Part shown: piece after piece, positions 1 through 53,334 of the stretch
How the letters are laid out: every line of letters begins with the position of its first letter
How positions within the stretch are numbered: the stretch's first letter is position 1
Origin: an uncultured Aquitalea sp.
GTDB lineage: Bacteria > Pseudomonadota > Gammaproteobacteria > Burkholderiales > Chromobacteriaceae
Length of the DNA: 53,334 bases
Assembly: GCF_945957525.1 (NCBI RefSeq)
Contig: NZ_CAMFLA010000026.1
Span: 1-53,334 of the forward strand
Reading direction: 5' to 3'
Translations under genes and position numbers: made by a program
Notes under the pieces: model-generated
What the model was told of the DNA's origin: nothing
Seen by the model: only the letters and a program-made list of their open reading frames with translations
Database searches by the model: none

Positions 1-69
1 GTGCATTGTGTTTGCCGGGTGGCCACGCGCCTGCCTTCGGCAAACCTCCCGCCCTTGTGTGCATTTGCA

Positions 70-105
70 CAAATGAGAACCGTCTTGTAAAACCGTTCTC
101 ATTTG
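70..105. repeat. Inverted repeat upstream of dusC
   Basis: The arms CAAATGAGAAC (70-80) and GTTCTCATTTG (95-105) are perfect 11-base complements separated by 14 bases, 36 bases before the dusC start. The arms resemble Fur half-sites (AATGAGAA), but a classical Fur box has its halves almost adjacent. It may therefore be an mRNA hairpin or an operator for another dimeric regulator. Only the symmetry is certain. Confidence 0.5.
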
Positions 106-140
106 ATGAGATGTGGTGTGAAGCGCCCCCTGGTGAATAT

Positions 141-1091
141 ATGACCTTGATGCTGGCCCCGATGGAAGGCTTGGTGGACCCGATCATGCGGGATGTGCTG
201 ACCCGCATTGGCGGCATTGACCTGTGCGTTACCGAATTCGTTCGCGTAACTAATGTTTTATTGCCCGTTAAAACCTTTCATCGCTTGTCGCCAGAATTGC
301 GTCACGATGGGAAAACCCGAGCGGGGGTTCCGGTAAGAGTGCAGTTGCTCGGATCAGATCCAGCGTGCCTGGCGCAGAATGCCGCCAGAGCGGCAGAATT
401 GGGAGCTCCTGCCGTGGATCTAAACTTTGGTTGCCCCGCGCCAACAGTAAATCGTCATCGTGGCGGCGCCGTATTGCTGGATGAGCCGGAGTTGCTGCAC
501 GCCATTGTTGCTGCTGTCAGAGCGGCTGTGCCGGAGCGCGTGCCTGTGACTGCCAAAATGCGCCTGGGTTATGCGGACAAGTCCAAAGCTCTTGAGTGTG
601 CGGCTGCACTGGCTTCTGCAGGCGCTGCGGAGTTGGTGGTGCATGCAAGAACCAAGGTGGAAGGGTATAGGCCGCCTGCGCATTGGGAGTGGATTGACCG
701 CATCCGTGAGCATGTTCAAGTGCCTGTGATTGCGAATGGAGAAGTGTGGTCACTGGATGATTATGCCCAGATTCGGGCAAAAAGCGGCTGCGATCATGTG
801 ATGATTGGCCGGGGTCTGATTGCATCCCCGGATCTGGCAAGTCGTATTGGCTCCGGGCGAGGCGAGGAGCCGATGCCTTGGTCCGAGCTGCTGCCATGGT
901 TGCAGGATTTCCTTGAGCAGTGCATCGCTCATGCTGGCGGTGATTCGCGCTACCCGGTGGCCAGACTGAAGCAATGGCTTGGGCAATTGAAGAGAACTTA
1001 TCCGGAGGCCGGAATTTTCTTTGACCAGATACGCCGACTGACGGATGCGGAATCCATCCTTGGTCATCTGCGATTGGCTATCGGTAAGTAA
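141..1091 (+). CDS. dusC: tRNA-dihydrouridine(16) synthase DusC
   Basis: This FMN-dependent enzyme reduces uridine 16 in the D-loop of tRNAs using NADPH. The 316-residue protein has the Dus TIM barrel: N-terminal [16 protein letters not shown], the active-site stretch [15 protein letters not shown] with the catalytic cysteine at residue 98, then KMRLGY and the flavin-phosphate region IANGEVWS...[10 protein letters not shown]. The length and MEGLVD opening fit the DusC branch better than DusA or DusB. The ATG at 141 was chosen because family homology begins there; the reading frame stays open upstream but encodes nothing family-like. The ribosome-binding site is weak (TGGTGA). The gene is monocistronic and is followed by a terminator near 1222. 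Confidence 0.93.
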
Positions 1092-1093
1092 AT

Positions 1094-1250
1094 TTACCCA
1101 TAGAAAATCAAGGGGTAACGAGATAGCATATCGCTGTGCCTGACTCTTGGTATGGAGGCAGGTACTGTAAGGCCGGCTGCCCTCAGCGCCGGTCGTTACA
1201 CTTCCCCGATACCCTGTTGGTCCCTCCCCATTGCGGGAGGGCTTTTTTTT
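1094..1250 (+). ncRNA. Possible structured RNA in the dusC 3' region
   Basis: The 300 bases between dusC and the next gene hold no convincing coding region but several nested complementarities. They are TTACCC/GGGTAA (1094-1099 and 1113-1118), an outer GGTAT...ATACC pair (1149-1153 and 1209-1213), and inside it GTAAGGCCGGC against GCCGGTCGTTAC (1167-1198). A classical intrinsic terminator follows at 1222-1250. This could be the structured 3' UTR of dusC or an independent small RNA. I do not recognise a known family. Confidence 0.27.
1222..1250 (+). terminator. Intrinsic terminator after dusC
   Basis: The stem CCCTCCC / GGGAGGG (1222-1228 and 1235-1241) has a short loop and is followed directly by a run of eight or nine T residues. 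It terminates the dusC transcript or a small RNA ending here. Confidence 0.85.
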
Positions 1251-1394
1251 GCCTCTTTTCTGATGACCAGAAAAACGGCTTTGATCTTCAGAGTGATGAT
1301 CTTGCGGTCAGCATAGCGGCGTGCTCTTCATTCTTTTGTCCAAGCACCCTTCATTTCCTTTTTCCGGCGGCCTCGCCGTTCCTGCCCTGGCGCG

Positions 1395-2270
1395 TTAACC
1401 GTTATTGATAAGAGCTTGGTAGAGTTGCAGCCCTTTTTGCTGGGCGGAGGTCAGGGCGCTGCCTGACGAGGTCGAGTTGTCACTGTTCAATGCCTCGGGC
1501 GCATTGTTGGTAATCCAGCTCATTGCCGAGCTCAGATTATTCATCTGCCAAGGTATTTCGTTGGCGTTGGTAGTATAAAACGTGGCGGACTGATTGGCCG
1601 CGGCGCCCATTTTATTCAGCACATCCACAACATTGGCCTTGTTGCTGTCCAGGCTTTGCGCAAGGATGGCGGCATTTACCTGCAGCAGACCATTGTTGTC
1701 CTGAGAAATGCCCAAAGAGGCGAGCGAGGCGAAGCTGCCCAGCGTTGAACCGTAGGTGGGCGAGGTTACGTCCCGGCTGATGGCGAAACTGGCTTGCGTC
1801 GCCCGGTCGCTGTTGGCCAGAGCGCCATTGCTGCCAAGGCTGGTCTGTATGCTTTGCTGGAACTGGTTGAAGCTATTGATGAAGGACTTGACGGCGCTTT
1901 GTATCTCGGCGGTTGAGGCGTTGTTGTCCAATGTGGCCATGCTTTGGGTTGCGGGAAGAATGTCGTTTTGTATCGATGTGCTTAACTGATTCAGCGCGTT
2001 GAGCTGATTGGTAAAACCGGTGTAGGCGGAATTCAGAAAGGCCAGCGTCGAGGAGCTGCCTGCAATCCAATTATCCAGGCTGTTGCCGCTGGTACCGGTG
2101 TTGCTTGCATTGCCGGACAGGATGTTGGCGACTTGCGCCTGGGTATCGGCCGGGTTTTGCGACAGTACGGCGAGCAGAGAGTCGAATGAGCCGTTGTCAC
2201 TACTGTTGTCTGTGTTCAGCAGCAGTTGCAACAGATCGGGGTTTAGGGTGGTGCCTGTTACGCTGGACAT
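1395..2270 (-). CDS. Orphan protein resembling the C-terminal half of FliD
   Basis: The 291-residue protein is rich in Ser, Asn, Gln and Ala and has no signal peptide or membrane segment. Residues about 150-260 parallel the FliD C-terminal domain: a helical AVKSFINSFNQFQQS segment, a conserved spacing, then LASLGISQDNNGLLQVN and a KANVVDVLNKMG-like stretch, matching the LAQVGISIQKDGTLKLD and NPTAVANLFG of the true FliD at 22443-23816. The FliD N-terminal D0 signature (VQTIVSQLVQADSQPL) is absent, so it is not a normal filament cap. The ATG at 2270 follows a GGGAGAG site 5-6 bases upstream; the frame extends upstream but without a comparable site. No flagellar neighbour is present. Its role is unknown; a secreted flagellar-type or cap-related protein is possible. 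Confidence 0.75.
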   Translation of the reverse strand: MSSVTGTTLNPDLLQLLLNTDNSSDNGSFDSLLAVLSQNPADTQAQVANILSGNASNTGTSGNSLDNWIAGSSSTLAFLNSAYTGFTNQLNALNQLSTSIQNDILPATQSMATLDNNASTAEIQSAVKSFINSFNQFQQSIQTSLGSNGALANSDRATQASFAISRDVTSPTYGSTLGSFASLASLGISQDNNGLLQVNAAILAQSLDSNKANVVDVLNKMGAAANQSATFYTTNANEIPWQMNNLSSAMSWITNNAPEALNSDNSTSSGSALTSAQQKGLQLYQALINNG

Positions 2271-2340
2271 GTCTCTCTCCCGGGTGGTGAGCTTTGTTTC
2301 TAAGCTTAGCAAAAGAAGGGTGTCCATGGCGCAGACAATG

Positions 2341-2366
2341 AAAAAGCCGGCTTTGGCCGGCTTTTT
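2341..2366 (-). terminator. Terminator after the UmuD-like operon
   Basis: An 11-base perfect stem AAAAAGCCGGC / GCCGGCTTTTT with a four-base loop and a built-in T run on either strand. It lies 39 bases past the stop of the 48-residue gene and before the FliD-like gene starts, so the two reverse-strand units are probably transcribed separately. Confidence 0.8.
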
Positions 2367-2404
2367 CATGCTCAGGGGCGACAGGATTGAACCTGACGAC
2401 AGGC

Positions 2405-2551
2405 TCAGACGAATTCCACCGGCACGAAATAGCTGCGATTGGTGCGGGAGACCAGTACCTGCGGTTTGCCTTCCACGACGGTGCGAAAAGCGCGCGGCAG
2501 GCGACGCCAGTCCATGAATTTCATTTTGATGAGTGCATCTTCGAGCATCAT
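2405..2551 (-). CDS. 48-residue protein encoded behind the UmuD-like gene
   Basis: A small gene beginning ATG ATG with an AGGAG ribosome-binding site about seven bases upstream. It starts 11 bases after the stop of the UmuD-like gene and ends before a strong terminator. The product opens MMLEDALIKMKFMDW, then has a basic RRLPRAF segment and ends in a beta-rich QVLVSRTNRSYFVPVEFV tail. It has no signal peptide or membrane helix. I do not recognise the family. Its tight linkage to an S24 protease gene in a two-gene unit suggests a partner or modulator of that protein, by analogy only with the small DdrR protein beside UmuDAb in Acinetobacter. The ribosome-binding site, compact operon position and terminator support it being a real gene. 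Confidence 0.7.
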   Translation of the reverse strand: MMLEDALIKMKFMDWRRLPRAFRTVVEGKPQVLVSRTNRSYFVPVEFV

Positions 2552-2562
2552 GTGATTCTCCT

Positions 2563-3141
2563 TCACTCTACGGAATGGATTACCTTGGTCACGACACCCC
2601 AGATAAACAGGGCGGCTTCCTCGGGTACTTCAATCGGTTTGTAGGCCGGGTTTTCCGGCATCAGCCACAGGCCTTCGCTGGTGCGTTCCAGTCGCTTTAC
2701 CGTCAATTCTCCGTTAAGCACGGCCACCACCACCTTGCCGTTGCGGGCAGGTAGCGAGCGGTCGACGATAAGCATGTCGCCATCGTGAATGCCGGCATTG
2801 ATCATCGAGTCACCTTTTACCGTCACCATGAAGGTGGTTTCCGGTTTCAGGATGAGGCTGTCGTTCAGATCAATGTCCGCTTCTTTCAGATCGTCCGCGG
2901 CGACTGGCGAGCCGGCTGGTACGCGGCTGGCGAACAGCGGCAGGGAGACGTGGCTGAGCGTTTCGGCCAACATGCGGATGTCGCTGGCTTCCGACTCTTT
3001 TACCGAGCGTAGTTGCCGGTATTCCCCCAGCCAATTTTCAATCACGGGCTTGAGCGGTTCCGGTACGCGCATGGCGACGGTTTTGTCGCCGCCAAATGTA
3101 GACTTGCGCCCCGCGCCAGCCCGTTTGCCTCCTTGTCCCAT
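2563..3141 (-). CDS. UmuD-like S24 autoprotease with N-terminal basic extension
   Basis: A 192-residue LexA/UmuD-family protein. The C-terminal half is a complete S24 peptidase: probable self-cleavage site Ala76-Gly77 (VPAGSP), catalytic Ser112 in GDSMINAG and Lys149 in GELTVKRL. Known family members cleave themselves when bound to RecA filaments. Unlike plain UmuD (about 140 residues; see 25263-25670), it carries about 60 extra N-terminal residues: a basic GKRAGAGRKS opening followed by VAMRVPEPLKPVIENWL, which looks like a short DNA-binding strand-helix module. It is therefore more likely a LexA/UmuDAb-type regulator than a polymerase V subunit, and no umuC follows it. The palindrome at 3173-3188 overlaps its likely promoter and recurs at umuDC. 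The ATG at 3141 has only a modest ribosome-binding site. Confidence 0.82.
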   Translation of the reverse strand: MGQGGKRAGAGRKSTFGGDKTVAMRVPEPLKPVIENWLGEYRQLRSVKESEASDIRMLAETLSHVSLPLFASRVPAGSPVAADDLKEADIDLNDSLILKPETTFMVTVKGDSMINAGIHDGDMLIVDRSLPARNGKVVVAVLNGELTVKRLERTSEGLWLMPENPAYKPIEVPEEAALFIWGVVTKVIHSVE

Positions 3142-3172
3142 GCTTGCATCCCATTCGCTGTTTCGTTGCGGT

Positions 3173-3188
3173 GATTCTGTACAAATTC
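3173..3188. promoter_or_regulatory. GTAC-centred operator before the UmuD-like gene
   Basis: GATTCTGTACAAATTC is an imperfect 16-base palindrome (12 of 16 positions symmetric) lying 32 bases before the start codon. Read in the gene's direction, TTGCTC and CAGAAT spaced by 17 bases form a plausible promoter whose -10 region lies under the palindrome. It shares TGTACAAATTCAAA with the site before umuDC at 25703-25718, so both are probably bound by the same repressor. Confidence 0.6.
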
Positions 3189-3385
3189 AAATGCGCGAGC
3201 AAGAGTTTATTGAATTTTCTGGTTTTGGCTGTGGCATTTGCCGCAAAAGCGTTGAGCTGATTCTTTGTAACTATTTGAAAATATTGGATTGCTGCTCGCT
3301 TGTGAAAGCGGGTGGGACGCGATGTGTCGCTGGGGGGAGTGGTCGTGCTGGCCTGGGGGGCGGTTTCTGGGTAGAATGCGCGCTG

Positions 3386-3500
3386 TCATCAGGGAGTAGC
3401 CGCCCTCCGAAAGCGAGAGGGACGCGCGTCAACAGACTTGCCCGTTCGGGCATGGCGCGCGTGGTTGGAAAACTTGGCGAGACTGCTGACTGCGCTGCCT
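3386..3500 (+). ncRNA. yybP-ykoY manganese riboswitch
   Basis: The leader contains the conserved blocks of the yybP-ykoY class in order: AGGGAGTAGC (3391-3400), a GC-rich hairpin CCCTC...GAGGG, the metal-binding segment CGCGTCAACAGACT, and after a second hairpin (GCCCGTTCGGGC) the element TTGGCGAGACTGC (3474-3486). This class senses Mn2+ and commonly sits before manganese exporters, which is exactly the gene downstream. A TAGAAT -10-like hexamer occurs at 3371-3376, just before it. Expression of the exporter should rise with manganese. Confidence 0.88.
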
Positions 3501-3566
3501 CCGTTTATGGCCGGGGATGCCGCGCGGTCATCAGTTGTCACCGAATCCGGCCATGGAGAACTTTCG

Positions 3567-4154
3567 ATGCAGTCTTTTCTGGTATCCACCGGCGTCGTGG
3601 CTTTGGCCGAAATCGGCGACAAAACCCAGCTTCTCTCTCTTATTCTAGCTGCACGCTATCGCAAGCCGTTGCCCATCATTCTTGGCATTTTCGTCGCGAC
3701 CATGGTGAACCATGCCGGCGCTGGCGGCGTGGGAGCCTGGTTGTCTTCTGCATTGTCGACGAATGTGCTCAACTGGGTTGTTGTGGCGTCGTTTGTGCTG
3801 ATGGCGGGCTGGATTTTGATTCCAGACAAACTGGACGAAGGCGAGATTGCCATGCCCAAGCGGCAGATGGGTGTGTTCGCCACCACGGTGTTTGCTTTCT
3901 TCCTGGCCGAGATGGGCGACAAGACGCAAGTTGTAACCATTGCCCTGGCGGCGCGTTATCACGAGTTTTTCATGGTGGTGGCGGGCACGACGCTGGGCAT
4001 GATGCTGGCCAACGTGCCGGTGATCTATCTGGGCAGCAAGTTTGCCGACCGCCTGCCGACCAAGGCTGTGCATGTGGTTGCCTCTTTGATTTTTGTGGTG
4101 CTGGGTGCTTTGGCGCTGATGAATGCGCTGAACGGTTCGTCAATGCTGGGTTAA
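3567..4154 (+). CDS. mneA: Manganese exporter of the UPF0016/Gdt1 family (MneA type)
   Basis: A 195-residue inner-membrane protein with two homologous halves of about three helices. Each half carries the family's metal-binding motif: EIGDKT at residues 15-20 and EMGDKT at 115-120. Family members (human TMEM165, Vibrio MneA) move Mn2+ or Ca2+, and bacterial ones export manganese. The Mn2+ riboswitch in its leader supports that assignment strongly. The ATG at 3567 follows GGAGAA; the frame is open further upstream through riboswitch sequence and should not be read as protein. A terminator closes the unit at about 4303. The gene is single and unrelated to narG downstream. Confidence 0.9.
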   Translation: MQSFLVSTGVVALAEIGDKTQLLSLILAARYRKPLPIILGIFVATMVNHAGAGGVGAWLSSALSTNVLNWVVVASFVLMAGWILIPDKLDEGEIAMPKRQMGVFATTVFAFFLAEMGDKTQVVTIALAARYHEFFMVVAGTTLGMMLANVPVIYLGSKFADRLPTKAVHVVASLIFVVLGALALMNALNGSSMLG

Positions 4155-4302
4155 TGCCCGCTGTCAAAACCCCAGTTCCTGCGTTGCGCCTCCTTGCTGT
4201 ACTGCGGGCCCTGCCTGTGTCGGCGCGCCTAGGCTCAGGGCCTCTGGTGGATTTGTCGGCGGCTTTGAGCCTCCTTGGTTGTCATTCTGTCGCATCCCTG
4301 TC

Positions 4303-4330
4303 AAAGCCCGCCTTGAGCGGGCTTTTTGTT
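4303..4330 (+). terminator. Intrinsic terminator after mneA
   Basis: Stem AAAGCCCGC / GCGGGCTTT (4303-4311 and 4317-4325) with a five-base loop, followed by TTGTTTG. Confidence 0.85.
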
Positions 4331-4398
4331 TGCGCCTAGTTCTTTGGGAGTAGGGGCGGCTTCCAATCGGCCGAGCGCGGCTACTGCCAACGCGCCGG

Positions 4399-4412
4399 CT
4401 TCGGCCAACCTT
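4399..4412 (+). repeat. Repeated 14-mer CTTCGGCCAACCTT (copy in the nar upstream region)
   Basis: A perfect 14-base copy of a word present seven times without mismatch in this window; its 10-base core TTCGGCCAAC is present 18 times counting both strands. This copy lies in non-coding DNA 129 bases before the narG start. The core may be a DNA-uptake or chromosome-organising signal. Confidence 0.75.
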
Positions 4413-4540
4413 CGGCGAATATCGGGCTGGACGGCTCGGGCATAAGCTTTCCAGCATGACAAACGGTCTGCCGCAAGCGTTGCCTTATTCTCCGGCGCGG
4501 CTTGCGGCCTTCGTCTGCAGACCCCGATACCGGAGGCAAA

Positions 4541-7500
4541 ATGAGCCACTTCCTCGACAGATTGAATTTCCTCGGCAAGGTCCGGAGCACCTTTTCCGAT
4601 GGCCACGGCGCTGTGGTCAATGAAGACCGCCAGTGGGAAAACGCCTATCGCCAGCGCTGGCAGCACGACAAGATCGTGCGCTCGACCCACGGCGTGAATT
4701 GCACCGGCTCCTGTAGCTGGAAGGTGTACGTGAAAAACGGCCTGATCACCTGGGAAACCCAGCAGACCGATTACCCGCGCACCCGCCCCGATCTGCCCAA
4801 CCACGAACCGCGCGGCTGTCCGCGCGGTGCGTCTTATAGCTGGTATGTGTATTCCGCCCAACGCGTGAAATATCCGATGATTCGCGGCCGGCTGGCCAAG
4901 CTGTGGCGCGAGGCCCGCAAGAGCATGGGCCCGGTCGAGGCTTGGGAGCACATCAGCCAGAATCCGGAAACCGCGCGCCAGTACAAGAGCAAGCGCGGGC
5001 AGGGCGGCTTTGTGCGCGCCAACTGGGACGAGGCCAATGAGATTATCGCCGCGGCCAATGCCTACACCATCAAGGAGTTCGGCCCCGACCGCGTGGTGGG
5101 TTTCTCGCCGATTCCTGCCATGTCCATGGTGTCTTACGCCGCCGGCAGCCGTTATCTGAGCCTGATTGGCGGCGTGCCGCTGTCCTTCTACGACTGGTAT
5201 TGCGATTTGCCGCCGGCCAGCCCGCAGATTTGGGGCGAGCAGACCGACGTGGCCGAATCGGCCGACTGGTACAACTCCACTTACCTGATGGTGTGGGGTT
5301 CCAATATTCCGATGACCCGTACCCCGGACGCCCACTTCTATACCGAAGTGCGTTACAAGGGCACCAAGACGGTGGCGGTATCGAGCGACTTTGGCGAAAT
5401 GGCCAAGTTCGGCGATATTTGGCTGGCGCCCAAGCAAGGCACCGACGCCGCGCTGGCCATGGCCATGGGTCATGTGATCTTCAAGGAATTCCACCTCGAC
5501 AACCCGTCGGCCTACTTCACCGACTACATTCGGCGCTACACCGACATGCCGATGCTGGTAACGCTGCGCCAGGACGGCGAGCGCTGGGTGCCGGATTACT
5601 TCCTGCGCGCCAGTCATCTGACTGGCAATCTGGGCGAGGACAATAACCCTGACTGGAAGACGCTGGTGATGGACGAGAGCAGCGGCGACTTGGTGGCACC
5701 CAATGGGTCCATCGGTTTCCGTTGGGGCCAGAGCGGCAAGTGGAACCTGGAGCACAAAAACGGCGGCGATGGTCGCGACATCCAGGCGCGTCTGAGCTTG
5801 AAGGAGGAGGCGGACGAGATTGTCGGCGTGGGCTTCCCTTACTTTGGAGCGGAGCACGACGAACTATTGACCCGCAATGTGCCGGCGCGTCGCATCGAAC
5901 TGGCTGACGGCAGCAGCGCGCTGGTGGCCACGGTGTTTGACCTGATGGCGGCTAACTACGGCATCGACCGCGGCCTGGGCGGCGGCAATGTGGCTTCCAG
6001 CTATATGGACGACGTGCCGTATACGCCAGCCTGGCAGCAAAAGCACACCGGCGTGAAGCCGGAGATGGTGATTCAGGTGGCGCGCGAGTTCGCCGACAAC
6101 GCCGACAAGACGCAGGGCAAGTCGATGGTGATCGTCGGCGCGGCGCTGAATCACTGGTATCACATGGACATGAGCTACCGCGGCATCATCAATATGCTGA
6201 TGATGTGCGGCTGTATCGGTCAGAGCGGCGGTGGCTGGTGCCACTACGTGGGTCAGGAGAAACTGCGTCCGCAAACCGGTTGGGCGCCGCTGGCCTTCGC
6301 CGGCGACTGGGTGCGCCCGGCGCGCCAGATGAACGGCACCAGCTTCTTCTACGCCCATACCAGCCAGTGGCGCCATGAAAAGCTGGGTGTGAACGAGATT
6401 CTCTGCCCGACGGCGGATGGTCGCATGGCTGGCATGTCACTGATCGACTACAACGCCAAGGCCGAGCGCATGGGCTGGCTGCCCTCCGCGCCGCAACTGA
6501 CCACCAACCCGCTGGAAGTGACAAGGTTGGCCGAAGCCGAGGGCAAGGACCCGGTGGCCTGGGCGGTGGAGAGCCTCAAGTCCGGCAAGCTGGACATGAG
6601 CTGCAACGACCCGGACAACCCGAAGAACTTCCCGCGCAACATGTTTGTGTGGCGCTCCAACATCCTGGGCAGCTCGGGCAAGGGGCACGAGTATTTCCTC
6701 AAGTACCTGCTGGGCACGCAAAACGCGGTGATGGGCTTGGAAGACGACTGCATCAAGCCGACGGAAGTGACCGTGCGTCCGGCTGCCGAAGGCAAGCTCG
6801 ACCTGTTGGTGGTGCTGGACTTCCGCATGTCCACAACCTGCCTCTATGGCGACATCGTGCTGCCTACCGCCACCTGGTACGAAAAGGACGACCTCAACAC
6901 TTCGGACATGCATCCCTTCATCCACCCCCTCTCCGAGGCGGTGCAGCCGCTGTGGCAGGCCCGCAGCGACTGGGAAATCTATAAGGGCTTCGCCCAGAAG
7001 ATTTCCGAGCTGGGCAAGGACTATCTGGGCGTGCGCAAGGACCTGGTGCTGACCCCGCTGATGCACGACACCCCGCAAGAGCTGGGTCAGCCTTTCGATC
7101 CGCGCGACTGGAAAAAGGGCGAGTGCGAGCCGGTGCCGGGCAAGACCATGCCGGCCATGACGGTGGTGGAGCGCGATTACGCCGCCGTCTACGACAAGTT
7201 CACCTCCATCGGCCCCTTGCTGGAGAAAGTGGGCAATGGCGGCAAGGGCATCGCCTGGAAAACCGGCCATGAAGTGGACCTGCTGCGCGGCATCAACCAG
7301 ACGGTCAAGGCCGGTATCGGCAAGGGTCAGCCCAAGCTGAACACCGCCATCGACGCCGCTGAGATGATTCTGACCCTGGCGCCGGAAACCAACGGTCATG
7401 TGGCCGTGAAGGCCTGGGAGGCGCTGTCCAGAGTGACGGGCCGCGACCATACCCATCTGGCCCGCCCGCGCGAGCATGATTCCATCCGCTTCCGCGACGT

Positions 7501-8224
7501 GCAGGCGCAGCCGCGCAAGATCATTTCCTCGCCTACCTGGTCTGGCCTCGAGAGCGAAGAAGTGAGCTACAACGCTGGCTACACCAATGTGCACGAGCTG
7601 ATTCCCTGGCGCACCATCACCGGCCGTCAGCAGTTTTATCAGGATCACCAGTGGATGCGCGCCTTCGGCGAAGGTCTGTGCGTGTACAAGCCGCATGTGG
7701 ATCTGAAAACCACCGAAGCCATCCTCGGCCGGAAGTCCAACGGCCACCACGAACTGGTGCTCAACTTCATCACGCCGCACCAGAAATGGGGCATTCACAG
7801 CACGTATTCGGACAACCTGCGCATGCTCACCCTCAGTCGCGGCGGCCCGCACGTGTGGCTGTCCGAAACCGACGCCAAGAAGGCCGGCATCGAGGACAAC
7901 GACTGGATTGAAGTGTTCAACGTCAACGGCACGCTGACCGCCCGCGCCGTGGTATCGCAGCGGGTGCCTGAAGGCATGACCCTGATGTACCACGCGCAGG
8001 AGAAGATTGTGAACGTGCCCGGCGCCGAAACCAGCGGCAAGCGCGGCGGCATCCACAACTCGGTAACCCGCGCCGTGACCAAGCCCACGCACATGATTGG
8101 CGGCTACGCCCAGCAATCGTGGGGCTTCAATTACTACGGCACGGTGGGCGCCAACCGCGACGAGTTCGTGATCGTGCGCAAGATGAAGAACGTTGACTGG
8201 CTGGACAAGCCTCTGACTGAGTGA
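4541..8224 (+). CDS. narG: Respiratory nitrate reductase, alpha subunit NarG
   Basis: The catalytic subunit, which reduces nitrate to nitrite at a molybdenum bis-MGD centre on the cytoplasmic face of the membrane. The 1227-residue protein has the FS0 [4Fe-4S] ligands His50, Cys54, Cys58 (THGVNCTGSCSW) and Cys93 (RGCPRG). The molybdenum-ligating Asp is at position 222 in WYCDLPPASPQ, as in E. coli NarG. The C-terminal molybdopterin-dinucleotide domain includes the PHQKWGIHSTYSDNLRML segment. There is no twin-arginine signal, as expected for this cytoplasm-facing enzyme. The ATG at 4541 follows CGGAGG. It opens the narGHJI operon; moaA, narX and narL, which supply cofactor and control, are encoded at 18-22 kb. 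Confidence 0.97.
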   Translation: MSHFLDRLNFLGKVRSTFSDGHGAVVNEDRQWENAYRQRWQHDKIVRSTHGVNCTGSCSWKVYVKNGLITWETQQTDYPRTRPDLPNHEPRGCPRGASYSWYVYSAQRVKYPMIRGRLAKLWREARKSMGPVEAWEHISQNPETARQYKSKRGQGGFVRANWDEANEIIAAANAYTIKEFGPDRVVGFSPIPAMSMVSYAAGSRYLSLIGGVPLSFYDWYCDLPPASPQIWGEQTDVAESADWYNSTYLMVWGSNIPMTRTPDAHFYTEVRYKGTKTVAVSSDFGEMAKFGDIWLAPKQGTDAALAMAMGHVIFKEFHLDNPSAYFTDYIRRYTDMPMLVTLRQDGERWVPDYFLRASHLTGNLGEDNNPDWKTLVMDESSGDLVAPNGSIGFRWGQSGKWNLEHKNGGDGRDIQARLSLKEEADEIVGVGFPYFGAEHDELLTRNVPARRIELADGSSALVATVFDLMAANYGIDRGLGGGNVASSYMDDVPYTPAWQQKHTGVKPEMVIQVAREFADNADKTQGKSMVIVGAALNHWYHMDMSYRGIINMLMMCGCIGQSGGGWCHYVGQEKLRPQTGWAPLAFAGDWVRPARQMNGTSFFYAHTSQWRHEKLGVNEILCPTADGRMAGMSLIDYNAKAERMGWLPSAPQLTTNPLEVTRLAEAEGKDPVAWAVESLKSGKLDMSCNDPDNPKNFPRNMFVWRSNILGSSGKGHEYFLKYLLGTQNAVMGLEDDCIKPTEVTVRPAAEGKLDLLVVLDFRMSTTCLYGDIVLPTATWYEKDDLNTSDMHPFIHPLSEAVQPLWQARSDWEIYKGFAQKISELGKDYLGVRKDLVLTPLMHDTPQELGQPFDPRDWKKGECEPVPGKTMPAMTVVERDYAAVYDKFTSIGPLLEKVGNGGKGIAWKTGHEVDLLRGINQTVKAGIGKGQPKLNTAIDAAEMILTLAPETNGHVAVKAWEALSRVTGRDHTHLARPREHDSIRFRDVQAQPRKIISSPTWSGLESEEVSYNAGYTNVHELIPWRTITGRQQFYQDHQWMRAFGEGLCVYKPHVDLKTTEAILGRKSNGHHELVLNFITPHQKWGIHSTYSDNLRMLTLSRGGPHVWLSETDAKKAGIEDNDWIEVFNVNGTLTARAVVSQRVPEGMTLMYHAQEKIVNVPGAETSGKRGGIHNSVTRAVTKPTHMIGGYAQQSWGFNYYGTVGANRDEFVIVRKMKNVDWLDKPLTE

Positions 8225-8289
8225 GGGAAGAGGGCGGGAGGCTCGTGGGCCGCCCGCTTCACCCTCTCCCTTCACCCAAGGAGAGAAAC

Positions 8290-9840
8290 ATGAAAATCCG
8301 CGCCCAAATCGGCATGGTGCTCAATCTGGACAAGTGCATTGGTTGCCATACCTGCTCTGTCACCTGCAAGAACGTCTGGACCAGTCGCGACGGTATCGAA
8401 TACGCCTGGTTCAACAATGTGGAAAGCAAACCCGGCATCGGTTACCCGAAGGACTGGGAAAATCAGGAAAAATGGCAGGGCGGCTGGGTCCGCAAGCCCA
8501 ACGGCAAGCTGGAACCGCGCCAGGGCGGCAAGATGCGCATTCTCGCCAACATCTTCGCCAACCCGAACCTGCCGGCCATCGACGACTACTACGAGCCGTT
8601 CACTTTCGATTATGAACACCTGCAAAACGCGCCGGAAATGCAGACGCCGCCCACCGCGCGCCCGGTATCGGTGCTGACCGGCAAGAAGATGGACAAGATC
8701 GAATGGGGACCGAACTGGGAGGACGACCTTGGCGGCGAGTTTTCCAAGCGCGCCAAGGACGCCTTGTTCGAAGGCATCCAGAAGGATATGTACTCGGCTT
8801 TTGAAAACACTTTCCTGATGTACCTGCCGCGTTTGTGCGAGCACTGCCTCAACCCGGCTTGCGTGGCGTCCTGTCCTTCCGGCTCCATTTATAAGCGGGA
8901 AGACGACGGCATCGTGCTGATCGATCAGGACAAGTGCCGCGGCTGGCGCATGTGCGTGTCCGGCTGCCCGTACAAGAAGATTTATTACAACTGGACCACC
9001 GGCAAGGCGGAGAAGTGCATCTTCTGCTACCCGCGCATTGAAGCCGGCCAGCCTACCGTCTGCTCGGAAACCTGCGTCGGCCGCATCCGTTATCTGGGCG
9101 TGCTGCTGTACGACGCGGACCGCATCGAAGCCGCCGCCAGCGTGGAAGACCCCAAGAGCCTGTACGAGGCGCAACTGGGCGTGTTCCTGGATCCGCATGC
9201 GCCGGAGGTGTTGGCCGAAGCCCGCAAGCAGGGCATTCCGGAAGCCTGGCTGACCGCCGCGCAGAATTCGCCGGTGTACAAGATGGCCATGGAATGGAAA
9301 GTGGCGTTCCCGCTGCATCCGGAATACCGCACCCTGCCGATGGTGTGGTACATCCCGCCGCTGTCGCCCATCCAGTCGGCCATGGAAAACGGCCTGATTG
9401 GTGAAAACGGCATCATTCCGGACGTGAAAGACCTGCGCATCCCTATCCGCTATCTGGCCAACCTGCTGACCGCTGGCAAGGAAGAGCCGGTGCTCAAGGC
9501 GCTGGAAACCATGGTGGCCATGCGGCGCTACATGCGCAAGAAGAGCGTGGAAAAGGTGGTGGACGAGACCACGCTCAAGGGAACGCACCTCAAGGCCGAG
9601 CAAGTGGAAGAGATGTACCAGATCATGGCCATCGCCAATTACGAAGACCGTTTCGTGATTCCGTCCAGCCACAAGGAAATGGTGGAAAACACCTTCGACG
9701 ACAAAGCGTCCTGCGGCTTCAGCTTCGGCAACGGCTGCTCGGACGGCGTGTCCGAGCCCAGCCTGTTCGGCAAGAAGAAGGCCACCCCCATCGTGTTCCA
9801 CGACCTGCGGCGCGACCGCAAGGCCAACGCCGGCCAGTAA
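8290..9840 (+). CDS. narH: Respiratory nitrate reductase, beta subunit NarH
   Basis: A 516-residue iron-sulfur subunit that carries electrons from NarI haem to NarG. Four cysteine clusters are visible: CIGCHTCSVTC near residue 16, CEHCLNPACVASCP, CRGWRMCVSGCP (the tryptophan marks the [3Fe-4S] cluster site), and CIFCYPR...CSETCVGR. The ATG at 8290 follows AAGGAGAG; the frame is open back to 8221 through the narG end, but homology starts with MKIRAQIGMVLNLDKC. It lies 65 bases after narG. Confidence 0.97.
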   Translation: MKIRAQIGMVLNLDKCIGCHTCSVTCKNVWTSRDGIEYAWFNNVESKPGIGYPKDWENQEKWQGGWVRKPNGKLEPRQGGKMRILANIFANPNLPAIDDYYEPFTFDYEHLQNAPEMQTPPTARPVSVLTGKKMDKIEWGPNWEDDLGGEFSKRAKDALFEGIQKDMYSAFENTFLMYLPRLCEHCLNPACVASCPSGSIYKREDDGIVLIDQDKCRGWRMCVSGCPYKKIYYNWTTGKAEKCIFCYPRIEAGQPTVCSETCVGRIRYLGVLLYDADRIEAAASVEDPKSLYEAQLGVFLDPHAPEVLAEARKQGIPEAWLTAAQNSPVYKMAMEWKVAFPLHPEYRTLPMVWYIPPLSPIQSAMENGLIGENGIIPDVKDLRIPIRYLANLLTAGKEEPVLKALETMVAMRRYMRKKSVEKVVDETTLKGTHLKAEQVEEMYQIMAIANYEDRFVIPSSHKEMVENTFDDKASCGFSFGNGCSDGVSEPSLFGKKKATPIVFHDLRRDRKANAGQ

Positions 9841-9858
9841 GCCCGAGAAGGAGCAATC

Positions 9859-10500
9859 ATGTCACTCTACAAAGCCCTGTCCGTGCTGCTGTGCTACCCG
9901 GAGCCGGAGCTGATCGACGCCATCGACGATGTGCGGGACCTGCTGGCGGACAGCCCCACGGCGGCCGCCATGCTGGAGCCTTTGCTGCTGACGCTGGAAG
10001 GCGGCGACCTCATCAGCCTGCAAGAACGTTATGTGCAGACCTTCGACCGCAACCCTTCCCAGTCGCTGCACCTGTTCGAGCACATCCACGGCGAAGACCG
10101 CTCGCGCGGTCAGGCCATGGTGGACCTGATCGAGGAGTATCGCCGTCACGATTTCGAACCGGTGACGCACGAACTGCCGGACTATGTGCCGCTGTTTCTG
10201 GAGTTCCTGTCCATTTGCGAACCCGGTGAAGCGGGCCGCTTGCTGGGCGACGCCATTCACGTGCTGGCCCATGTGGGCCAGAAACTGCGCGAGAGCCTGT
10301 CGCCCTATGCCGGGGTGATGGATGTGCTGGTGTGGTTGTCGCCGGTGGCACCGGAGCCCTTGTCCGTGCCGCCGGTGCGCGATATGGACGAGATGCTGGA
10401 AACCTTTGGCCCCGGCGCCGACGGCGTCGAGCCGCTGCTCAAGCCCGCCATGCCGGCCATCGCTCCCGTCAACTTCTACCCGTCCCGGCCGCGTGCCTGA
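9859..10500 (+). CDS. narJ: Nitrate reductase assembly chaperone NarJ
   Basis: A 213-residue all-helical TorD/NarJ-family chaperone that binds apo-NarG, helps insert the molybdenum cofactor, and controls membrane attachment. Recognisable features are the opening LYKALSVLLCYPEPELIDAI and the family stretch YVQTFDRNPSQSLHLFEHIHGEDRSRGQAMVDL, then HELPDYVPLFLEFLS. The ribosome-binding site AAGGAG lies 18 bases after narH. A repeat word sits between it and narI. Confidence 0.95.
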   Translation: MSLYKALSVLLCYPEPELIDAIDDVRDLLADSPTAAAMLEPLLLTLEGGDLISLQERYVQTFDRNPSQSLHLFEHIHGEDRSRGQAMVDLIEEYRRHDFEPVTHELPDYVPLFLEFLSICEPGEAGRLLGDAIHVLAHVGQKLRESLSPYAGVMDVLVWLSPVAPEPLSVPPVRDMDEMLETFGPGADGVEPLLKPAMPAIAPVNFYPSRPRA

Positions 10501-10512
10501 CCGACACCCGAC

Positions 10513-10526
10513 CTTCGGCCAACCTT
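10513..10526 (+). repeat. Repeated 14-mer CTTCGGCCAACCTT between narJ and narI
   Basis: A perfect copy, 13 bases after the narJ stop codon and inside the narGHJI operon. It lengthens the otherwise tight narJ-narI junction to 57 bases. It cannot be a transcription stop here, since narI must be co-expressed. Confidence 0.75.
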
Positions 10527-10557
10527 GCGGCGGCCGGAGCGGGGAAGGAGAGAAACC

Positions 10558-11244
10558 ATGAGTTACCTGCATCAATTCGTTTTCGGGATTTATCCCTATA
10601 TCGCCCTCAGCATTTTCTTGCTGGGCAGCCTGATCCGCTTCGAGCGCGAGCAGTACAGCTGGAAGAGCGAATCTTCGCAGCTGGTGTACCGCGGCAATCT
10701 GCGGCTGGGCAACATCCTGTTTCATATTGGCGTGCTGGGCCTGTTCTTTGGCCATCTGGTGGGCCTGCTCACGCCGGTGGCGGTGTGGGACGCGCTGGGT
10801 GTGAGTCACAGCTTCAAGCAGGTGTTCGCCATGAGCGCGGGCGGTGTGATGGGCAGCTTGGCGCTGATCGGCCTGCTCATCCTGTTGCATCGTCGTCTGA
10901 GCAACGACAGGCTGGCGGCTAACACCACCTGGCGCGACAAACTGGTGTTGCTGTGGATTCTGGCTACGCTGTTGCTGGGCCTGTCCACCATCTTCGTGTC
11001 CGCCCAGCATCTGGACGGCCATGAAATGGTGCTGCTGATGAGCTGGGCGCAGCATGTGGTCACCTTCCGCGGCGATGCGGCGCAATTCATCGTCGAGGCG
11101 TCCTGGGTATTCAAGCTGCACCTCTTTATGGGCATGAGCCTGTTCGTGATTTTCCCCTTCACGCGGCTGGTGCATGTGTGGAGCGGCTTCGGCGCCGCAG
11201 CCTACCTTGGCCGCGCCTGGCAGTTGGTACGCCCGCGCGCCTGA
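10558..11244 (+). CDS. narI: Respiratory nitrate reductase, gamma subunit NarI
   Basis: A 228-residue membrane cytochrome with five helices and two b haems that takes electrons from quinol and anchors NarGH. The opening FGIYPYIALSIFLLGSLIRFEREQYSWKSES is typical, as are histidines in FHIGVLGLFFGH and the late FKLHLFMGMSLFVIFPFTRLVHVWS helix, which supply haem ligands. The ATG at 10558 has a GGAGAG site; the frame is open from 10525 without homology. It ends the operon, and a terminator follows 23 bases later. Confidence 0.96.
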   Translation: MSYLHQFVFGIYPYIALSIFLLGSLIRFEREQYSWKSESSQLVYRGNLRLGNILFHIGVLGLFFGHLVGLLTPVAVWDALGVSHSFKQVFAMSAGGVMGSLALIGLLILLHRRLSNDRLAANTTWRDKLVLLWILATLLLGLSTIFVSAQHLDGHEMVLLMSWAQHVVTFRGDAAQFIVEASWVFKLHLFMGMSLFVIFPFTRLVHVWSGFGAAAYLGRAWQLVRPRA

Positions 11245-11267
11245 GGCTGATTGGCTTGCTCAAGCAG

Positions 11268-11298
11268 AACACCCCCCGTAATGCGGGGGGTGTTTTTT
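11268..11298 (+). terminator. Intrinsic terminator of narGHJI
   Basis: Stem AACACCCCCC / GGGGGGTGTT with a short loop, followed by six T residues. It is convergent with the reverse-strand cluster whose last gene ends at 11314. Confidence 0.9.
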
Positions 11299-11313
11299 GC
11301 GCTTTCGTGGCGG

Positions 11314-11679
11314 CTACCCGCCGCGCCGCTTGAGCAGCGCAGCGCACAGGCATTGCCATTCCTCGCGGAAATAGCAACGGCAACAGAGAGTCAGCACCTG
11401 CTGACGCAGGCGGGCAAGGTGGGAGCGGCGGCTGCGCGTTTGCATGGCGGTGATGCCCGTGCTCAGGGATTCTGCGTCGAAGCCGCTCCATACCGGAGGC
11501 ACCGGCGTCAGCAGATTGCTGCCGCAGTAGGGCGCTACCTCCTGAAACAGTATTTCTTCAATCAGCGCTTCCGGCAGGCCATCCAAGGCAGCGGCGATGT
11601 CGTCGTAGTCGATGTCATTGTCGACGAAAAGCCCGGACAGGGCTTCCCATGCTTGGGGTCGGTTTGCGGCAGCGGTCAT
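11314..11679 (-). CDS. DUF7079-like small protein
   Basis: A 121-residue soluble protein. Its core, WEALSGLFVDNDIDYDDIAAAL followed by ALIEEILFQEVAPYCGSNLLTPVPPVWSGFD, matches the pattern I associate with DUF7079 (acidic early helix, then a conserved DEV-P-C-NLL-stretch). Function unknown. The C-terminus is rich in Arg and Cys (LCCRCYF). The start at 11679 has an AAGGAT site about 12 bases upstream. It lies 67 bases after the DUF4166 gene on the same strand, so it may be the last gene of that cluster or a separate unit. Confidence 0.7.
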   Translation of the reverse strand: MTAAANRPQAWEALSGLFVDNDIDYDDIAAALDGLPEALIEEILFQEVAPYCGSNLLTPVPPVWSGFDAESLSTGITAMQTRSRRSHLARLRQQVLTLCCRCYFREEWQCLCAALLKRRGG

Positions 11680-11746
11680 GAGGGCAGATCCTTGGTATCC
11701 GCAGCGCCAGCGCCTCGTTTGGCCGCGGGGCTGGTGCGAGTTAGCG

Positions 11747-12376
11747 TTAATGGCTTCCGGCGGCGTCAGGCATGACGGTATTGTCCTTGCCGCTTGTGCC
11801 GGCGGCAAGGCGGGTATGGAAGACGCCCGAGTAACGGTAGATTTGTCCGAACAGCGGATGGGTGAGGCGGAAATCCATAGCGAAGCTGTCCGTGCCCCGC
11901 GCGGTTTCCTCGATGGTGGTGTGGCCCAGCACCAGGCATTCCGGCAGCGTGAGGCGGAGCCGCCCAAGTCGCAGCACATAGCAACAGCCGGCGTAGTGCA
12001 GGCGTCCTTCTCGCACTGTTGGCCGCATGCGCAGCGCGAGAAAGCGGTTGACGTACTCTTCCACCTCGCCGCTTGCCAGCGGCAGCCACTGGCTGTTGAA
12101 GGTTTTGACCACGCCGTTGGGCAGGGCGATGCGGCGTTGCCAGTATTGCCGGCCATCGCGCATTTCCTTGCGCACCTCGGTGGCGAGCCCGCGCCCTCGT
12201 TGATTGACGAGCGCGCCCAGTGCGTAGAGCAGGCTCAGCGGTGTTTGCATCCACACTGGGTAGTCGATATCCAGATGACCATGGTCGATGCAGGCTTCGC
12301 CGGCGTAGTGGGCTTGCAGGGCGGGCGGCAGTTTTGCCCAGTCCTCCGCCAGTGCGATTTGCATGGGACTTTTCAT
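11747..12376 (-). CDS. DUF4166 domain protein
   Basis: A 209-residue soluble protein spanning one DUF4166 domain: an early LPPALQAHY, a central GVVKTFNSQW and EYVNRFLALRM, and the ending RLTHPLFGQIYRYSGVF. In many bacteria this domain is fused to or encoded beside NAD-binding epimerase or saccharopine-dehydrogenase-like proteins, as here. Its reaction is unknown. The start overlaps the stop of the preceding DUF2269 gene by one base (TGATG), indicating translational coupling. The longer open frame upstream is the antisense or frame shadow of the DUF2269 gene. Confidence 0.8.
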   Translation of the reverse strand: MKSPMQIALAEDWAKLPPALQAHYAGEACIDHGHLDIDYPVWMQTPLSLLYALGALVNQRGRGLATEVRKEMRDGRQYWQRRIALPNGVVKTFNSQWLPLASGEVEEYVNRFLALRMRPTVREGRLHYAGCCYVLRLGRLRLTLPECLVLGHTTIEETARGTDSFAMDFRLTHPLFGQIYRYSGVFHTRLAAGTSGKDNTVMPDAAGSH

Positions 12377-12852
12377 CAGAGTGCTCCCGGAATGTGTTTG
12401 TTTACCATCATGAACACCACCGCCAGCATGGCGATGAAGGCCGGCACGCCCAAGCAGAACCAGAGGCGGGCATAGCAGTGGTAGTGCGCGGGCAGGGGCT
12501 GCCCATCGCACAGGGCTTTGGCCGACAGGTCGCGCATACGGATCTGCAGCCACACCACCGGCAGCCAGCAAACGCCGGCCAGCGCATACAGCGCCAGCGA
12601 GGCGGCAACCCAGGGCGTGGCCAGCGGCAATCCCAGTTGCGACACCATCCACCAGCCGCTAAGGGGCTGAAACAGCACGGTAGGCGTGGTGAACAGCCAG
12701 TCGGCCAACACCACATGGCGGTTGGTGACGGCAATGGTTTCCAGCTGGCCGGAGCGGTCCGCCATCCATTTGTAGAAAGCGCTGCCCAAACCGGTGCCGA
12801 ACAGCAGCACCATGCTGAGAATGTGCAGCGTCTTGATATCCAGATAGTTCAT
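12376..12852 (-). CDS. DUF2269-type membrane protein
   Basis: A 158-residue protein with about four hydrophobic helices: LHILSMVLLFGTGLGSAFYKWMADRS at the start, a second and third around residues 50-100, and a last helix LWFCLGVPAFIAMLAVVFMMV. The early H-SM-L-GTGLG motif and the fourth-helix G-PAF are typical of DUF2269. It is coupled at both ends: its ATG overlaps the epimerase stop and its stop overlaps the DUF4166 start. Function unknown; a conserved early His could bind haem or metal, but this is speculation. Confidence 0.8.
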   Translation of the reverse strand: MNYLDIKTLHILSMVLLFGTGLGSAFYKWMADRSGQLETIAVTNRHVVLADWLFTTPTVLFQPLSGWWMVSQLGLPLATPWVAASLALYALAGVCWLPVVWLQIRMRDLSAKALCDGQPLPAHYHCYARLWFCLGVPAFIAMLAVVFMMVNKHIPGAL

Positions 12853-13703
12853 GCGGGTACTCCTTCGTTCATGGCGCAGGCTGGCAGCGGCGGCTGCGGC
12901 GCTCTGCCCAGCAGTTGTCTGAGCGGCCCGATGTCGGCACAGCTGCCGGCCTGCAGCATGTCGAGCGCATCGGGCTGCAACAGGGGAGACAAGCCTTTGC
13001 CCAGCAGACAGGCGGCGCGGCATAGCGAGAGCGGCAACGGGCAGAAGCGGGCGTCGCCCAGCCCCTCGGCGCGGCGCAAGGCTTGCAGCCAGCCTGCCAG
13101 CGTAAAGCGGGCAGGCCCGGCCACCTCGATGACCCGGCGGGGGGCTTGCGTCTCCAGCGTCAAGAGGGTCGCCATGGCGACATCGTCCACATGCACCGGC
13201 TGCACGGCTTGCTGGCCGTCTCCCGGCAGCGGAATCAGCGGTAGCCGCGCCAGGCGCCGGAGCAGACCGGCACTGGCGCCGCCTGCGCCCTCTACCAGCG
13301 ATGGCCGCAATACCATCCACGCCAGCGGCAGGTGTTGCAGCGCGGCGTCGGCCTGTCCCTTGCTGCGCAGAAAGGGCGTGTCGGCATCACCGCGCGCTCC
13401 CAGCGCCGATATCTGCGTGACCCGCGCGACGCCGTGTTCAGCGCATGCTTGAAACAGTGCAACGGGAGCGGCGGTGTGGATCTCTTCGAACCGGGCCGTG
13501 CGGCAGGCGGAGAAAATGCCGACGCAATTGATGGCGGCGTCCATTTCCTTTAGCCAGGGACGCCACTGCTGCGGGCGAGTCATGGCGGCAAAATCGCAGC
13601 CATGACGGCGGGAGGCGGGCCGGACCCGGTGGCCGGCGGCTGTCAGCAGGGTCAAGAGGCGGCAGCCGATGAAGCCGTCAGCGCCGGTGAGGAGAATGTT
13701 CAT
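12849..13703 (-). CDS. NAD(P)-binding epimerase-like protein (NDUFA9/atypical SDR type)
   Basis: A 284-residue protein with a Rossmann fold opening, MNILLTGADGFIG, whose glycines 7, 10 and 13 bind the dinucleotide. This is followed by AINCVGIFS and ISALGARGDADTPFLRSKGQAD, the latter replacing the usual YxxxK catalytic pair, as in atypical SDR proteins related to complex I subunit NDUFA9. Enzymatic activity is therefore uncertain. Start and stop overlap both neighbours by four bases (ATGA), so the four genes are one translationally coupled unit. Together with DUF2269 and DUF4166 it may act on a membrane lipid or quinone-like substrate; this is inference from co-occurrence only. Confidence 0.85.
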   Translation of the reverse strand: MNILLTGADGFIGCRLLTLLTAAGHRVRPASRRHGCDFAAMTRPQQWRPWLKEMDAAINCVGIFSACRTARFEEIHTAAPVALFQACAEHGVARVTQISALGARGDADTPFLRSKGQADAALQHLPLAWMVLRPSLVEGAGGASAGLLRRLARLPLIPLPGDGQQAVQPVHVDDVAMATLLTLETQAPRRVIEVAGPARFTLAGWLQALRRAEGLGDARFCPLPLSLCRAACLLGKGLSPLLQPDALDMLQAGSCADIGPLRQLLGRAPQPPLPACAMNEGVPA

Positions 13704-14065
13704 GCCGCGCGCTCCTGCGAAGCTGCTGTTTCCGGCAACTTGCCGGGGGCGGCGATAAAACGGTCGATATGGCGCTTGATGTTGAACAGGCCCAGCAGCA
13801 GGCCACCCAGAATGGACAGCAGGCTGATGCGCAGATTGTTCATGGCGTCGGCGTCGTGGAACAACCAGTCGGCGATGATCAGCAGCACCAGCGGCGCCAG
13901 CGCAAGGCTGAGCCGGGTGTAGTCCAGCCAGAAGGCCGCGGCGGCTTCATCCGGGCACAAGCGCAGCAGCAAACCGCGCAGGTGGCGCAGCAGAATCCGG
14001 ATGACGACGGCGCTGATGCCAAGGCTCAGCGCGCACTTGAGGGCGAAGGGAAGGATGTCGTTCAT
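13700..14065 (-). CDS. Small membrane protein of unknown function
   Basis: A 121-residue protein with three hydrophobic segments: FALKCALSLGISAVVIRILL, LSLALAPLVLLIIADWLF and ISLLSILGGLLLGLFNI. It has a basic loop RHLRGLLLRL and a polar C-terminal tail. The start at 14065 follows AAGGAG; eleven further codons upstream lack a site. It is the first gene of the coupled cluster and lies 117 bases below the AraC regulator. No family recognised. Confidence 0.75.
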   Translation of the reverse strand: MNDILPFALKCALSLGISAVVIRILLRHLRGLLLRLCPDEAAAAFWLDYTRLSLALAPLVLLIIADWLFHDADAMNNLRISLLSILGGLLLGLFNIKRHIDRFIAAPGKLPETAASQERAA

Positions 14066-14181
14066 GATGGGCTCCTTGGTGTGTTTCGGAGCCCTCATGA
14101 TGGTTTCGGCGGAAGGATGAAACCTCCGCTTGGTTCAAACCGAAGCTTTTTTTTGCTCCGGAATGATAAATACGGAGCGGA

Positions 14182-15207
14182 TCATGCTGATTTCGGCGCA
14201 CCGTGCAGCTTGCGGTATGCACCCGGCGTCATGCCCTGCACCTCGCGGAATGCCTCGTAGAAATTGGATTGCGAGGCAAAGCCCACGCTCAAGCCCACGG
14301 ACAGCACGGAGGCGGATGGCTCCGCCAGCAACATGGCGCAGGCGGCTGCCACGCGCTGTTCCCGCAAGTAACGGGAGAAGCCCTTGGCCATCCTTGAGTT
14401 GAGCAATTCCGACAGCTGATGCGCGCTGAGGTCCAGCCGCCCGGCCAGTGTGGTCAGGCTGAGTTCGGCATCCTGATAAAGGTGCTGGTCCCGCATCAGT
14501 TGTTCCAGCTTCGCCAGCGCGCCGGCGCAATCCACATTGCCCAGCGTGCTGGTTTGATAAGCCTCGCTGGCGGCATCTGCGACCGCCTCTTGCACATCGG
14601 GACGCAGCCCCAGCATCAGCTGCGCCAGCCACAGCGCCGCGCCGATGGCGCTGGCGTACAGGGCGAAGAAAGTGTCGCGCGGCAGGGCGGCAGGCAGCAG
14701 GGCGCAGAGCGCCACGGCGGCGGCAATCAACATCACGCCGCCGGTCAGCGCAAGCTCGCGCTGGAAACGCTCGCGCTCGGCGCGCAAGCGATACACCGAG
14801 CGGGCAAACCACAGCAGGTAACCCATGCCGGCGACAAAGGCGAGGGGGAATGCCAACGGGAACGGCAGCAGCGCGCCCACAAGCACGGGCAAGGCGTGCG
14901 GCAGCCTGCTCAGCGGTGTGCCGCTGTCCAGCGAAGGGTGCAGCAGGGGGTGACTGTAGAGATAAAAGCACGGCGCTGCCGCAAAAAGGGCGGCGCGGTA
15001 GAGCGGCGAGGCCAGCCAGCCCGGCTGGCCCAGCAGCAGGCCGGCATTGGCGGCTTGCAGCGCCGATAAGGCCAGCAACAGCAGCAGGCCCATGTAGCGA
15101 GAGTGGGGATGGTCTGGGTAGCTGCCGGCGCGGAAATGCGTCAGCGCCAGCAACAGGCAGCTGAACAGAGAGTAGCCGGCCAGCAGCAGGCCGCAAGCGA
15201 TGATCAT
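14182..15207 (-). CDS. AraC-family regulator with N-terminal membrane domain
   Basis: A 341-residue protein. The first about 200 residues contain roughly seven hydrophobic helices, arranged like the 7TM sensor modules fused to some AraC regulators. The C-terminal 100 residues are the double helix-turn-helix DNA-binding domain: SLTTLAGRLDLSAHQLSELLNSRMAKGFSRYLREQRV, then SVGLSVGFASQSNFYEAFREVQGMTPGAYRKLH. It lies just upstream of the small-membrane-protein/SDR/DUF2269/DUF4166 cluster on the same strand and is its likely activator, responding to a signal at the membrane. The ligand is unknown. Confidence 0.88.
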   Translation of the reverse strand: MIIACGLLLAGYSLFSCLLLALTHFRAGSYPDHPHSRYMGLLLLLALSALQAANAGLLLGQPGWLASPLYRAALFAAAPCFYLYSHPLLHPSLDSGTPLSRLPHALPVLVGALLPFPLAFPLAFVAGMGYLLWFARSVYRLRAERERFQRELALTGGVMLIAAAVALCALLPAALPRDTFFALYASAIGAALWLAQLMLGLRPDVQEAVADAASEAYQTSTLGNVDCAGALAKLEQLMRDQHLYQDAELSLTTLAGRLDLSAHQLSELLNSRMAKGFSRYLREQRVAAACAMLLAEPSASVLSVGLSVGFASQSNFYEAFREVQGMTPGAYRKLHGAPKSA

Positions 15208-15281
15208 GAAAACAATGCCGTTTGGGTGAAGCCCGGATTGTAATCGAGCGGGCCGCGCGCGTCATGGGCGCGCAGCCCGCG

Positions 15282-15295
15282 CTTCGGCCAACCTT
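15282..15295 (+). repeat. Repeated 14-mer CTTCGGCCAACCTT upstream of the AraC gene
   Basis: A perfect copy in the 197-base gap between the AraC gene and the cytochrome b561 remnant, preceded by a GC-rich stretch (GGGCGCGCAGCCCGCG). The rest of the gap shows nothing recognisable. Confidence 0.75.
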
Positions 15296-15404
15296 AGGCC
15301 GAGACGAGGCGGGCTACTCTGCGATTAGGGCCAGTTTTTGCGCGGCGCAGGGGCTGAGGCAGCGCTGACAGGGTGCACGACGCGGCGGGTCCAGCGCATG
15401 CGGG

Positions 15405-15690
15405 TCAGCGTGCAGTCCTTGAGGGCGAATGGTGCCAGAGCGCTGCGCAGATGTGCAGCCTCAGCAGGCTGTAGATCAACCAGGCGAGCAGGATGAGCGC
15501 GCGCACGCTGTCGCGCACCAGCACCGGGCTGGCCTCCACCTGGCGCGGGAAGTCAAAACCCAGGCCGGGCATGGGTATGGTCAGCCCCTTGGCGTTGACA
15601 ATGACCCAGCCGCCCATGCAGACGGCCAGCAGCAAGCCGTAAATGGCAAGGTGCGCGGCGTGGACGGCGCGGCGCTGGACGTCGGTGGCG
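15405..15690 (-). pseudogene. Cytochrome b561 remnant (C-terminal part)
   Basis: The reverse-strand translation RRAVHAAHLAIYGLLL, then MGGWVIVNAKGLTIPMPGLGFDFP, then a final helix LIYSLLRLHICAALWHH matches the second half of prokaryotic cytochrome b561 proteins (about 180 residues): conserved HxxHxxxY, the GW...AKG loop and the last haem His helix. The first two helices with the other haem histidines are missing. Homology stops abruptly near 15690, where antisense sequence of a different coding tail begins. A frame of 121 codons happens to stay open across the junction, so a chimeric product is conceivable but would not bind haem normally. Confidence 0.6.
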
Positions 15691-15797
15691 GCGAGCGCGT
15701 CAACAACGCGGGCAAGTCCTTCGAGTACAAGCCCTCTCCGGCGCACTATGAGCCGGGCAAGGGCTCCCACTGGACTGATGCCTGGGTTGCGATGTAA
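15691..15797 (+). pseudogene. Orphan C-terminal coding tail next to the b561 remnant
   Basis: On the forward strand the sequence reads as a natural-looking protein end: ERVNNAGKSFEYKPSPAHY then GKGSHWTDAWVAM and a TAA stop. It begins where the b561 homology on the other strand breaks off. No start codon or ribosome-binding site belongs to it. It looks like the end of a gene whose beginning was deleted when it was joined to b561. I cannot name the parent family. Confidence 0.35.
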
Positions 15798-15876
15798 TTC
15801 CTGAGCTTTGATAAAACCAAAGCCTGAAGCCCCCGGTTCGCGGATGCGGACCGGGGACTTGTCGCATGCCGCCGCG

Positions 15877-16806
15877 TCACGGCGTTATGTCTGCGTCTTC
15901 GGCCAACCTCGGGCGCAGCAACGATTCCAGCCAGCGCATGAAAAGCTGAACCCGGCGCGGTTGGTGTCTGCGCTGGGCGTAGATCAGCGATACCGGCATC
16001 GGCGCCGCGCGCCAACGGGGCAAGATGGTCTCCAGCGCGCCGGCTTGCAGCGAGGCGGCCACGCCGGGGAAGGGCACTTGAATGATGCCGAGCCCGGCCA
16101 GGCAGGCGGCGTAGTAGGCGTCCGCGCTATTGACGGTGAGCGCGCCGCTCATCGGCAGAAAGCGTTTCTCGCTTGGGGTGTCGGGGTCGAGATATTCAAA
16201 GCCGGGGTCGCGGTTGCCGAAGCTGGAGACGTAATGCACTAGCCGGTGCGCGTGCAGGTCCTCTAGCGAACGGGGTTGGCCGAAGCGGGCGAGATAGGCG
16301 GGACTGGCGCAGTTGACCATCTGGTAATGCCCCAGCGGCCGGGCGATGTAGCCTGCGTCGCCCAGTTGGCCCACCCGCACCACGCAATCGAAGCCTTCGC
16401 GCACCAGATCGACGCGCCGGTCGGTGCTGGAGAGCTCAACTTCCAGCGCCGGATGCTCGGCAAGAAATTCCGCTAAACGGGGCAGCACCACATCGCGGGC
16501 GATGGCGCTGGGCATGTCCACCCGCAAACGGCCACGCAGGGCCGCGCCGTCGTCGCGAAACAGGTTTTGCGCATCTTCGAAATCCGCCAGCAAGTCCTTG
16601 CAGCGCTCGTAATAAGCCTGGCCGTCTTGCGTCAGTGCTACCCGGCGGGTGGTGCGATGCAAGAGCCGTGTTTCCAGCTCCGCTTCCAGTTGTTGCACGG
16701 CCACCGAAACGCTGGCTTTGGGCAGCGCCAGATTGGCGGCGGCCTGGGTGAAGCTGGCCTGCTCGGCGACTTCCACGAAGATTTGCATGGCTTCCAGCGT
16801 TCTCAT
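15877..16806 (-). CDS. LysR-family regulator of the adjacent SDR
   Basis: A 309-residue LysR-type regulator: N-terminal winged helix (MQIFVEVAEQASFTQAAANLALPKASVSVAVQQLEAEL) and a two-lobed effector domain from about residue 90. It is in the CrgA/AaeR-like group judged by LLHRTTRRVALTQDG and RVDLVREGFDCVVRVG. It is divergent from an SDR gene 132 bases away, with a perfect GTTCG-N7-CGAAC site between them. The last codons overlap a near-perfect copy of the repeated word (15897-15910, one mismatch). The effector is unknown. Confidence 0.9.
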   Translation of the reverse strand: MRTLEAMQIFVEVAEQASFTQAAANLALPKASVSVAVQQLEAELETRLLHRTTRRVALTQDGQAYYERCKDLLADFEDAQNLFRDDGAALRGRLRVDMPSAIARDVVLPRLAEFLAEHPALEVELSSTDRRVDLVREGFDCVVRVGQLGDAGYIARPLGHYQMVNCASPAYLARFGQPRSLEDLHAHRLVHYVSSFGNRDPGFEYLDPDTPSEKRFLPMSGALTVNSADAYYAACLAGLGIIQVPFPGVAASLQAGALETILPRWRAAPMPVSLIYAQRRHQPRRVQLFMRWLESLLRPRLAEDADITP

Positions 16807-16816
16807 GATGTGCTCT

Positions 16817-16833
16817 GTTCGTAATTTGCGAAC
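16817..16833. promoter_or_regulatory. Candidate LysR operator GTTCG-N7-CGAAC
   Basis: A perfect five-base inverted repeat with the T-N11-A geometry used by LysR regulators, 11 bases before the LysR start and 106 bases before the divergent SDR start. Its place suggests autorepression plus activation of the SDR. Confidence 0.55.
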
Positions 16834-16938
16834 AATTAAATCATGAATGCCTTGTTTATTGGTTCCTGTTGTATGAATAAGCTTCACACATCCGCTGTGA
16901 CTGTCGCAGCGACCCCATTTACGCTCAGGAGCTCTGTC

Positions 16939-17715
16939 ATGAATTCGCAAACCTCTCCCGCTTCCCGTATCGCACTGGTCACCGGCGGCAGCCGCGGGCT
17001 GGGCCGCAACGCCGCACTGCATCTGGCTCGCAAGGGGGTGGATGTGGTGCTGACCTATCGCAGTCAGCGCGAAGAGGCGGAGCGCGTTGCCGCCGAGATA
17101 CGCGCGCTGGGCCGTCGCGCCGTGGTTTTGCCGCTGGATGTGGCCGACGCCGCTTCGTTTGCCGGGTTTGCCGAAGCACTGGCCGCGGCGTTGCGCTCCG
17201 AGTGGCAGCGCGACAGCTTTGATTACCTGCTGAACAATGCTGGTATCGGCATTCATGCGGCTTTTGCCGATACCACCGAGGCGCAGTTCGACCAGTTGGT
17301 GAACATCCATCTGAAGGGGGTGTTCTTCCTCACGCAACGCCTGCTGCCCTTGTTGGCGGACGGTGGTGGCATCCTCAATCTGTCCAGCGGGCTGACGCGC
17401 TTTTCCCTGCCGGGTTATGCCGCCTATGCCGCCATGAAGGGCGCGGTGGAGGTGCTTAGCCGTTATCTGGCCCGCGAGCTGGGCGCGCGCGGCATTCGCG
17501 TCAATACCCTGGCGCCGGGCGCCATCGAGACTGATTTCGGCGGCGGCGCGGTGCGCGACAACGCCCAGTTGAATGCCTTTGTCGCCAGCCAGACGGCGCT
17601 GGGTCGAGCTGGTCTGCCGGACGATATCGGCGCTGTGGTCGCCAGTCTGTTGAGCGAAGACTGCGGCTGGGTCAATGGACAAAGAGTGGAAGCCTCGGGC
17701 GGCATGTTCCTCTAA
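16939..17715 (+). CDS. Short-chain dehydrogenase/reductase (FabG-like)
   Basis: A 258-residue classical SDR that oxidises or reduces an alcohol/ketone with NAD(P)H. The cofactor motif TGGSRGLG lies near residue 15, then NNAG, the catalytic Ser in NLSSGLT and the YAAMK active-site pair, and the C-terminal GAIETDF and VNGQRVEASGGM. An Arg following the first glycines (SRG) suggests NADPH preference. The start at 16939 follows AGGAG. Most likely controlled by the divergent LysR. Substrate cannot be told from sequence. Confidence 0.88.
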   Translation: MNSQTSPASRIALVTGGSRGLGRNAALHLARKGVDVVLTYRSQREEAERVAAEIRALGRRAVVLPLDVADAASFAGFAEALAAALRSEWQRDSFDYLLNNAGIGIHAAFADTTEAQFDQLVNIHLKGVFFLTQRLLPLLADGGGILNLSSGLTRFSLPGYAAYAAMKGAVEVLSRYLARELGARGIRVNTLAPGAIETDFGGGAVRDNAQLNAFVASQTALGRAGLPDDIGAVVASLLSEDCGWVNGQRVEASGGMFL

Positions 17716-17863
17716 GCGCGGGCAAGAAAACTCCTGATGCTGTGTCGCGGCTCAGCCGCGATACGGTTTCTGTCAGCCGCGCCACGCTCCGTAACAAGCC
17801 CCCTGATCCTGCCGTGGCGCGTTTTGGCTCAGGGGCGTCTCCTTGCTGAGTGCGACTTTGCGC

Positions 17864-17891
17864 GGCAGCTAGTTCTAATGGACTAGCTGCC
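17864..17891. repeat. Perfect 10-base-pair hairpin upstream of moaA
   Basis: GGCAGCTAGT and ACTAGCTGCC flank an eight-base loop (TCTAATGG). No T run follows, so it is not a standard terminator. It lies in the 258-base gap between the SDR gene and moaA, about 80 bases before the moaA start. It could be a leader structure or an operator. I could not match this leader to the Moco riboswitch consensus. Confidence 0.55.
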
Positions 17892-17929
17892 GGCGTGCTT
17901 CTGCCGGAGGGTAAGACAGGCCCGCTTTC

Positions 17930-17935
17930 CGTACA
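17930..17935 (+). promoter_or_regulatory. Possible -10 element of the moaA-can-narX unit
   Basis: TACAAT, 38 bases before the moaA ATG. No good -35 hexamer is seen at standard spacing, which would fit activator-dependent expression. Confidence 0.3.
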
Positions 17936-17973
17936 ATTTCGGCATGAAGACAGTCTCCGCGACGGAGGGAACC

Positions 17974-18948
17974 ATGCTGACAGACCGATTTGGCCGCACC
18001 ATCGATTACCTGCGGGTATCGGTCACGGATCGTTGCGACCTGCGCTGCACCTATTGCATTCCCAAAGGTTTCAAAGGCTTTGAAGAGCCCGCCAACTGGT
18101 TGACGCACGATGAGCTGGTGCGCGTGGTGGCGGCTTTTGCGCGTCTGGGCACCCGGCGCTTCCGTCTCACCGGCGGAGAACCGCTGCTGCGGCGCGGCCT
18201 GGTGGGCCTGGCCGGTCGCCTGTCGGCTTTGCCGGGGGTGGAGGATTTGTCGCTGACAACCAATGGTACCCAGCTGACCCGCATGGCGCATGATCTGCGC
18301 GCCGCCGGCGTCAGCCGTCTCAATCTGAGTCTGGATTCCCTGCAGCGCGACTGCCTGCATACCATTACTGGCAGCGACAGCTTACCCGCTATCATGGATG
18401 GGCTGATGGCTGCCAAACAGGCGGGTTTTACGCCGATCAAGATCAATATGGTGGTGATGAAGGGCGTCAACGAGGCCGAGATCAGCCCGATGGTGGCTTT
18501 CTGCATCAAGCACGGCTTTGTGTTGCGTCTGATCGAAGCCATGCCGATGGGCGATACCGGCCGCAACGCGCACTATATGGATCTGCAGCCTGTGCTGGAG
18601 CGCTTGCGCAGCGAATTTTCCCTACGGCCGCAAGCCGCCACGCTGGGCGGCGGGCCGGCCCGCTACTGGACCGACGCCAACGGCCGCTTTTCGCTGGGTC
18701 TGATCACGCCCATCTCGCAGCACTTCTGCGCCACCTGCAATCGCGTCCGCTTGTCGGTGGACGGCACGCTCTATCTCTGTCTTGGGCAAGAGCAGCAATT
18801 GCCCTTGCGCGAGCCCCTGCGCGCCGGCATCGACGACGCCGGGCTGGAGGCGCTGATCCGCGAGGCGGTGGAACTCAAGCCGGAGCGGCATGAATTCATC
18901 GAAAAACCAGGCAAGGTAGTGCGCTTCATGTCGATGACGGGAGGCTGA
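17974..18948 (+). CDS. moaA: GTP 3',8-cyclase MoaA
   Basis: A 324-residue radical-SAM enzyme that, with MoaC, turns GTP into the first molybdenum-cofactor precursor. The radical-SAM cluster cysteines are residues 21, 25 and 28 (CDLRCTYC). The second, GTP-binding [4Fe-4S] cluster is in the C-terminal CATCNRVRLSVDGTLYLC. The essential Gly-Gly tail is present (MTGG). The ATG at 17974 has a strong GGAGG site; an upstream in-frame ATG at 17944 is less likely. The gene is coupled to carbonic anhydrase (one-base gap) and narX, so molybdenum cofactor supply is tied to nitrate sensing. The other moa genes are not in the window. Confidence 0.96.
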   Translation: MLTDRFGRTIDYLRVSVTDRCDLRCTYCIPKGFKGFEEPANWLTHDELVRVVAAFARLGTRRFRLTGGEPLLRRGLVGLAGRLSALPGVEDLSLTTNGTQLTRMAHDLRAAGVSRLNLSLDSLQRDCLHTITGSDSLPAIMDGLMAAKQAGFTPIKINMVVMKGVNEAEISPMVAFCIKHGFVLRLIEAMPMGDTGRNAHYMDLQPVLERLRSEFSLRPQAATLGGGPARYWTDANGRFSLGLITPISQHFCATCNRVRLSVDGTLYLCLGQEQQLPLREPLRAGIDDAGLEALIREAVELKPERHEFIEKPGKVVRFMSMTGG

Positions 18949-18949
18949 C

Positions 18950-19594
18950 ATGCCATCCGTCGAACCGCTGCTGGAGGGTTTTCGCCGCTTTCAGGCGGAG
19001 TACTTCGGCGATAGCGCCGGTCTGTTCGATACCCTCAAGCAGGGGCAGAAACCCGGCACGCTGGTTATCGGCTGTTGCGATTCGCGCGTGCATCCGGCCA
19101 CGCTCACCGGTTCGCAGCCTGGCGAGCTGTTCATCGTGCGCAATGTCGCCAATCTGGTGCCTCCCCATGAAAGCAGCCCGACACACGCTAGCGTGGCGGC
19201 GGCGCTGGAGTTCGCCGTGCTAAGCCTGGGCGTGCAGCGTATCATTGTCTTTGGCCACGCCTGTTGCGGCGGCATTCGCGCTTTGATGGACGACAGCGCC
19301 CCCGCCGATTCCGCGCTGGCGCGCTGGCTGCGCATTGCCGCGCCCGCGCGCGAGCATGTGCGCCGCGATGTCGCCGCTTCGCCGCAAGAGCGGCAGCGTG
19401 CGTGTGAAAAAGCGGCCATTCTGGTATCCATCAACAATCTGCTGTCCTATCCCTGGCTGCGCGAGCGTGTGGATGATGGCCGTGTGTTGCTGGACGGATG
19501 GTATTTTGACATGGAGCAGGGCGCGCTGTGGGGTTTTGACCCGCACGCGCGCGGCTTCACGCCGCTGGTGTGTCCTCTGGAGAAAAGCCGCTGA
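18950..19594 (+). CDS. Beta-class carbonic anhydrase
   Basis: A 214-residue zinc enzyme interconverting CO2 and bicarbonate. The zinc ligands and catalytic dyad are clear: Cys43-Asp44-Ser45-Arg46 (CDSR) and His103...Cys106 in FGHACCGG. The region between carries the expected VRNVANLVPP. No signal peptide, so cytoplasmic. Its start is one base after the moaA stop and its stop overlaps the narX start (TGATG), making it an integral part of a moaA-can-narX operon. Confidence 0.94.
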   Translation: MPSVEPLLEGFRRFQAEYFGDSAGLFDTLKQGQKPGTLVIGCCDSRVHPATLTGSQPGELFIVRNVANLVPPHESSPTHASVAAALEFAVLSLGVQRIIVFGHACCGGIRALMDDSAPADSALARWLRIAAPAREHVRRDVAASPQERQRACEKAAILVSINNLLSYPWLRERVDDGRVLLDGWYFDMEQGALWGFDPHARGFTPLVCPLEKSR

Positions 19595-21537
19595 TGCGTT
19601 TGCCGAACAACAGTGTCCTGCACGGCCCGCTGGGCCTGCGCCTCAGCGCCAAGATCGTTGGCGTGCTGATGGCTTTCCTGTTACTGGCGCTGACCGCTAT
19701 CGGTTCCACCTTGTGGCTGTCCTGGCAGTTGGAGGGCGGTGCCGCCGCCATCAACGACGCCGGCAGCCTGCGCATGCGCATCACGCGCTTGTCGCTGGAT
19801 TTGCGCCGGCTCTCGCAAACCGGCGTCTCGCCCGACGAAATCCGCGGCGATGCGGAATCCTACGAGACCACCCTCAAACTGTTGCGCCGCGGTGACCCGG
19901 CCCGGCCCTTGCTGGTGCCACGCGAGCAGACCATTCTTGCCGACCTGGCCGAAGTGGAGCAGGACTGGGCGCGTCGTCTCAAGCCCAGCGTTGACCGGGT
20001 GCTGGCGCAGGGCGGCTCAGACGCCGGCCTGCGCACCGAAGTCGAGCGCTTCACCCGCAGCGCTACCAGCCATGTGATGGTCATCAACCGCTTTGTCCAG
20101 CACATGGAGGACTACAACGCGCGCAATACCGAATACCTGCGCATGTGCCAGTTGCTGCTGGCCGCCATGGCCGTGGTGGCGACGGTGGGGCTGGTGTATC
20201 TGATGCTGCTGCTGGTGTTGCGCCCTTTGGACAAGCTGCATCAGGGCATCGCCAGGTTGGCCGAAGGCGATTACAGCGCGCAGGTACCGGTAGAGACCGA
20301 CGACGAGTTCGGCCAAGTGTCCGAAGGCTTCAACCTGATGGCCAAGCGCCTGTCCGAGGTGCACGGCACGCTGGAAGAACGGGTGCGACAGAAAACCGCT
20401 TCCTTGCAGCAAAAGAACCAGGAGCTGGCGCTGCTGTACGAAATCGCCACCTTTCTCAACCAGGCGCAAACCATGGAAGCGCTGTGCAAGGGCTTTATCA
20501 ATCGGGTGATGCAGGCTTTCGATGGCGACGGCGGCGCGGTGCGGCTGGTGGATCAGGGGCAGTCGCTTATCTACGTGGTGGCCGGCGACGGCATGCCCGA
20601 CAGCCTGCTGCACAGCGAGGGCTGCATGAAGCTGGGCGATTGCCTGTGCGGCGAAACCGCCGTCAGCGCCACTACCCGCATCGAGGACACCACCCGCTAC
20701 CCGGCGCGCGAATGCGGCCGCGAGGGCTTCCGCATCATCAGCGCCTTTCCCATCAGCACGCAAAACCGCACGCTGGGCCTGTTCAACCTGCATTTCCGTC
20801 AGGCGCGGGTCATGACGCCGCAGCAGACGCGCATGCTGGAGATGCTGGGCCAACACCTGGCGGTAGCCATAGAAAACCAGCGTTTGGCCGCCAAGGAGCG
20901 CGAGCTGGCCATTCTGGAAGAACGCAATCTGGTGGCGCAGGGTCTGCACGACAGCATCGCCCAGGGCCTGTCCTTCCTCAATCTGCAAACCCAGATCATG
21001 CGTCAGGCGGTGGATTGCGGCGACAAGTCGCTGGTGGATGACACGCTGGGCCTGTTCGAGGCCGGGGTGAAAGAGAGTTACGACGATGTGCGCGAGCTGC
21101 TCAACAACTTCCGCTCCCGCTTGTCGGAAAGCCTGCCGCAAGCAGTGGCGACGGTGGTGGACAAATTCCGCCGCCAGAGCGGCATCAAGGTGGAGCTGCG
21201 CTCCGAGGGGCTCAGCCTGCCGATGATGCCTGAACAGCAGCTGCAGATACTGTTCATCTTGCAAGAAGCATTGTCCAATGTGCGCAAGCATGCGGGCGCG
21301 GATTACGTGATGGTGCGCCTGTCGGACGATGGCGAGGTGTTCTCCATGGTGATCATGGACGACGGCCAGGGTTTTGACGCGGATGAGGTGCGCCAGCGCG
21401 GCGACGGCCATTTCGGCCTGTCCATCATGCAGGAGCGCGCCAGCCGGGCCGGGCTGCAATTGAGCATTGAACCGACGCCGGGCGAGGGCACGATTGTCTC
21501 GCTGCTGTTGCCGCGTGCCAGCAGGCAAGCCGCCTGA
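19594..21537 (+). CDS. narX: Nitrate/nitrite sensor histidine kinase NarX
   Basis: A 647-residue membrane sensor that detects nitrate in the periplasm and phosphorylates NarL. Order of parts: first membrane helix (about residues 20-43), the nitrate-binding P-box INDAGSLRMRITRLS (53-67), a helical periplasmic domain, second helix (about 183-205), HAMP linker (PLDKLHQGIARLAEGDYSAQV), a GAF-like domain with Cys residues (GCMKLGDCLCGE, RECGREG), then the HisKA_3 helix with the phosphorylated His in QGLHDSIAQGLSF and a C-terminal ATPase (EALSNVRKHA, DDGQGFD, GHFGLSIMQERA). Its start overlaps the carbonic anhydrase stop. narL follows after 110 bases. Confidence 0.95.
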   Translation: MRLPNNSVLHGPLGLRLSAKIVGVLMAFLLLALTAIGSTLWLSWQLEGGAAAINDAGSLRMRITRLSLDLRRLSQTGVSPDEIRGDAESYETTLKLLRRGDPARPLLVPREQTILADLAEVEQDWARRLKPSVDRVLAQGGSDAGLRTEVERFTRSATSHVMVINRFVQHMEDYNARNTEYLRMCQLLLAAMAVVATVGLVYLMLLLVLRPLDKLHQGIARLAEGDYSAQVPVETDDEFGQVSEGFNLMAKRLSEVHGTLEERVRQKTASLQQKNQELALLYEIATFLNQAQTMEALCKGFINRVMQAFDGDGGAVRLVDQGQSLIYVVAGDGMPDSLLHSEGCMKLGDCLCGETAVSATTRIEDTTRYPARECGREGFRIISAFPISTQNRTLGLFNLHFRQARVMTPQQTRMLEMLGQHLAVAIENQRLAAKERELAILEERNLVAQGLHDSIAQGLSFLNLQTQIMRQAVDCGDKSLVDDTLGLFEAGVKESYDDVRELLNNFRSRLSESLPQAVATVVDKFRRQSGIKVELRSEGLSLPMMPEQQLQILFILQEALSNVRKHAGADYVMVRLSDDGEVFSMVIMDDGQGFDADEVRQRGDGHFGLSIMQERASRAGLQLSIEPTPGEGTIVSLLLPRASRQAA

Positions 21538-21647
21538 GGGGCCGTTGAGAGCCGCCCGCGGATCACGCCTTTGGCCGTTTTGCCCTTGCGCGTGAAAATT
21601 GGCGCCAACGCCAGCACAGCCATTTGATATCAAACCGAGGATTTTTC

Positions 21648-22310
21648 ATGACCGAGCAGCCCATCCGCATCCTTCTGGTGGACGACCATACCTTGTTCCG
21701 CAGCGGTATTCGCGCCTTGCTGGCGCGCCAGCCTGGTTTCGAGATCGTGGCTGAAGCGGCGGACGGCGCGGAGGGCGTCAAGCTGGCGCGCCAGCACCAA
21801 CCCGATGTGGTGTTGCTGGACTTGAACATGCCGGGTATTTCCGGCGTGGAGGCCATTACGCTGATGTTGCAGGATCAGCCGGGGCTTGCGGTGGTGATGC
21901 TGACGGTGTCGGAAGATGCTGAAGATCTGACTGCCGCGCTGAAGGCCGGTGCGCGCGGTTATCTGCTGAAAAACATCGACGCCGACTTCCTCAAACAGGC
22001 CGTAGTGCGCGCGGCGGCGGGCGAGTCGGTGATGAGCGATTCCATGACTGCCAAGCTGATGGCCCAGTTCCGCCACGGCGCTCCCGCCGCCGAGCCCGCC
22101 GATACCGGTGCGGAGCGGCTCACGCCGCGTGAACAGGAGATACTGGGTTATCTCGCGCAGGGCCAGAGCAACAAGGAAATCGCGCGGGCGTTGGATCTTG
22201 CCGAGAGCACGGTCAAGATTCATGTGCAGAACATCCTGAAAAAGCTGGGCTTGTCCAGCCGGGTGCAGGCCGCGGTGTATGCCGTGGAGCACGGGCTGTC
22301 GCGTCGCTGA
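21648..22310 (+). CDS. narL: Nitrate/nitrite response regulator NarL
   Basis: A 220-residue NarL/FixJ-family regulator. The receiver domain has the acidic pair Asp12-Asp13, phosphorylation site Asp58 (LLDLNMPG), conserved Thr in MLTVSE and Lys in YLLKN. The C-terminal LuxR-type helix-turn-helix reads LTPREQEILGYLAQGQSNKEIARALDLAESTVKIHVQNILKKL. It should activate narGHJI when phosphorylated by NarX. The start at 21648 has CGAGGA; it is separated from narX by 110 bases and may have its own promoter. A terminator follows. Confidence 0.95.
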   Translation: MTEQPIRILLVDDHTLFRSGIRALLARQPGFEIVAEAADGAEGVKLARQHQPDVVLLDLNMPGISGVEAITLMLQDQPGLAVVMLTVSEDAEDLTAALKAGARGYLLKNIDADFLKQAVVRAAAGESVMSDSMTAKLMAQFRHGAPAAEPADTGAERLTPREQEILGYLAQGQSNKEIARALDLAESTVKIHVQNILKKLGLSSRVQAAVYAVEHGLSRR

Positions 22311-22353
22311 GCAAGGGGCTCCGGCATCCGCCGCGCTGCGGCAATCAAATAAC

Positions 22354-22393
22354 AACGGCTGAGAAGGCAATGTGCGCTTTCTCAGCCGTTTTT
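22354..22393 (+). terminator. Terminator between narL and fliD
   Basis: A 12-base stem AACGGCTGAGAA / TTCTCAGCCGTT (22354-22365 and 22379-22390) followed by TTTCTT on the forward strand. The reverse strand reads GTTGTTATTT, so it may also end the convergent fliD transcript. Confidence 0.8.
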
Positions 22394-22442
22394 CTTGCCT
22401 GTCGGTTGTCGGGCGCGCTGCGGTGATGGCGCGCCGCACTCG

Positions 22443-23816
22443 TCATGCGGAGGCAATCAGGCTGGCGAGATTGTTGGTGGACTGTTGCATGGCCGACAGG
22501 GCGGAGTTGAGCGAGGTGTATTGCTGCAGCAGGGAGGTGCGCTCGGTGTTCAATCGGGTCTGCAGGGCCTGCTGGTGGTTGGTTTCATCCGTGATGTTCT
22601 GGTTGATGCTGGTTTGCTTGGTCGTAATGATGCCGTTCGCGCCAAGCAGATCATTCACAGCGGTGTTGAAACGGTCGGCAAAGCCCGTGCTGGCGCTGTT
22701 GCCGAACAAGTTCGCCACGGCGGTCGGATTATTGCTCAGCGCCTTGTTGAAGGCGGTCTGATCCAGTTTCAGTGTGCCGTCTTTCTGAATGCTGATGCCC
22801 ACTTGCGCAAGATAAGCATACGAATTCACCGGGTCCGCCCCCGCGACGGGCGTTTCCAGAACCGAAATCAGCTGGTTCTGGATCGACAGAATGGAAGAAT
22901 CGCCCTTTATCGAGCCGCTGTAAGCGCTGTTGGTGCTGCTGCGCACCTGGTTGTAGGCATCGACGAAGCTTTGCAACGAACTGGCTACGCTGGAGGAGTC
23001 CTGCGCCATGGTGATGCTGGCGCTGCCCACCTTCTGCAGTGTGACGGTGGCCCCGCTGATGACGCCGCTGACGCTGTTGCTGCTGGATGACACATTCACC
23101 CCGTTGACGGTCAGCTGGGCGTCGCCCGCCGCATAGGATTCGCTGGCGGCCGTGCTGCTCTGGCCTAGGCCGGCCAGGGTGTTGCCGCTGGTGGAGCCGG
23201 AGTCGGTTCCGCCGGCCGTGATGCTGAAAGCGTTGGCCGAACCGGAGTTGTTGGAGGCGATCACCAGCGAGTAATTGCCGTTGTATTGCACCACGGAGGC
23301 GTTGACGCCGGCGCCGGAGGAGTTGATGGCATCGGAAATGTTCTGCAGGCTTTCGGTGCCGTTGCTGCCGTTATTGAGCTGCACAGTGGTGCTGGTGCCG
23401 TTGACCGCGAAGGTGAGCGAAGAAGGCGCGCCGCTCAGTGCCGCCGTGGCGCTGGTAATGGCTTGCCCGCCGCTGGTTTGGTCGAACACCAATTGCCGCG
23501 ATTGTGCCAGCTTGCTGACATTGAGCTGGTAAGTGCCGGCGATGCCGCCGCTGCTGGTGCTGACGCCGGCAACGGTGGAGTCTGAGGAGCTGGCCTTGAA
23601 TTGTTGTAGGAATGAGCCCGACGACAGGGTGGTAACGGCGGATTGCAGGCTGGACAGCGCAGAGCTGATCTGGCCAACGCTGCTCAACTCGCTGTTGTAG
23701 TTGCTGATCTTGGTCTGGCTGTCGGTCAGGGGTTGGGAGTCCGCCTGCACCAGTTGGCTGACAATGGTTTGCACATCCAGCGGGCCTACCGATGTGGTGA
23801 TGGAGGAAGAGCTCAT
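22443..23816 (-). CDS. fliD: Flagellar filament cap protein FliD (HAP2)
   Basis: A 457-residue protein exported through the flagellum, where a pentamer caps the tip and assists flagellin polymerisation; FliD can also act as an adhesin. The N-terminal D0 region has SVGPLDVQTIVSQLVQADSQPL, the middle is Ser/Asn/Gly-rich as usual for the surface domains, and the C-terminus has FVDAYNQVRSS, LAQVGISIQKDGTLKLD, NPTAVANLFG and a final coiled-coil helix. It is placed away from any flagellin, fliS or fliT gene. A sigma-28-like promoter lies 64-91 bases upstream. A second protein with only the C-terminal signature is at 1395-2270. Confidence 0.93.
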   Translation of the reverse strand: MSSSSITTSVGPLDVQTIVSQLVQADSQPLTDSQTKISNYNSELSSVGQISSALSSLQSAVTTLSSGSFLQQFKASSSDSTVAGVSTSSGGIAGTYQLNVSKLAQSRQLVFDQTSGGQAITSATAALSGAPSSLTFAVNGTSTTVQLNNGSNGTESLQNISDAINSSGAGVNASVVQYNGNYSLVIASNNSGSANAFSITAGGTDSGSTSGNTLAGLGQSSTAASESYAAGDAQLTVNGVNVSSSSNSVSGVISGATVTLQKVGSASITMAQDSSSVASSLQSFVDAYNQVRSSTNSAYSGSIKGDSSILSIQNQLISVLETPVAGADPVNSYAYLAQVGISIQKDGTLKLDQTAFNKALSNNPTAVANLFGNSASTGFADRFNTAVNDLLGANGIITTKQTSINQNITDETNHQQALQTRLNTERTSLLQQYTSLNSALSAMQQSTNNLASLIASA

Positions 23817-23879
23817 GCGGATCTCCGTGCCTTGGCGCAGCGAGGCTGCAGTCCGGCGAAATAGTTTCTGTTTGAAATA

Positions 23880-23907
23880 TTATCGACGGAGCAGGGGTAC
23901 GGCTTGA
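23880..23907 (-). promoter_or_regulatory. Sigma-28 (FliA)-like promoter of fliD
   Basis: Read on the reverse strand, TCAAGCCG, a 12-base spacer, and GTCGATAA resemble the FliA consensus TAAAGTTT-N11-GCCGATAA. The spacer is one base longer than standard. Class 3 flagellar timing is expected for a cap gene, which supports the call. Confidence 0.5.
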
Positions 23908-24003
23908 GCGTCTTTACGCATCTTTACATAGTGAAAATGTTGCTGTTTGTTAAGCCTGCTCCGCTGGGTGGAGCGGCTTGCGCATCCAGGCGGGCTGCGG
24001 CTT

Positions 24004-25266
24004 TCAGTCCCGAGTCTCGCGCAGTTGGCCGAAAGCGGTGGTATAGCCTGGCGAGCAGTGTTCGCGCCGCATGCGCCAGTCGTCGGTCAGTAGTTCAGCA
24101 CCCAGCTTCAGCGTGCCGTGGCCGTGCTCCCGGTTGAGCTTGTCCAGCGTTGCCATCAATTGCTGTCGTTCCGGCTTGGCCTGACAGAACAGGTCTTGCT
24201 GGATGACCGCCTTCTCGCGCAGGTCCGCCAGGTAAACGCCGGCTTTCTGGTAGGGAAAACCGGGCCGGTAAATGCCGCGCAGCAAGGTTTGCGCGAAGTG
24301 GTTGAGGGTGAGCGTGTCGTCGCTGGCTTGCGGCAGCGGCAGGCAGCCGTGACCGCGGTACTGGCCGGCTTCCCGAAACGGGCTGGTGCGGATGGTAACG
24401 CCTATCAAGGCCGCGACGCTGCCTTGCGCCCGCAGCTTTTCCGCCACTCTGGCCGCGTGATGCGCCACGCTGGCCGACAAGGTGGGCAGGTCGCTCACCA
24501 GTTGGCCGAAGGAGCGGCTGGACAAAATTTGTTGCTTGCCGGCCGCAACATCTTCCAGCTCCAGACAGGAAACGCCGTTCAGTTCGGCCACTGTGCGGCT
24601 GAGCACCACGCTGAAATGACGGCGCAGGGTGTCGGGACTGGCATCGCGCAATTGCAGGGCATTGCGAATGCCCTGCTTGTCCAGTCGTTCCGCCAGCCGG
24701 CGGCCGACACCCCAGACCTGTCCTGCGCCGCAGCGCTCCAGCAGCCGCTCTTGCTCCCGTTCTGTCAAGTCCTGCCAGTCCAGCACGCCTTCCCAGCGCG
24801 GCATGCGTTTGGCGAGGTGATTGGCCAGTTTGGCCAGGGTTTTACTGGGCGCGATGCCGACGCAAGACGGAATGCCGACGCCCTGCAGCAAGGTTTGCCG
24901 AATGATCTGGCCGTGCTGGCGGCCTGGCCAGCCTTCGTCCAGCGCAAGAAAACATTCATCGATGCTGTATACCTCTTGCTGCAGGCCAAAGCGCGCCAGC
25001 AAGCCCATCATGCGCCGGCTGATGTCGCCGTACAGCGCGTAATTGCTGGAAAACACCGCGACATGGTGACGCCGGCACAGAGGGCGTATCTGGAAATAGG
25101 GCACAAAGCCGGGAATGTCCAACGCCTTGGCTTCAGCCGAACGGGCCACCACGCAGCCATCGTTGTTGGACAGTACGATGATGGGGCGGCCTTCCAGATC
25201 CGGGCGGAACAGCCGCTCGCAACTGGCGTAAAAGTTATTGCCGTCCACCAGGGCGAAACGACTCAC
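24004..25266 (-). CDS. umuC: DNA polymerase V catalytic subunit UmuC
   Basis: A 420-residue Y-family polymerase for error-prone translesion synthesis under SOS stress. The opening [42 protein letters not shown] contains the first metal-binding Asp and the UmuC-specific [15 protein letters not shown] carries the other acidic pair. Thumb, little-finger and C-terminal regions follow ([10 protein letters not shown]). The chosen start is a GTG at 25266 that overlaps the umuD stop by four bases (GTGA); the frame stays open to 25389 inside umuD but that part is not homologous. No frameshift or truncation is evident. Confidence 0.94.
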
Positions 25267-25670
25267 CGGTATTTCCTCACGCTGCCGCTGACCACACCCC
25301 AGATGCGCCATTCCTGTTCGCCCTGCTGTTGGATGACCGGATAGGCTGGGTTTTCCGCCAGCAAGGCGGCCCGGCCCTGTTTGCGCCATAGCCGTTTGAC
25401 GGTGAAGTCGTTGTCGATGACGGCGACGACGATGTCGCCGTGTTGCGGGGCGAGCGAGCGGTTGACCACTAGGATATCGCCTTCCAGGATGCCGGCGCCG
25501 CTCATGGAATCGCCTTTCACCCGCATCAGGAAGGTGGTGAGCGGATTGTCGCTGAGGTAGTCGTTGAGGTTGAGCGGCTCTTCCAGATAGTCATCGGCTG
25601 GCGACGGAAAGCCGGCGCGCACCGAGTGGGCCAGCAGGGGCAGGCTTGCTGTGGGTGTGGAGAGAGACAT
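25263..25670 (-). CDS. umuD: DNA polymerase V subunit UmuD
   Basis: A 135-residue S24 protein, the standard UmuD length. RecA-assisted self-cleavage should occur at Ala19-Gly20 ([12 protein letters not shown]), using Ser55 (GDSMSGAG) and Lys92 (DFTVKRL); the shortened dimer then activates UmuC. Translationally coupled to umuC. Its promoter (25706-25734) carries the same GTAC palindrome as the UmuD-like gene at 2563-3141. In contrast to that protein, it has no DNA-binding extension. Confidence 0.94.
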
Positions 25671-25702
25671 GGTGGGTTCCGCTGCGTCAGATAGGGCTTT
25701 AT

Positions 25703-25718
25703 GAAATTGTACAAATTC
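25703..25718. promoter_or_regulatory. GTAC-centred operator before umuDC
   Basis: GAAATTGTACAAATTC is a near-perfect 16-base palindrome (14 of 16 positions symmetric), 33 bases before the umuD start. It covers the -10 hexamer TACAAT of the likely promoter. It shares TGTACAAATTCAAA with the site at 3173-3188. The standard betaproteobacterial LexA box (CTGT-N8-ACAG) is not present here. Confidence 0.65.
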
Positions 25719-25734
25719 AAAAAAGCCGAATCAA
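25706..25734 (-). promoter_or_regulatory. Sigma-70 promoter of umuDC
   Basis: On the reverse strand, TTGATT (-35, at 25729-25734) and TACAAT (-10, at 25706-25711) are separated by exactly 17 bases. Transcription would begin just before umuD. The palindromic operator overlaps the -10 region, as expected for a repressed SOS promoter. Confidence 0.6.
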
Positions 25735-25825
25735 GCTCATCGTGGAAACTTTTCCGCCGGCGAGAACGAAAAAACCGGCAGCCGCAAGGCGGACTGCCGG
25801 AAGGTGTGGTGTCGGACAGAGAAAA

Positions 25826-27124
25826 TCAGATGCCGAGCTTGTCGCGCATGTCGTAATACCAGGCGCCCAGCGCGGTGAACGGCACGCTCAACATGTGGCC
25901 GCCCGGGAAGGGGTAGTGCGGCAGCGAGGCGAAAGCGTCGTAACGCTCGGTCTGGCCGCGCAGCGCTTCAGCGAGGATGCGACCGGCCAGATGGGTGTAA
26001 GTCACGCCATGGCCGCTGCAACCTTGCGAGTAGAAGATATTGTTGTTGATGCGGCCCACTTGCGGCAGGCGGGACAGGGTCAGCAGGAAGTTGCCGGTCC
26101 AGGTGAATTCGATTTTTACATCCGCCAGTTGCGGGAACACCTTCAGCATCTTCGGCCGGATGATGGCTTCGATATCGGCCGGATCGCGGGCGCCGTACAC
26201 GACGCCGCCGCCGAAAATCAACCGCTTGTCTTCGCTCAGACGGAAGTAGTCCAGCAGGTAGTTGCAGTCTTCCACGCAGTAGTCTTGCGGCAGCAGGCTC
26301 TTGGCCAGTTCGTCGCTCAGCGGTTCGGTGGTGATGACTTGCGTGCCGCAGGGCATGGATTTGGCGGCCAACTCCGGCATCAGCCCGTTGAGGTAGGCAT
26401 TGCCGGCCACTACCAGGAATTTGGCCTTCACGCTGCCTTGCGGGGTGTGCACCACCGGGTTGGCGCCGCGATCGATGCGCACGGCGGGGGATTGTTCATA
26501 GATGACGCCGCCCAGCGATTCCACTGCGGCGGCTTCGCCCAGTGCCAGATTCAGCGGATGGATGTGGCCGCCGCTCATGTCCAGCATGCCGCCGAGATAG
26601 CGGTCGGTGGCCACCACGCGGCGGATGTCGTCCTTGCCGAGGATTTCCAGCTGCTTGTGGCCGTAGCGTTCCCACAGTGCTTTTTGCGAGCGCAGGTGGC
26701 CCATCTGCTTTTCGTTGAGAGCGGCGAATACGCCGCCGTCTTTCAGTGCGCAGGGGATGTTGTACTTGGCGATGCGTTCACGGATGATGCGCCCGCCTTC
26801 AAAGGCCATGTCGCCCAGCAGCTTGGCCTGGCGCGCGTCTACGGTGCGCTCGATCACATCGATGTCGCGGCTGTAGCTGTTGACGATCTGGCCGCCGTTG
26901 CGGCCAGAGGCGCCGAAGCCGACGCGGGCAGCTTCGACAATCACCACCTTGAAGCCGTTTTCCAGCAGGGAGATGGCGGTGGATAGGCCGGTGTAGCCGG
27001 CGCCGATGACGCAGACATCGGCTTCAACATCGCCCTGCAGCGCCGGACGGGCCGGGGCGGTGTTGGCGGAAGCTGCGTAATAGGATTCTGGGTAGTTGAT
27101 CTTGGACATGGCGTTGGGCTTCAT
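25826..27124 (-). CDS. puuB: Gamma-glutamylputrescine oxidase (PuuB-like)
   Basis: A 432-residue FAD-dependent amine oxidase of the DAO family. It is expected to oxidise gamma-glutamylputrescine to the aldehyde, releasing ammonia and H2O2. The N-terminal SYYAAS segment and FAD motif VIGAGYTGLSTAISLLENGFKVVIVEA are typical, followed by GASGRNGGQIVNSYS and the C-terminal GCSGHGVTYTHLAGRILAEAL. It lies on the same strand as the puuD-puuA operon but 1 kb further on, behind the permease and an opposite-strand gene, so it has its own promoter. Start codon uncertain: ATGs at 27124 and 27109 both lack a clear ribosome-binding site. Confidence 0.87.
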   Translation of the reverse strand: MKPNAMSKINYPESYYAASANTAPARPALQGDVEADVCVIGAGYTGLSTAISLLENGFKVVIVEAARVGFGASGRNGGQIVNSYSRDIDVIERTVDARQAKLLGDMAFEGGRIIRERIAKYNIPCALKDGGVFAALNEKQMGHLRSQKALWERYGHKQLEILGKDDIRRVVATDRYLGGMLDMSGGHIHPLNLALGEAAAVESLGGVIYEQSPAVRIDRGANPVVHTPQGSVKAKFLVVAGNAYLNGLMPELAAKSMPCGTQVITTEPLSDELAKSLLPQDYCVEDCNYLLDYFRLSEDKRLIFGGGVVYGARDPADIEAIIRPKMLKVFPQLADVKIEFTWTGNFLLTLSRLPQVGRINNNIFYSQGCSGHGVTYTHLAGRILAEALRGQTERYDAFASLPHYPFPGGHMLSVPFTALGAWYYDMRDKLGI

Positions 27125-27589
27125 GTTTAATATTTTGCACGATGCTGACTGGATGCTAGCCCACTCCGATTGCCCCCGCCAGTTGCACGCCCTTTGTGAT
27201 CACTGATTGCGAGCGAAAACGATGAAACTGTCTGTTTCAGGCAACACATTTTCACATTTATGATCAAAAGATGGTCGTGCGAAGATCGGGGGTGATGTTG
27301 ATCATTCCTTGTTCTGTCTGTGTTTTGCGGGGTGTTTGCCATGTATCACCTCACCAGCTTGGCTTTTTCTGATGTTGATTGATCAAATTTTCAGCAGCAA
27401 GCAGGCCGGCGGCAGCGGGATCTAAACGGCGCGGCAGACTGGCGCTCCGTGGTGAGCGCAACCCTGCCGAGCGACCACCTGGGGCTATCCAGGCTGGCCC
27501 TTACCACGCGCAACAAGACGCGTATGCTGTGCATGGGGGGATATCCATAGCGGCTGCTGCAACGCTGCGATTTTCTAACGGGAGGTGTC
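27125..27589. other. Divergent regulatory region between puuB and the EamA gene
   Basis: This 465-base region is more AT-rich than its surroundings and carries four TGATCA palindromes in 190 bases (27197, 27261, 27299, 27380; first base of each). The one at 27379-27386 sits in a wider TTGATCAA. These are good candidates for binding sites controlling the oxidase. The reverse-strand open frame at 27127-27342 has no ribosome-binding site or recognisable protein and is not called. Confidence 0.45.
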
Positions 27590-28021
27590 ATGGCGTTGAA
27601 CGGGTGGTTTTTCTGGGCGTCGTTATCGGCGGTGTTTGCCGCCTTGACCGCCATTTTTGCCAAGATCGGCATCAAGGGCGTGGATTCCGATCTGGCCACG
27701 CTGATTCGTACCGGCATCATCGGCGTGGTGCTGTCGGGTTTTGTAGCCTGGGCCGGCAAGTGGCAGAACCCCTTGCTGCTGCCGGGCAAAACCTGGCTGT
27801 TTCTGAGTTTGTCCGGCTTGGCTACCGGTGCCTCCTGGGTGTGTTACTTCCGCGCCCTGCAGATGGGCGAAGCGTCGAAAGTGGCCCCGGTGGACAAATT
27901 CAGTCTGGTGCTGGTAGCGGTGTTCGCCTCCGCTTTTCTGGGTGAGCGGCCCAGCCCGCGTGAATGGCTGGGCATTGGCCTGGTGGCAGCCGGGGTGCTG
28001 GTGCTGGCCTTCAAGCGCTGA
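27590..28021 (+). CDS. EamA/DMT-family small transporter
   Basis: A 143-residue inner-membrane protein containing a single EamA domain: about five helices, opening WFFWASLSAVFAALTAIFAKIGIKGVDSDLATLIRTGIIG and ending LGERPSPREWLGIGLVAAGVLVLAF. Such half-size DMT proteins act as dimers and export or import small metabolites; the substrate is unknown. The ATG at 27590 has a GGGAGGT site. A copy of the repeated word begins three bases after the stop. The divergent position opposite puuB might hint at amine transport, but this is weak. Confidence 0.85.
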   Translation: MALNGWFFWASLSAVFAALTAIFAKIGIKGVDSDLATLIRTGIIGVVLSGFVAWAGKWQNPLLLPGKTWLFLSLSGLATGASWVCYFRALQMGEASKVAPVDKFSLVLVAVFASAFLGERPSPREWLGIGLVAAGVLVLAFKR

Positions 28022-28024
28022 GCC

Positions 28025-28034
28025 TTCGGCCAAC
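28025..28034 (+). repeat. Repeat core TTCGGCCAAC after the EamA gene
   Basis: The 10-base core directly behind the EamA stop codon (stop ends at 28021), extended as CCTTCGGCCAACATGG, so only the left side of the 14-mer is conserved. Confidence 0.65.
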
Positions 28035-28130
28035 ATGGTTTAGCCCGGGCATTGCCGCCAACACAACGCCGCACAGGCAGGCAGTACGGCAAGACAGTGC
28101 GATGCAAGGTCGGGGAGGCTCCCGCCATGC

Positions 28131-28166
28131 ACAAGGCCCTGCCGGATGGCAGGGCCTTGTTGCTTT
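28131..28166 (+). terminator. Terminator after the EamA gene
   Basis: A perfect 13-base stem ACAAGGCCCTGCC / GGCAGGGCCTTGT with a four-base loop, followed by TGCTTTTT. The permease gene on the other strand ends 14 bases further on. Confidence 0.75.
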
Positions 28167-28179
28167 TTACTTCAGGCGA

Positions 28180-29715
28180 TCACGGCTCGCCCAGCGCGTT
28201 TTCGATCTCCTTGATATGAGCCTGATGGCGCTGGATGCGATCGCCTATCGGCGGGCCCTTGAAGGTTTTGCGCACGCCCAGGACAAACCAGAAGAACATC
28301 AGCACCGCCAGCAGCGCAATGGTGATGTACAGCACTTTTTCATTGGGCGGCTGCATGCCGACCACCGCCAGTACACCGCCGCCCAGCGTGGCCAGCAGAG
28401 CCATGGGCTTGGAGGCCGCGCCCAGGCTGAACGGGCCCTTGTGGGTCCAGCTGCGGCCTTCGGCGAAGAAGCCGGCTGCGGTAGGCAGTACATAAGAGAT
28501 GTACAGGAATACGGCACAGGCGGTGGACAGCACCAGGAAGGCATCGCCGTACAGGGTGGCCACGATGGCGAGGATGGCGGATACCCAGATGGCCAGGCCC
28601 GGTGTGCGGTGCACGGCGTGCACTTGCTTGAGCTGATGCGAGAAGGGCAGGCCGCCGTCGCGGGCAAAGGCGTACATCATGCGCGAGGTGGAGGTCAGGC
28701 AGGCCAGGCCGCACAGGTAGTTGCAGAGAAAGATGCCGATGCCCAGCGTGGCCTTGAGCGGGGCGGGCAGGGTGCTCAGCAGCAGGTCGAGAAAGCCCAT
28801 GCCTGACTTAACGCCGGCGGCCATGTCCGGCATCACCAGTACAAAGGTGCAGATCATCACATAGCCAAACAGCGCGGACCACAACACCGAACGGATGATG
28901 CCCTTGGGCACGTTGTGCGAAGCCTGCTGGGTTTCTTCCGAGGTATGGGCGGAAGCGTCATAGCCGGTGAGGGTGTAGACGGTCAGCAGCAGACCGGCCA
29001 GAAACACCATGACGCCGTTGTCCATCTTGGGCCAGGCGCCGCCGTCCGCGCCGGTGTAGTTGGTGAACTGGAACAGACGGGAGAAATCCAGCGGTCCCTT
29101 GGCGTACACCAGCAGCGATACGGTCAGTACGGTGGATACGGCGAAGATCAGATAGCCGGAGATGTCGGTCAGCTTGCTGGTGAGCTTGATGCCCTGATGG
29201 TTGAGCCAGGCTTGCGACAGGGTAATGCCGGCGATGAACAGCGTCTGGTGCGTCCAGGTGAGTTTGTCCGGGTTGATGCCCAGTAGCGGGGCCACCAATG
29301 TTTTGAAGAAGGGGTCGTACACGCCGAAGTTGACCGAGGCCACCACGAAGATCAGCCCCAACAGATTGATCCAGGCGGTAACCCAGCCCAAGCCTTTGCC
29401 ACCCAGGATGGATGCCCAGTGGTACAGGCCGCCCGCCGTGGGGTAGGCGGAGGCAATCTGCGCCATGGAGGCGGCGACAATGCAGGCAAACAGTGCGCCC
29501 AGCGGCCAGCCTATGCCGATGGACGCGCCGCCAGCGGCGCTGAGACCGGCCGGGAAAGCAGTGATGCCGCCGGCCAGAATGCAGATGATGGAAAAGGAAA
29601 TGGCGAAATTGGAAAAGCCGCTCATGCGCCGGGACAACTCCTGCGCATAGCCCATGCTGTGTAACAGTTTCTCGTCCTCGCCCGCGGGCGGGGCATCGTG
29701 CTGAACAGGGTTCAT
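28180..29715 (-). CDS. APC-family amino acid/polyamine permease
   Basis: A 511-residue inner-membrane transporter with about twelve helices. The APC signature is seen at the first helix (FSNFAISFSIICILAGGITAFPAGL) and in YPTAGGLYHWASILGG, the TGYDASAHTSEET loop, and SRMMYAFARDGGLP. It lies downstream of puuD, so import of putrescine or GABA-like compounds is the likely role; it occupies the place of PuuP but I cannot prove the substrate. The ATG at 29715 follows AGAGGA; an ATG two codons upstream is possible. Confidence 0.87.
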   Translation of the reverse strand: MNPVQHDAPPAGEDEKLLHSMGYAQELSRRMSGFSNFAISFSIICILAGGITAFPAGLSAAGGASIGIGWPLGALFACIVAASMAQIASAYPTAGGLYHWASILGGKGLGWVTAWINLLGLIFVVASVNFGVYDPFFKTLVAPLLGINPDKLTWTHQTLFIAGITLSQAWLNHQGIKLTSKLTDISGYLIFAVSTVLTVSLLVYAKGPLDFSRLFQFTNYTGADGGAWPKMDNGVMVFLAGLLLTVYTLTGYDASAHTSEETQQASHNVPKGIIRSVLWSALFGYVMICTFVLVMPDMAAGVKSGMGFLDLLLSTLPAPLKATLGIGIFLCNYLCGLACLTSTSRMMYAFARDGGLPFSHQLKQVHAVHRTPGLAIWVSAILAIVATLYGDAFLVLSTACAVFLYISYVLPTAAGFFAEGRSWTHKGPFSLGAASKPMALLATLGGGVLAVVGMQPPNEKVLYITIALLAVLMFFWFVLGVRKTFKGPPIGDRIQRHQAHIKEIENALGEP

Positions 29716-29910
29716 GATCATCCTCTTGAGTGTTGACTTACACTGACTGGACTGCACTTCTAGACACTACTTCTCCCTTTTACTGCTTGGCTTGGCCAGT
29801 GCGCAGGGCATCAGCCCTACTGCATGGCCGCATTGCTCGAGTCCGGCGTCGGACCTGGCGGTTGCCCGCCCGGTCCATCCCGTTGTCTGCCGCCGGTTTG
29901 CCGCAGGCAG

Positions 29911-29920
29911 GTTGGCCGAA
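29911..29920 (-). repeat. Repeat core inside a hairpin between puuD and the permease
   Basis: GTTGGCCGAA, the reverse complement of the core, within GCAGGC...GCCTGC arms (29904-29909 and 29924-29929). The 231-base gap before the permease holds this structure and presumably a permease promoter. Confidence 0.55.
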
Positions 29921-29946
29921 GGCCGCCTGCTCTTGATGCTGCTTGC

Positions 29947-30663
29947 TTATGTGTTTGCCGCCGCCTCGGCGCTCATGCGGATCAGCGCTTCAAACAGCTT
30001 TTGTTGCGACGGGTCTTCTGCGGCGGAAAGCTCCGGATGCCATTGCACGGCGATGAGTTGCGGCTGACCGTCAATTTCTACCGCCTCGATGACGCCGTCC
30101 GGCGCCCAGGCCACCGGCACTACTCCTTCGCCCGGTTCGGCGATGGCCTGGTGATGCCAGGATTTGCTGGTGGTTTCCGTGCTGCCCAAGAGACCGGCCA
30201 GACAAGAGCCTTCCGCCACCCGCACCGCGTGCAGCGTCGGGTCGCGCGGAGGGACGCGATGGTTGACGTCTTCGCCCACCACGTCCGGCAAGTGCAGGTG
30301 TAGGGTGCCGCCCAGCACAGTGTTGAGCACTTGCAGACCGCGGCAGATGGCCAGAGTGGGTTTCTTGTGCGCCAGCAGGGCGCGGGCCAGCGCGGTTTCA
30401 GTACCATCCCGCTCTGGGCTGAGGTTGTAGATGGTGGGGTGCTCGCCGCCGTCGAACAGCGAAGGGTTGATATCGCCACCGCCGATCAGCACCACGCCGT
30501 CCACCCGTTCCAGCCAGGCTTCCACCATCTCGCCGCCCAGCGGCGGCAGCAGCACTGGCACGCCGCCGGCGCGGGCCACCGCGTGCACGTATTCAACCGG
30601 CGTGTGGTAGCCGTAGCCCTGCCCGGAAGGGTAGGTGGTCAGGCCGATGACGGGGGGCTTCAT
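29947..30663 (-). CDS. puuD: Gamma-glutamyl-GABA hydrolase PuuD
   Basis: A 238-residue class I glutamine-amidotransferase-like hydrolase that splits gamma-glutamyl-GABA into glutamate and GABA, the last step of this putrescine route. The nucleophile is Cys107 in LAICRGLQVLN, and the His209/Glu211 pair is in QWHPEL. The oxyanion region GGGDINPSLF is also typical of the C26 family. Its start overlaps the alcohol dehydrogenase stop by four bases, so it is translated from the puuA-led operon. Confidence 0.93.
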   Translation of the reverse strand: MKPPVIGLTTYPSGQGYGYHTPVEYVHAVARAGGVPVLLPPLGGEMVEAWLERVDGVVLIGGGDINPSLFDGGEHPTIYNLSPERDGTETALARALLAHKKPTLAICRGLQVLNTVLGGTLHLHLPDVVGEDVNHRVPPRDPTLHAVRVAEGSCLAGLLGSTETTSKSWHHQAIAEPGEGVVPVAWAPDGVIEAVEIDGQPQLIAVQWHPELSAAEDPSQQKLFEALIRMSAEAAANT

Positions 30664-31823
30664 GGCAGCCTGCCTTCTACGGCGGCGCGGAAGATGGCGC
30701 TGTAATCCGCCGCGCTGAGGCTGACCGGGTTGCCGCCGTCGCTCGGATCGGCCTTGGCCATTACGCCGATTTCGTCGGCGCGGGCGGCGGTGATGCCGAT
30801 GTCAGCCAGCGTGTGCGGAATGGCCAGATCCTGCCGCAGCTGGAGAATCCAGCTGAGGAAACCGTCGAAGTCCGCTTGGGCCAGGCCGATGTAGCGGGCC
30901 GCTGCGGCGATGCGCTCGCTGACCGCCTCGCGATTGCGCACCAGCACATAGGGCAGCAGGATGGCGTTGGCCAGACCGTGATGGGTATCGAATACCGCGC
31001 CGATGGGATGCGCCAGCGCATGCACGCCGCCCAAGCCTTTCTGGAAAGCGGTGGCGCCCATCATGGAGGCAGCCAGCATGTGCGAGCGCGCTTCGATATT
31101 GCCGCCTTCGGCGTAAGCGGCGGGCAGCCAGTCGTGCACCAGCTTCATGCCTTCCAGCGCCACGCCCTGGGCCATGGGGTGATAGTAGGGTGAGCAGTAG
31201 GCTTCTAGATTGTGCACAAAGGCGTCGATGCCGGTGGCGGCAGTCAGGTGCGGGGGCAGGCCGGCGGTCAGTTCCGGGTCGGCCAGCACCAGGCGCGGCA
31301 GCATGGAGGGGTGGAAGATGATCACTTTGCGGTGGTCTTCTTCATCGATGATCAGCGAGGCGCGGCCCACTTCGGAGCCGGTGCCGGAGGTAGTGGGTAC
31401 GGCGATGGTGGGCGCCACGCCGGCCACGTTAACGCGCAGCCAGTTGTCGCCCACATCTTCAAAGTCCCACAGCGGGCGATCCTGCCCCACCATCAGGGCG
31501 ATGGCTTTGCCAACGTCCAGCGCGCTGCCGCCGCCCACGGCGATCACGCCGTCGTGCTTGCCTTCCTTATAAGCGGCCATGCCGGCGTAGACATCGCGGC
31601 CCACCGGGTTGGGGCGCATGTCGCTGAAGACATGGGCTTCAAGGTTGGCCGAAGCCAGGTAATCAAGCAGGCGCGCCACCAGCGGAAGCTTGGCGAGGCC
31701 AGGATCGGTGACGATCAGTGGCCGGCGCATGCCCAGTTGCTGGCACAGGGCGGGCAGTTCACTGGCGCGGCCGGCGCCGAAGCGGATGCTGGTCGGATAA
31801 TTCCAGTTGCCTTGCAGTTGCAT
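30660..31823 (-). CDS. Iron-containing (group III) alcohol dehydrogenase
   Basis: A 387-residue NAD(P)-dependent enzyme. The nucleotide-binding segment GGGSALDVGKAIAL, the PTTSGTGSEV motif, and the metal-binding Asp/His residues (TGIDAFVHNLEAY, GGVHALAHPIGA, FDTHHG) are all present. Within the puu operon it could reduce an aldehyde intermediate (gamma-aminobutyraldehyde or succinate semialdehyde) or oxidise an amino alcohol such as ethanolamine-type substrates. This gene is not part of the E. coli puu set, which makes the pathway branch here interesting. Three bases separate it from the aldehyde dehydrogenase. Confidence 0.9.
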   Translation of the reverse strand: MQLQGNWNYPTSIRFGAGRASELPALCQQLGMRRPLIVTDPGLAKLPLVARLLDYLASANLEAHVFSDMRPNPVGRDVYAGMAAYKEGKHDGVIAVGGGSALDVGKAIALMVGQDRPLWDFEDVGDNWLRVNVAGVAPTIAVPTTSGTGSEVGRASLIIDEEDHRKVIIFHPSMLPRLVLADPELTAGLPPHLTAATGIDAFVHNLEAYCSPYYHPMAQGVALEGMKLVHDWLPAAYAEGGNIEARSHMLAASMMGATAFQKGLGGVHALAHPIGAVFDTHHGLANAILLPYVLVRNREAVSERIAAAARYIGLAQADFDGFLSWILQLRQDLAIPHTLADIGITAARADEIGVMAKADPSDGGNPVSLSAADYSAIFRAAVEGRLP

Positions 31824-31826
31824 GCT

Positions 31827-33215
31827 TTACCCCTTGAGATGGAAGGATTTGACGCGGGTGAGTTGGTGGTAGCCCAGCACGGACAGCGATACGCCGCGGC
31901 CGGTGTCCTTGACGCCTGTCCAGGCCAGCGCCGGGTCGAGGTAGTCGCAGCGGTTCATGAAGACGGTGCCGGTGGCGATATCGTTGCCCAGCCGGAGTGC
32001 GGCCGCGCGGTCTGCCGTCCACAGCGAGGCGGTCAGGCCGTAGGGGCTGTCGTTCATCAGCGCCAGCGCTTGTTCGTCCGACTCCACCGGCATGATGCCG
32101 ATCACCGGGCCAAAGCTTTCATCGCGCATTACGCTCATGCCGTGATTCACGTTCACCAGCACCTGGGGCGCAAGATAGGCGGTGCCTTCTTGATCGGCGG
32201 CGAAGTGGCCGGGCGGAATCAGCGCTTTGGCGCCGGCGGACACCGCGTCGGCAATCTGTTTGCGCACAAAAGCCGCGGCCGAGGCGCGCACCATGGGGCC
32301 GAGGTTGGTGTTGGCGTCCAGCGGGTTGCCGAAGCGATAGCCGCGGGTAAGATCGACAAAGCCGTCGACAAACGCGTTGTACAGGCTGCTGTGCACATAG
32401 ATGCGCTCGATGCCGCAGCAAGACTGCCCGGAGTTGAAGAAAGCGCCGTCCACCAGGTTTTCCACCGCGCTGGCCAGGTCGGCGTCGGCGCGGACATAGG
32501 CCGGGTCCTTGCCGCCCAGCTCCAGACCCACGCCGATGAAGCGCTCGCTGGCGGCGGCTTGCTGCACGGCGCGGCCACCGGCGACGGAGCCGGTGAAGGC
32601 GACAAAATCAATCTGCGGCGCAGCCACCAGTTTCAGGGTGTCCGCATGGCCAAGATGAAGGGTCTGGAATACGCCGGCAGGCAGCCCGGCGGCATCGAAG
32701 GCCTGCTGGAACAGCTCGGCCACCAGCGGGGTTTGCGAGCTGTGTTTGAGAATTACCGTATTGCCGGCCACCAGCGCCGGCACGATGGTGTTGATGGCGG
32801 TGAGGAAAGGGTAATTCCACGGGGCCAGCACCAGTACGGTGCCCAGCGGCTCGCGGCGCAGAAAGCGCTCGAAGCCTTCCTTAGGGGCGGGTCGTACGTC
32901 GGCGAGCCCTTCTTCCGCAATCGAAATCATGTAGCGCGCGCGCTCTTCCAGGCCGCGCACCTCGCCCGGCGACTGGCTGATGGGACGGCCGATCTGGCGG
33001 GTAATGGCTTCGGCGCAGCGGTCCTTGTTGGCCACCAGCCAGTCTACGGCCTTGCCTACCAGCGCCTTGCGTTCGGCCAACGTCGCATTGCGCCAGCCGC
33101 GTTGCGCCACCACGGCGCTGTCCAGCGCGGCGGAGACGGCGGAGGCCGTGGAGTAGGGGCGCTCCAGCAGGATGGCGCCGTCAACGGGGGAGACTACGGA
33201 ATAGGATGTGCTCAT
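31827..33215 (-). CDS. Aldehyde dehydrogenase (PuuC role)
   Basis: A 462-residue NAD(P)-dependent aldehyde dehydrogenase. Signs: APWNYPF cofactor loop, FTGSVAGGRAV, general base Glu in LELGGKDPAYV, nucleophile Cys in FFNSGQSCCGIERIYV, and the late ESFGPVIGI. In this operon it probably oxidises gamma-glutamyl-gamma-aminobutyraldehyde, the PuuB product, to gamma-glutamyl-GABA. It is shorter than E. coli PuuC (about 495 residues) and closer to succinate-semialdehyde-type enzymes, so I give no gene symbol. It begins directly after the puuA stop codon. It contains copies of the repeated core at 33072. Confidence 0.9.
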   Translation of the reverse strand: MSTSYSVVSPVDGAILLERPYSTASAVSAALDSAVVAQRGWRNATLAERKALVGKAVDWLVANKDRCAEAITRQIGRPISQSPGEVRGLEERARYMISIAEEGLADVRPAPKEGFERFLRREPLGTVLVLAPWNYPFLTAINTIVPALVAGNTVILKHSSQTPLVAELFQQAFDAAGLPAGVFQTLHLGHADTLKLVAAPQIDFVAFTGSVAGGRAVQQAAASERFIGVGLELGGKDPAYVRADADLASAVENLVDGAFFNSGQSCCGIERIYVHSSLYNAFVDGFVDLTRGYRFGNPLDANTNLGPMVRASAAAFVRKQIADAVSAGAKALIPPGHFAADQEGTAYLAPQVLVNVNHGMSVMRDESFGPVIGIMPVESDEQALALMNDSPYGLTASLWTADRAAALRLGNDIATGTVFMNRCDYLDPALAWTGVKDTGRGVSLSVLGYHQLTRVKSFHLKG

Positions 33216-34583
33216 TTAGATGATCTCGAAGTAGCGTTTCAATTCCCAATCGGTGACGTGGCGCTGAAACTCGCGCTCTTCCCATTCGCGGGTGGCGGCA
33301 AAGTGGTCGACGAAGTCGTCGCCGAACCAGTCGCGCGCCGGGGCGGAGCCCTTGAGGGCCTGTGCGGCGTCCCACAAGGTGCGGTGCAGGCGCAAGTGCT
33401 CGGGCGCCTCCATCAAATAGCCGTTGGCGGTGACGGCCTCTTCCGGCTCGATGGCGTTTTCAATGCCGTACAGGCCGGCGGCCAGGCCGCTGGCCAGCGC
33501 GAGGTAGGGGTTGGAGTCGGCGCCGGGCAGGCGGTATTCCACGCGTTGCGATTTGTTGCTGCCGGGAATTGCCCGAATGGCCACGGTGCGGTTGTCCACG
33601 CCCCATAGCGCGCTGGTGGGCGCCCAGTAGCCGGGCACTAGCCGACGGAAGCTGTTGATGGTGGGCGCGGCCATGCACATGAATTGCGGCATCAGGCGCT
33701 GGATGCCGCCAATGAAGTGGCGCATGGTGCGGCTCATGTTGCCGTGCGAGCCTTGCTCAAAGAAGGCGTTGTTGCCGTCGCGGTTTTTCAGCGAGATATG
33801 GATGTGGCCGCCCTGGCCGGAGAATTCCTGGTGCCATTTGGCCATATAGCAGATCATGCGGCCCTGTTTTTCCGCCATGACCTTGGAGAAAGTCTTGAAA
33901 CAGGCGGCGTTGTCGGCGGCAATCATGGCCTTGTCCACGGTCATGGCGGCTTCCAGCGCGCCGGGGCCGGTTTCTTCATGAAAGCCTTCAATCGGCATGG
34001 CCATCTGGTCGCACAGATCCAGCAAGCCGCGATAGAACTCGGTGTTCACCGAGTTGCGGATCACCGAGTAACCGAAAGCGCCGGTGCCCAGCGGTTTGGG
34101 CTGCTGATAAAGCTTGTCCTGCAACGCTTCGTTGCTTTCGTCGGTGACGAGAAATTCGTATTCAAAGCCGGCCATCGGCTCGAAACCCATCTTGCGGGCG
34201 CGCTCCACTACCCGGCGCAGCACGCCACGCGGACAGAGGCCTTCCAGCCGGCCCACCACCTCGCCCTGCACAAAGATCATGTCGCCTTCCAGCGGCAGCT
34301 CGCGGCAGGATTCGGGAATCAGCCGGATTTCAGCGTCGCCGTAGCCGCGCCCCCAGCCGGTGAGTTTGGTGTTGTCGTACAGGCGGTCGCCCACATCCCA
34401 GCCGAATACCACGTCGCAGAAGCCGAAACCGCCTTCCAGCGCCGACAGGAACTTGTCGCGGGACATGTACTTGCCGCACATCACACCGTCGATGTCTATC
34501 AATCCCACCTTGATCTGCTTGAGGCCGCGTTCTTCGACCAGGGCCTTCAAGTCCGTCATCGTCTTTACTTGCCGGGGTTCCAT
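33216..34583 (-). CDS. puuA: Gamma-glutamylputrescine synthetase PuuA (glutamine synthetase-like)
   Basis: A 455-residue enzyme of the glutamine synthetase fold that joins glutamate to putrescine using ATP, the entry step of the pathway. Catalytic features: EYEFLV metal-binding strand, HEETGPGALEAAM, GQGGHIHISL with the metal-binding His, and SFRRLVPGYWAPTSALWG...RIEYR-like RVEYRLPGADSNPYLALA. The N-terminal domain starts KVGLIDIDGVMCGKYMS, which differs from housekeeping GlnA and has no adenylylation Tyr region. The start at 34583 follows GGAAGG. It leads the operon puuA-aldDH-ADH-puuD, divergent from the RpiR regulator. Confidence 0.9.
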   Translation of the reverse strand: MEPRQVKTMTDLKALVEERGLKQIKVGLIDIDGVMCGKYMSRDKFLSALEGGFGFCDVVFGWDVGDRLYDNTKLTGWGRGYGDAEIRLIPESCRELPLEGDMIFVQGEVVGRLEGLCPRGVLRRVVERARKMGFEPMAGFEYEFLVTDESNEALQDKLYQQPKPLGTGAFGYSVIRNSVNTEFYRGLLDLCDQMAMPIEGFHEETGPGALEAAMTVDKAMIAADNAACFKTFSKVMAEKQGRMICYMAKWHQEFSGQGGHIHISLKNRDGNNAFFEQGSHGNMSRTMRHFIGGIQRLMPQFMCMAAPTINSFRRLVPGYWAPTSALWGVDNRTVAIRAIPGSNKSQRVEYRLPGADSNPYLALASGLAAGLYGIENAIEPEEAVTANGYLMEAPEHLRLHRTLWDAAQALKGSAPARDWFGDDFVDHFAATREWEEREFQRHVTDWELKRYFEII

Positions 34584-34677
34584 GTTGCTGCTTCCTTCCG
34601 TGTCATTTTGATGGGTAACGCTGGATGGGTAGTGCAAACGGCTAGCTGTCCGGCATAGTATTGTTCGTTAGAAAAAA

Positions 34678-34690
34678 TGACTGCAAGTCA
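34678..34690. promoter_or_regulatory. Inverted repeat TGACT-GCA-AGTCA
   Basis: Perfect five-base arms in the AT-rich divergent promoter region between puuA and the RpiR gene, 95 bases from the puuA start. A candidate operator. Confidence 0.4.
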
Positions 34691-34709
34691 ATTTTGTAAT
34701 AAAAATTAG

Positions 34710-34724
34710 ATTGCGCAGCGCAAT
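34710..34724. promoter_or_regulatory. Palindrome ATTGCGC-A-GCGCAAT
   Basis: A perfect seven-base inverted repeat with a single central base, 127 bases from the puuA start and 119 from the RpiR start. The compact, perfect symmetry fits a dimeric regulator; the divergent MurR/RpiR protein is the obvious candidate. Confidence 0.5.
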
Positions 34725-34842
34725 GTGGATGTAATGCGACAATGCCCCTACACCCTGTCGGCTGCTATCATTGCCGCTGGCCGGCCCGCCTTGCGCGGCG
34801 GGCCCGGACCGGCGCCATGCCCGGCCGTTACTGGAGACGCCT

Positions 34843-35718
34843 GTGAGCAACAATCGGTCGATTGCGGAAGAAATCCGCGTCCTTTTCGAAACCCTCACCC
34901 CCACCGAACGCAAAGTGGGACGCGTCTTGCTGGCCAACTACCCGGTAGCCGGTCTGGAGACGGTGGCGCAACTGGCCTTGCGGGCGGACGTCAGCGGCCC
35001 CACGGTGCTGAGACTGGTCAGCAAGCTGGGTTTCGACAGTTACACCGGCTTTCAGACCGCGCTGCGCGATGAGCTGGAGGTGCGCTTGCAGTCGCCGCTG
35101 GTGCGGCACGATCCGGGTCAGCTCAAGGGCGAAAACGACTTTCTGGTCAGTTACGCGTCGCGCATCAGCCAGCTGATGCAGGAAACCATCGCGCATCTGC
35201 CGCGTGCGGAATTCGATGGCGTGGTGGAGTTGCTGGGGGATCGCAAGCAGCGCGTCTGGTTGCTGGGCGGGCGGCTGACCGAGCCGCTGGCGGCCTACTT
35301 GGGCCACCACCTCAAGGTGGTGCGGCCGGAGGTGAACCATCTGCGCGGCGTGCCGGCCAGTTGGGCGGATTCGCTGGTGGACATGGGCAAGCACGATGTG
35401 CTGGTGGTATTCGATATCCGCCGCTATTGGGAAGGCGCGCTGCAAGTGGCGGAGATGGCCGCGCAGCGCAAGGTGAATGTGCTGTTGTTTACCGATCAGT
35501 GGCTGTCGCCCGTGTCGCGGGTGGCGCGGCACACGCTGGCGGCGCATACCGCCGGCCCGTCCGGCTGGGACAGCAATACCCCGCTAATGATGCTGGTAGA
35601 TGCGGTGATTGCCGGCGTCAATACGCGTCGCTGGGGCGAGATCAGCGACCGGCTGCAAGAAGTGGAAGCGATGCGGGCCCGGTTGGGAGAAGGTTTGCCG
35701 AAAGAGGGCGGCGGGTGA
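34843..35718 (+). CDS. MurR/RpiR-family regulator of the putrescine operon
   Basis: A 291-residue regulator: N-terminal RpiR helix-turn-helix (LTPTERKVGRVLLANYPVAGLETVAQLALRADVSGPTVLRLVSKLGFDSYTGFQ) and a C-terminal sugar-isomerase-like SIS domain (VWLLGGRLTEPLAAYLGHHL...DVLVVFDIRRYWEGALQVAEMA). SIS domains normally bind phosphosugars, but RpiR proteins beside amine catabolism genes are also known. The start is a GTG at 34843 with TGGAGA seven bases before; the open frame from 34771 lacks this. Divergent from puuA, which it most likely represses. Confidence 0.9.
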   Translation: MSNNRSIAEEIRVLFETLTPTERKVGRVLLANYPVAGLETVAQLALRADVSGPTVLRLVSKLGFDSYTGFQTALRDELEVRLQSPLVRHDPGQLKGENDFLVSYASRISQLMQETIAHLPRAEFDGVVELLGDRKQRVWLLGGRLTEPLAAYLGHHLKVVRPEVNHLRGVPASWADSLVDMGKHDVLVVFDIRRYWEGALQVAEMAAQRKVNVLLFTDQWLSPVSRVARHTLAAHTAGPSGWDSNTPLMMLVDAVIAGVNTRRWGEISDRLQEVEAMRARLGEGLPKEGGG

Positions 35719-35781
35719 CAAGGCCTGTCGCTGACACTAAAATGGCGGCCAGCCAATATTGACCGATTTACAGGATTCCCC

Positions 35782-36282
35782 ATGCCGTCTTTTGATATCG
35801 TTTCCGAAGTGAACAAGGTAGAAGTGCGCAACGCCGTGGACCAGTCCAACAAGGAAGTGTCTACCCGTTACGACTTCAAGGGCAGCGACGCCCGCATCGA
35901 ACAAGGCGAAAAGGACATCACCCTGTACGCCGACGCCGAATTCCAGCTCGATCAGGTCAACGAAATCCTTGTGAACAAGCTCTCCAAACGCGGTGTGGAC
36001 GTGCGGTGCATGGACTACGGCAAGCTGGAAAAGGTGAGCGGCAACAAGGTGAAGAAGGTGCTTACCGTCAAGGAAGGCCTGGAAAGCGATCTGGCCAAGA
36101 AGATCGTCAAGTTGATCAAGGACTCCAAGCTCAAGGTGCAGGCCAGCATCCAGGGCGACGCCGTGCGCGTGTCCGGCGCCAAGCGCGATTTGCTGCAGGA
36201 ATGCATCGCGCTGATGCGCAAGGAAATCGCCGACGACAAGGAAAACGGCTTTCCGCTGCAGTTCAATAATTTCCGCGACTGA
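35782..36282 (+). CDS. yajQ: YajQ-family nucleotide-binding protein
   Basis: A 166-residue cytosolic protein with the two ferredoxin-like domains of the YajQ family: opening [21 protein letters not shown], then [11 protein letters not shown], and ending [14 protein letters not shown]. Homologues bind tRNA/GTP and, in Xanthomonas and relatives, cyclic di-GMP with effects on transcription. It stands alone with an AGGATT site, and a repeat copy plus terminator directly follow. Confidence 0.94.
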
Positions 36283-36289
36283 TACCGGC

Positions 36290-36303
36290 CTTCGGCCAAC
36301 CTT
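36290..36303 (+). repeat. Repeated 14-mer CTTCGGCCAACCTT after yajQ
   Basis: A perfect copy seven bases behind the yajQ stop codon and just before its terminator. Confidence 0.75.
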
Positions 36304-36317
36304 GTCGCAGCAATGAC

Positions 36318-36346
36318 AAACCGGCCGCAGAGGCCGGTTTCTCTTT
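36318..36346 (+). terminator. Terminator after yajQ
   Basis: Perfect nine-base stem AAACCGGCC / GGCCGGTTT (36318-36326, 36332-36340) followed by CTCTTTT. Confidence 0.8.
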
Positions 36347-36473
36347 TGCGACACCCTTGGGCGCGGCACTCGTCCTCGCCCGTGATTGCCATTACAATAC
36401 GCGCCTCGTTGACTAGACACCAACCCGGCCGCCCCGTACTTGATTCCGGGCGGCCCGCCGTTACTGGAATACC

Positions 36474-38075
36474 ATGATCCGCATTGCCGAACTCAAACTC
36501 CCGCTCGATCACACGCCGGAGCAACTGGAAGCCGCCATTCTCGATCGCCTCGGCATCAAGCCGCAGGACCTTATCTCCCATACCGTTTTCAAGCGCAGTT
36601 ACGACGCCCGTCGCGGCGTGATGAGCCTGGTCTACATCCTCGACATGGCCGTGAAGGGCGAGGACAAGATCCTGGCGCGCTTCAAGAGCGACATCCACGT
36701 GATGCCGACGCCGGACACCAGCTACCATTTTGTTGGTCGCGCGCCGGAAAACCTCGAGCAGCGACCGCTGGTGGTGGGTTTCGGCCCCTGTGGCATTTTG
36801 GCCGCGCTGGTGTTGGCGCAGATGGGTTTTCGCCCCATCGTGCTGGAGCGGGGCAAGAAAGTGCGCGAGCGCACCAAGGACACTTGGGGTCTGTGGCGCA
36901 AGAACACGCTGAATCCGGAATCCAACGTCCAGTTTGGCGAAGGCGGCGCCGGCACCTTTTCCGACGGCAAGCTCTACAGCCAGATCAAGGACCCGCGCCA
37001 TCTGGGCCGCAAGGTACTGACCGAGTTCGTCAAGGCGGGCGCGCCAGAGGAAATCCTCTACATCGCCAAGCCGCACATCGGCACCTTCCGCCTGGTGAGT
37101 ATGGTGGAGAAAATCCGCGCCGAGATCGAATCTTTGGGCGGTGAAATCCGCTTCCAGCAGCGCGTGACCGACCTGCACATCGAAGACGGCCATGTGCGCG
37201 GTGTGACGCTGGCGGACGGCGCGCAGATTCGCGCCGATCATGTGATTCTGGCGCTGGGCCACAGCGCGCGCGACACCTTTGCCATGCTGCATGAGCGCGG
37301 CGTGTTCATGGAGGCCAAGCCCTTCTCCGTGGGTTTCCGCATCGAACACCCGCAAACGCTGATCGACAAGGCGCGCTGGGGCAAGCATGCGGGCCATCCG
37401 CTGTTGGGCGCGGCGGACTACAAGCTGGTGCATCACGCTAGCAACGGTCGCGCGGTATACAGCTTCTGTATGTGCCCGGGCGGACAGGTGGTAGCCGCCA
37501 CCTCGGAAGAGGGGCGCGTGGTCACCAATGGCATGAGCCAGTATTCCCGTGCCGAACGCAACGCTAATGCCGGCATGGTGGTCAGCATCAATCCCGAGGA
37601 TTATCCGGGCGGCGCAATGGCCGGCATCGAGTTCCAGCGCGAGCTGGAAAGCCGCGCCTATGTGCTGGGCGGCGGCACGTACGAGGCGCCGGCGCAGCTG
37701 GTGGGGGATTTCCTCGTCGGCCGGCCGTCCACGGCGGTGGGCTCGGTGGTCCCTTCCTATCAGCCCGGCGTGAAGTGGACCGATCTCTCCACCGCCTTGC
37801 CGGATTTCTGTATTGCCGCCATGCGCGAAGCGCTGCCGGAATTCGCACGCAAGATTCGCGGTTACGATATGCACGACGCCGTGCTCACCGGCGTGGAAAC
37901 CCGCACCAGTTCGCCGTTGCGTATCACGCGCGGCGAGGATTTGCAAAGCCTGAATGTGAAGGGCCTGTACCCGGCGGGCGAGGGGGCGGGTTATGCGGGC
38001 GGCATTCTTTCCGCCGGCGTGGACGGTATCCGCGTGGCGGAAGCCGTGGCGCAGGAGATTCTGGCCGGGCGTTGA
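36474..38075 (+). CDS. FAD-dependent dehydrogenase of the COG2509 type
   Basis: A 533-residue soluble flavoprotein. The first about 85 residues form a family-specific alpha/beta domain (IRIAELKLPLDHTPEQLEAAIL...FKRSYDARRG). Then comes the FAD-binding fold, VVGFGPCGILAALVLAQMGFRPIVLERG, the FGEGGAGTFSDGKLYSQIKD motif, and the C-terminal GLYPAGEGAGYAGGILSAGVDG. These features define a widespread group of predicted FAD-dependent dehydrogenases whose substrate has not been settled to my knowledge. There are no membrane segments. It is monocistronic, with a terminator 22 bases after the stop. Confidence 0.88.
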   Translation: MIRIAELKLPLDHTPEQLEAAILDRLGIKPQDLISHTVFKRSYDARRGVMSLVYILDMAVKGEDKILARFKSDIHVMPTPDTSYHFVGRAPENLEQRPLVVGFGPCGILAALVLAQMGFRPIVLERGKKVRERTKDTWGLWRKNTLNPESNVQFGEGGAGTFSDGKLYSQIKDPRHLGRKVLTEFVKAGAPEEILYIAKPHIGTFRLVSMVEKIRAEIESLGGEIRFQQRVTDLHIEDGHVRGVTLADGAQIRADHVILALGHSARDTFAMLHERGVFMEAKPFSVGFRIEHPQTLIDKARWGKHAGHPLLGAADYKLVHHASNGRAVYSFCMCPGGQVVAATSEEGRVVTNGMSQYSRAERNANAGMVVSINPEDYPGGAMAGIEFQRELESRAYVLGGGTYEAPAQLVGDFLVGRPSTAVGSVVPSYQPGVKWTDLSTALPDFCIAAMREALPEFARKIRGYDMHDAVLTGVETRTSSPLRITRGEDLQSLNVKGLYPAGEGAGYAGGILSAGVDGIRVAEAVAQEILAGR

Positions 38076-38097
38076 TGATGCGACGGTTTCAATCAGC

Positions 38098-38123
38098 AAA
38101 CCCGCACGCCGTGCGGGTTTTTT
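38098..38123 (+). terminator. Terminator after the FAD protein gene
   Basis: Stem ACCCGCAC / GTGCGGGT with a three-base loop and a T run of six. Confidence 0.88.
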
Positions 38124-38316
38124 GTTGCTTGCAGTCGGAAGGACGTGATCGCCGCGATACCGCCAGAGCTTGATCATGAAGCTCCCGATATGTGACTTTC
38201 GCCGCCTTTGCAGCTTGCCCAACTACCGATGCATGCAATTTTATTATCCCGCGAGGAATCCCCAATGCCCGCAGCAGGTCGTACGGTCAGAGCGCGGCGC
38301 GCATGAAAGGAAAATC

Positions 38317-39474
38317 ATGAAACAGCCATTCAAGGTCATGGTGGTCATGGTCGCCTTCGGATTTTTTTCCAAGCCGACGGTTGCGGCAGAGTCAGACCAG
38401 CAGCGCATTGCCGACATCATCACACCGCTGATGCGGCAGCATGACATACCCGGCATGGCGGTGGCGGTAGTACAAGGCGATAAACGCTTTGTGCTGACAT
38501 ACGGCCTTGCCGCTGCCGGCGAAGGCAAGCCGGTTAATCGCGACACGCTGTTCGAGTTGGGTTCGATCAGCAAATTGTTTACCGGCTTGTTGGGCGCCTA
38601 CGCACATGAAACCGGCAAGCTGGACTGGGATGCGCCCGCCAGCCGTTACTGGCCAGCCTTACAGGGCAGCGCCATGGACAAGATCATGATGAAACAACTG
38701 GCGACATACAGCGCAGGTGGCTTGCCCTTGCAGTTTCCTGATCGGGTAAAGAACAAGGAAGCCGATATCGCCGACTATTACCGTCAGTGGAAACCTTCCT
38801 ACCCGGCCGGTGAGCAGCGACTGTATTCCAATCCCAGTATTGGCCTGTTCGGCTTTCTCACCGCAAAAAGTCTGGGCATGCCCTTCGACAAGGCCGTAGA
38901 GCAGGTTCTGTTGTCCAAGCTGGACATGCGCAACACGCGGATTGTGCTGCAAGCCGGGGACAAGGCCCGCTATGCTTGGGGGCATGCGGAGGGCGGACAG
39001 CGGGTGCGGGTGATGCCGGGGCCGCTTGATTCTGAAGCCTACGGCATCAAATCCAGCGGCGCGGATATGCTCAAGCTGCTTTCGGCCAACATTGACGGCG
39101 TGAAAGACCCAGCATTGCAAGCGGCATTGCAGGATACCCAGCGCGTGCGCTACCAGGCAGGCGATTTGCGTCAGGGGCTGGGTTGGGAAATCTATCGTTA
39201 CCCTGTGGTCTTGCCTGCCTTGTTGGGCGGCAACAGCAACAACATGGCTTTCAATCCACACAAAATCGAATGGCTGAGCAAGCCGGAGCGGCTGCCAGCC
39301 GGTCTTTACAACAAAACGGGTTCCACCCGAGGCTTTGGTGCTTATGTGTTGATGGTGCCTGAGCAGAAAATCGGCATCGCCATGCTGGCCAATCGCAACT
39401 ATCCGAACTCAGAGCGCGTCGCGGCCGGCTACCGTATCCTGTCCGTCTTGCTGGCTTCGCCAGCCAAGGGCTAG
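38317..39474 (+). CDS. ampC: Class C (AmpC-type) beta-lactamase
   Basis: A 385-residue periplasmic serine hydrolase that should open the beta-lactam ring of cephalosporins. A signal peptide (about residues 1-24, KPTVAA-E) precedes the mature enzyme. The three active-site elements are complete: Ser83-Ile-Ser-Lys86, Tyr170-Ser-Asn172, and Lys333-Thr-Gly. Length and the KTGSTRGFGAYVLMVP region fit AmpC rather than esterases or DD-peptidases of the same fold. The start at 38317 has AAAGGA; about 49 upstream in-frame codons are leader sequence. No ampR regulator is adjacent, so expression may be constitutive or controlled from elsewhere. Its 241-base leader is AT-richer than its neighbours. Confidence 0.92.
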   Translation: MKQPFKVMVVMVAFGFFSKPTVAAESDQQRIADIITPLMRQHDIPGMAVAVVQGDKRFVLTYGLAAAGEGKPVNRDTLFELGSISKLFTGLLGAYAHETGKLDWDAPASRYWPALQGSAMDKIMMKQLATYSAGGLPLQFPDRVKNKEADIADYYRQWKPSYPAGEQRLYSNPSIGLFGFLTAKSLGMPFDKAVEQVLLSKLDMRNTRIVLQAGDKARYAWGHAEGGQRVRVMPGPLDSEAYGIKSSGADMLKLLSANIDGVKDPALQAALQDTQRVRYQAGDLRQGLGWEIYRYPVVLPALLGGNSNNMAFNPHKIEWLSKPERLPAGLYNKTGSTRGFGAYVLMVPEQKIGIAMLANRNYPNSERVAAGYRILSVLLASPAKG

Positions 39475-39487
39475 GTGCCGTCAAGCG

Positions 39488-39520
39488 CCAAGGGGCGGAG
39501 GCACCCCTTGGCCGCTTTTT
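39488..39520. terminator. Terminator between ampC and the oxoprolinase gene
   Basis: Eight-base stem CCAAGGGG / CCCCTTGG (39488-39495 and 39504-39511) followed by CCGCTTTTT on the forward strand. It lies between convergent genes and may serve ampC. Confidence 0.7.
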
Positions 39521-39542
39521 ATCAGGGCTGCCTGGGTTGTAT

Positions 39543-43160
<3,618 letters not shown>

Positions 43161-43189
43161 GATGTTCCTCGATGTCGGATTGTCGGCGG

Positions 43190-44110
43190 TCAGGCGGCGG
43201 GCGCTTGCAGTCGCGCGGCCAGATAATCGATCAGCGCGCGCACTTTGAGCGAGAGGTAGCGGTTGGGAGGATAGAGCAGCCAGGCCATGCCCTGATAGGC
43301 GGTGGTAAAGCGCCAGTCATCCAGCACGGTGCGAATCTTGCCTGCGTCCAGTGCGGCCTGGGCGGTGCATTGCGGCAGCGGCGCAATGCCGAAGTGCGCC
43401 AGCACGCCTTCCAACCGCAACTCGCTGTGGTTGACGGCATAGCGGCCATTGACGTTGACGGTGACGCTTTCGCCGCCGCGTTGCAGTTGCCAGCGCTTGT
43501 CGCCTTCATGCTCGGCCAGGTAGAGGCATTGATGTTGTGTCAATTCGCGCGGGTGAGCGGGCTCGCCGTGCTCCGCCAGATAGCGCGGCGTGGCGCACAG
43601 CAATTGGCGCACCGGCGTCAGGGGACGGCCGGCCAGACCGGGCGGCGGCGTATCGGTGATGCGAATGGTCAGGTCCAGCCCGTCGGCCAGCGGGTCCACG
43701 TCGCGATCGCTGATGAACAGCTCCAGTTCCACCTGCGGATGGCTGGCCAGAAAATCCGGCATCAGCGGCGCGATGACAAAGCGGCCAAACGCTTTGGGCA
43801 TACTGATGCGCAGCTTGCCGCGCGGCTCGTCATGGCGTTGTTGCGCCTGTTGCACGGCTTCGTCGGCGGCGCTGAGCATGCTGCGGCAGTGTTCCAGCAT
43901 GGCGCGGCCGGCTTCGCTAAGCCGCAGCCGGCGCGTGCTGCGCTCCAGTAGTTTGGCGCCCAGCGCGGCTTCCAGCCGCGCCACTTGCCGGCTGAGTGCC
44001 GAGGGCGTCATGCCCAGTTGTCTGGCGGCGGCGGAGAAGCTGCCCCGTTCGGCCACCAGCGCGAATACGGCCATGTCGGGCAACAGGGCAATCAGCTTAT
44101 TTGTTCCCAT
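43190..44110 (-). CDS. LysR-family regulator upstream of oxoprolinase
   Basis: A 306-residue LysR-type regulator with an N-terminal winged helix ([52 protein letters not shown]) and effector domain. Co-directional with and 29 bases before the oxoprolinase gene; divergent from a DMT exporter gene (90-base gap). It may control both. Effector unknown; 5-oxoproline or glutamate are reasonable guesses from context. Confidence 0.9.
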
Positions 44111-44200
44111 GCAGCAAAATTCCTGTTCCGTTTGGCGGGATTATCATGCCTGGAAAAGGTAATGATAATGAGCTTATTGTCGATTTTCTGAAAGCCCCGC

Positions 44201-45106
44201 ATGACTTACTCTCGCCTGCATCAGCGTTTCCCATACTTGCCTGATCTGTTGTTGCTGCTGGTTGCCATGGTGTGGGGCAGCAGCTACGGCATGGCCAAGC
44301 TCGCGTTGGCGTTTTACCCGGTGCTGGGCATGCTGGCCTTGCGCTTCGGTCTCAGTTTCATCCTGTTGCTGCCCGCCTTGCGCGCGCTGCGCGAAGCGGC
44401 GGTGCGCCGCGCCACGCTTGGCGCTTGCTTGCCGCTGGGCTTGGGTCTGCTGGCGATTTTTCTCTGCGAAACCTACGGCGTGGCGCATACCAGCGCCGCC
44501 AATGCTGCTTTCCTCATCAGCCTGTGCCTGGTGCTGACGCCGTTTGCCGAATGGTGGTTGTTGCGGCTCAGGCCCAGCGGCGAAGCGGTACTGATGGCCG
44601 GGGTGTCTCTGTCTGGCGCTTGGTTGCTTAGTGGCGGCGCATCATTGCAGCTGAATCTGGGCGATGGCCTGATGCTGCTGGCAGCCGTGCTGCGGGCCCT
44701 GATGGTATGCATGACGCGCAAACTCACTGCCGGCAAGCCGGTGGCCACGCTGGCGATGACCGGCTTGCAAGGCTTGGTGATCTGCGTGGGCTGTCTGTTG
44801 CTGGCACAGCTGCAGGGCGGTTTGCCGCCGCTGCCGGCCAATCCGGCGTTTTGGGGCAATACCCTGTATCTGGTGGTGTTTTGCACTATCTTCGCCTTTT
44901 TTGCCATGAACTACGCCCTGCGGCACAGCAGCGCCACCCGCGTGGCCTTGCTGACCGGCAGCGAGCCGGTATTCGGCGCTTTGTTTGCCGTGCTGTGGCT
45001 GGGCGAATCGCTGTCGGTTGCCAGCTGGGTGGGTGGACTGCTGATGGTGGCGGCCAGCCTGTGGACGGTGCGGCCGCGCCGGCAAGCCGCGCTGGCGGAG
45101 GCCTGA
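44201..45106 (+). CDS. DMT-family (EamA) metabolite exporter
   Basis: A 301-residue inner-membrane protein with ten helices in two EamA repeats: LLLLLVAMVWGSSYGMAKLAL and the ETYGVAHTSAANAAFLISL region in the first, ALRHSSATRVALLTGSEPVFGALFAVLWLGESLSVASWVGGLLM in the second. Family members export amino acids and related compounds. Its divergent pairing with a LysR gene is a common arrangement for regulated exporters. The ribosome-binding site is weak. Confidence 0.9.
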   Translation: MTYSRLHQRFPYLPDLLLLLVAMVWGSSYGMAKLALAFYPVLGMLALRFGLSFILLLPALRALREAAVRRATLGACLPLGLGLLAIFLCETYGVAHTSAANAAFLISLCLVLTPFAEWWLLRLRPSGEAVLMAGVSLSGAWLLSGGASLQLNLGDGLMLLAAVLRALMVCMTRKLTAGKPVATLAMTGLQGLVICVGCLLLAQLQGGLPPLPANPAFWGNTLYLVVFCTIFAFFAMNYALRHSSATRVALLTGSEPVFGALFAVLWLGESLSVASWVGGLLMVAASLWTVRPRRQAALAEA

Positions 45107-45193
45107 CCCGGCTGCCTGCAAGGGCTTACTGCATGGGCTTGGTCGTGGGGCCGGGTATATGAAGAGCCTGATTGGTATTGATTTCCTGTTTTT

Positions 45194-45209
45194 TGGAATT
45201 AAAAATCCA
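45194..45209. promoter_or_regulatory. Candidate operator TGGA-N8-TCCA before the XRE-cupin gene
   Basis: A short inverted repeat in an AT-rich stretch directly before the start codon. Autoregulation through such a site is common for XRE-cupin regulators, but the symmetry is short. Confidence 0.3.
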
Positions 45210-45222
45210 GTATGGTGGAAAA

Positions 45223-45804
45223 ATGCAAATCGATACTCTTCTGGCGCGCCGGGTGCGCGAGCTGCGCAAGCGGCAGGGCTTGTCGCTGGACGGCCTTGCC
45301 CAGCTGAGCGGCGTCAGCCGCTCCATGATCTCCCTGATAGAGCGGGAGGAAACCAGCCCCACTGCGGCTGTGCTCAATAAGCTGGCCGACGCGCTGGGCG
45401 TGCCGCTGGCCTCACTGTTTGCCGAAGAGCCGGACGACGCGCCGGCCTCGCCGCTCAACCCTGCCAGCCTGCAGGCAGTATGGCGCGACCCGGCGTCCGG
45501 TTACTCGCGCCGGCATCTTTCCCCCGGCGCATTTCCCTCTCCGCTGGAATTGGCGGAAGTAAGCTTTCCAGCCGGCCAGAGCGTGACGTTCGACAACCCG
45601 CTGCGCAGCATGACCACGCACCAGCAACTGTGGCTGATGGAAGGCGAGATGGTAATCGACCTGGATGGCGAATGCTGGCGACTGCACGCCGGCGATTGCC
45701 TGGCCATGGTGCTGGGGCAGCGCATCGTTTTTCACAATCCGGGCGCAGTGGCGGCGCGATATCTGCTGGCGCTGACTACCGTGCCTGCAACAAGGAGAAA
45801 TTGA
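45223..45804 (+). CDS. XRE-cupin transcriptional regulator
   Basis: A 193-residue regulator: an N-terminal XRE helix-turn-helix (LARRVRELRKRQGLSLDGLAQLSGVSRSMISLIEREETSPTAAVLNKLADALGVPLASLF) and a C-terminal cupin barrel (about residues 115-185, HQQLWLMEGEMVIDLDGECWRLHAGDCLAM) that could bind a small ligand. The ATG at 45223 has GGTGGA. Its stop overlaps the start of the acetyltransferase gene (TGATG), so the two are a coupled pair and it likely governs that gene. Confidence 0.92.
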   Translation: MQIDTLLARRVRELRKRQGLSLDGLAQLSGVSRSMISLIEREETSPTAAVLNKLADALGVPLASLFAEEPDDAPASPLNPASLQAVWRDPASGYSRRHLSPGAFPSPLELAEVSFPAGQSVTFDNPLRSMTTHQQLWLMEGEMVIDLDGECWRLHAGDCLAMVLGQRIVFHNPGAVAARYLLALTTVPATRRN

Positions 45805-46334
45805 TGAATGGACAGCGCATTGTGGCCTGCACCCATGAGCGGCATGCCGAGGCCATTCTGGCCATTTTCAATGACGCCATTCTGACGTCCACCGCGCTTT
45901 ACGATTACCAGCCGCGTCCGCTCGACAGCATGACGGGCTGGTTTGAGGCCAAACGGAAGGGCGGTTTTCCAGTGATGGGTGTGGAGGACTCCAGCGGCCA
46001 GTTGCTGGGTTTTGGGAGCTACGGCGCTTTCCGCGCCTGGCCGGCTTACAAGTACACGGTGGAGCACTCGGTGTATGTGCGCAATGACTGTCGCGGGCAG
46101 GGGCTGGGCCTCACGCTGATGCGAGAACTGATTTCCGCCGCTCGCGCGCAGAACGTGCACGCGATGATGGGCGGTATAGACGCCAGCAACGCCGGCAGCA
46201 TCGCGCTGCATGAACGCCTGGGATTTCGCCACGTGGGTACCTTGCCGGAAGTCGGCTTCAAGTTTGGTCGCTGGCTGGATCTGGCCTTTTATCAATTGCT
46301 GCTGGATACGCCCTTGCAACCGGTGGATGGCTGA
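45804..46334 (+). CDS. GNAT acetyltransferase (Pat/phosphinothricin-like)
   Basis: A 176-residue acetyl-CoA-dependent N-acetyltransferase. The acetyl-CoA-binding segment RNDCRGQGLGLTLMRELI (motif Q/RxxGxG/A) is complete, preceded by YTVEHSVYV, and the later MMGGIDASNAGSIALHERLGFRHVG is characteristic of the phosphinothricin/methionine-sulfoximine acetyltransferase group. Those enzymes act on glutamate or methionine analogues or on amino acids. It is translationally coupled to the XRE-cupin regulator and preceded by AAGGAG. Confidence 0.9.
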   Translation: MNGQRIVACTHERHAEAILAIFNDAILTSTALYDYQPRPLDSMTGWFEAKRKGGFPVMGVEDSSGQLLGFGSYGAFRAWPAYKYTVEHSVYVRNDCRGQGLGLTLMRELISAARAQNVHAMMGGIDASNAGSIALHERLGFRHVGTLPEVGFKFGRWLDLAFYQLLLDTPLQPVDG

Positions 46335-46438
46335 GGCCGCGCACTCTGGCGCGGGCACTGCAGCGTGCAGTGTATGAAACGGTAAGAGATCAGGACTATG
46401 AGATCAGAACGGGGCGCGCCCCCGTGGAGGGGTGTCGG

Positions 46439-46750
46439 ATGCAGCCTTATGCAAGTTTTGCCGAGTTTTATCCCTTTTATCTGTCGCAACACCGGCACCC
46501 GGTTTGCCGAAGCCTGCACCTTGCCGGGACCTTGCTCAGTCTCGCCCTGGCGCTGTTTGCGCTGTGGCAGGGCGCTTGGTGGCTGATCGCGGCGGCGCTG
46601 GCGCAGGGCTATGCCTTTGCCTGGGTGGGGCATTTCGTGTTCGAGCATAATCGCCCGGCCACTTTTCGTTACCCCTTGTACAGTTTCATGGGCGATTGGG
46701 TGATGGCTTGGCAAATCGTCACCGGCAGCCTGCCCGCCGCACAGGAGTGA
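46439..46750 (+). CDS. DUF962/Mpo1-like membrane protein
   Basis: A 103-residue protein: opening FAEFYPFYLSQHRHPVCRSLHLAGTLLS, two hydrophobic helices, GYAFAWVGHFVFEHNRPATFRYPLYSFMGDWVM. The repeated conserved histidines (H-RHP, HLAGT, GHFVFEHN) are the signature of DUF962; the yeast homologue Mpo1 is an iron-dependent dioxygenase of 2-hydroxy fatty acids. The bacterial role is unproven. The start at 46439 has GGAGGG. Confidence 0.87.
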   Translation: MQPYASFAEFYPFYLSQHRHPVCRSLHLAGTLLSLALALFALWQGAWWLIAAALAQGYAFAWVGHFVFEHNRPATFRYPLYSFMGDWVMAWQIVTGSLPAAQE

Positions 46751-46774
46751 TAACCCTGGCGGCGTAGCGGCTTG

Positions 46775-46805
46775 CCCCGGGCGCAGTCAATGACGGCGCC
46801 CGGGG
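46775..46805. repeat. GC-rich hairpin between convergent genes
   Basis: Perfect ten-base arms CCCCGGGCGC / GCGCCCGGGG with an 11-base loop, between the DUF962 gene and the polyamine-binding-protein gene. No T run follows on either strand, so it may act as an RNA 3'-end stabiliser or Rho-linked stop rather than a classical terminator. Confidence 0.55.
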
Positions 46806-46813
46806 CGGGCAAG

Positions 46814-47911
46814 TTACCGACCAGTCTTGAACTGCGTCCAGAGCCGGGTTTGCAGGCGCTGGATGTCGGCGGGAATCACCTTTTCCATTTTCAGCGTGGC
46901 CATGACGCTGTCGGGCGGGAAAACCGCCTGGTCGTTGCGGATGTCGGCGCTGACCAAGGCCCGGCCGGGCAGGTTGGCGTTGGGGTAGAACACTTCGTTG
47001 GTGATTTCGGCCTGCACCTCGGGCTTGAGGATGTAATTGATCCAGCGCAGGGCGGCTTCCGGATGCGGCGCATCCTTGGGGATGGCCATTACTTGGAAGG
47101 ACAGCAGGCTGCCTTCTTTCGGAATGTAGTATTTCAACTCATAGCCGCGATGCGCTTCGCGCGCCCTGCGCGCGGCCATGCTCACGTCGCCGGACCACGC
47201 CAGCGCAAAACAGATGTCGCCATTGGCCAGGTCATTGATATAACCGTTGCTGTTGAACTGGGTAATGTATGGCCGGATTTTGCGCAGCAGCTCGAAAGCT
47301 TGCTGGTAGTCGGTGGGATTCCGGCTGTTGGGGTCCTTGCCCAGATGAATCAACGCAGCGGCAAAGCCATCCTGCGGCGAATCCAGCATGGAGACGCCGC
47401 AATCTTTCAGGCGGGCCAGCAGGTCGGGTCGGAATAGTGTGTCCCAGTGGTCCAGCGGCGCGTCTTTGCCCAGCCGTTTTTGCACCATGGTCAGATTGTA
47501 GGCAAGGCCGGTGGTGCCCCAGGCCCAGGGCACGGTGTAGCGATTGTTTTTGTCCGCTTCCGCCAGAAATTTCATCAGGCGCGGATCAAGATTGCCCAGA
47601 TTGGGCAGCTTGCTTTTGTCCAGCGGCTGATACACGCCGGCTTCAATCTGCTTGCCGGCGAAGCTGGCGCTGGGCACCACCACATCGTAGCCGGCCTTGC
47701 CGGTCAGCAGCTTGGCCTGCAGGGTTTCATCGCCGTCAAAAACATCGTATTTCACCTTGATGCCGCTCTCTTTTTCAAAGCGGGGCACGGTGGCTTTGGC
47801 AATGAAATCGGACCAGTTGTACAGATTGAGCCCAGCCGGTTCGGCGCGGCTGGTGTTGGCAACCGCCATGGCGACAAGGCCCAGCGTCAGCAGGGAAAGG
47901 GGCTTGGTCAT
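46814..47911 (-). CDS. Polyamine ABC transporter substrate-binding protein (PotF-like)
   Basis: A 365-residue periplasmic binding protein for putrescine or spermidine. A signal peptide (about residues 1-23, ending TSRA-EP) precedes LNLYNWSDFIAKATVPRFEKESGIKVKYDVFDGDETLQAKLLTGKAGYDVVVPS, the standard PotD/PotF opening; WAWGTTGLAYN, IRPYITQFNSNGYINDLANGDICFALAWSGD and the C-terminal EVQAEITNEVFYPNAN are also typical. The start overlaps the agmatinase stop by four bases. No permease or ATPase genes are here, so it must share those of another locus. Confidence 0.92.
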   Translation of the reverse strand: MTKPLSLLTLGLVAMAVANTSRAEPAGLNLYNWSDFIAKATVPRFEKESGIKVKYDVFDGDETLQAKLLTGKAGYDVVVPSASFAGKQIEAGVYQPLDKSKLPNLGNLDPRLMKFLAEADKNNRYTVPWAWGTTGLAYNLTMVQKRLGKDAPLDHWDTLFRPDLLARLKDCGVSMLDSPQDGFAAALIHLGKDPNSRNPTDYQQAFELLRKIRPYITQFNSNGYINDLANGDICFALAWSGDVSMAARRAREAHRGYELKYYIPKEGSLLSFQVMAIPKDAPHPEAALRWINYILKPEVQAEITNEVFYPNANLPGRALVSADIRNDQAVFPPDSVMATLKMEKVIPADIQRLQTRLWTQFKTGR

Positions 47912-48924
47912 TGCGCAGCCTCCGCGTGTGTATCGTGCAAGCCGATGGGCGCGGGACAGCCGGTGACGGCCAGTTTGCGCTGCCGCCACAGACAGAGCAT
48001 GTCGAAGGCGATGTGCGCCGCCGCCAGCGCAGTGATGCCGGCCTGGTCGTATGGGGCCGATACTTCCACCACATCCATGCCCACAATATCCAGCCCGCCC
48101 AGGCCGCGCAGTATCTCCAGCGCCTGCGCCGTGCTGAGTCCGCCGCAGACCGGGGTGCCGGTGCCGGGCGCAAAAGCGGGATCAAGACAGTCGATGTCAA
48201 AGGTCAGATAGGCAGGGCGGTCGCCCACAATCCGCTGAATGGCGGCGATGACAGCCGCCGGACCATGTTGATGCACCCAGCGCGCATCGAGCACGTTCAC
48301 CCCCATGAAGTCTTCGTTCCAGGTGCGGATGCCCACCTGGACGGAATGCGCCGGGTCGATCAGACCGTACTTGATGGCCTTGTAGAACATGGTGCCGTGA
48401 TTGAGCGAGCCTGCCTCATCATCCGGCCAAGTGTCGCAGTGCGCGTCAAAGTGAATCAGCGCCAGGGCTTGTCCGGTTTTTTCCACATGCGCTTGCAGCA
48501 AGGGATAGGTCACATAATGGTCGCCGCCCAGCGTCAGCATACGTCCGCCCGCCGCCAACAAGCGCCGCGCATGGGCCACGATGCCGGCGTGCAGTGTGGC
48601 GGGCTGGTGCACGTCCAGCCAGCAGTCGCCCGCGTCGATGACCGCTAGGTCGTCAAAGGGATTGAAGCCCCAAGGGTAGCCGGCTTCTTCCGCCACTTGC
48701 ACCGAGGCCGCTCGGATGGCGGCGGGGCCGAGGCGGGCGCCGGGGCGATAAGTGGTGGCTAGGTCCAGAGGGATGCCGCTGACGATAACATCAGCGTTTT
48801 GAATATCTGTAGAGTAATTGCGGCGAGCGAACGATAGCGCGCCGGCAAAGGTGTTCTCCGGGGTGTGGCCCAGAAGCGATGTGCGCTTCAGCGCGCCATC
48901 GCCTTTAATTTGCTGATTTTCCAA
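47908..48924 (-). CDS. speB: Agmatinase (SpeB-type ureohydrolase)
   Basis: A 338-residue binuclear manganese enzyme that hydrolyses agmatine to putrescine and urea. The metal ligands appear in GGDHYVTYP (His136), DAHCDT (Asp160, His162, Asp164) and DIDCLDP. The chain is about 30 residues longer than E. coli SpeB. Guanidinobutyrase or another ureohydrolase of the same family cannot be excluded from sequence alone, but coupling with a polyamine-binding protein supports agmatinase. Divergent from a LysR gene. Confidence 0.87.
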   Translation of the reverse strand: MENQQIKGDGALKRTSLLGHTPENTFAGALSFARRNYSTDIQNADVIVSGIPLDLATTYRPGARLGPAAIRAASVQVAEEAGYPWGFNPFDDLAVIDAGDCWLDVHQPATLHAGIVAHARRLLAAGGRMLTLGGDHYVTYPLLQAHVEKTGQALALIHFDAHCDTWPDDEAGSLNHGTMFYKAIKYGLIDPAHSVQVGIRTWNEDFMGVNVLDARWVHQHGPAAVIAAIQRIVGDRPAYLTFDIDCLDPAFAPGTGTPVCGGLSTAQALEILRGLGGLDIVGMDVVEVSAPYDQAGITALAAAHIAFDMLCLWRQRKLAVTGCPAPIGLHDTHAEAAQ

Positions 48925-49038
48925 TTGCAGTCTCCCTTACATTGCAGCGTCGTTGAATAAGACGCGCCTAGTATTTGGTAATCCTCACAACGCTGAAAAG
49001 CGATAAAATTGACTCAAGCAATCGAAAAATTTAATACC

Positions 49039-49950
49039 ATGCACAAGCGACTTCCCCCCATGCAGAGCTTGCTGGCCTTTGAGGCCGCAGCGCGACACGG
49101 CAATTTTTCTCGCGCCGCTGAAGAGCTGGCCTTGACGCAATCGGCTGTCAGTCATCAGATCCAGTTGCTGGAAGATTGGGTGCGACAGCCGCTGTTTCGG
49201 CGCATTGGTCGCGGCGTGGCGCTTACCGGAGCGGGAGAGGTGTTTCTGCAAACGGCAAGAGATACCCTGCGGCTGATCAGCGAGGGGCGAGACCGTATTG
49301 AGCCGTATCGCAATATGAATTCCGTCCTGATCTGGTGCGGGCGGGATTTTGCGGCGGGCGCGCTCATGCAGTGGTTGCCGGGCCTGCACGCGGCGTTTCC
49401 GGATATTGAGGTGTGGGTGGTAACAGGCAGTGAACTGAGGGAATTCGATCGCATCGATGTGGACCTCATCGTATCGTCCCGGCCCATCCGGCATGACGAT
49501 GTCTCGGTCTCGCCACTTTTGCAGGACCGTGAGCTGGCGGTGTGCAGCCCGACGTTGCATGCGCGACTGTCCCGGATGGCGTTTCCGCAATGTCTGTCCG
49601 CCGCCGCCTTGCTACATGACGAGCGGAGGCCGGATTGGGCGCCATGGTTGCCAGCGCTCAGGCAACAGGGTTTGCCGCTGCGCAGGGGAGCCACCTTCGA
49701 AGACGCTGCGCTGTTGATGGCGGCGGCGGAACGAGGGCTGGGCATTGCCAGGCTGTCGGCTTCACTGGTTGCCGGCGCGATCGAGGCCGGTAGCCTGGCG
49801 CATTTGAGCCAGGTGCCGACGGAGGTTGGCGATACCCTCTGGCTGATGAAACCCAAAGGCGCGGCGCGCACTCCTGTTGCCGAGGCGGTGTGGCGCTGGT
49901 TGCTGGAGCGGGGGCGGCTGTTTGACGAGATGGCATCGCCGAGTGCGTGA
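49039..49950 (+). CDS. LysR-family regulator (GcvA-like) of the agmatinase operon
   Basis: A 303-residue LysR regulator from the ATG at 49039; a TTG at 49009 in the same frame is an alternative, neither with a strong ribosome-binding site. The winged helix MQSLLAFEAAARHGNFSRAAEELALTQSAVSHQIQLLEDWV and PLFRRIGRGVALTGAGE place it near the GcvA/AmpR group. Divergent from speB with a 114-base gap; presumably controls speB and the binding protein. Confidence 0.9.
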   Translation: MHKRLPPMQSLLAFEAAARHGNFSRAAEELALTQSAVSHQIQLLEDWVRQPLFRRIGRGVALTGAGEVFLQTARDTLRLISEGRDRIEPYRNMNSVLIWCGRDFAAGALMQWLPGLHAAFPDIEVWVVTGSELREFDRIDVDLIVSSRPIRHDDVSVSPLLQDRELAVCSPTLHARLSRMAFPQCLSAAALLHDERRPDWAPWLPALRQQGLPLRRGATFEDAALLMAAAERGLGIARLSASLVAGAIEAGSLAHLSQVPTEVGDTLWLMKPKGAARTPVAEAVWRWLLERGRLFDEMASPSA

Positions 49951-50008
49951 GCGCCGGCCTCCTTGTTGCTGACGGCCGAGCGAGGGGTGGAATGCCATTC
50001 TTGCACGG

Positions 50009-50022
50009 CTTCGGCCAACCTT
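50009..50022 (+). repeat. Repeated 14-mer CTTCGGCCAACCTT after the LysR gene
   Basis: A perfect copy 59 bases behind the LysR stop codon in non-coding DNA. Confidence 0.75.
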
Positions 50023-50213
50023 CTTCTTGCCTTGATGCTTGTCGGCCCAGCTTTGCTGAGCTAGTCCATTGGCGGCTGTATCACGAAGGTCATCGGTAGC
50101 GAGCTGTGCCCTGCCGCCGACAAGGCGGACAACTGTCGCAAGGCGATCTGCCCCGGAGTTTCTCTGCCACTGCGCAGCTGGACCGCTTGCGTGCCTCCCT
50201 GTCGCCGCGTGCA

Positions 50214-50253
50214 GAAAACGCAGACGGCCTGCTCAATTCAACAGGCCTTCTGC
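50214..50253 (-). terminator. Terminator of the DEAD-box helicase gene
   Basis: A 12-base stem with one mismatch, GCAGACGGCCTG / CAGGCCTTCTGC (50220-50231, 50242-50253), followed on the reverse strand by GTTTTC. It lies 107 bases after the helicase stop. Confidence 0.65.
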
Positions 50254-50359
50254 CTTAATCATGCAAGGGTGGCGGTATGTCGCCTCTTGCCTGAACCTGT
50301 CATCCCGGTAGCCAGGACGATCGCAACGCGGGGTGGCGCTATCGGTGCGAATCCGACAG

Positions 50360-51640
50360 TCATGGCGCGTCCGGCTGGTCCTCAGTCTGCTGTTGCGCGG
50401 CGGCTTCACGCAACTTGTCTTTCTTGCTCTTGCGTTTGCCCTTGATGCCGCCGTTGCCGGTGTGGTCCACAGCCAGCCCTGCCTGGGCCGGGTTTGCGGT
50501 GTCGGTCGGCTCGAAACCGGCAATCTGTTCGCGCGGCAGTTGCAGCTGCTGGCGCTTTTCGATCAGCTTGAAATGGGCGGCGCAGTCGGCGCTGATGAAG
50601 CTGATGGCTTCGCCGCTGGCGCCGGCGCGGCCAGTGCGGCCGATGCGATGAATGTAGTCCACCGGCGAGCGCGGCAGGTCGTAGTTGACTACCACCGGCA
50701 GGCGGGGAATGTCGATGCCCCGGGCCGCCACGTCGGTAGCCACCAGCACCTGCAAGCGTCCGGATTTGATATCCGCGACAACCTGGCCTCGTTGTCCCTG
50801 GCTGCAGTCGCCATGCAGGGCGGCGGCGCTGATGCCGGCGCTTTGCAGCTTGCCGGTGACGCGGTCTGCAGTGTGCCGGCTGGCCACGAACACCAGCACC
50901 CGGTCCCAGCCATGGCTCTGGAGCAGGTGGCGCAGCAGCATGGTGCGCCGGGCGGCATCTACTTCAATGGCGCGTTGGTTAATGTCCGGCGCGGTGTCGG
51001 CGGTTTGCGCAATGTCGATGCGCAGCGGCTGGCTCAGCAGTTGCTCCGCCAACTGGCGAACAGCGGACGGGAAGGTGGCGGAAAACAGCAGATTTTGCCG
51101 ATAGGGCGGCAGCATGGCCAGCAGGCTGCCCAGTTCATCCGCAAAGCCCAGATCCAACAGGCGGTCGGCTTCGTCCAGTACCAGAGTGCTGACGGAAGAC
51201 AGCGTCAGGGCATTGTGGGCGATCAGGTCCAGCAGGCGGCCGGGCGTGGCAACGACGATATCGGCACCGCCGCGCAGAGCCATCATTTGCGGGTTGATGG
51301 ATACGCCGCCAAAGACTACGGCCACCTTCAGGCGACGCGGCAGGGACAGGGAGAGGTCGCGCAGGAGGTGGCCGACCTGAACCGCTAGCTCCCGCGTGGG
51401 CAACAGAATCAGCGACTGAACCTGGCGTGGCGAGCCCTGGCGACTGTTCAGCCATTGCTGCAGCAGCGGTAGGCAGAAGGCCGCTGTCTTGCCGGAGCCG
51501 GTTTGGGCTGTGGCCAGTACATCGCGTCCCTGCAAAATGGCGGGAATGGCAGCGCTCTGAATGGCGGTGGGGGCCGTGTAGTCCTGATTGTGGGCGGCCT
51601 GGGTCAGTGCGGCTTGCAAGCCCAAAGATGTGAATGGCAT
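50360..51640 (-). CDS. DEAD-box RNA helicase (RhlE-like)
   Basis: A 426-residue ATP-dependent RNA helicase acting in RNA decay or ribosome assembly. Motifs in order: Q-motif region (FTSLGLQAALTQAAHNQDYTAPTAIQSAAIP), AQTGSGKT, PTRELA, VATPGRLLDL, DEADRLLDLGF, SATF, then the second domain with VATDVAARGID and HRIGRTGRAG. A basic tail (KGKRKSKKDKLRE) follows, typical of RhlE-like enzymes. The start at 51640 is taken from homology; no strong ribosome-binding site is seen and the open frame to 51841 is not helicase-like. Divergent from hflX. Confidence 0.9.
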   Translation of the reverse strand: MPFTSLGLQAALTQAAHNQDYTAPTAIQSAAIPAILQGRDVLATAQTGSGKTAAFCLPLLQQWLNSRQGSPRQVQSLILLPTRELAVQVGHLLRDLSLSLPRRLKVAVVFGGVSINPQMMALRGGADIVVATPGRLLDLIAHNALTLSSVSTLVLDEADRLLDLGFADELGSLLAMLPPYRQNLLFSATFPSAVRQLAEQLLSQPLRIDIAQTADTAPDINQRAIEVDAARRTMLLRHLLQSHGWDRVLVFVASRHTADRVTGKLQSAGISAAALHGDCSQGQRGQVVADIKSGRLQVLVATDVAARGIDIPRLPVVVNYDLPRSPVDYIHRIGRTGRAGASGEAISFISADCAAHFKLIEKRQQLQLPREQIAGFEPTDTANPAQAGLAVDHTGNGGIKGKRKSKKDKLREAAAQQQTEDQPDAP

Positions 51641-51841
51641 GAATGGCGACGGGTGTGAGAGTGAAAGCCTGGCGGCCTTGGGCCGCAGGAGTATCGGCTG
51701 CGACCGCCATGCGGTCAAGGGCTGGGCCTGTGATTCGCGCGGCGGCGGGCCGGGCCATGGCGGCTGGTCGCGCATCCGGTCGGCGGACCGTGCCATTTGT
51801 GAGTAAAATCGGGGCTCACTACCAAATAAAGCAAGCCGCAC

Positions 51842-53230
51842 ATGCCATCAGAAGTCAAAGAGAAGCCCCGCTACGCCCTTGTGGCCTCGGTCCAGTTGCC
51901 GGAGGTCAGCGACGTTGAGTTCGAGGCCTCGCTCGCCGAACTGAGCGAATTGGCCAAGACGCTGGGTTTTCAAGTGCTGCAGACCTTTGTTCAAAAGCGC
52001 AACAGCTTTGATCGCACGGCCTATCTGGGCGTGGGCAAGCTGGAAGAAATCAGCATGTTCGTCAATCGCGGCATCCGCAATGACGAACTGGATGAAGAGC
52101 AGCAAGAACCGGACTCCGGTACTGTCGAGTTTGACGTATTGCTGGTGGACCATGAAATATCGCCATCGCAGGCGCGCAATCTGGAGCTGGCAGTGGGTTG
52201 TCAGGTGATGGATCGCACGATGGTCATTCTGGAGATTTTCCATCGCAACGCCCGCTCTCGCGCAGCGCGCGCGCAGGTGGAAATCGCCCGCCTCAGCTAT
52301 ATGGCCCCGCGCTTGCGCGAAGCGGCCAAGCTGGCCGGCCCGCAGGGCAGGCAACGCAGCGGCATGGGGGGGCGCGGCGCGGGCGAGTCGCATACCGAGC
52401 TGGACCGTCGCAAAGTGCGTGATCGCATTGCCGAACTGCAACGCGAAATCATCGCCATGGAGCTGGAGCGCAAAACCCAGCGCGCGCGCCGCGTTGAACG
52501 TCAGGGACAAGGGCTGGGCGGTGTGTCGCTGGTGGGTTATACCAATGCCGGCAAGTCCACGCTGATGCGGGCGTTAACCGGCAGCGAGGTGCTGGTGGCC
52601 AACAAGCTGTTTGCCACACTGGACACTACTGTGCGCGCGCTGTACCCGGAAAGCGTGCCGCGCGTGCTGGTGAGCGACACGGTTGGCTTCATCAAGAACC
52701 TGCTGCACGGTCTGGTGGCCTCTTTCAAGTCCACGCTGGAAGAAGCGCTGGACGCAACGCTCCTGCTGCATGTGATCGATGCCAGCGACCCTGGTTTCCA
52801 GCGTCAGCTGGAAGTGACGGACGAGGTGCTGCGGGAAATCGGCGCCGACGAAGTGCCGCGCATTCGCGTGTTCAACAAAATTGATCATGTTGGCAACGAG
52901 GCCGAGCAAGCAGCATGGGCCGCAGAGTTGCGGGAGCGCTACCCGGGTTGCGTGGTGATGAGCGCGCGTCGCCCGGAGGATGTGACCAGCCTGCGCGCGG
53001 CCATCGTGTCTTTCTTCCAGCAGGATTTGGTGGAAGACGAGCTGCTGCTGCCATGGTCGGCGCAGCAGCTGCGTGGTGAAATCTACGGTCACTGCCAGGT
53101 GCTGGAAGAGCGCGCCGAGGAAGAGGGCAGCTGGTTCCGCGTGCGCGGCGAGCCGGAAAAACTGCGCAGCCTGCGCGAGCAGCTCAATCCGGGCTCGCAA
53201 GGCCGGGTAAAGGAATATTGGGAGGTTTGA
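51842..53230 (+). CDS. hflX: Ribosome-associated GTPase HflX
   Basis: A 462-residue GTPase that binds the 50S subunit and rescues or splits stalled ribosomes, notably after heat shock. The N-terminal HflX domain (LVASVQLPEVSDVEFEASLAELSELAKTLGF..., VGKLEEI, DVLLVDHEISPSQARNLE, DRTMVILEIFHRNARSRAA) and glycine-rich RQRSGMGGRGAGESHTE linker precede the G domain: P-loop GYTNAGKST (about 232-240), switch DTVGFIKNLLHGLVASFKSTLEEA, and NKID. In many proteobacteria hflX sits between hfq and hflKC; here neither is adjacent, and an insertion-sequence end follows 51 bases later. Confidence 0.95.
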   Translation: MPSEVKEKPRYALVASVQLPEVSDVEFEASLAELSELAKTLGFQVLQTFVQKRNSFDRTAYLGVGKLEEISMFVNRGIRNDELDEEQQEPDSGTVEFDVLLVDHEISPSQARNLELAVGCQVMDRTMVILEIFHRNARSRAARAQVEIARLSYMAPRLREAAKLAGPQGRQRSGMGGRGAGESHTELDRRKVRDRIAELQREIIAMELERKTQRARRVERQGQGLGGVSLVGYTNAGKSTLMRALTGSEVLVANKLFATLDTTVRALYPESVPRVLVSDTVGFIKNLLHGLVASFKSTLEEALDATLLLHVIDASDPGFQRQLEVTDEVLREIGADEVPRIRVFNKIDHVGNEAEQAAWAAELRERYPGCVVMSARRPEDVTSLRAAIVSFFQQDLVEDELLLPWSAQQLRGEIYGHCQVLEERAEEEGSWFRVRGEPEKLRSLREQLNPGSQGRVKEYWEV

Positions 53231-53281
53231 GGCGAGTGCCGCTTGCCCGGGTCTTTCCCGCGGGGGGCTTGGGGCTTGTTG

Positions 53282-53334
53282 GGCTTTGTTGCACAAATCA
53301 GCCACAGGTCGAACTACCCCAATCCCCAGACGGA
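53282..53334. mobile_element. Left end of an IS5-family (IS903-type) insertion sequence, cut by the window edge
   Basis: GGCTTTGTTGCACAAATC at 53282 closely resembles the terminal inverted repeat of IS903-group elements (GGCTTTGTTGAATAAATC). The following 35 bases have no coding sign of a chromosomal gene. The transposase and second end would lie beyond the window, so this is inferred from the terminus alone. Confidence 0.65.

Follow-up and report, generated by a model that had tools for sequence, protein, structure and literature searches.

A ten-base word, TTCGGCCAAC, recurs along a 53,334-nt stretch of DNA from an uncultured Aquitalea sp. (GCF_945957525.1; NZ_CAMFLA010000026.1, positions 1–53,334; this whole stretch is hereafter the window, and the genome the source genome), which raises the question of what such a word is for. 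An exact search of both strands found 19 copies in the window, compared to 0.18 expected by chance and a maximum of 2 in 100 dinucleotide shuffles. An earlier note on this DNA had listed 18 copies, all with correct starts, but had overlooked one in fliD at 23232–23241 (−). It had also reported seven perfect copies of an extended 14-mer, CTTCGGCCAACCTT, five of them between genes, and exact search confirmed both the positions and the split. The five intergenic copies lie upstream of narG (4399–4412, +), between the third nar gene and narI (10513–10526, +), at 15282–15295 (+), directly after a DUF520 gene (36290–36303, +) and about 59 bases past a lysR-type gene that spans 49009–49950 (50009–50022, +); the two exceptions are within narG (6523–6536, −) and a Fe-alcohol dehydrogenase gene (31641–31654, −). 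The remaining cores were found at 2962–2971 (+), in the second gene of the nar operon (8290–9840) at 9210–9219 (−), and within genes at 15898–15907 (+; 21 bases before the gene end), 16275–16284 (−), 20256–20265 (−), 24024–24033 (−; 20 bases before the gene end), 24501–24510 (−), 33072–33081 (+) and 39081–39090 (+), with two more intergenic cores at 28025–28034 (+), where a stop codon lies 4 bases before, and 29911–29920 (−). In total, 7 of the 19 cores were outside called genes, although such DNA makes up only 12.7% of the window. A second word, TTCGGCAAAC (reverse complement GTTTGCCGAA), which differs from TTCGGCCAAC by one letter and was absent from the earlier note, had 10 copies in the window compared to 0.13 expected, at 36–45 (+), 17166–17175 (−), 19598–19607 (−), 24893–24902 (−), 35693–35702 (−), 39548–39557 (−), 42675–42684 (+), 44542–44551 (−), 45417–45426 (−) and, outside called genes, 46502–46511 (−).

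The excess is not confined to the window. The source genome (4.05 Mb) carries 1,368 copies of TTCGGCCAAC (698 and 670 on the two strands), or about 340 copies/Mb, whereas reversed-word controls gave 21 (12 and 9), so that the genome-wide count is far above background. A 453-kb sample of this genome held 163 copies, 124 of which were inside genes; 200 shuffles of synonymous codons gave a mean of 9.4 coding copies and a maximum of 18, leaving the coding excess unexplained by codon use. Codon or codon-pair bias as its cause was ruled out by these shuffles and by nine other Aquitalea genomes lacking the excess, with just 11–36 copies each (the genome with 11 is 61% complete). The intergenic excess proposed from the window was also seen in the sample, where intergenic density was 1.8 times the coding density. 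The two words together had 168 copies spread along 320 kb of contig C1; this, the spread over the window and the differing flanks exclude a single mobile element as the source. At 14.5 kb, the largest word-free gap on this part of C1 had been expected to be a mobile island, but it contained ribosomal protein operons with tuf. Another large gap held further ribosomal genes and tuf, and two more held apparently ordinary transporter and metabolic genes, gene names in the gaps being assigned by eye from protein starts.

On the opposite strand the word reads (A)(G)GTTkGCCGAA: its ten core positions are sharply defined, and the AG before them is semi-conserved. The 12-mer of the source genome, as reverse complement, is AG-GTTGGCCGAA, and the second form, GTTTGCCGAA, occurs beside it in the same genome. 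Among the 30 single-letter neighbours of the 10-mer only GTTTGCCGAA was strongly raised (75 copies versus 1.7 expected), the remaining 29 having 0–15 copies each. In each of the seven word-bearing genomes that were sampled, A and G were the commonest bases at the two prefix positions of the main word, giving a 10-mer with two semi-conserved 5′ bases, whereas the second word of the source genome showed no clear A preference there (A 0.31, G 0.31). Past about three bases on each side, the flanks of the copies hold little information.

The word also has counterparts in related genera of the Chromobacteriaceae, where the search yielded 23 word-bearing genomes and three dialects: GTTGGCCGAA with 183–2,168 copies in 8 genomes of five genera, GTTGGCCGCA with 1,871–2,895 copies in all 13 Vogesella (g2) genomes, and GTTGGCCGAG with 1,940 and 1,590 copies in the two genomes of genus g137. 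The dialects thus differ between related genera, by shifts at positions +4, +9 and +10 of the ten-position block, and all three, like the second word, keep the core CCG. No comparable other word was found in samples from the word-negative genera Chromobacterium (G318, 280 kb), Aquitalea (G301, 300 kb), Paludibacterium (four g139 samples of 60–121 kb each) and Craterilacuibacter (74 kb), of which the smaller could miss rare or very degenerate words.

DNA uptake sequences (DUS), together with the pilin ComP, are among the best-studied modes by which bacteria recognize self-DNA and were described from the Neisseriaceae. The CTG core is reported to be essential in Neisseria DUS. As the earlier note remarked, the word lacks this core; its reverse-complement 12-mer aligns in register with the known dialects, and CCG stands where all eight described dialects (AT-DUS, AG-DUS, AG-mucDUS, AG-kingDUS, AG-simDUS, king3DUS, eikDUS and wadDUS; Frye et al. 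2013, PMC3630211) have CTG at +6 to +8. A G at +5 is a further difference, and the density of the main word in the source genome is lower than the approximately 1,900 DUS copies per genome of N. meningitidis would suggest. By contrast, 9 of 12 letters of the source 12-mer are identical to AG-simDUS and AG-mucDUS, a match to known dialects reached by 0.7–0.8% of random or shuffled 12-mers; the AG prefix is that of AG-DUS (AGGCCGTCTGAA), the 3′ end is likewise GAA, and an A-to-C dialect at +9 recalls king3DUS. The general form is shared as well: a single 10–12-mer over-represented beyond composition and codon use, built as a 10-mer with two semi-conserved 5′ bases, present in hundreds to thousands of copies on both strands, and differing in dialect between genera. 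Two word forms side by side in one genome are also known from Simonsiella. Because the core is CCG rather than CTG, we would regard the system as of DUS type but with a novel core, and would not count it among the described dialects. The uptake signal sequences (USS) of the Pasteurellaceae are likewise short, high-copy self-recognition words for DNA uptake, but they have another sequence and their receptor is another pilin, proposed to be ComN (PMC12616744).

Inverted pairs at terminators are another feature of Neisseriaceae DUS. Across seven genomes, 27 of 28 close pairs (<60 bp) were inverted. In genus g137 the inverted pairs are followed by T runs and form terminators, and in G328 TTTTTT lies one base behind 6 of 8 pairs; in the 453-kb sample the association was weak, as its three close pairs were all inverted but none had a T run. 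The statement that the word is not a terminator therefore holds for single copies, such as the lone copy at 10514 in the nar operon, but not for the inverted pairs of g137. Of 32 homologous sites compared in word-negative genera, 25 had an ungapped near-match (2–6 substitutions), 6 had gaps and 1 matched exactly; since most are ungapped, most copies look like the result of substitutions and not of insertions. Sharing of sites among word-positive genomes was not clearly more frequent (7/35 versus 1/32, p = 0.056).

A ComP relative is encoded in all 23 word-bearing genomes. A profile of eight Chromobacteriaceae members gave 2nba (5.9e-18), 2m3k (9.7e-17) and 5hz7, all ComP, as its top PDB matches. 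The ComP of the source genome alone matched 2m3k at 2.8e-10, compared to 5.4e-05 for the next other pilin, and exceeded the Pfam ComP_DUS cut-off. Neisseria ComP was the best PDB match of the source, Vogesella and Chromobacterium proteins tested, and homology to ComP stood above that to other pilins, with a narrower margin for the Vogesella and Chromobacterium proteins. Neither PF16732 alone, which matches other pilins and was found in 61 of 61 genomes, nor a ComP profile score of about 100–120 bits alone was specific enough to serve as a marker. The profile match examined in one AG-DUS genome (family f44) was a pilin that lacks the WP.LP stretch, and in two other families the matches, among the part of the candidates scored, look like ordinary pilins. 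The Chromobacteriaceae proteins share with Neisseria ComP (2nba, 2m3k, 5hz7; PF16732) the prepilin helix, the globular domain and the ST.WP.LP stretch of the α1-β1 loop. There are differences too: the alignment of the source protein with 2m3k scores only 43 bits across 85 residues, an NTDxG-type loop replaces the Neisseria sequence, and the Chromobacteriaceae proteins have two invariant cysteines (alignment A3) instead of four, so that at most one conserved disulfide bridge is expected. Two such bridges are described for Neisseria ComP, one in the β1-DD loop and one in β4-β5 (PMC12061091). The source genome also encodes a ComEC match free of stops.

The ComP loops co-vary with the word. The motif N[TAV]DxG, which was picked after viewing the alignment, occurs in 21 of 23 ComPs from word-positive genomes and in 0 of 27 from word-negative ones, a contrast that spans few independent lineages. 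G332, where the TGA reported for the ComP match could simply be its regular stop codon, is outside this count. With the shorter motif N[TAV]D the figures were 22/23 versus 1/27, and for a lysine in the α1-β1 loop they were 21/23 versus 0/27. One word-bearing genome, G338 (1,851 copies), has a ComP without the loop motif. On the ComP tree, which carries long-branch warnings and holds few independent word-positive lineages, the state of the word needs 3 changes. ComP genes are kept in word-negative Aquitalea, Chromobacterium and Paludibacterium, and having ComP is therefore not enough to predict that a genome carries the word.

The resemblance to DUS suggested by the earlier note is the best-supported reading: the dialects, the AG prefix, the inverted pairs, the copies that appear to have arisen in place and the ComP loops co-varying with the word all point to a DNA uptake sequence of a putative DUS/ComP self-DNA uptake system, to which we give a probability of about 0.88. 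Judged from sequence, the word looks like a password for own-kind DNA of a sort previously unrecognised in the Chromobacteriaceae. In such a system ComP, as a type IV minor pilin at the cell surface, would bind word-bearing DNA, the pilus would draw the bound DNA inward in a word-dependent manner, ComEC would hand it on to the cytoplasm, and homologous recombination would place it in the chromosome. New copies would arise by point mutation and then spread and be retained, because alleles bearing them would be taken up more often; the word would gradually fill the genome at tolerated places, and relatives with a different dialect would turn into poor DNA donors.

A variant compatible with this explanation is that the word of the source strain is a fossil, built up under past uptake that has since stopped. 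The source ComP is divergent, with a long branch in the ComP tree and threonine instead of lysine in the α1-β1 loop, and nine sister genomes lack the word; but its NTDAG loop is intact, and decay products are few, because the 163 exact copies compare with 111 copies of the 29 other single-letter variants, about 51 of which are expected by composition. We thus regard a fossil as unlikely. The word could also be a recombination or chromosome-organisation signal, such as a Chi-like site for RecBCD, an FtsK/KOPS site or a nucleoid-protein site, as it is short, highly over-represented and spread over the whole genome, both within and between genes. Strong strand bias is typical of Chi and KOPS. The strand bias relative to replication that the earlier note had raised proved to be only a weak leading-strand excess, 277 to 227 copies (55:45, p = 0.03; seven genomes pooled, leading and lagging strands assigned by GC skew in sampled stretches, those with skew <0.01 excluded), and Chi and KOPS were rejected for want of a strong bias. 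Moreover, gene-internal copies of the first word in the source sample favour the sense strand (83 versus 41), inverted pairs make terminators in g137, dialect differences within the family go with loop changes in a DNA-uptake pilin, and nine Aquitalea genomes manage without the word, making a chromosome signal very unlikely. Less probable still is a methyltransferase or restriction-modification target kept through methylation, the other alternative of that note: the word contains GGCC, and highly repeated words in other phyla, such as HIP1 of cyanobacteria, have been linked to methylases, but usual recognition sites are unlike a ten-position non-palindromic block with semi-conserved flanks and shifts at +4, +9 and +10, and restriction sites are usually avoided. 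Least probable of all is that the copies act as transcription terminators or belong to a family of mobile repeats (REP/MITE-like). The g137 pairs with T runs and the raised intergenic density speak for this, but against it stand the mostly single, gene-internal copies, the uninformative flanks and the mostly ungapped homologous places.

Returning to the DUS/ComP reading, we favour on balance, though with considerable reserve, the view that the system is older than the Neisseriaceae and was present in their common ancestor with the Chromobacteriaceae, CTG being just the Neisseriaceae version; Chromobacterium, most Aquitalea, Paludibacterium and Craterilacuibacter would then have lost it, their ComP loops changed or ComP gone. 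The Chromobacteriaceae system may thereby push the origin of DUS/ComP further back, in a family with apparently several losses. As a second dialect branch with a different core, it would offer natural ComP/word pairs for reading the recognition code and would test whether CTG is truly essential, and adding the word to donor DNA could ease transformation of Vogesella and Pseudogulbenkiania. Frye et al. 2013 (PMC3630211) reported no obvious DUS in the five Chromobacteriaceae genomes then known (four and Laribacter). The word has 1,104 copies in P. ferrooxidans 2002, which was among these five, and Table S1D of that paper, which lists over-represented 10-mers of strains without obvious DUS, may include it. 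HflX trees resolved neither the order of the genera nor the place of the source genome. In one of them Craterilacuibacter was the sister of Vogesella, yet all four of its genomes lack the word and have no ComP that could be recognised, which speaks for the DUS/ComP reading.

The first word, TTCGGCCAAC (GTTGGCCGAA on the other strand), was found 19 times in the window versus 0.18 times expected from shuffles. All 18 copies listed in an earlier note were recovered, but its total lacked one at 23232; the seven perfect 14-mers it reported proved real by exact search. A second word, TTCGGCAAAC, one letter from TTCGGCCAAC, was present in 10 copies. Counting over the whole genome of this Aquitalea sp. 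(35 contigs, 4,045,770 bases) gave 698+670 copies of the first word versus 12+9 for the reversed control, and 306+310 copies of the second versus 4+4. In a sample of 453,334 bases, consisting of the window and 20 stretches of the same genome, GTTGGCCGAA occurred 163 times, whereas a third-order Markov model predicted 1.8. Among its 30 single-letter neighbours, GTTTGCCGAA, the second word on the other strand, reached 75 copies versus 1.7 expected, and the remaining 29 were found 0–15 times each, the top four at 1.6–7 times expectation. The GTTGGCCGAA block was preferentially flanked by A (0.59) and G (0.44) directly before it and by G (0.77) directly after it.

Codon use was examined with 409 genes called in this sample by a simple, purpose-built codon-based caller (85% coding). 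Across 200 synonymous shuffles, coding copies of the first word averaged 9.4 and never exceeded 18, compared to 124 in the genes themselves, and those of the second averaged 5.9 (maximum 13), compared to 59. The most frequent coding frame of the first word, x-TTG-GCC-GAA, encodes Leu-Ala-Glu, and in this frame the second word encodes Phe-Ala-Glu. Outside genes, 39 copies of the first word and 16 of the second were found, at 1.8 and 1.6 times the genic density, respectively, so that the intergenic excess noted earlier was also borne out.

Among 61 Chromobacteriaceae genomes, GTTGGCCGAA reached 183–2,168 copies in eight, namely our own, two Crenobacter, three Pseudogulbenkiania and one each of genera g4 and g140, the lowest count coming from an assembly that is 84% complete. 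Pseudogulbenkiania ferrooxidans 2002, also known as Lutiella nitroferrum 2002, carried 1,104 copies. The other 53 genomes had 8–78, with two genomes of genus g137 (77 and 78) and two Paludibacterium genomes (62 and 45) at the top, and when 300 genomes of the order were counted, our own and G283, both Chromobacteriaceae, were the only ones to stand out. De novo word counts, followed by genome-wide counting, revealed further dialects: GTTGGCCGCA was present in 1,871–2,895 copies in all 13 Vogesella genomes versus 8–58 in the other 48, and GTTGGCCGAG in 1,940 and 1,590 copies in the two g137 genomes versus 13–165 in the other 59. With eight carriers of GTTGGCCGAA, 13 of GTTGGCCGCA and two of GTTGGCCGAG, 23 of the 61 genomes are therefore word-positive. 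Across 399 genomes of the order, marked excess of the 8-mer GTTGGCCG (at least 4.8-fold over its reversed control, with counts in the hundreds to thousands) was confined to our own genome, Vogesella and g4; elsewhere the excess was no more than about 3.3-fold (G234), G121 excepted (30 copies versus 0). The search for a comparable word was negative in Chromobacterium G318 (280 kb sampled), Aquitalea G301 (300 kb) and smaller samples from Paludibacterium and Craterilacuibacter; the same kind of count in a genome of family f44, used as a positive control, recovered AG-DUS (GCCGTCTGAA, 126 times in 80 kb).

Other repeated words were seen in word-negative genera. The Paludibacterium genomes G333 and G336 showed a slight excess of GTTGGCCGAA (62 and 45 copies versus 13 and 11 in controls) and of GTTGGCCGAG (92 and 85 versus 21 and 17), which may be left over from an uptake word since lost. 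Nine Aquitalea genomes had 25–66 copies of GTTTGCCGAA versus 4–22 in controls, with GTTGGCCGAA near background, a surplus that reflects either a remnant or composition. In Aquitalea G301 (L161–L168), words such as TTTCTGAGCT and GTCCGGCAGT occurred about 27 times as part of a repeat that seems to be clustered, because it was lost from the top list when counted in 1.5 kb bins. In Chromobacterium G318 (L169–L172, L271–L280), words such as AATGCTCATGT and GCTCATGTACC occurred in 11–13 bins across 280 kb and may represent a small dispersed element, one far rarer than the uptake words, and Craterilacuibacter (L218, L219, L038) carried a tandem array of GGGAGTA type.

To see how copies arose, we compared homologous places in stretches sampled from other genomes; 67 alignments were obtained, and the majority of the 238 own sites had none. 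At 32 places in word-negative genera, the exact word was found once, gaps lay at the word in six cases and 2–6 substitutions in 25; since these counterparts are mostly ungapped, most copies look like substitutions in place. In word-positive genera, 7 of 35 places matched exactly, either in our word or in the dialect of the genus concerned, including two where our GTTGGCCGAA faces GTTGGCCGAG in G328; compared with 1 of 32 in word-negative genera (p = 0.056), this sharing is suggestive only.

Word pairs less than 60 bp apart numbered three in our genome, six in G331, two each in G338 and P. ferrooxidans, none in G283, seven in Vogesella G350 and eight in G328, and 27 of these 28 pairs from seven genomes were inverted (p = 2e-7). 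In six of the eight G328 pairs TTTTTT follows one base behind, and such pairs look like intrinsic terminators, a role described for inverted DUS pairs of Neisseria (PMC3630211). In a 320 kb stretch, gaps below 300 bp made up 6.0% versus 14.6% expected, with none of 5,000 random sets as low, and overall evenness of spacing was not significant (CV, P = 0.09). GC skew indicated no strong strand bias (277 leading versus 227 lagging copies). The largest gap without either word, 14.5 kb (L142:14214 to L143:8761; G000:C1:34214-48761), holds ribosomal protein operons and tuf and has a GC content of 55% versus 62%.

Both AG-simDUS (AGGCTGCCTGAA) and AG-mucDUS (AGGTCGTCTGAA) are identical to our unit AGGTTGGCCGAA at 9 of 12 positions, in register. 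Tested against six DUS dialects in both orientations and at five offsets, 0.73% of random 12-mers of 62% GC and 0.82% of shuffles matched as well. This alignment lends moderate support to homology with Neisseriaceae DUS, short of proof. As the earlier note had observed, the CTG core is absent, CCG standing at its position, and the word thus falls outside the described DUS set. A and G were the commonest bases at the two positions immediately 5′ of the main word in all seven word-bearing genomes sampled; for our second word they tied at the first position. King3DUS and kingDUS are separated by +9 A to C, the same change as in the Vogesella dialect, and the two words of our genome recall Simonsiella, with two DUS forms per genome.

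PF16732 was too broad as a marker for the receptor ComP. One group of its matches has the ST.WP.LP stretch of Neisseria ComP. Profile A1 (eight proteins) best matched ComP structures of N. subflava (2nba, 5.9e-18) and N. meningitidis (2m3k, 9.7e-17; 5hz7) across the globular domain, whereas other pilins matched at 6.7e-11 or weaker, mostly via the N-terminal part. Our ComP (G000:C9:75150-75602; L160:15150-15602) lies downstream of a further long open reading frame; searched alone, it matched 2m3k at 2.8e-10 and the next other pilin at 5.4e-5, and it scored 41 bits with Pfam ComP_DUS, above the cut-off of 27.3. Two further proteins, one from Vogesella and one from Chromobacterium, also had a ComP as their top match, by a smaller margin. 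A profile including our ComP gave best matches of 82–234 bits in 57 of 61 genomes, and only 62–67 bits, the level of ordinary pilins, in four Craterilacuibacter genomes. A ComEC match without stops was found in our genome and in 59 of the 61.

We aligned ComPs from all 23 word-positive genomes and 27 of the 34 ComP-bearing word-negative ones (Aquitalea 9/9, Chromobacterium 13/19, Paludibacterium 5/6; G332, flagged TGA, was excluded). Of the loop motifs, picked from the same alignment in which they were counted, N[TAV]DxG after the first strand was present in 21 of 23 word-positive versus 0 of 27 word-negative ComPs (exceptions, G351 NTDPD and G338 NDKRD), the less strict N[TAV]D in 22 of 23 versus 1 of 27, and K in the alpha1-beta1 loop, at the second column ahead of the ST.WP.LP-like stretch, in 21 of 23 versus 0 of 27 (exceptions, T in ours and R in G338). 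The loop after the first strand is probably beta1-beta2, and loops of such kind contact DUS in Neisseria ComP (PMC12061091). The ComP tree has only three changes of label, and the independent sample is therefore small. Our ComP clusters with Aquitalea ComPs at 88/83 support, albeit with a warning of long branches, suggesting inheritance of our ComP and a change in the loops of Aquitalea ComPs. The G338 ComP (L227, G338:C3 about 1519214-1519633; assembly 80% complete, 7% contamination) has N at the prepilin-motif glutamate of other pilins and an unusual second loop.

The resemblance to DUS proposed earlier is thus backed by the word excess, dialects, arrangement, ComP and its loops, and the word is best read as belonging to a DUS/ComP system with a separate dialect branch. 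That it works like a DUS is well supported; ComP would bind the word and uptake would depend on it. Frye et al. 2013 (PMC3630211) reported no obvious DUS in the five genomes of the family known at the time, P. ferrooxidans 2002 among them, and their BLAST for ComP in Chromobacteriaceae, including violaceum, found none; Table S1D of that study may list the word without a DUS label. The four 10-mers gave no full-text match as whole words in literature with slim coverage of subscription journals and preprints. Within the same limited coverage, none of the papers found on DNA uptake with Vogesella or Chromobacteriaceae, or on transformation or competence with Pseudogulbenkiania, Aquitalea, Crenobacter or Vogesella, reported such a word in its title or at the start of its abstract.

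ARAGORN also called a 92-nt tRNA-Val (gac) at 23487-23578 of the window, inside and antisense to fliD (22443-23816), which is probably a false positive.
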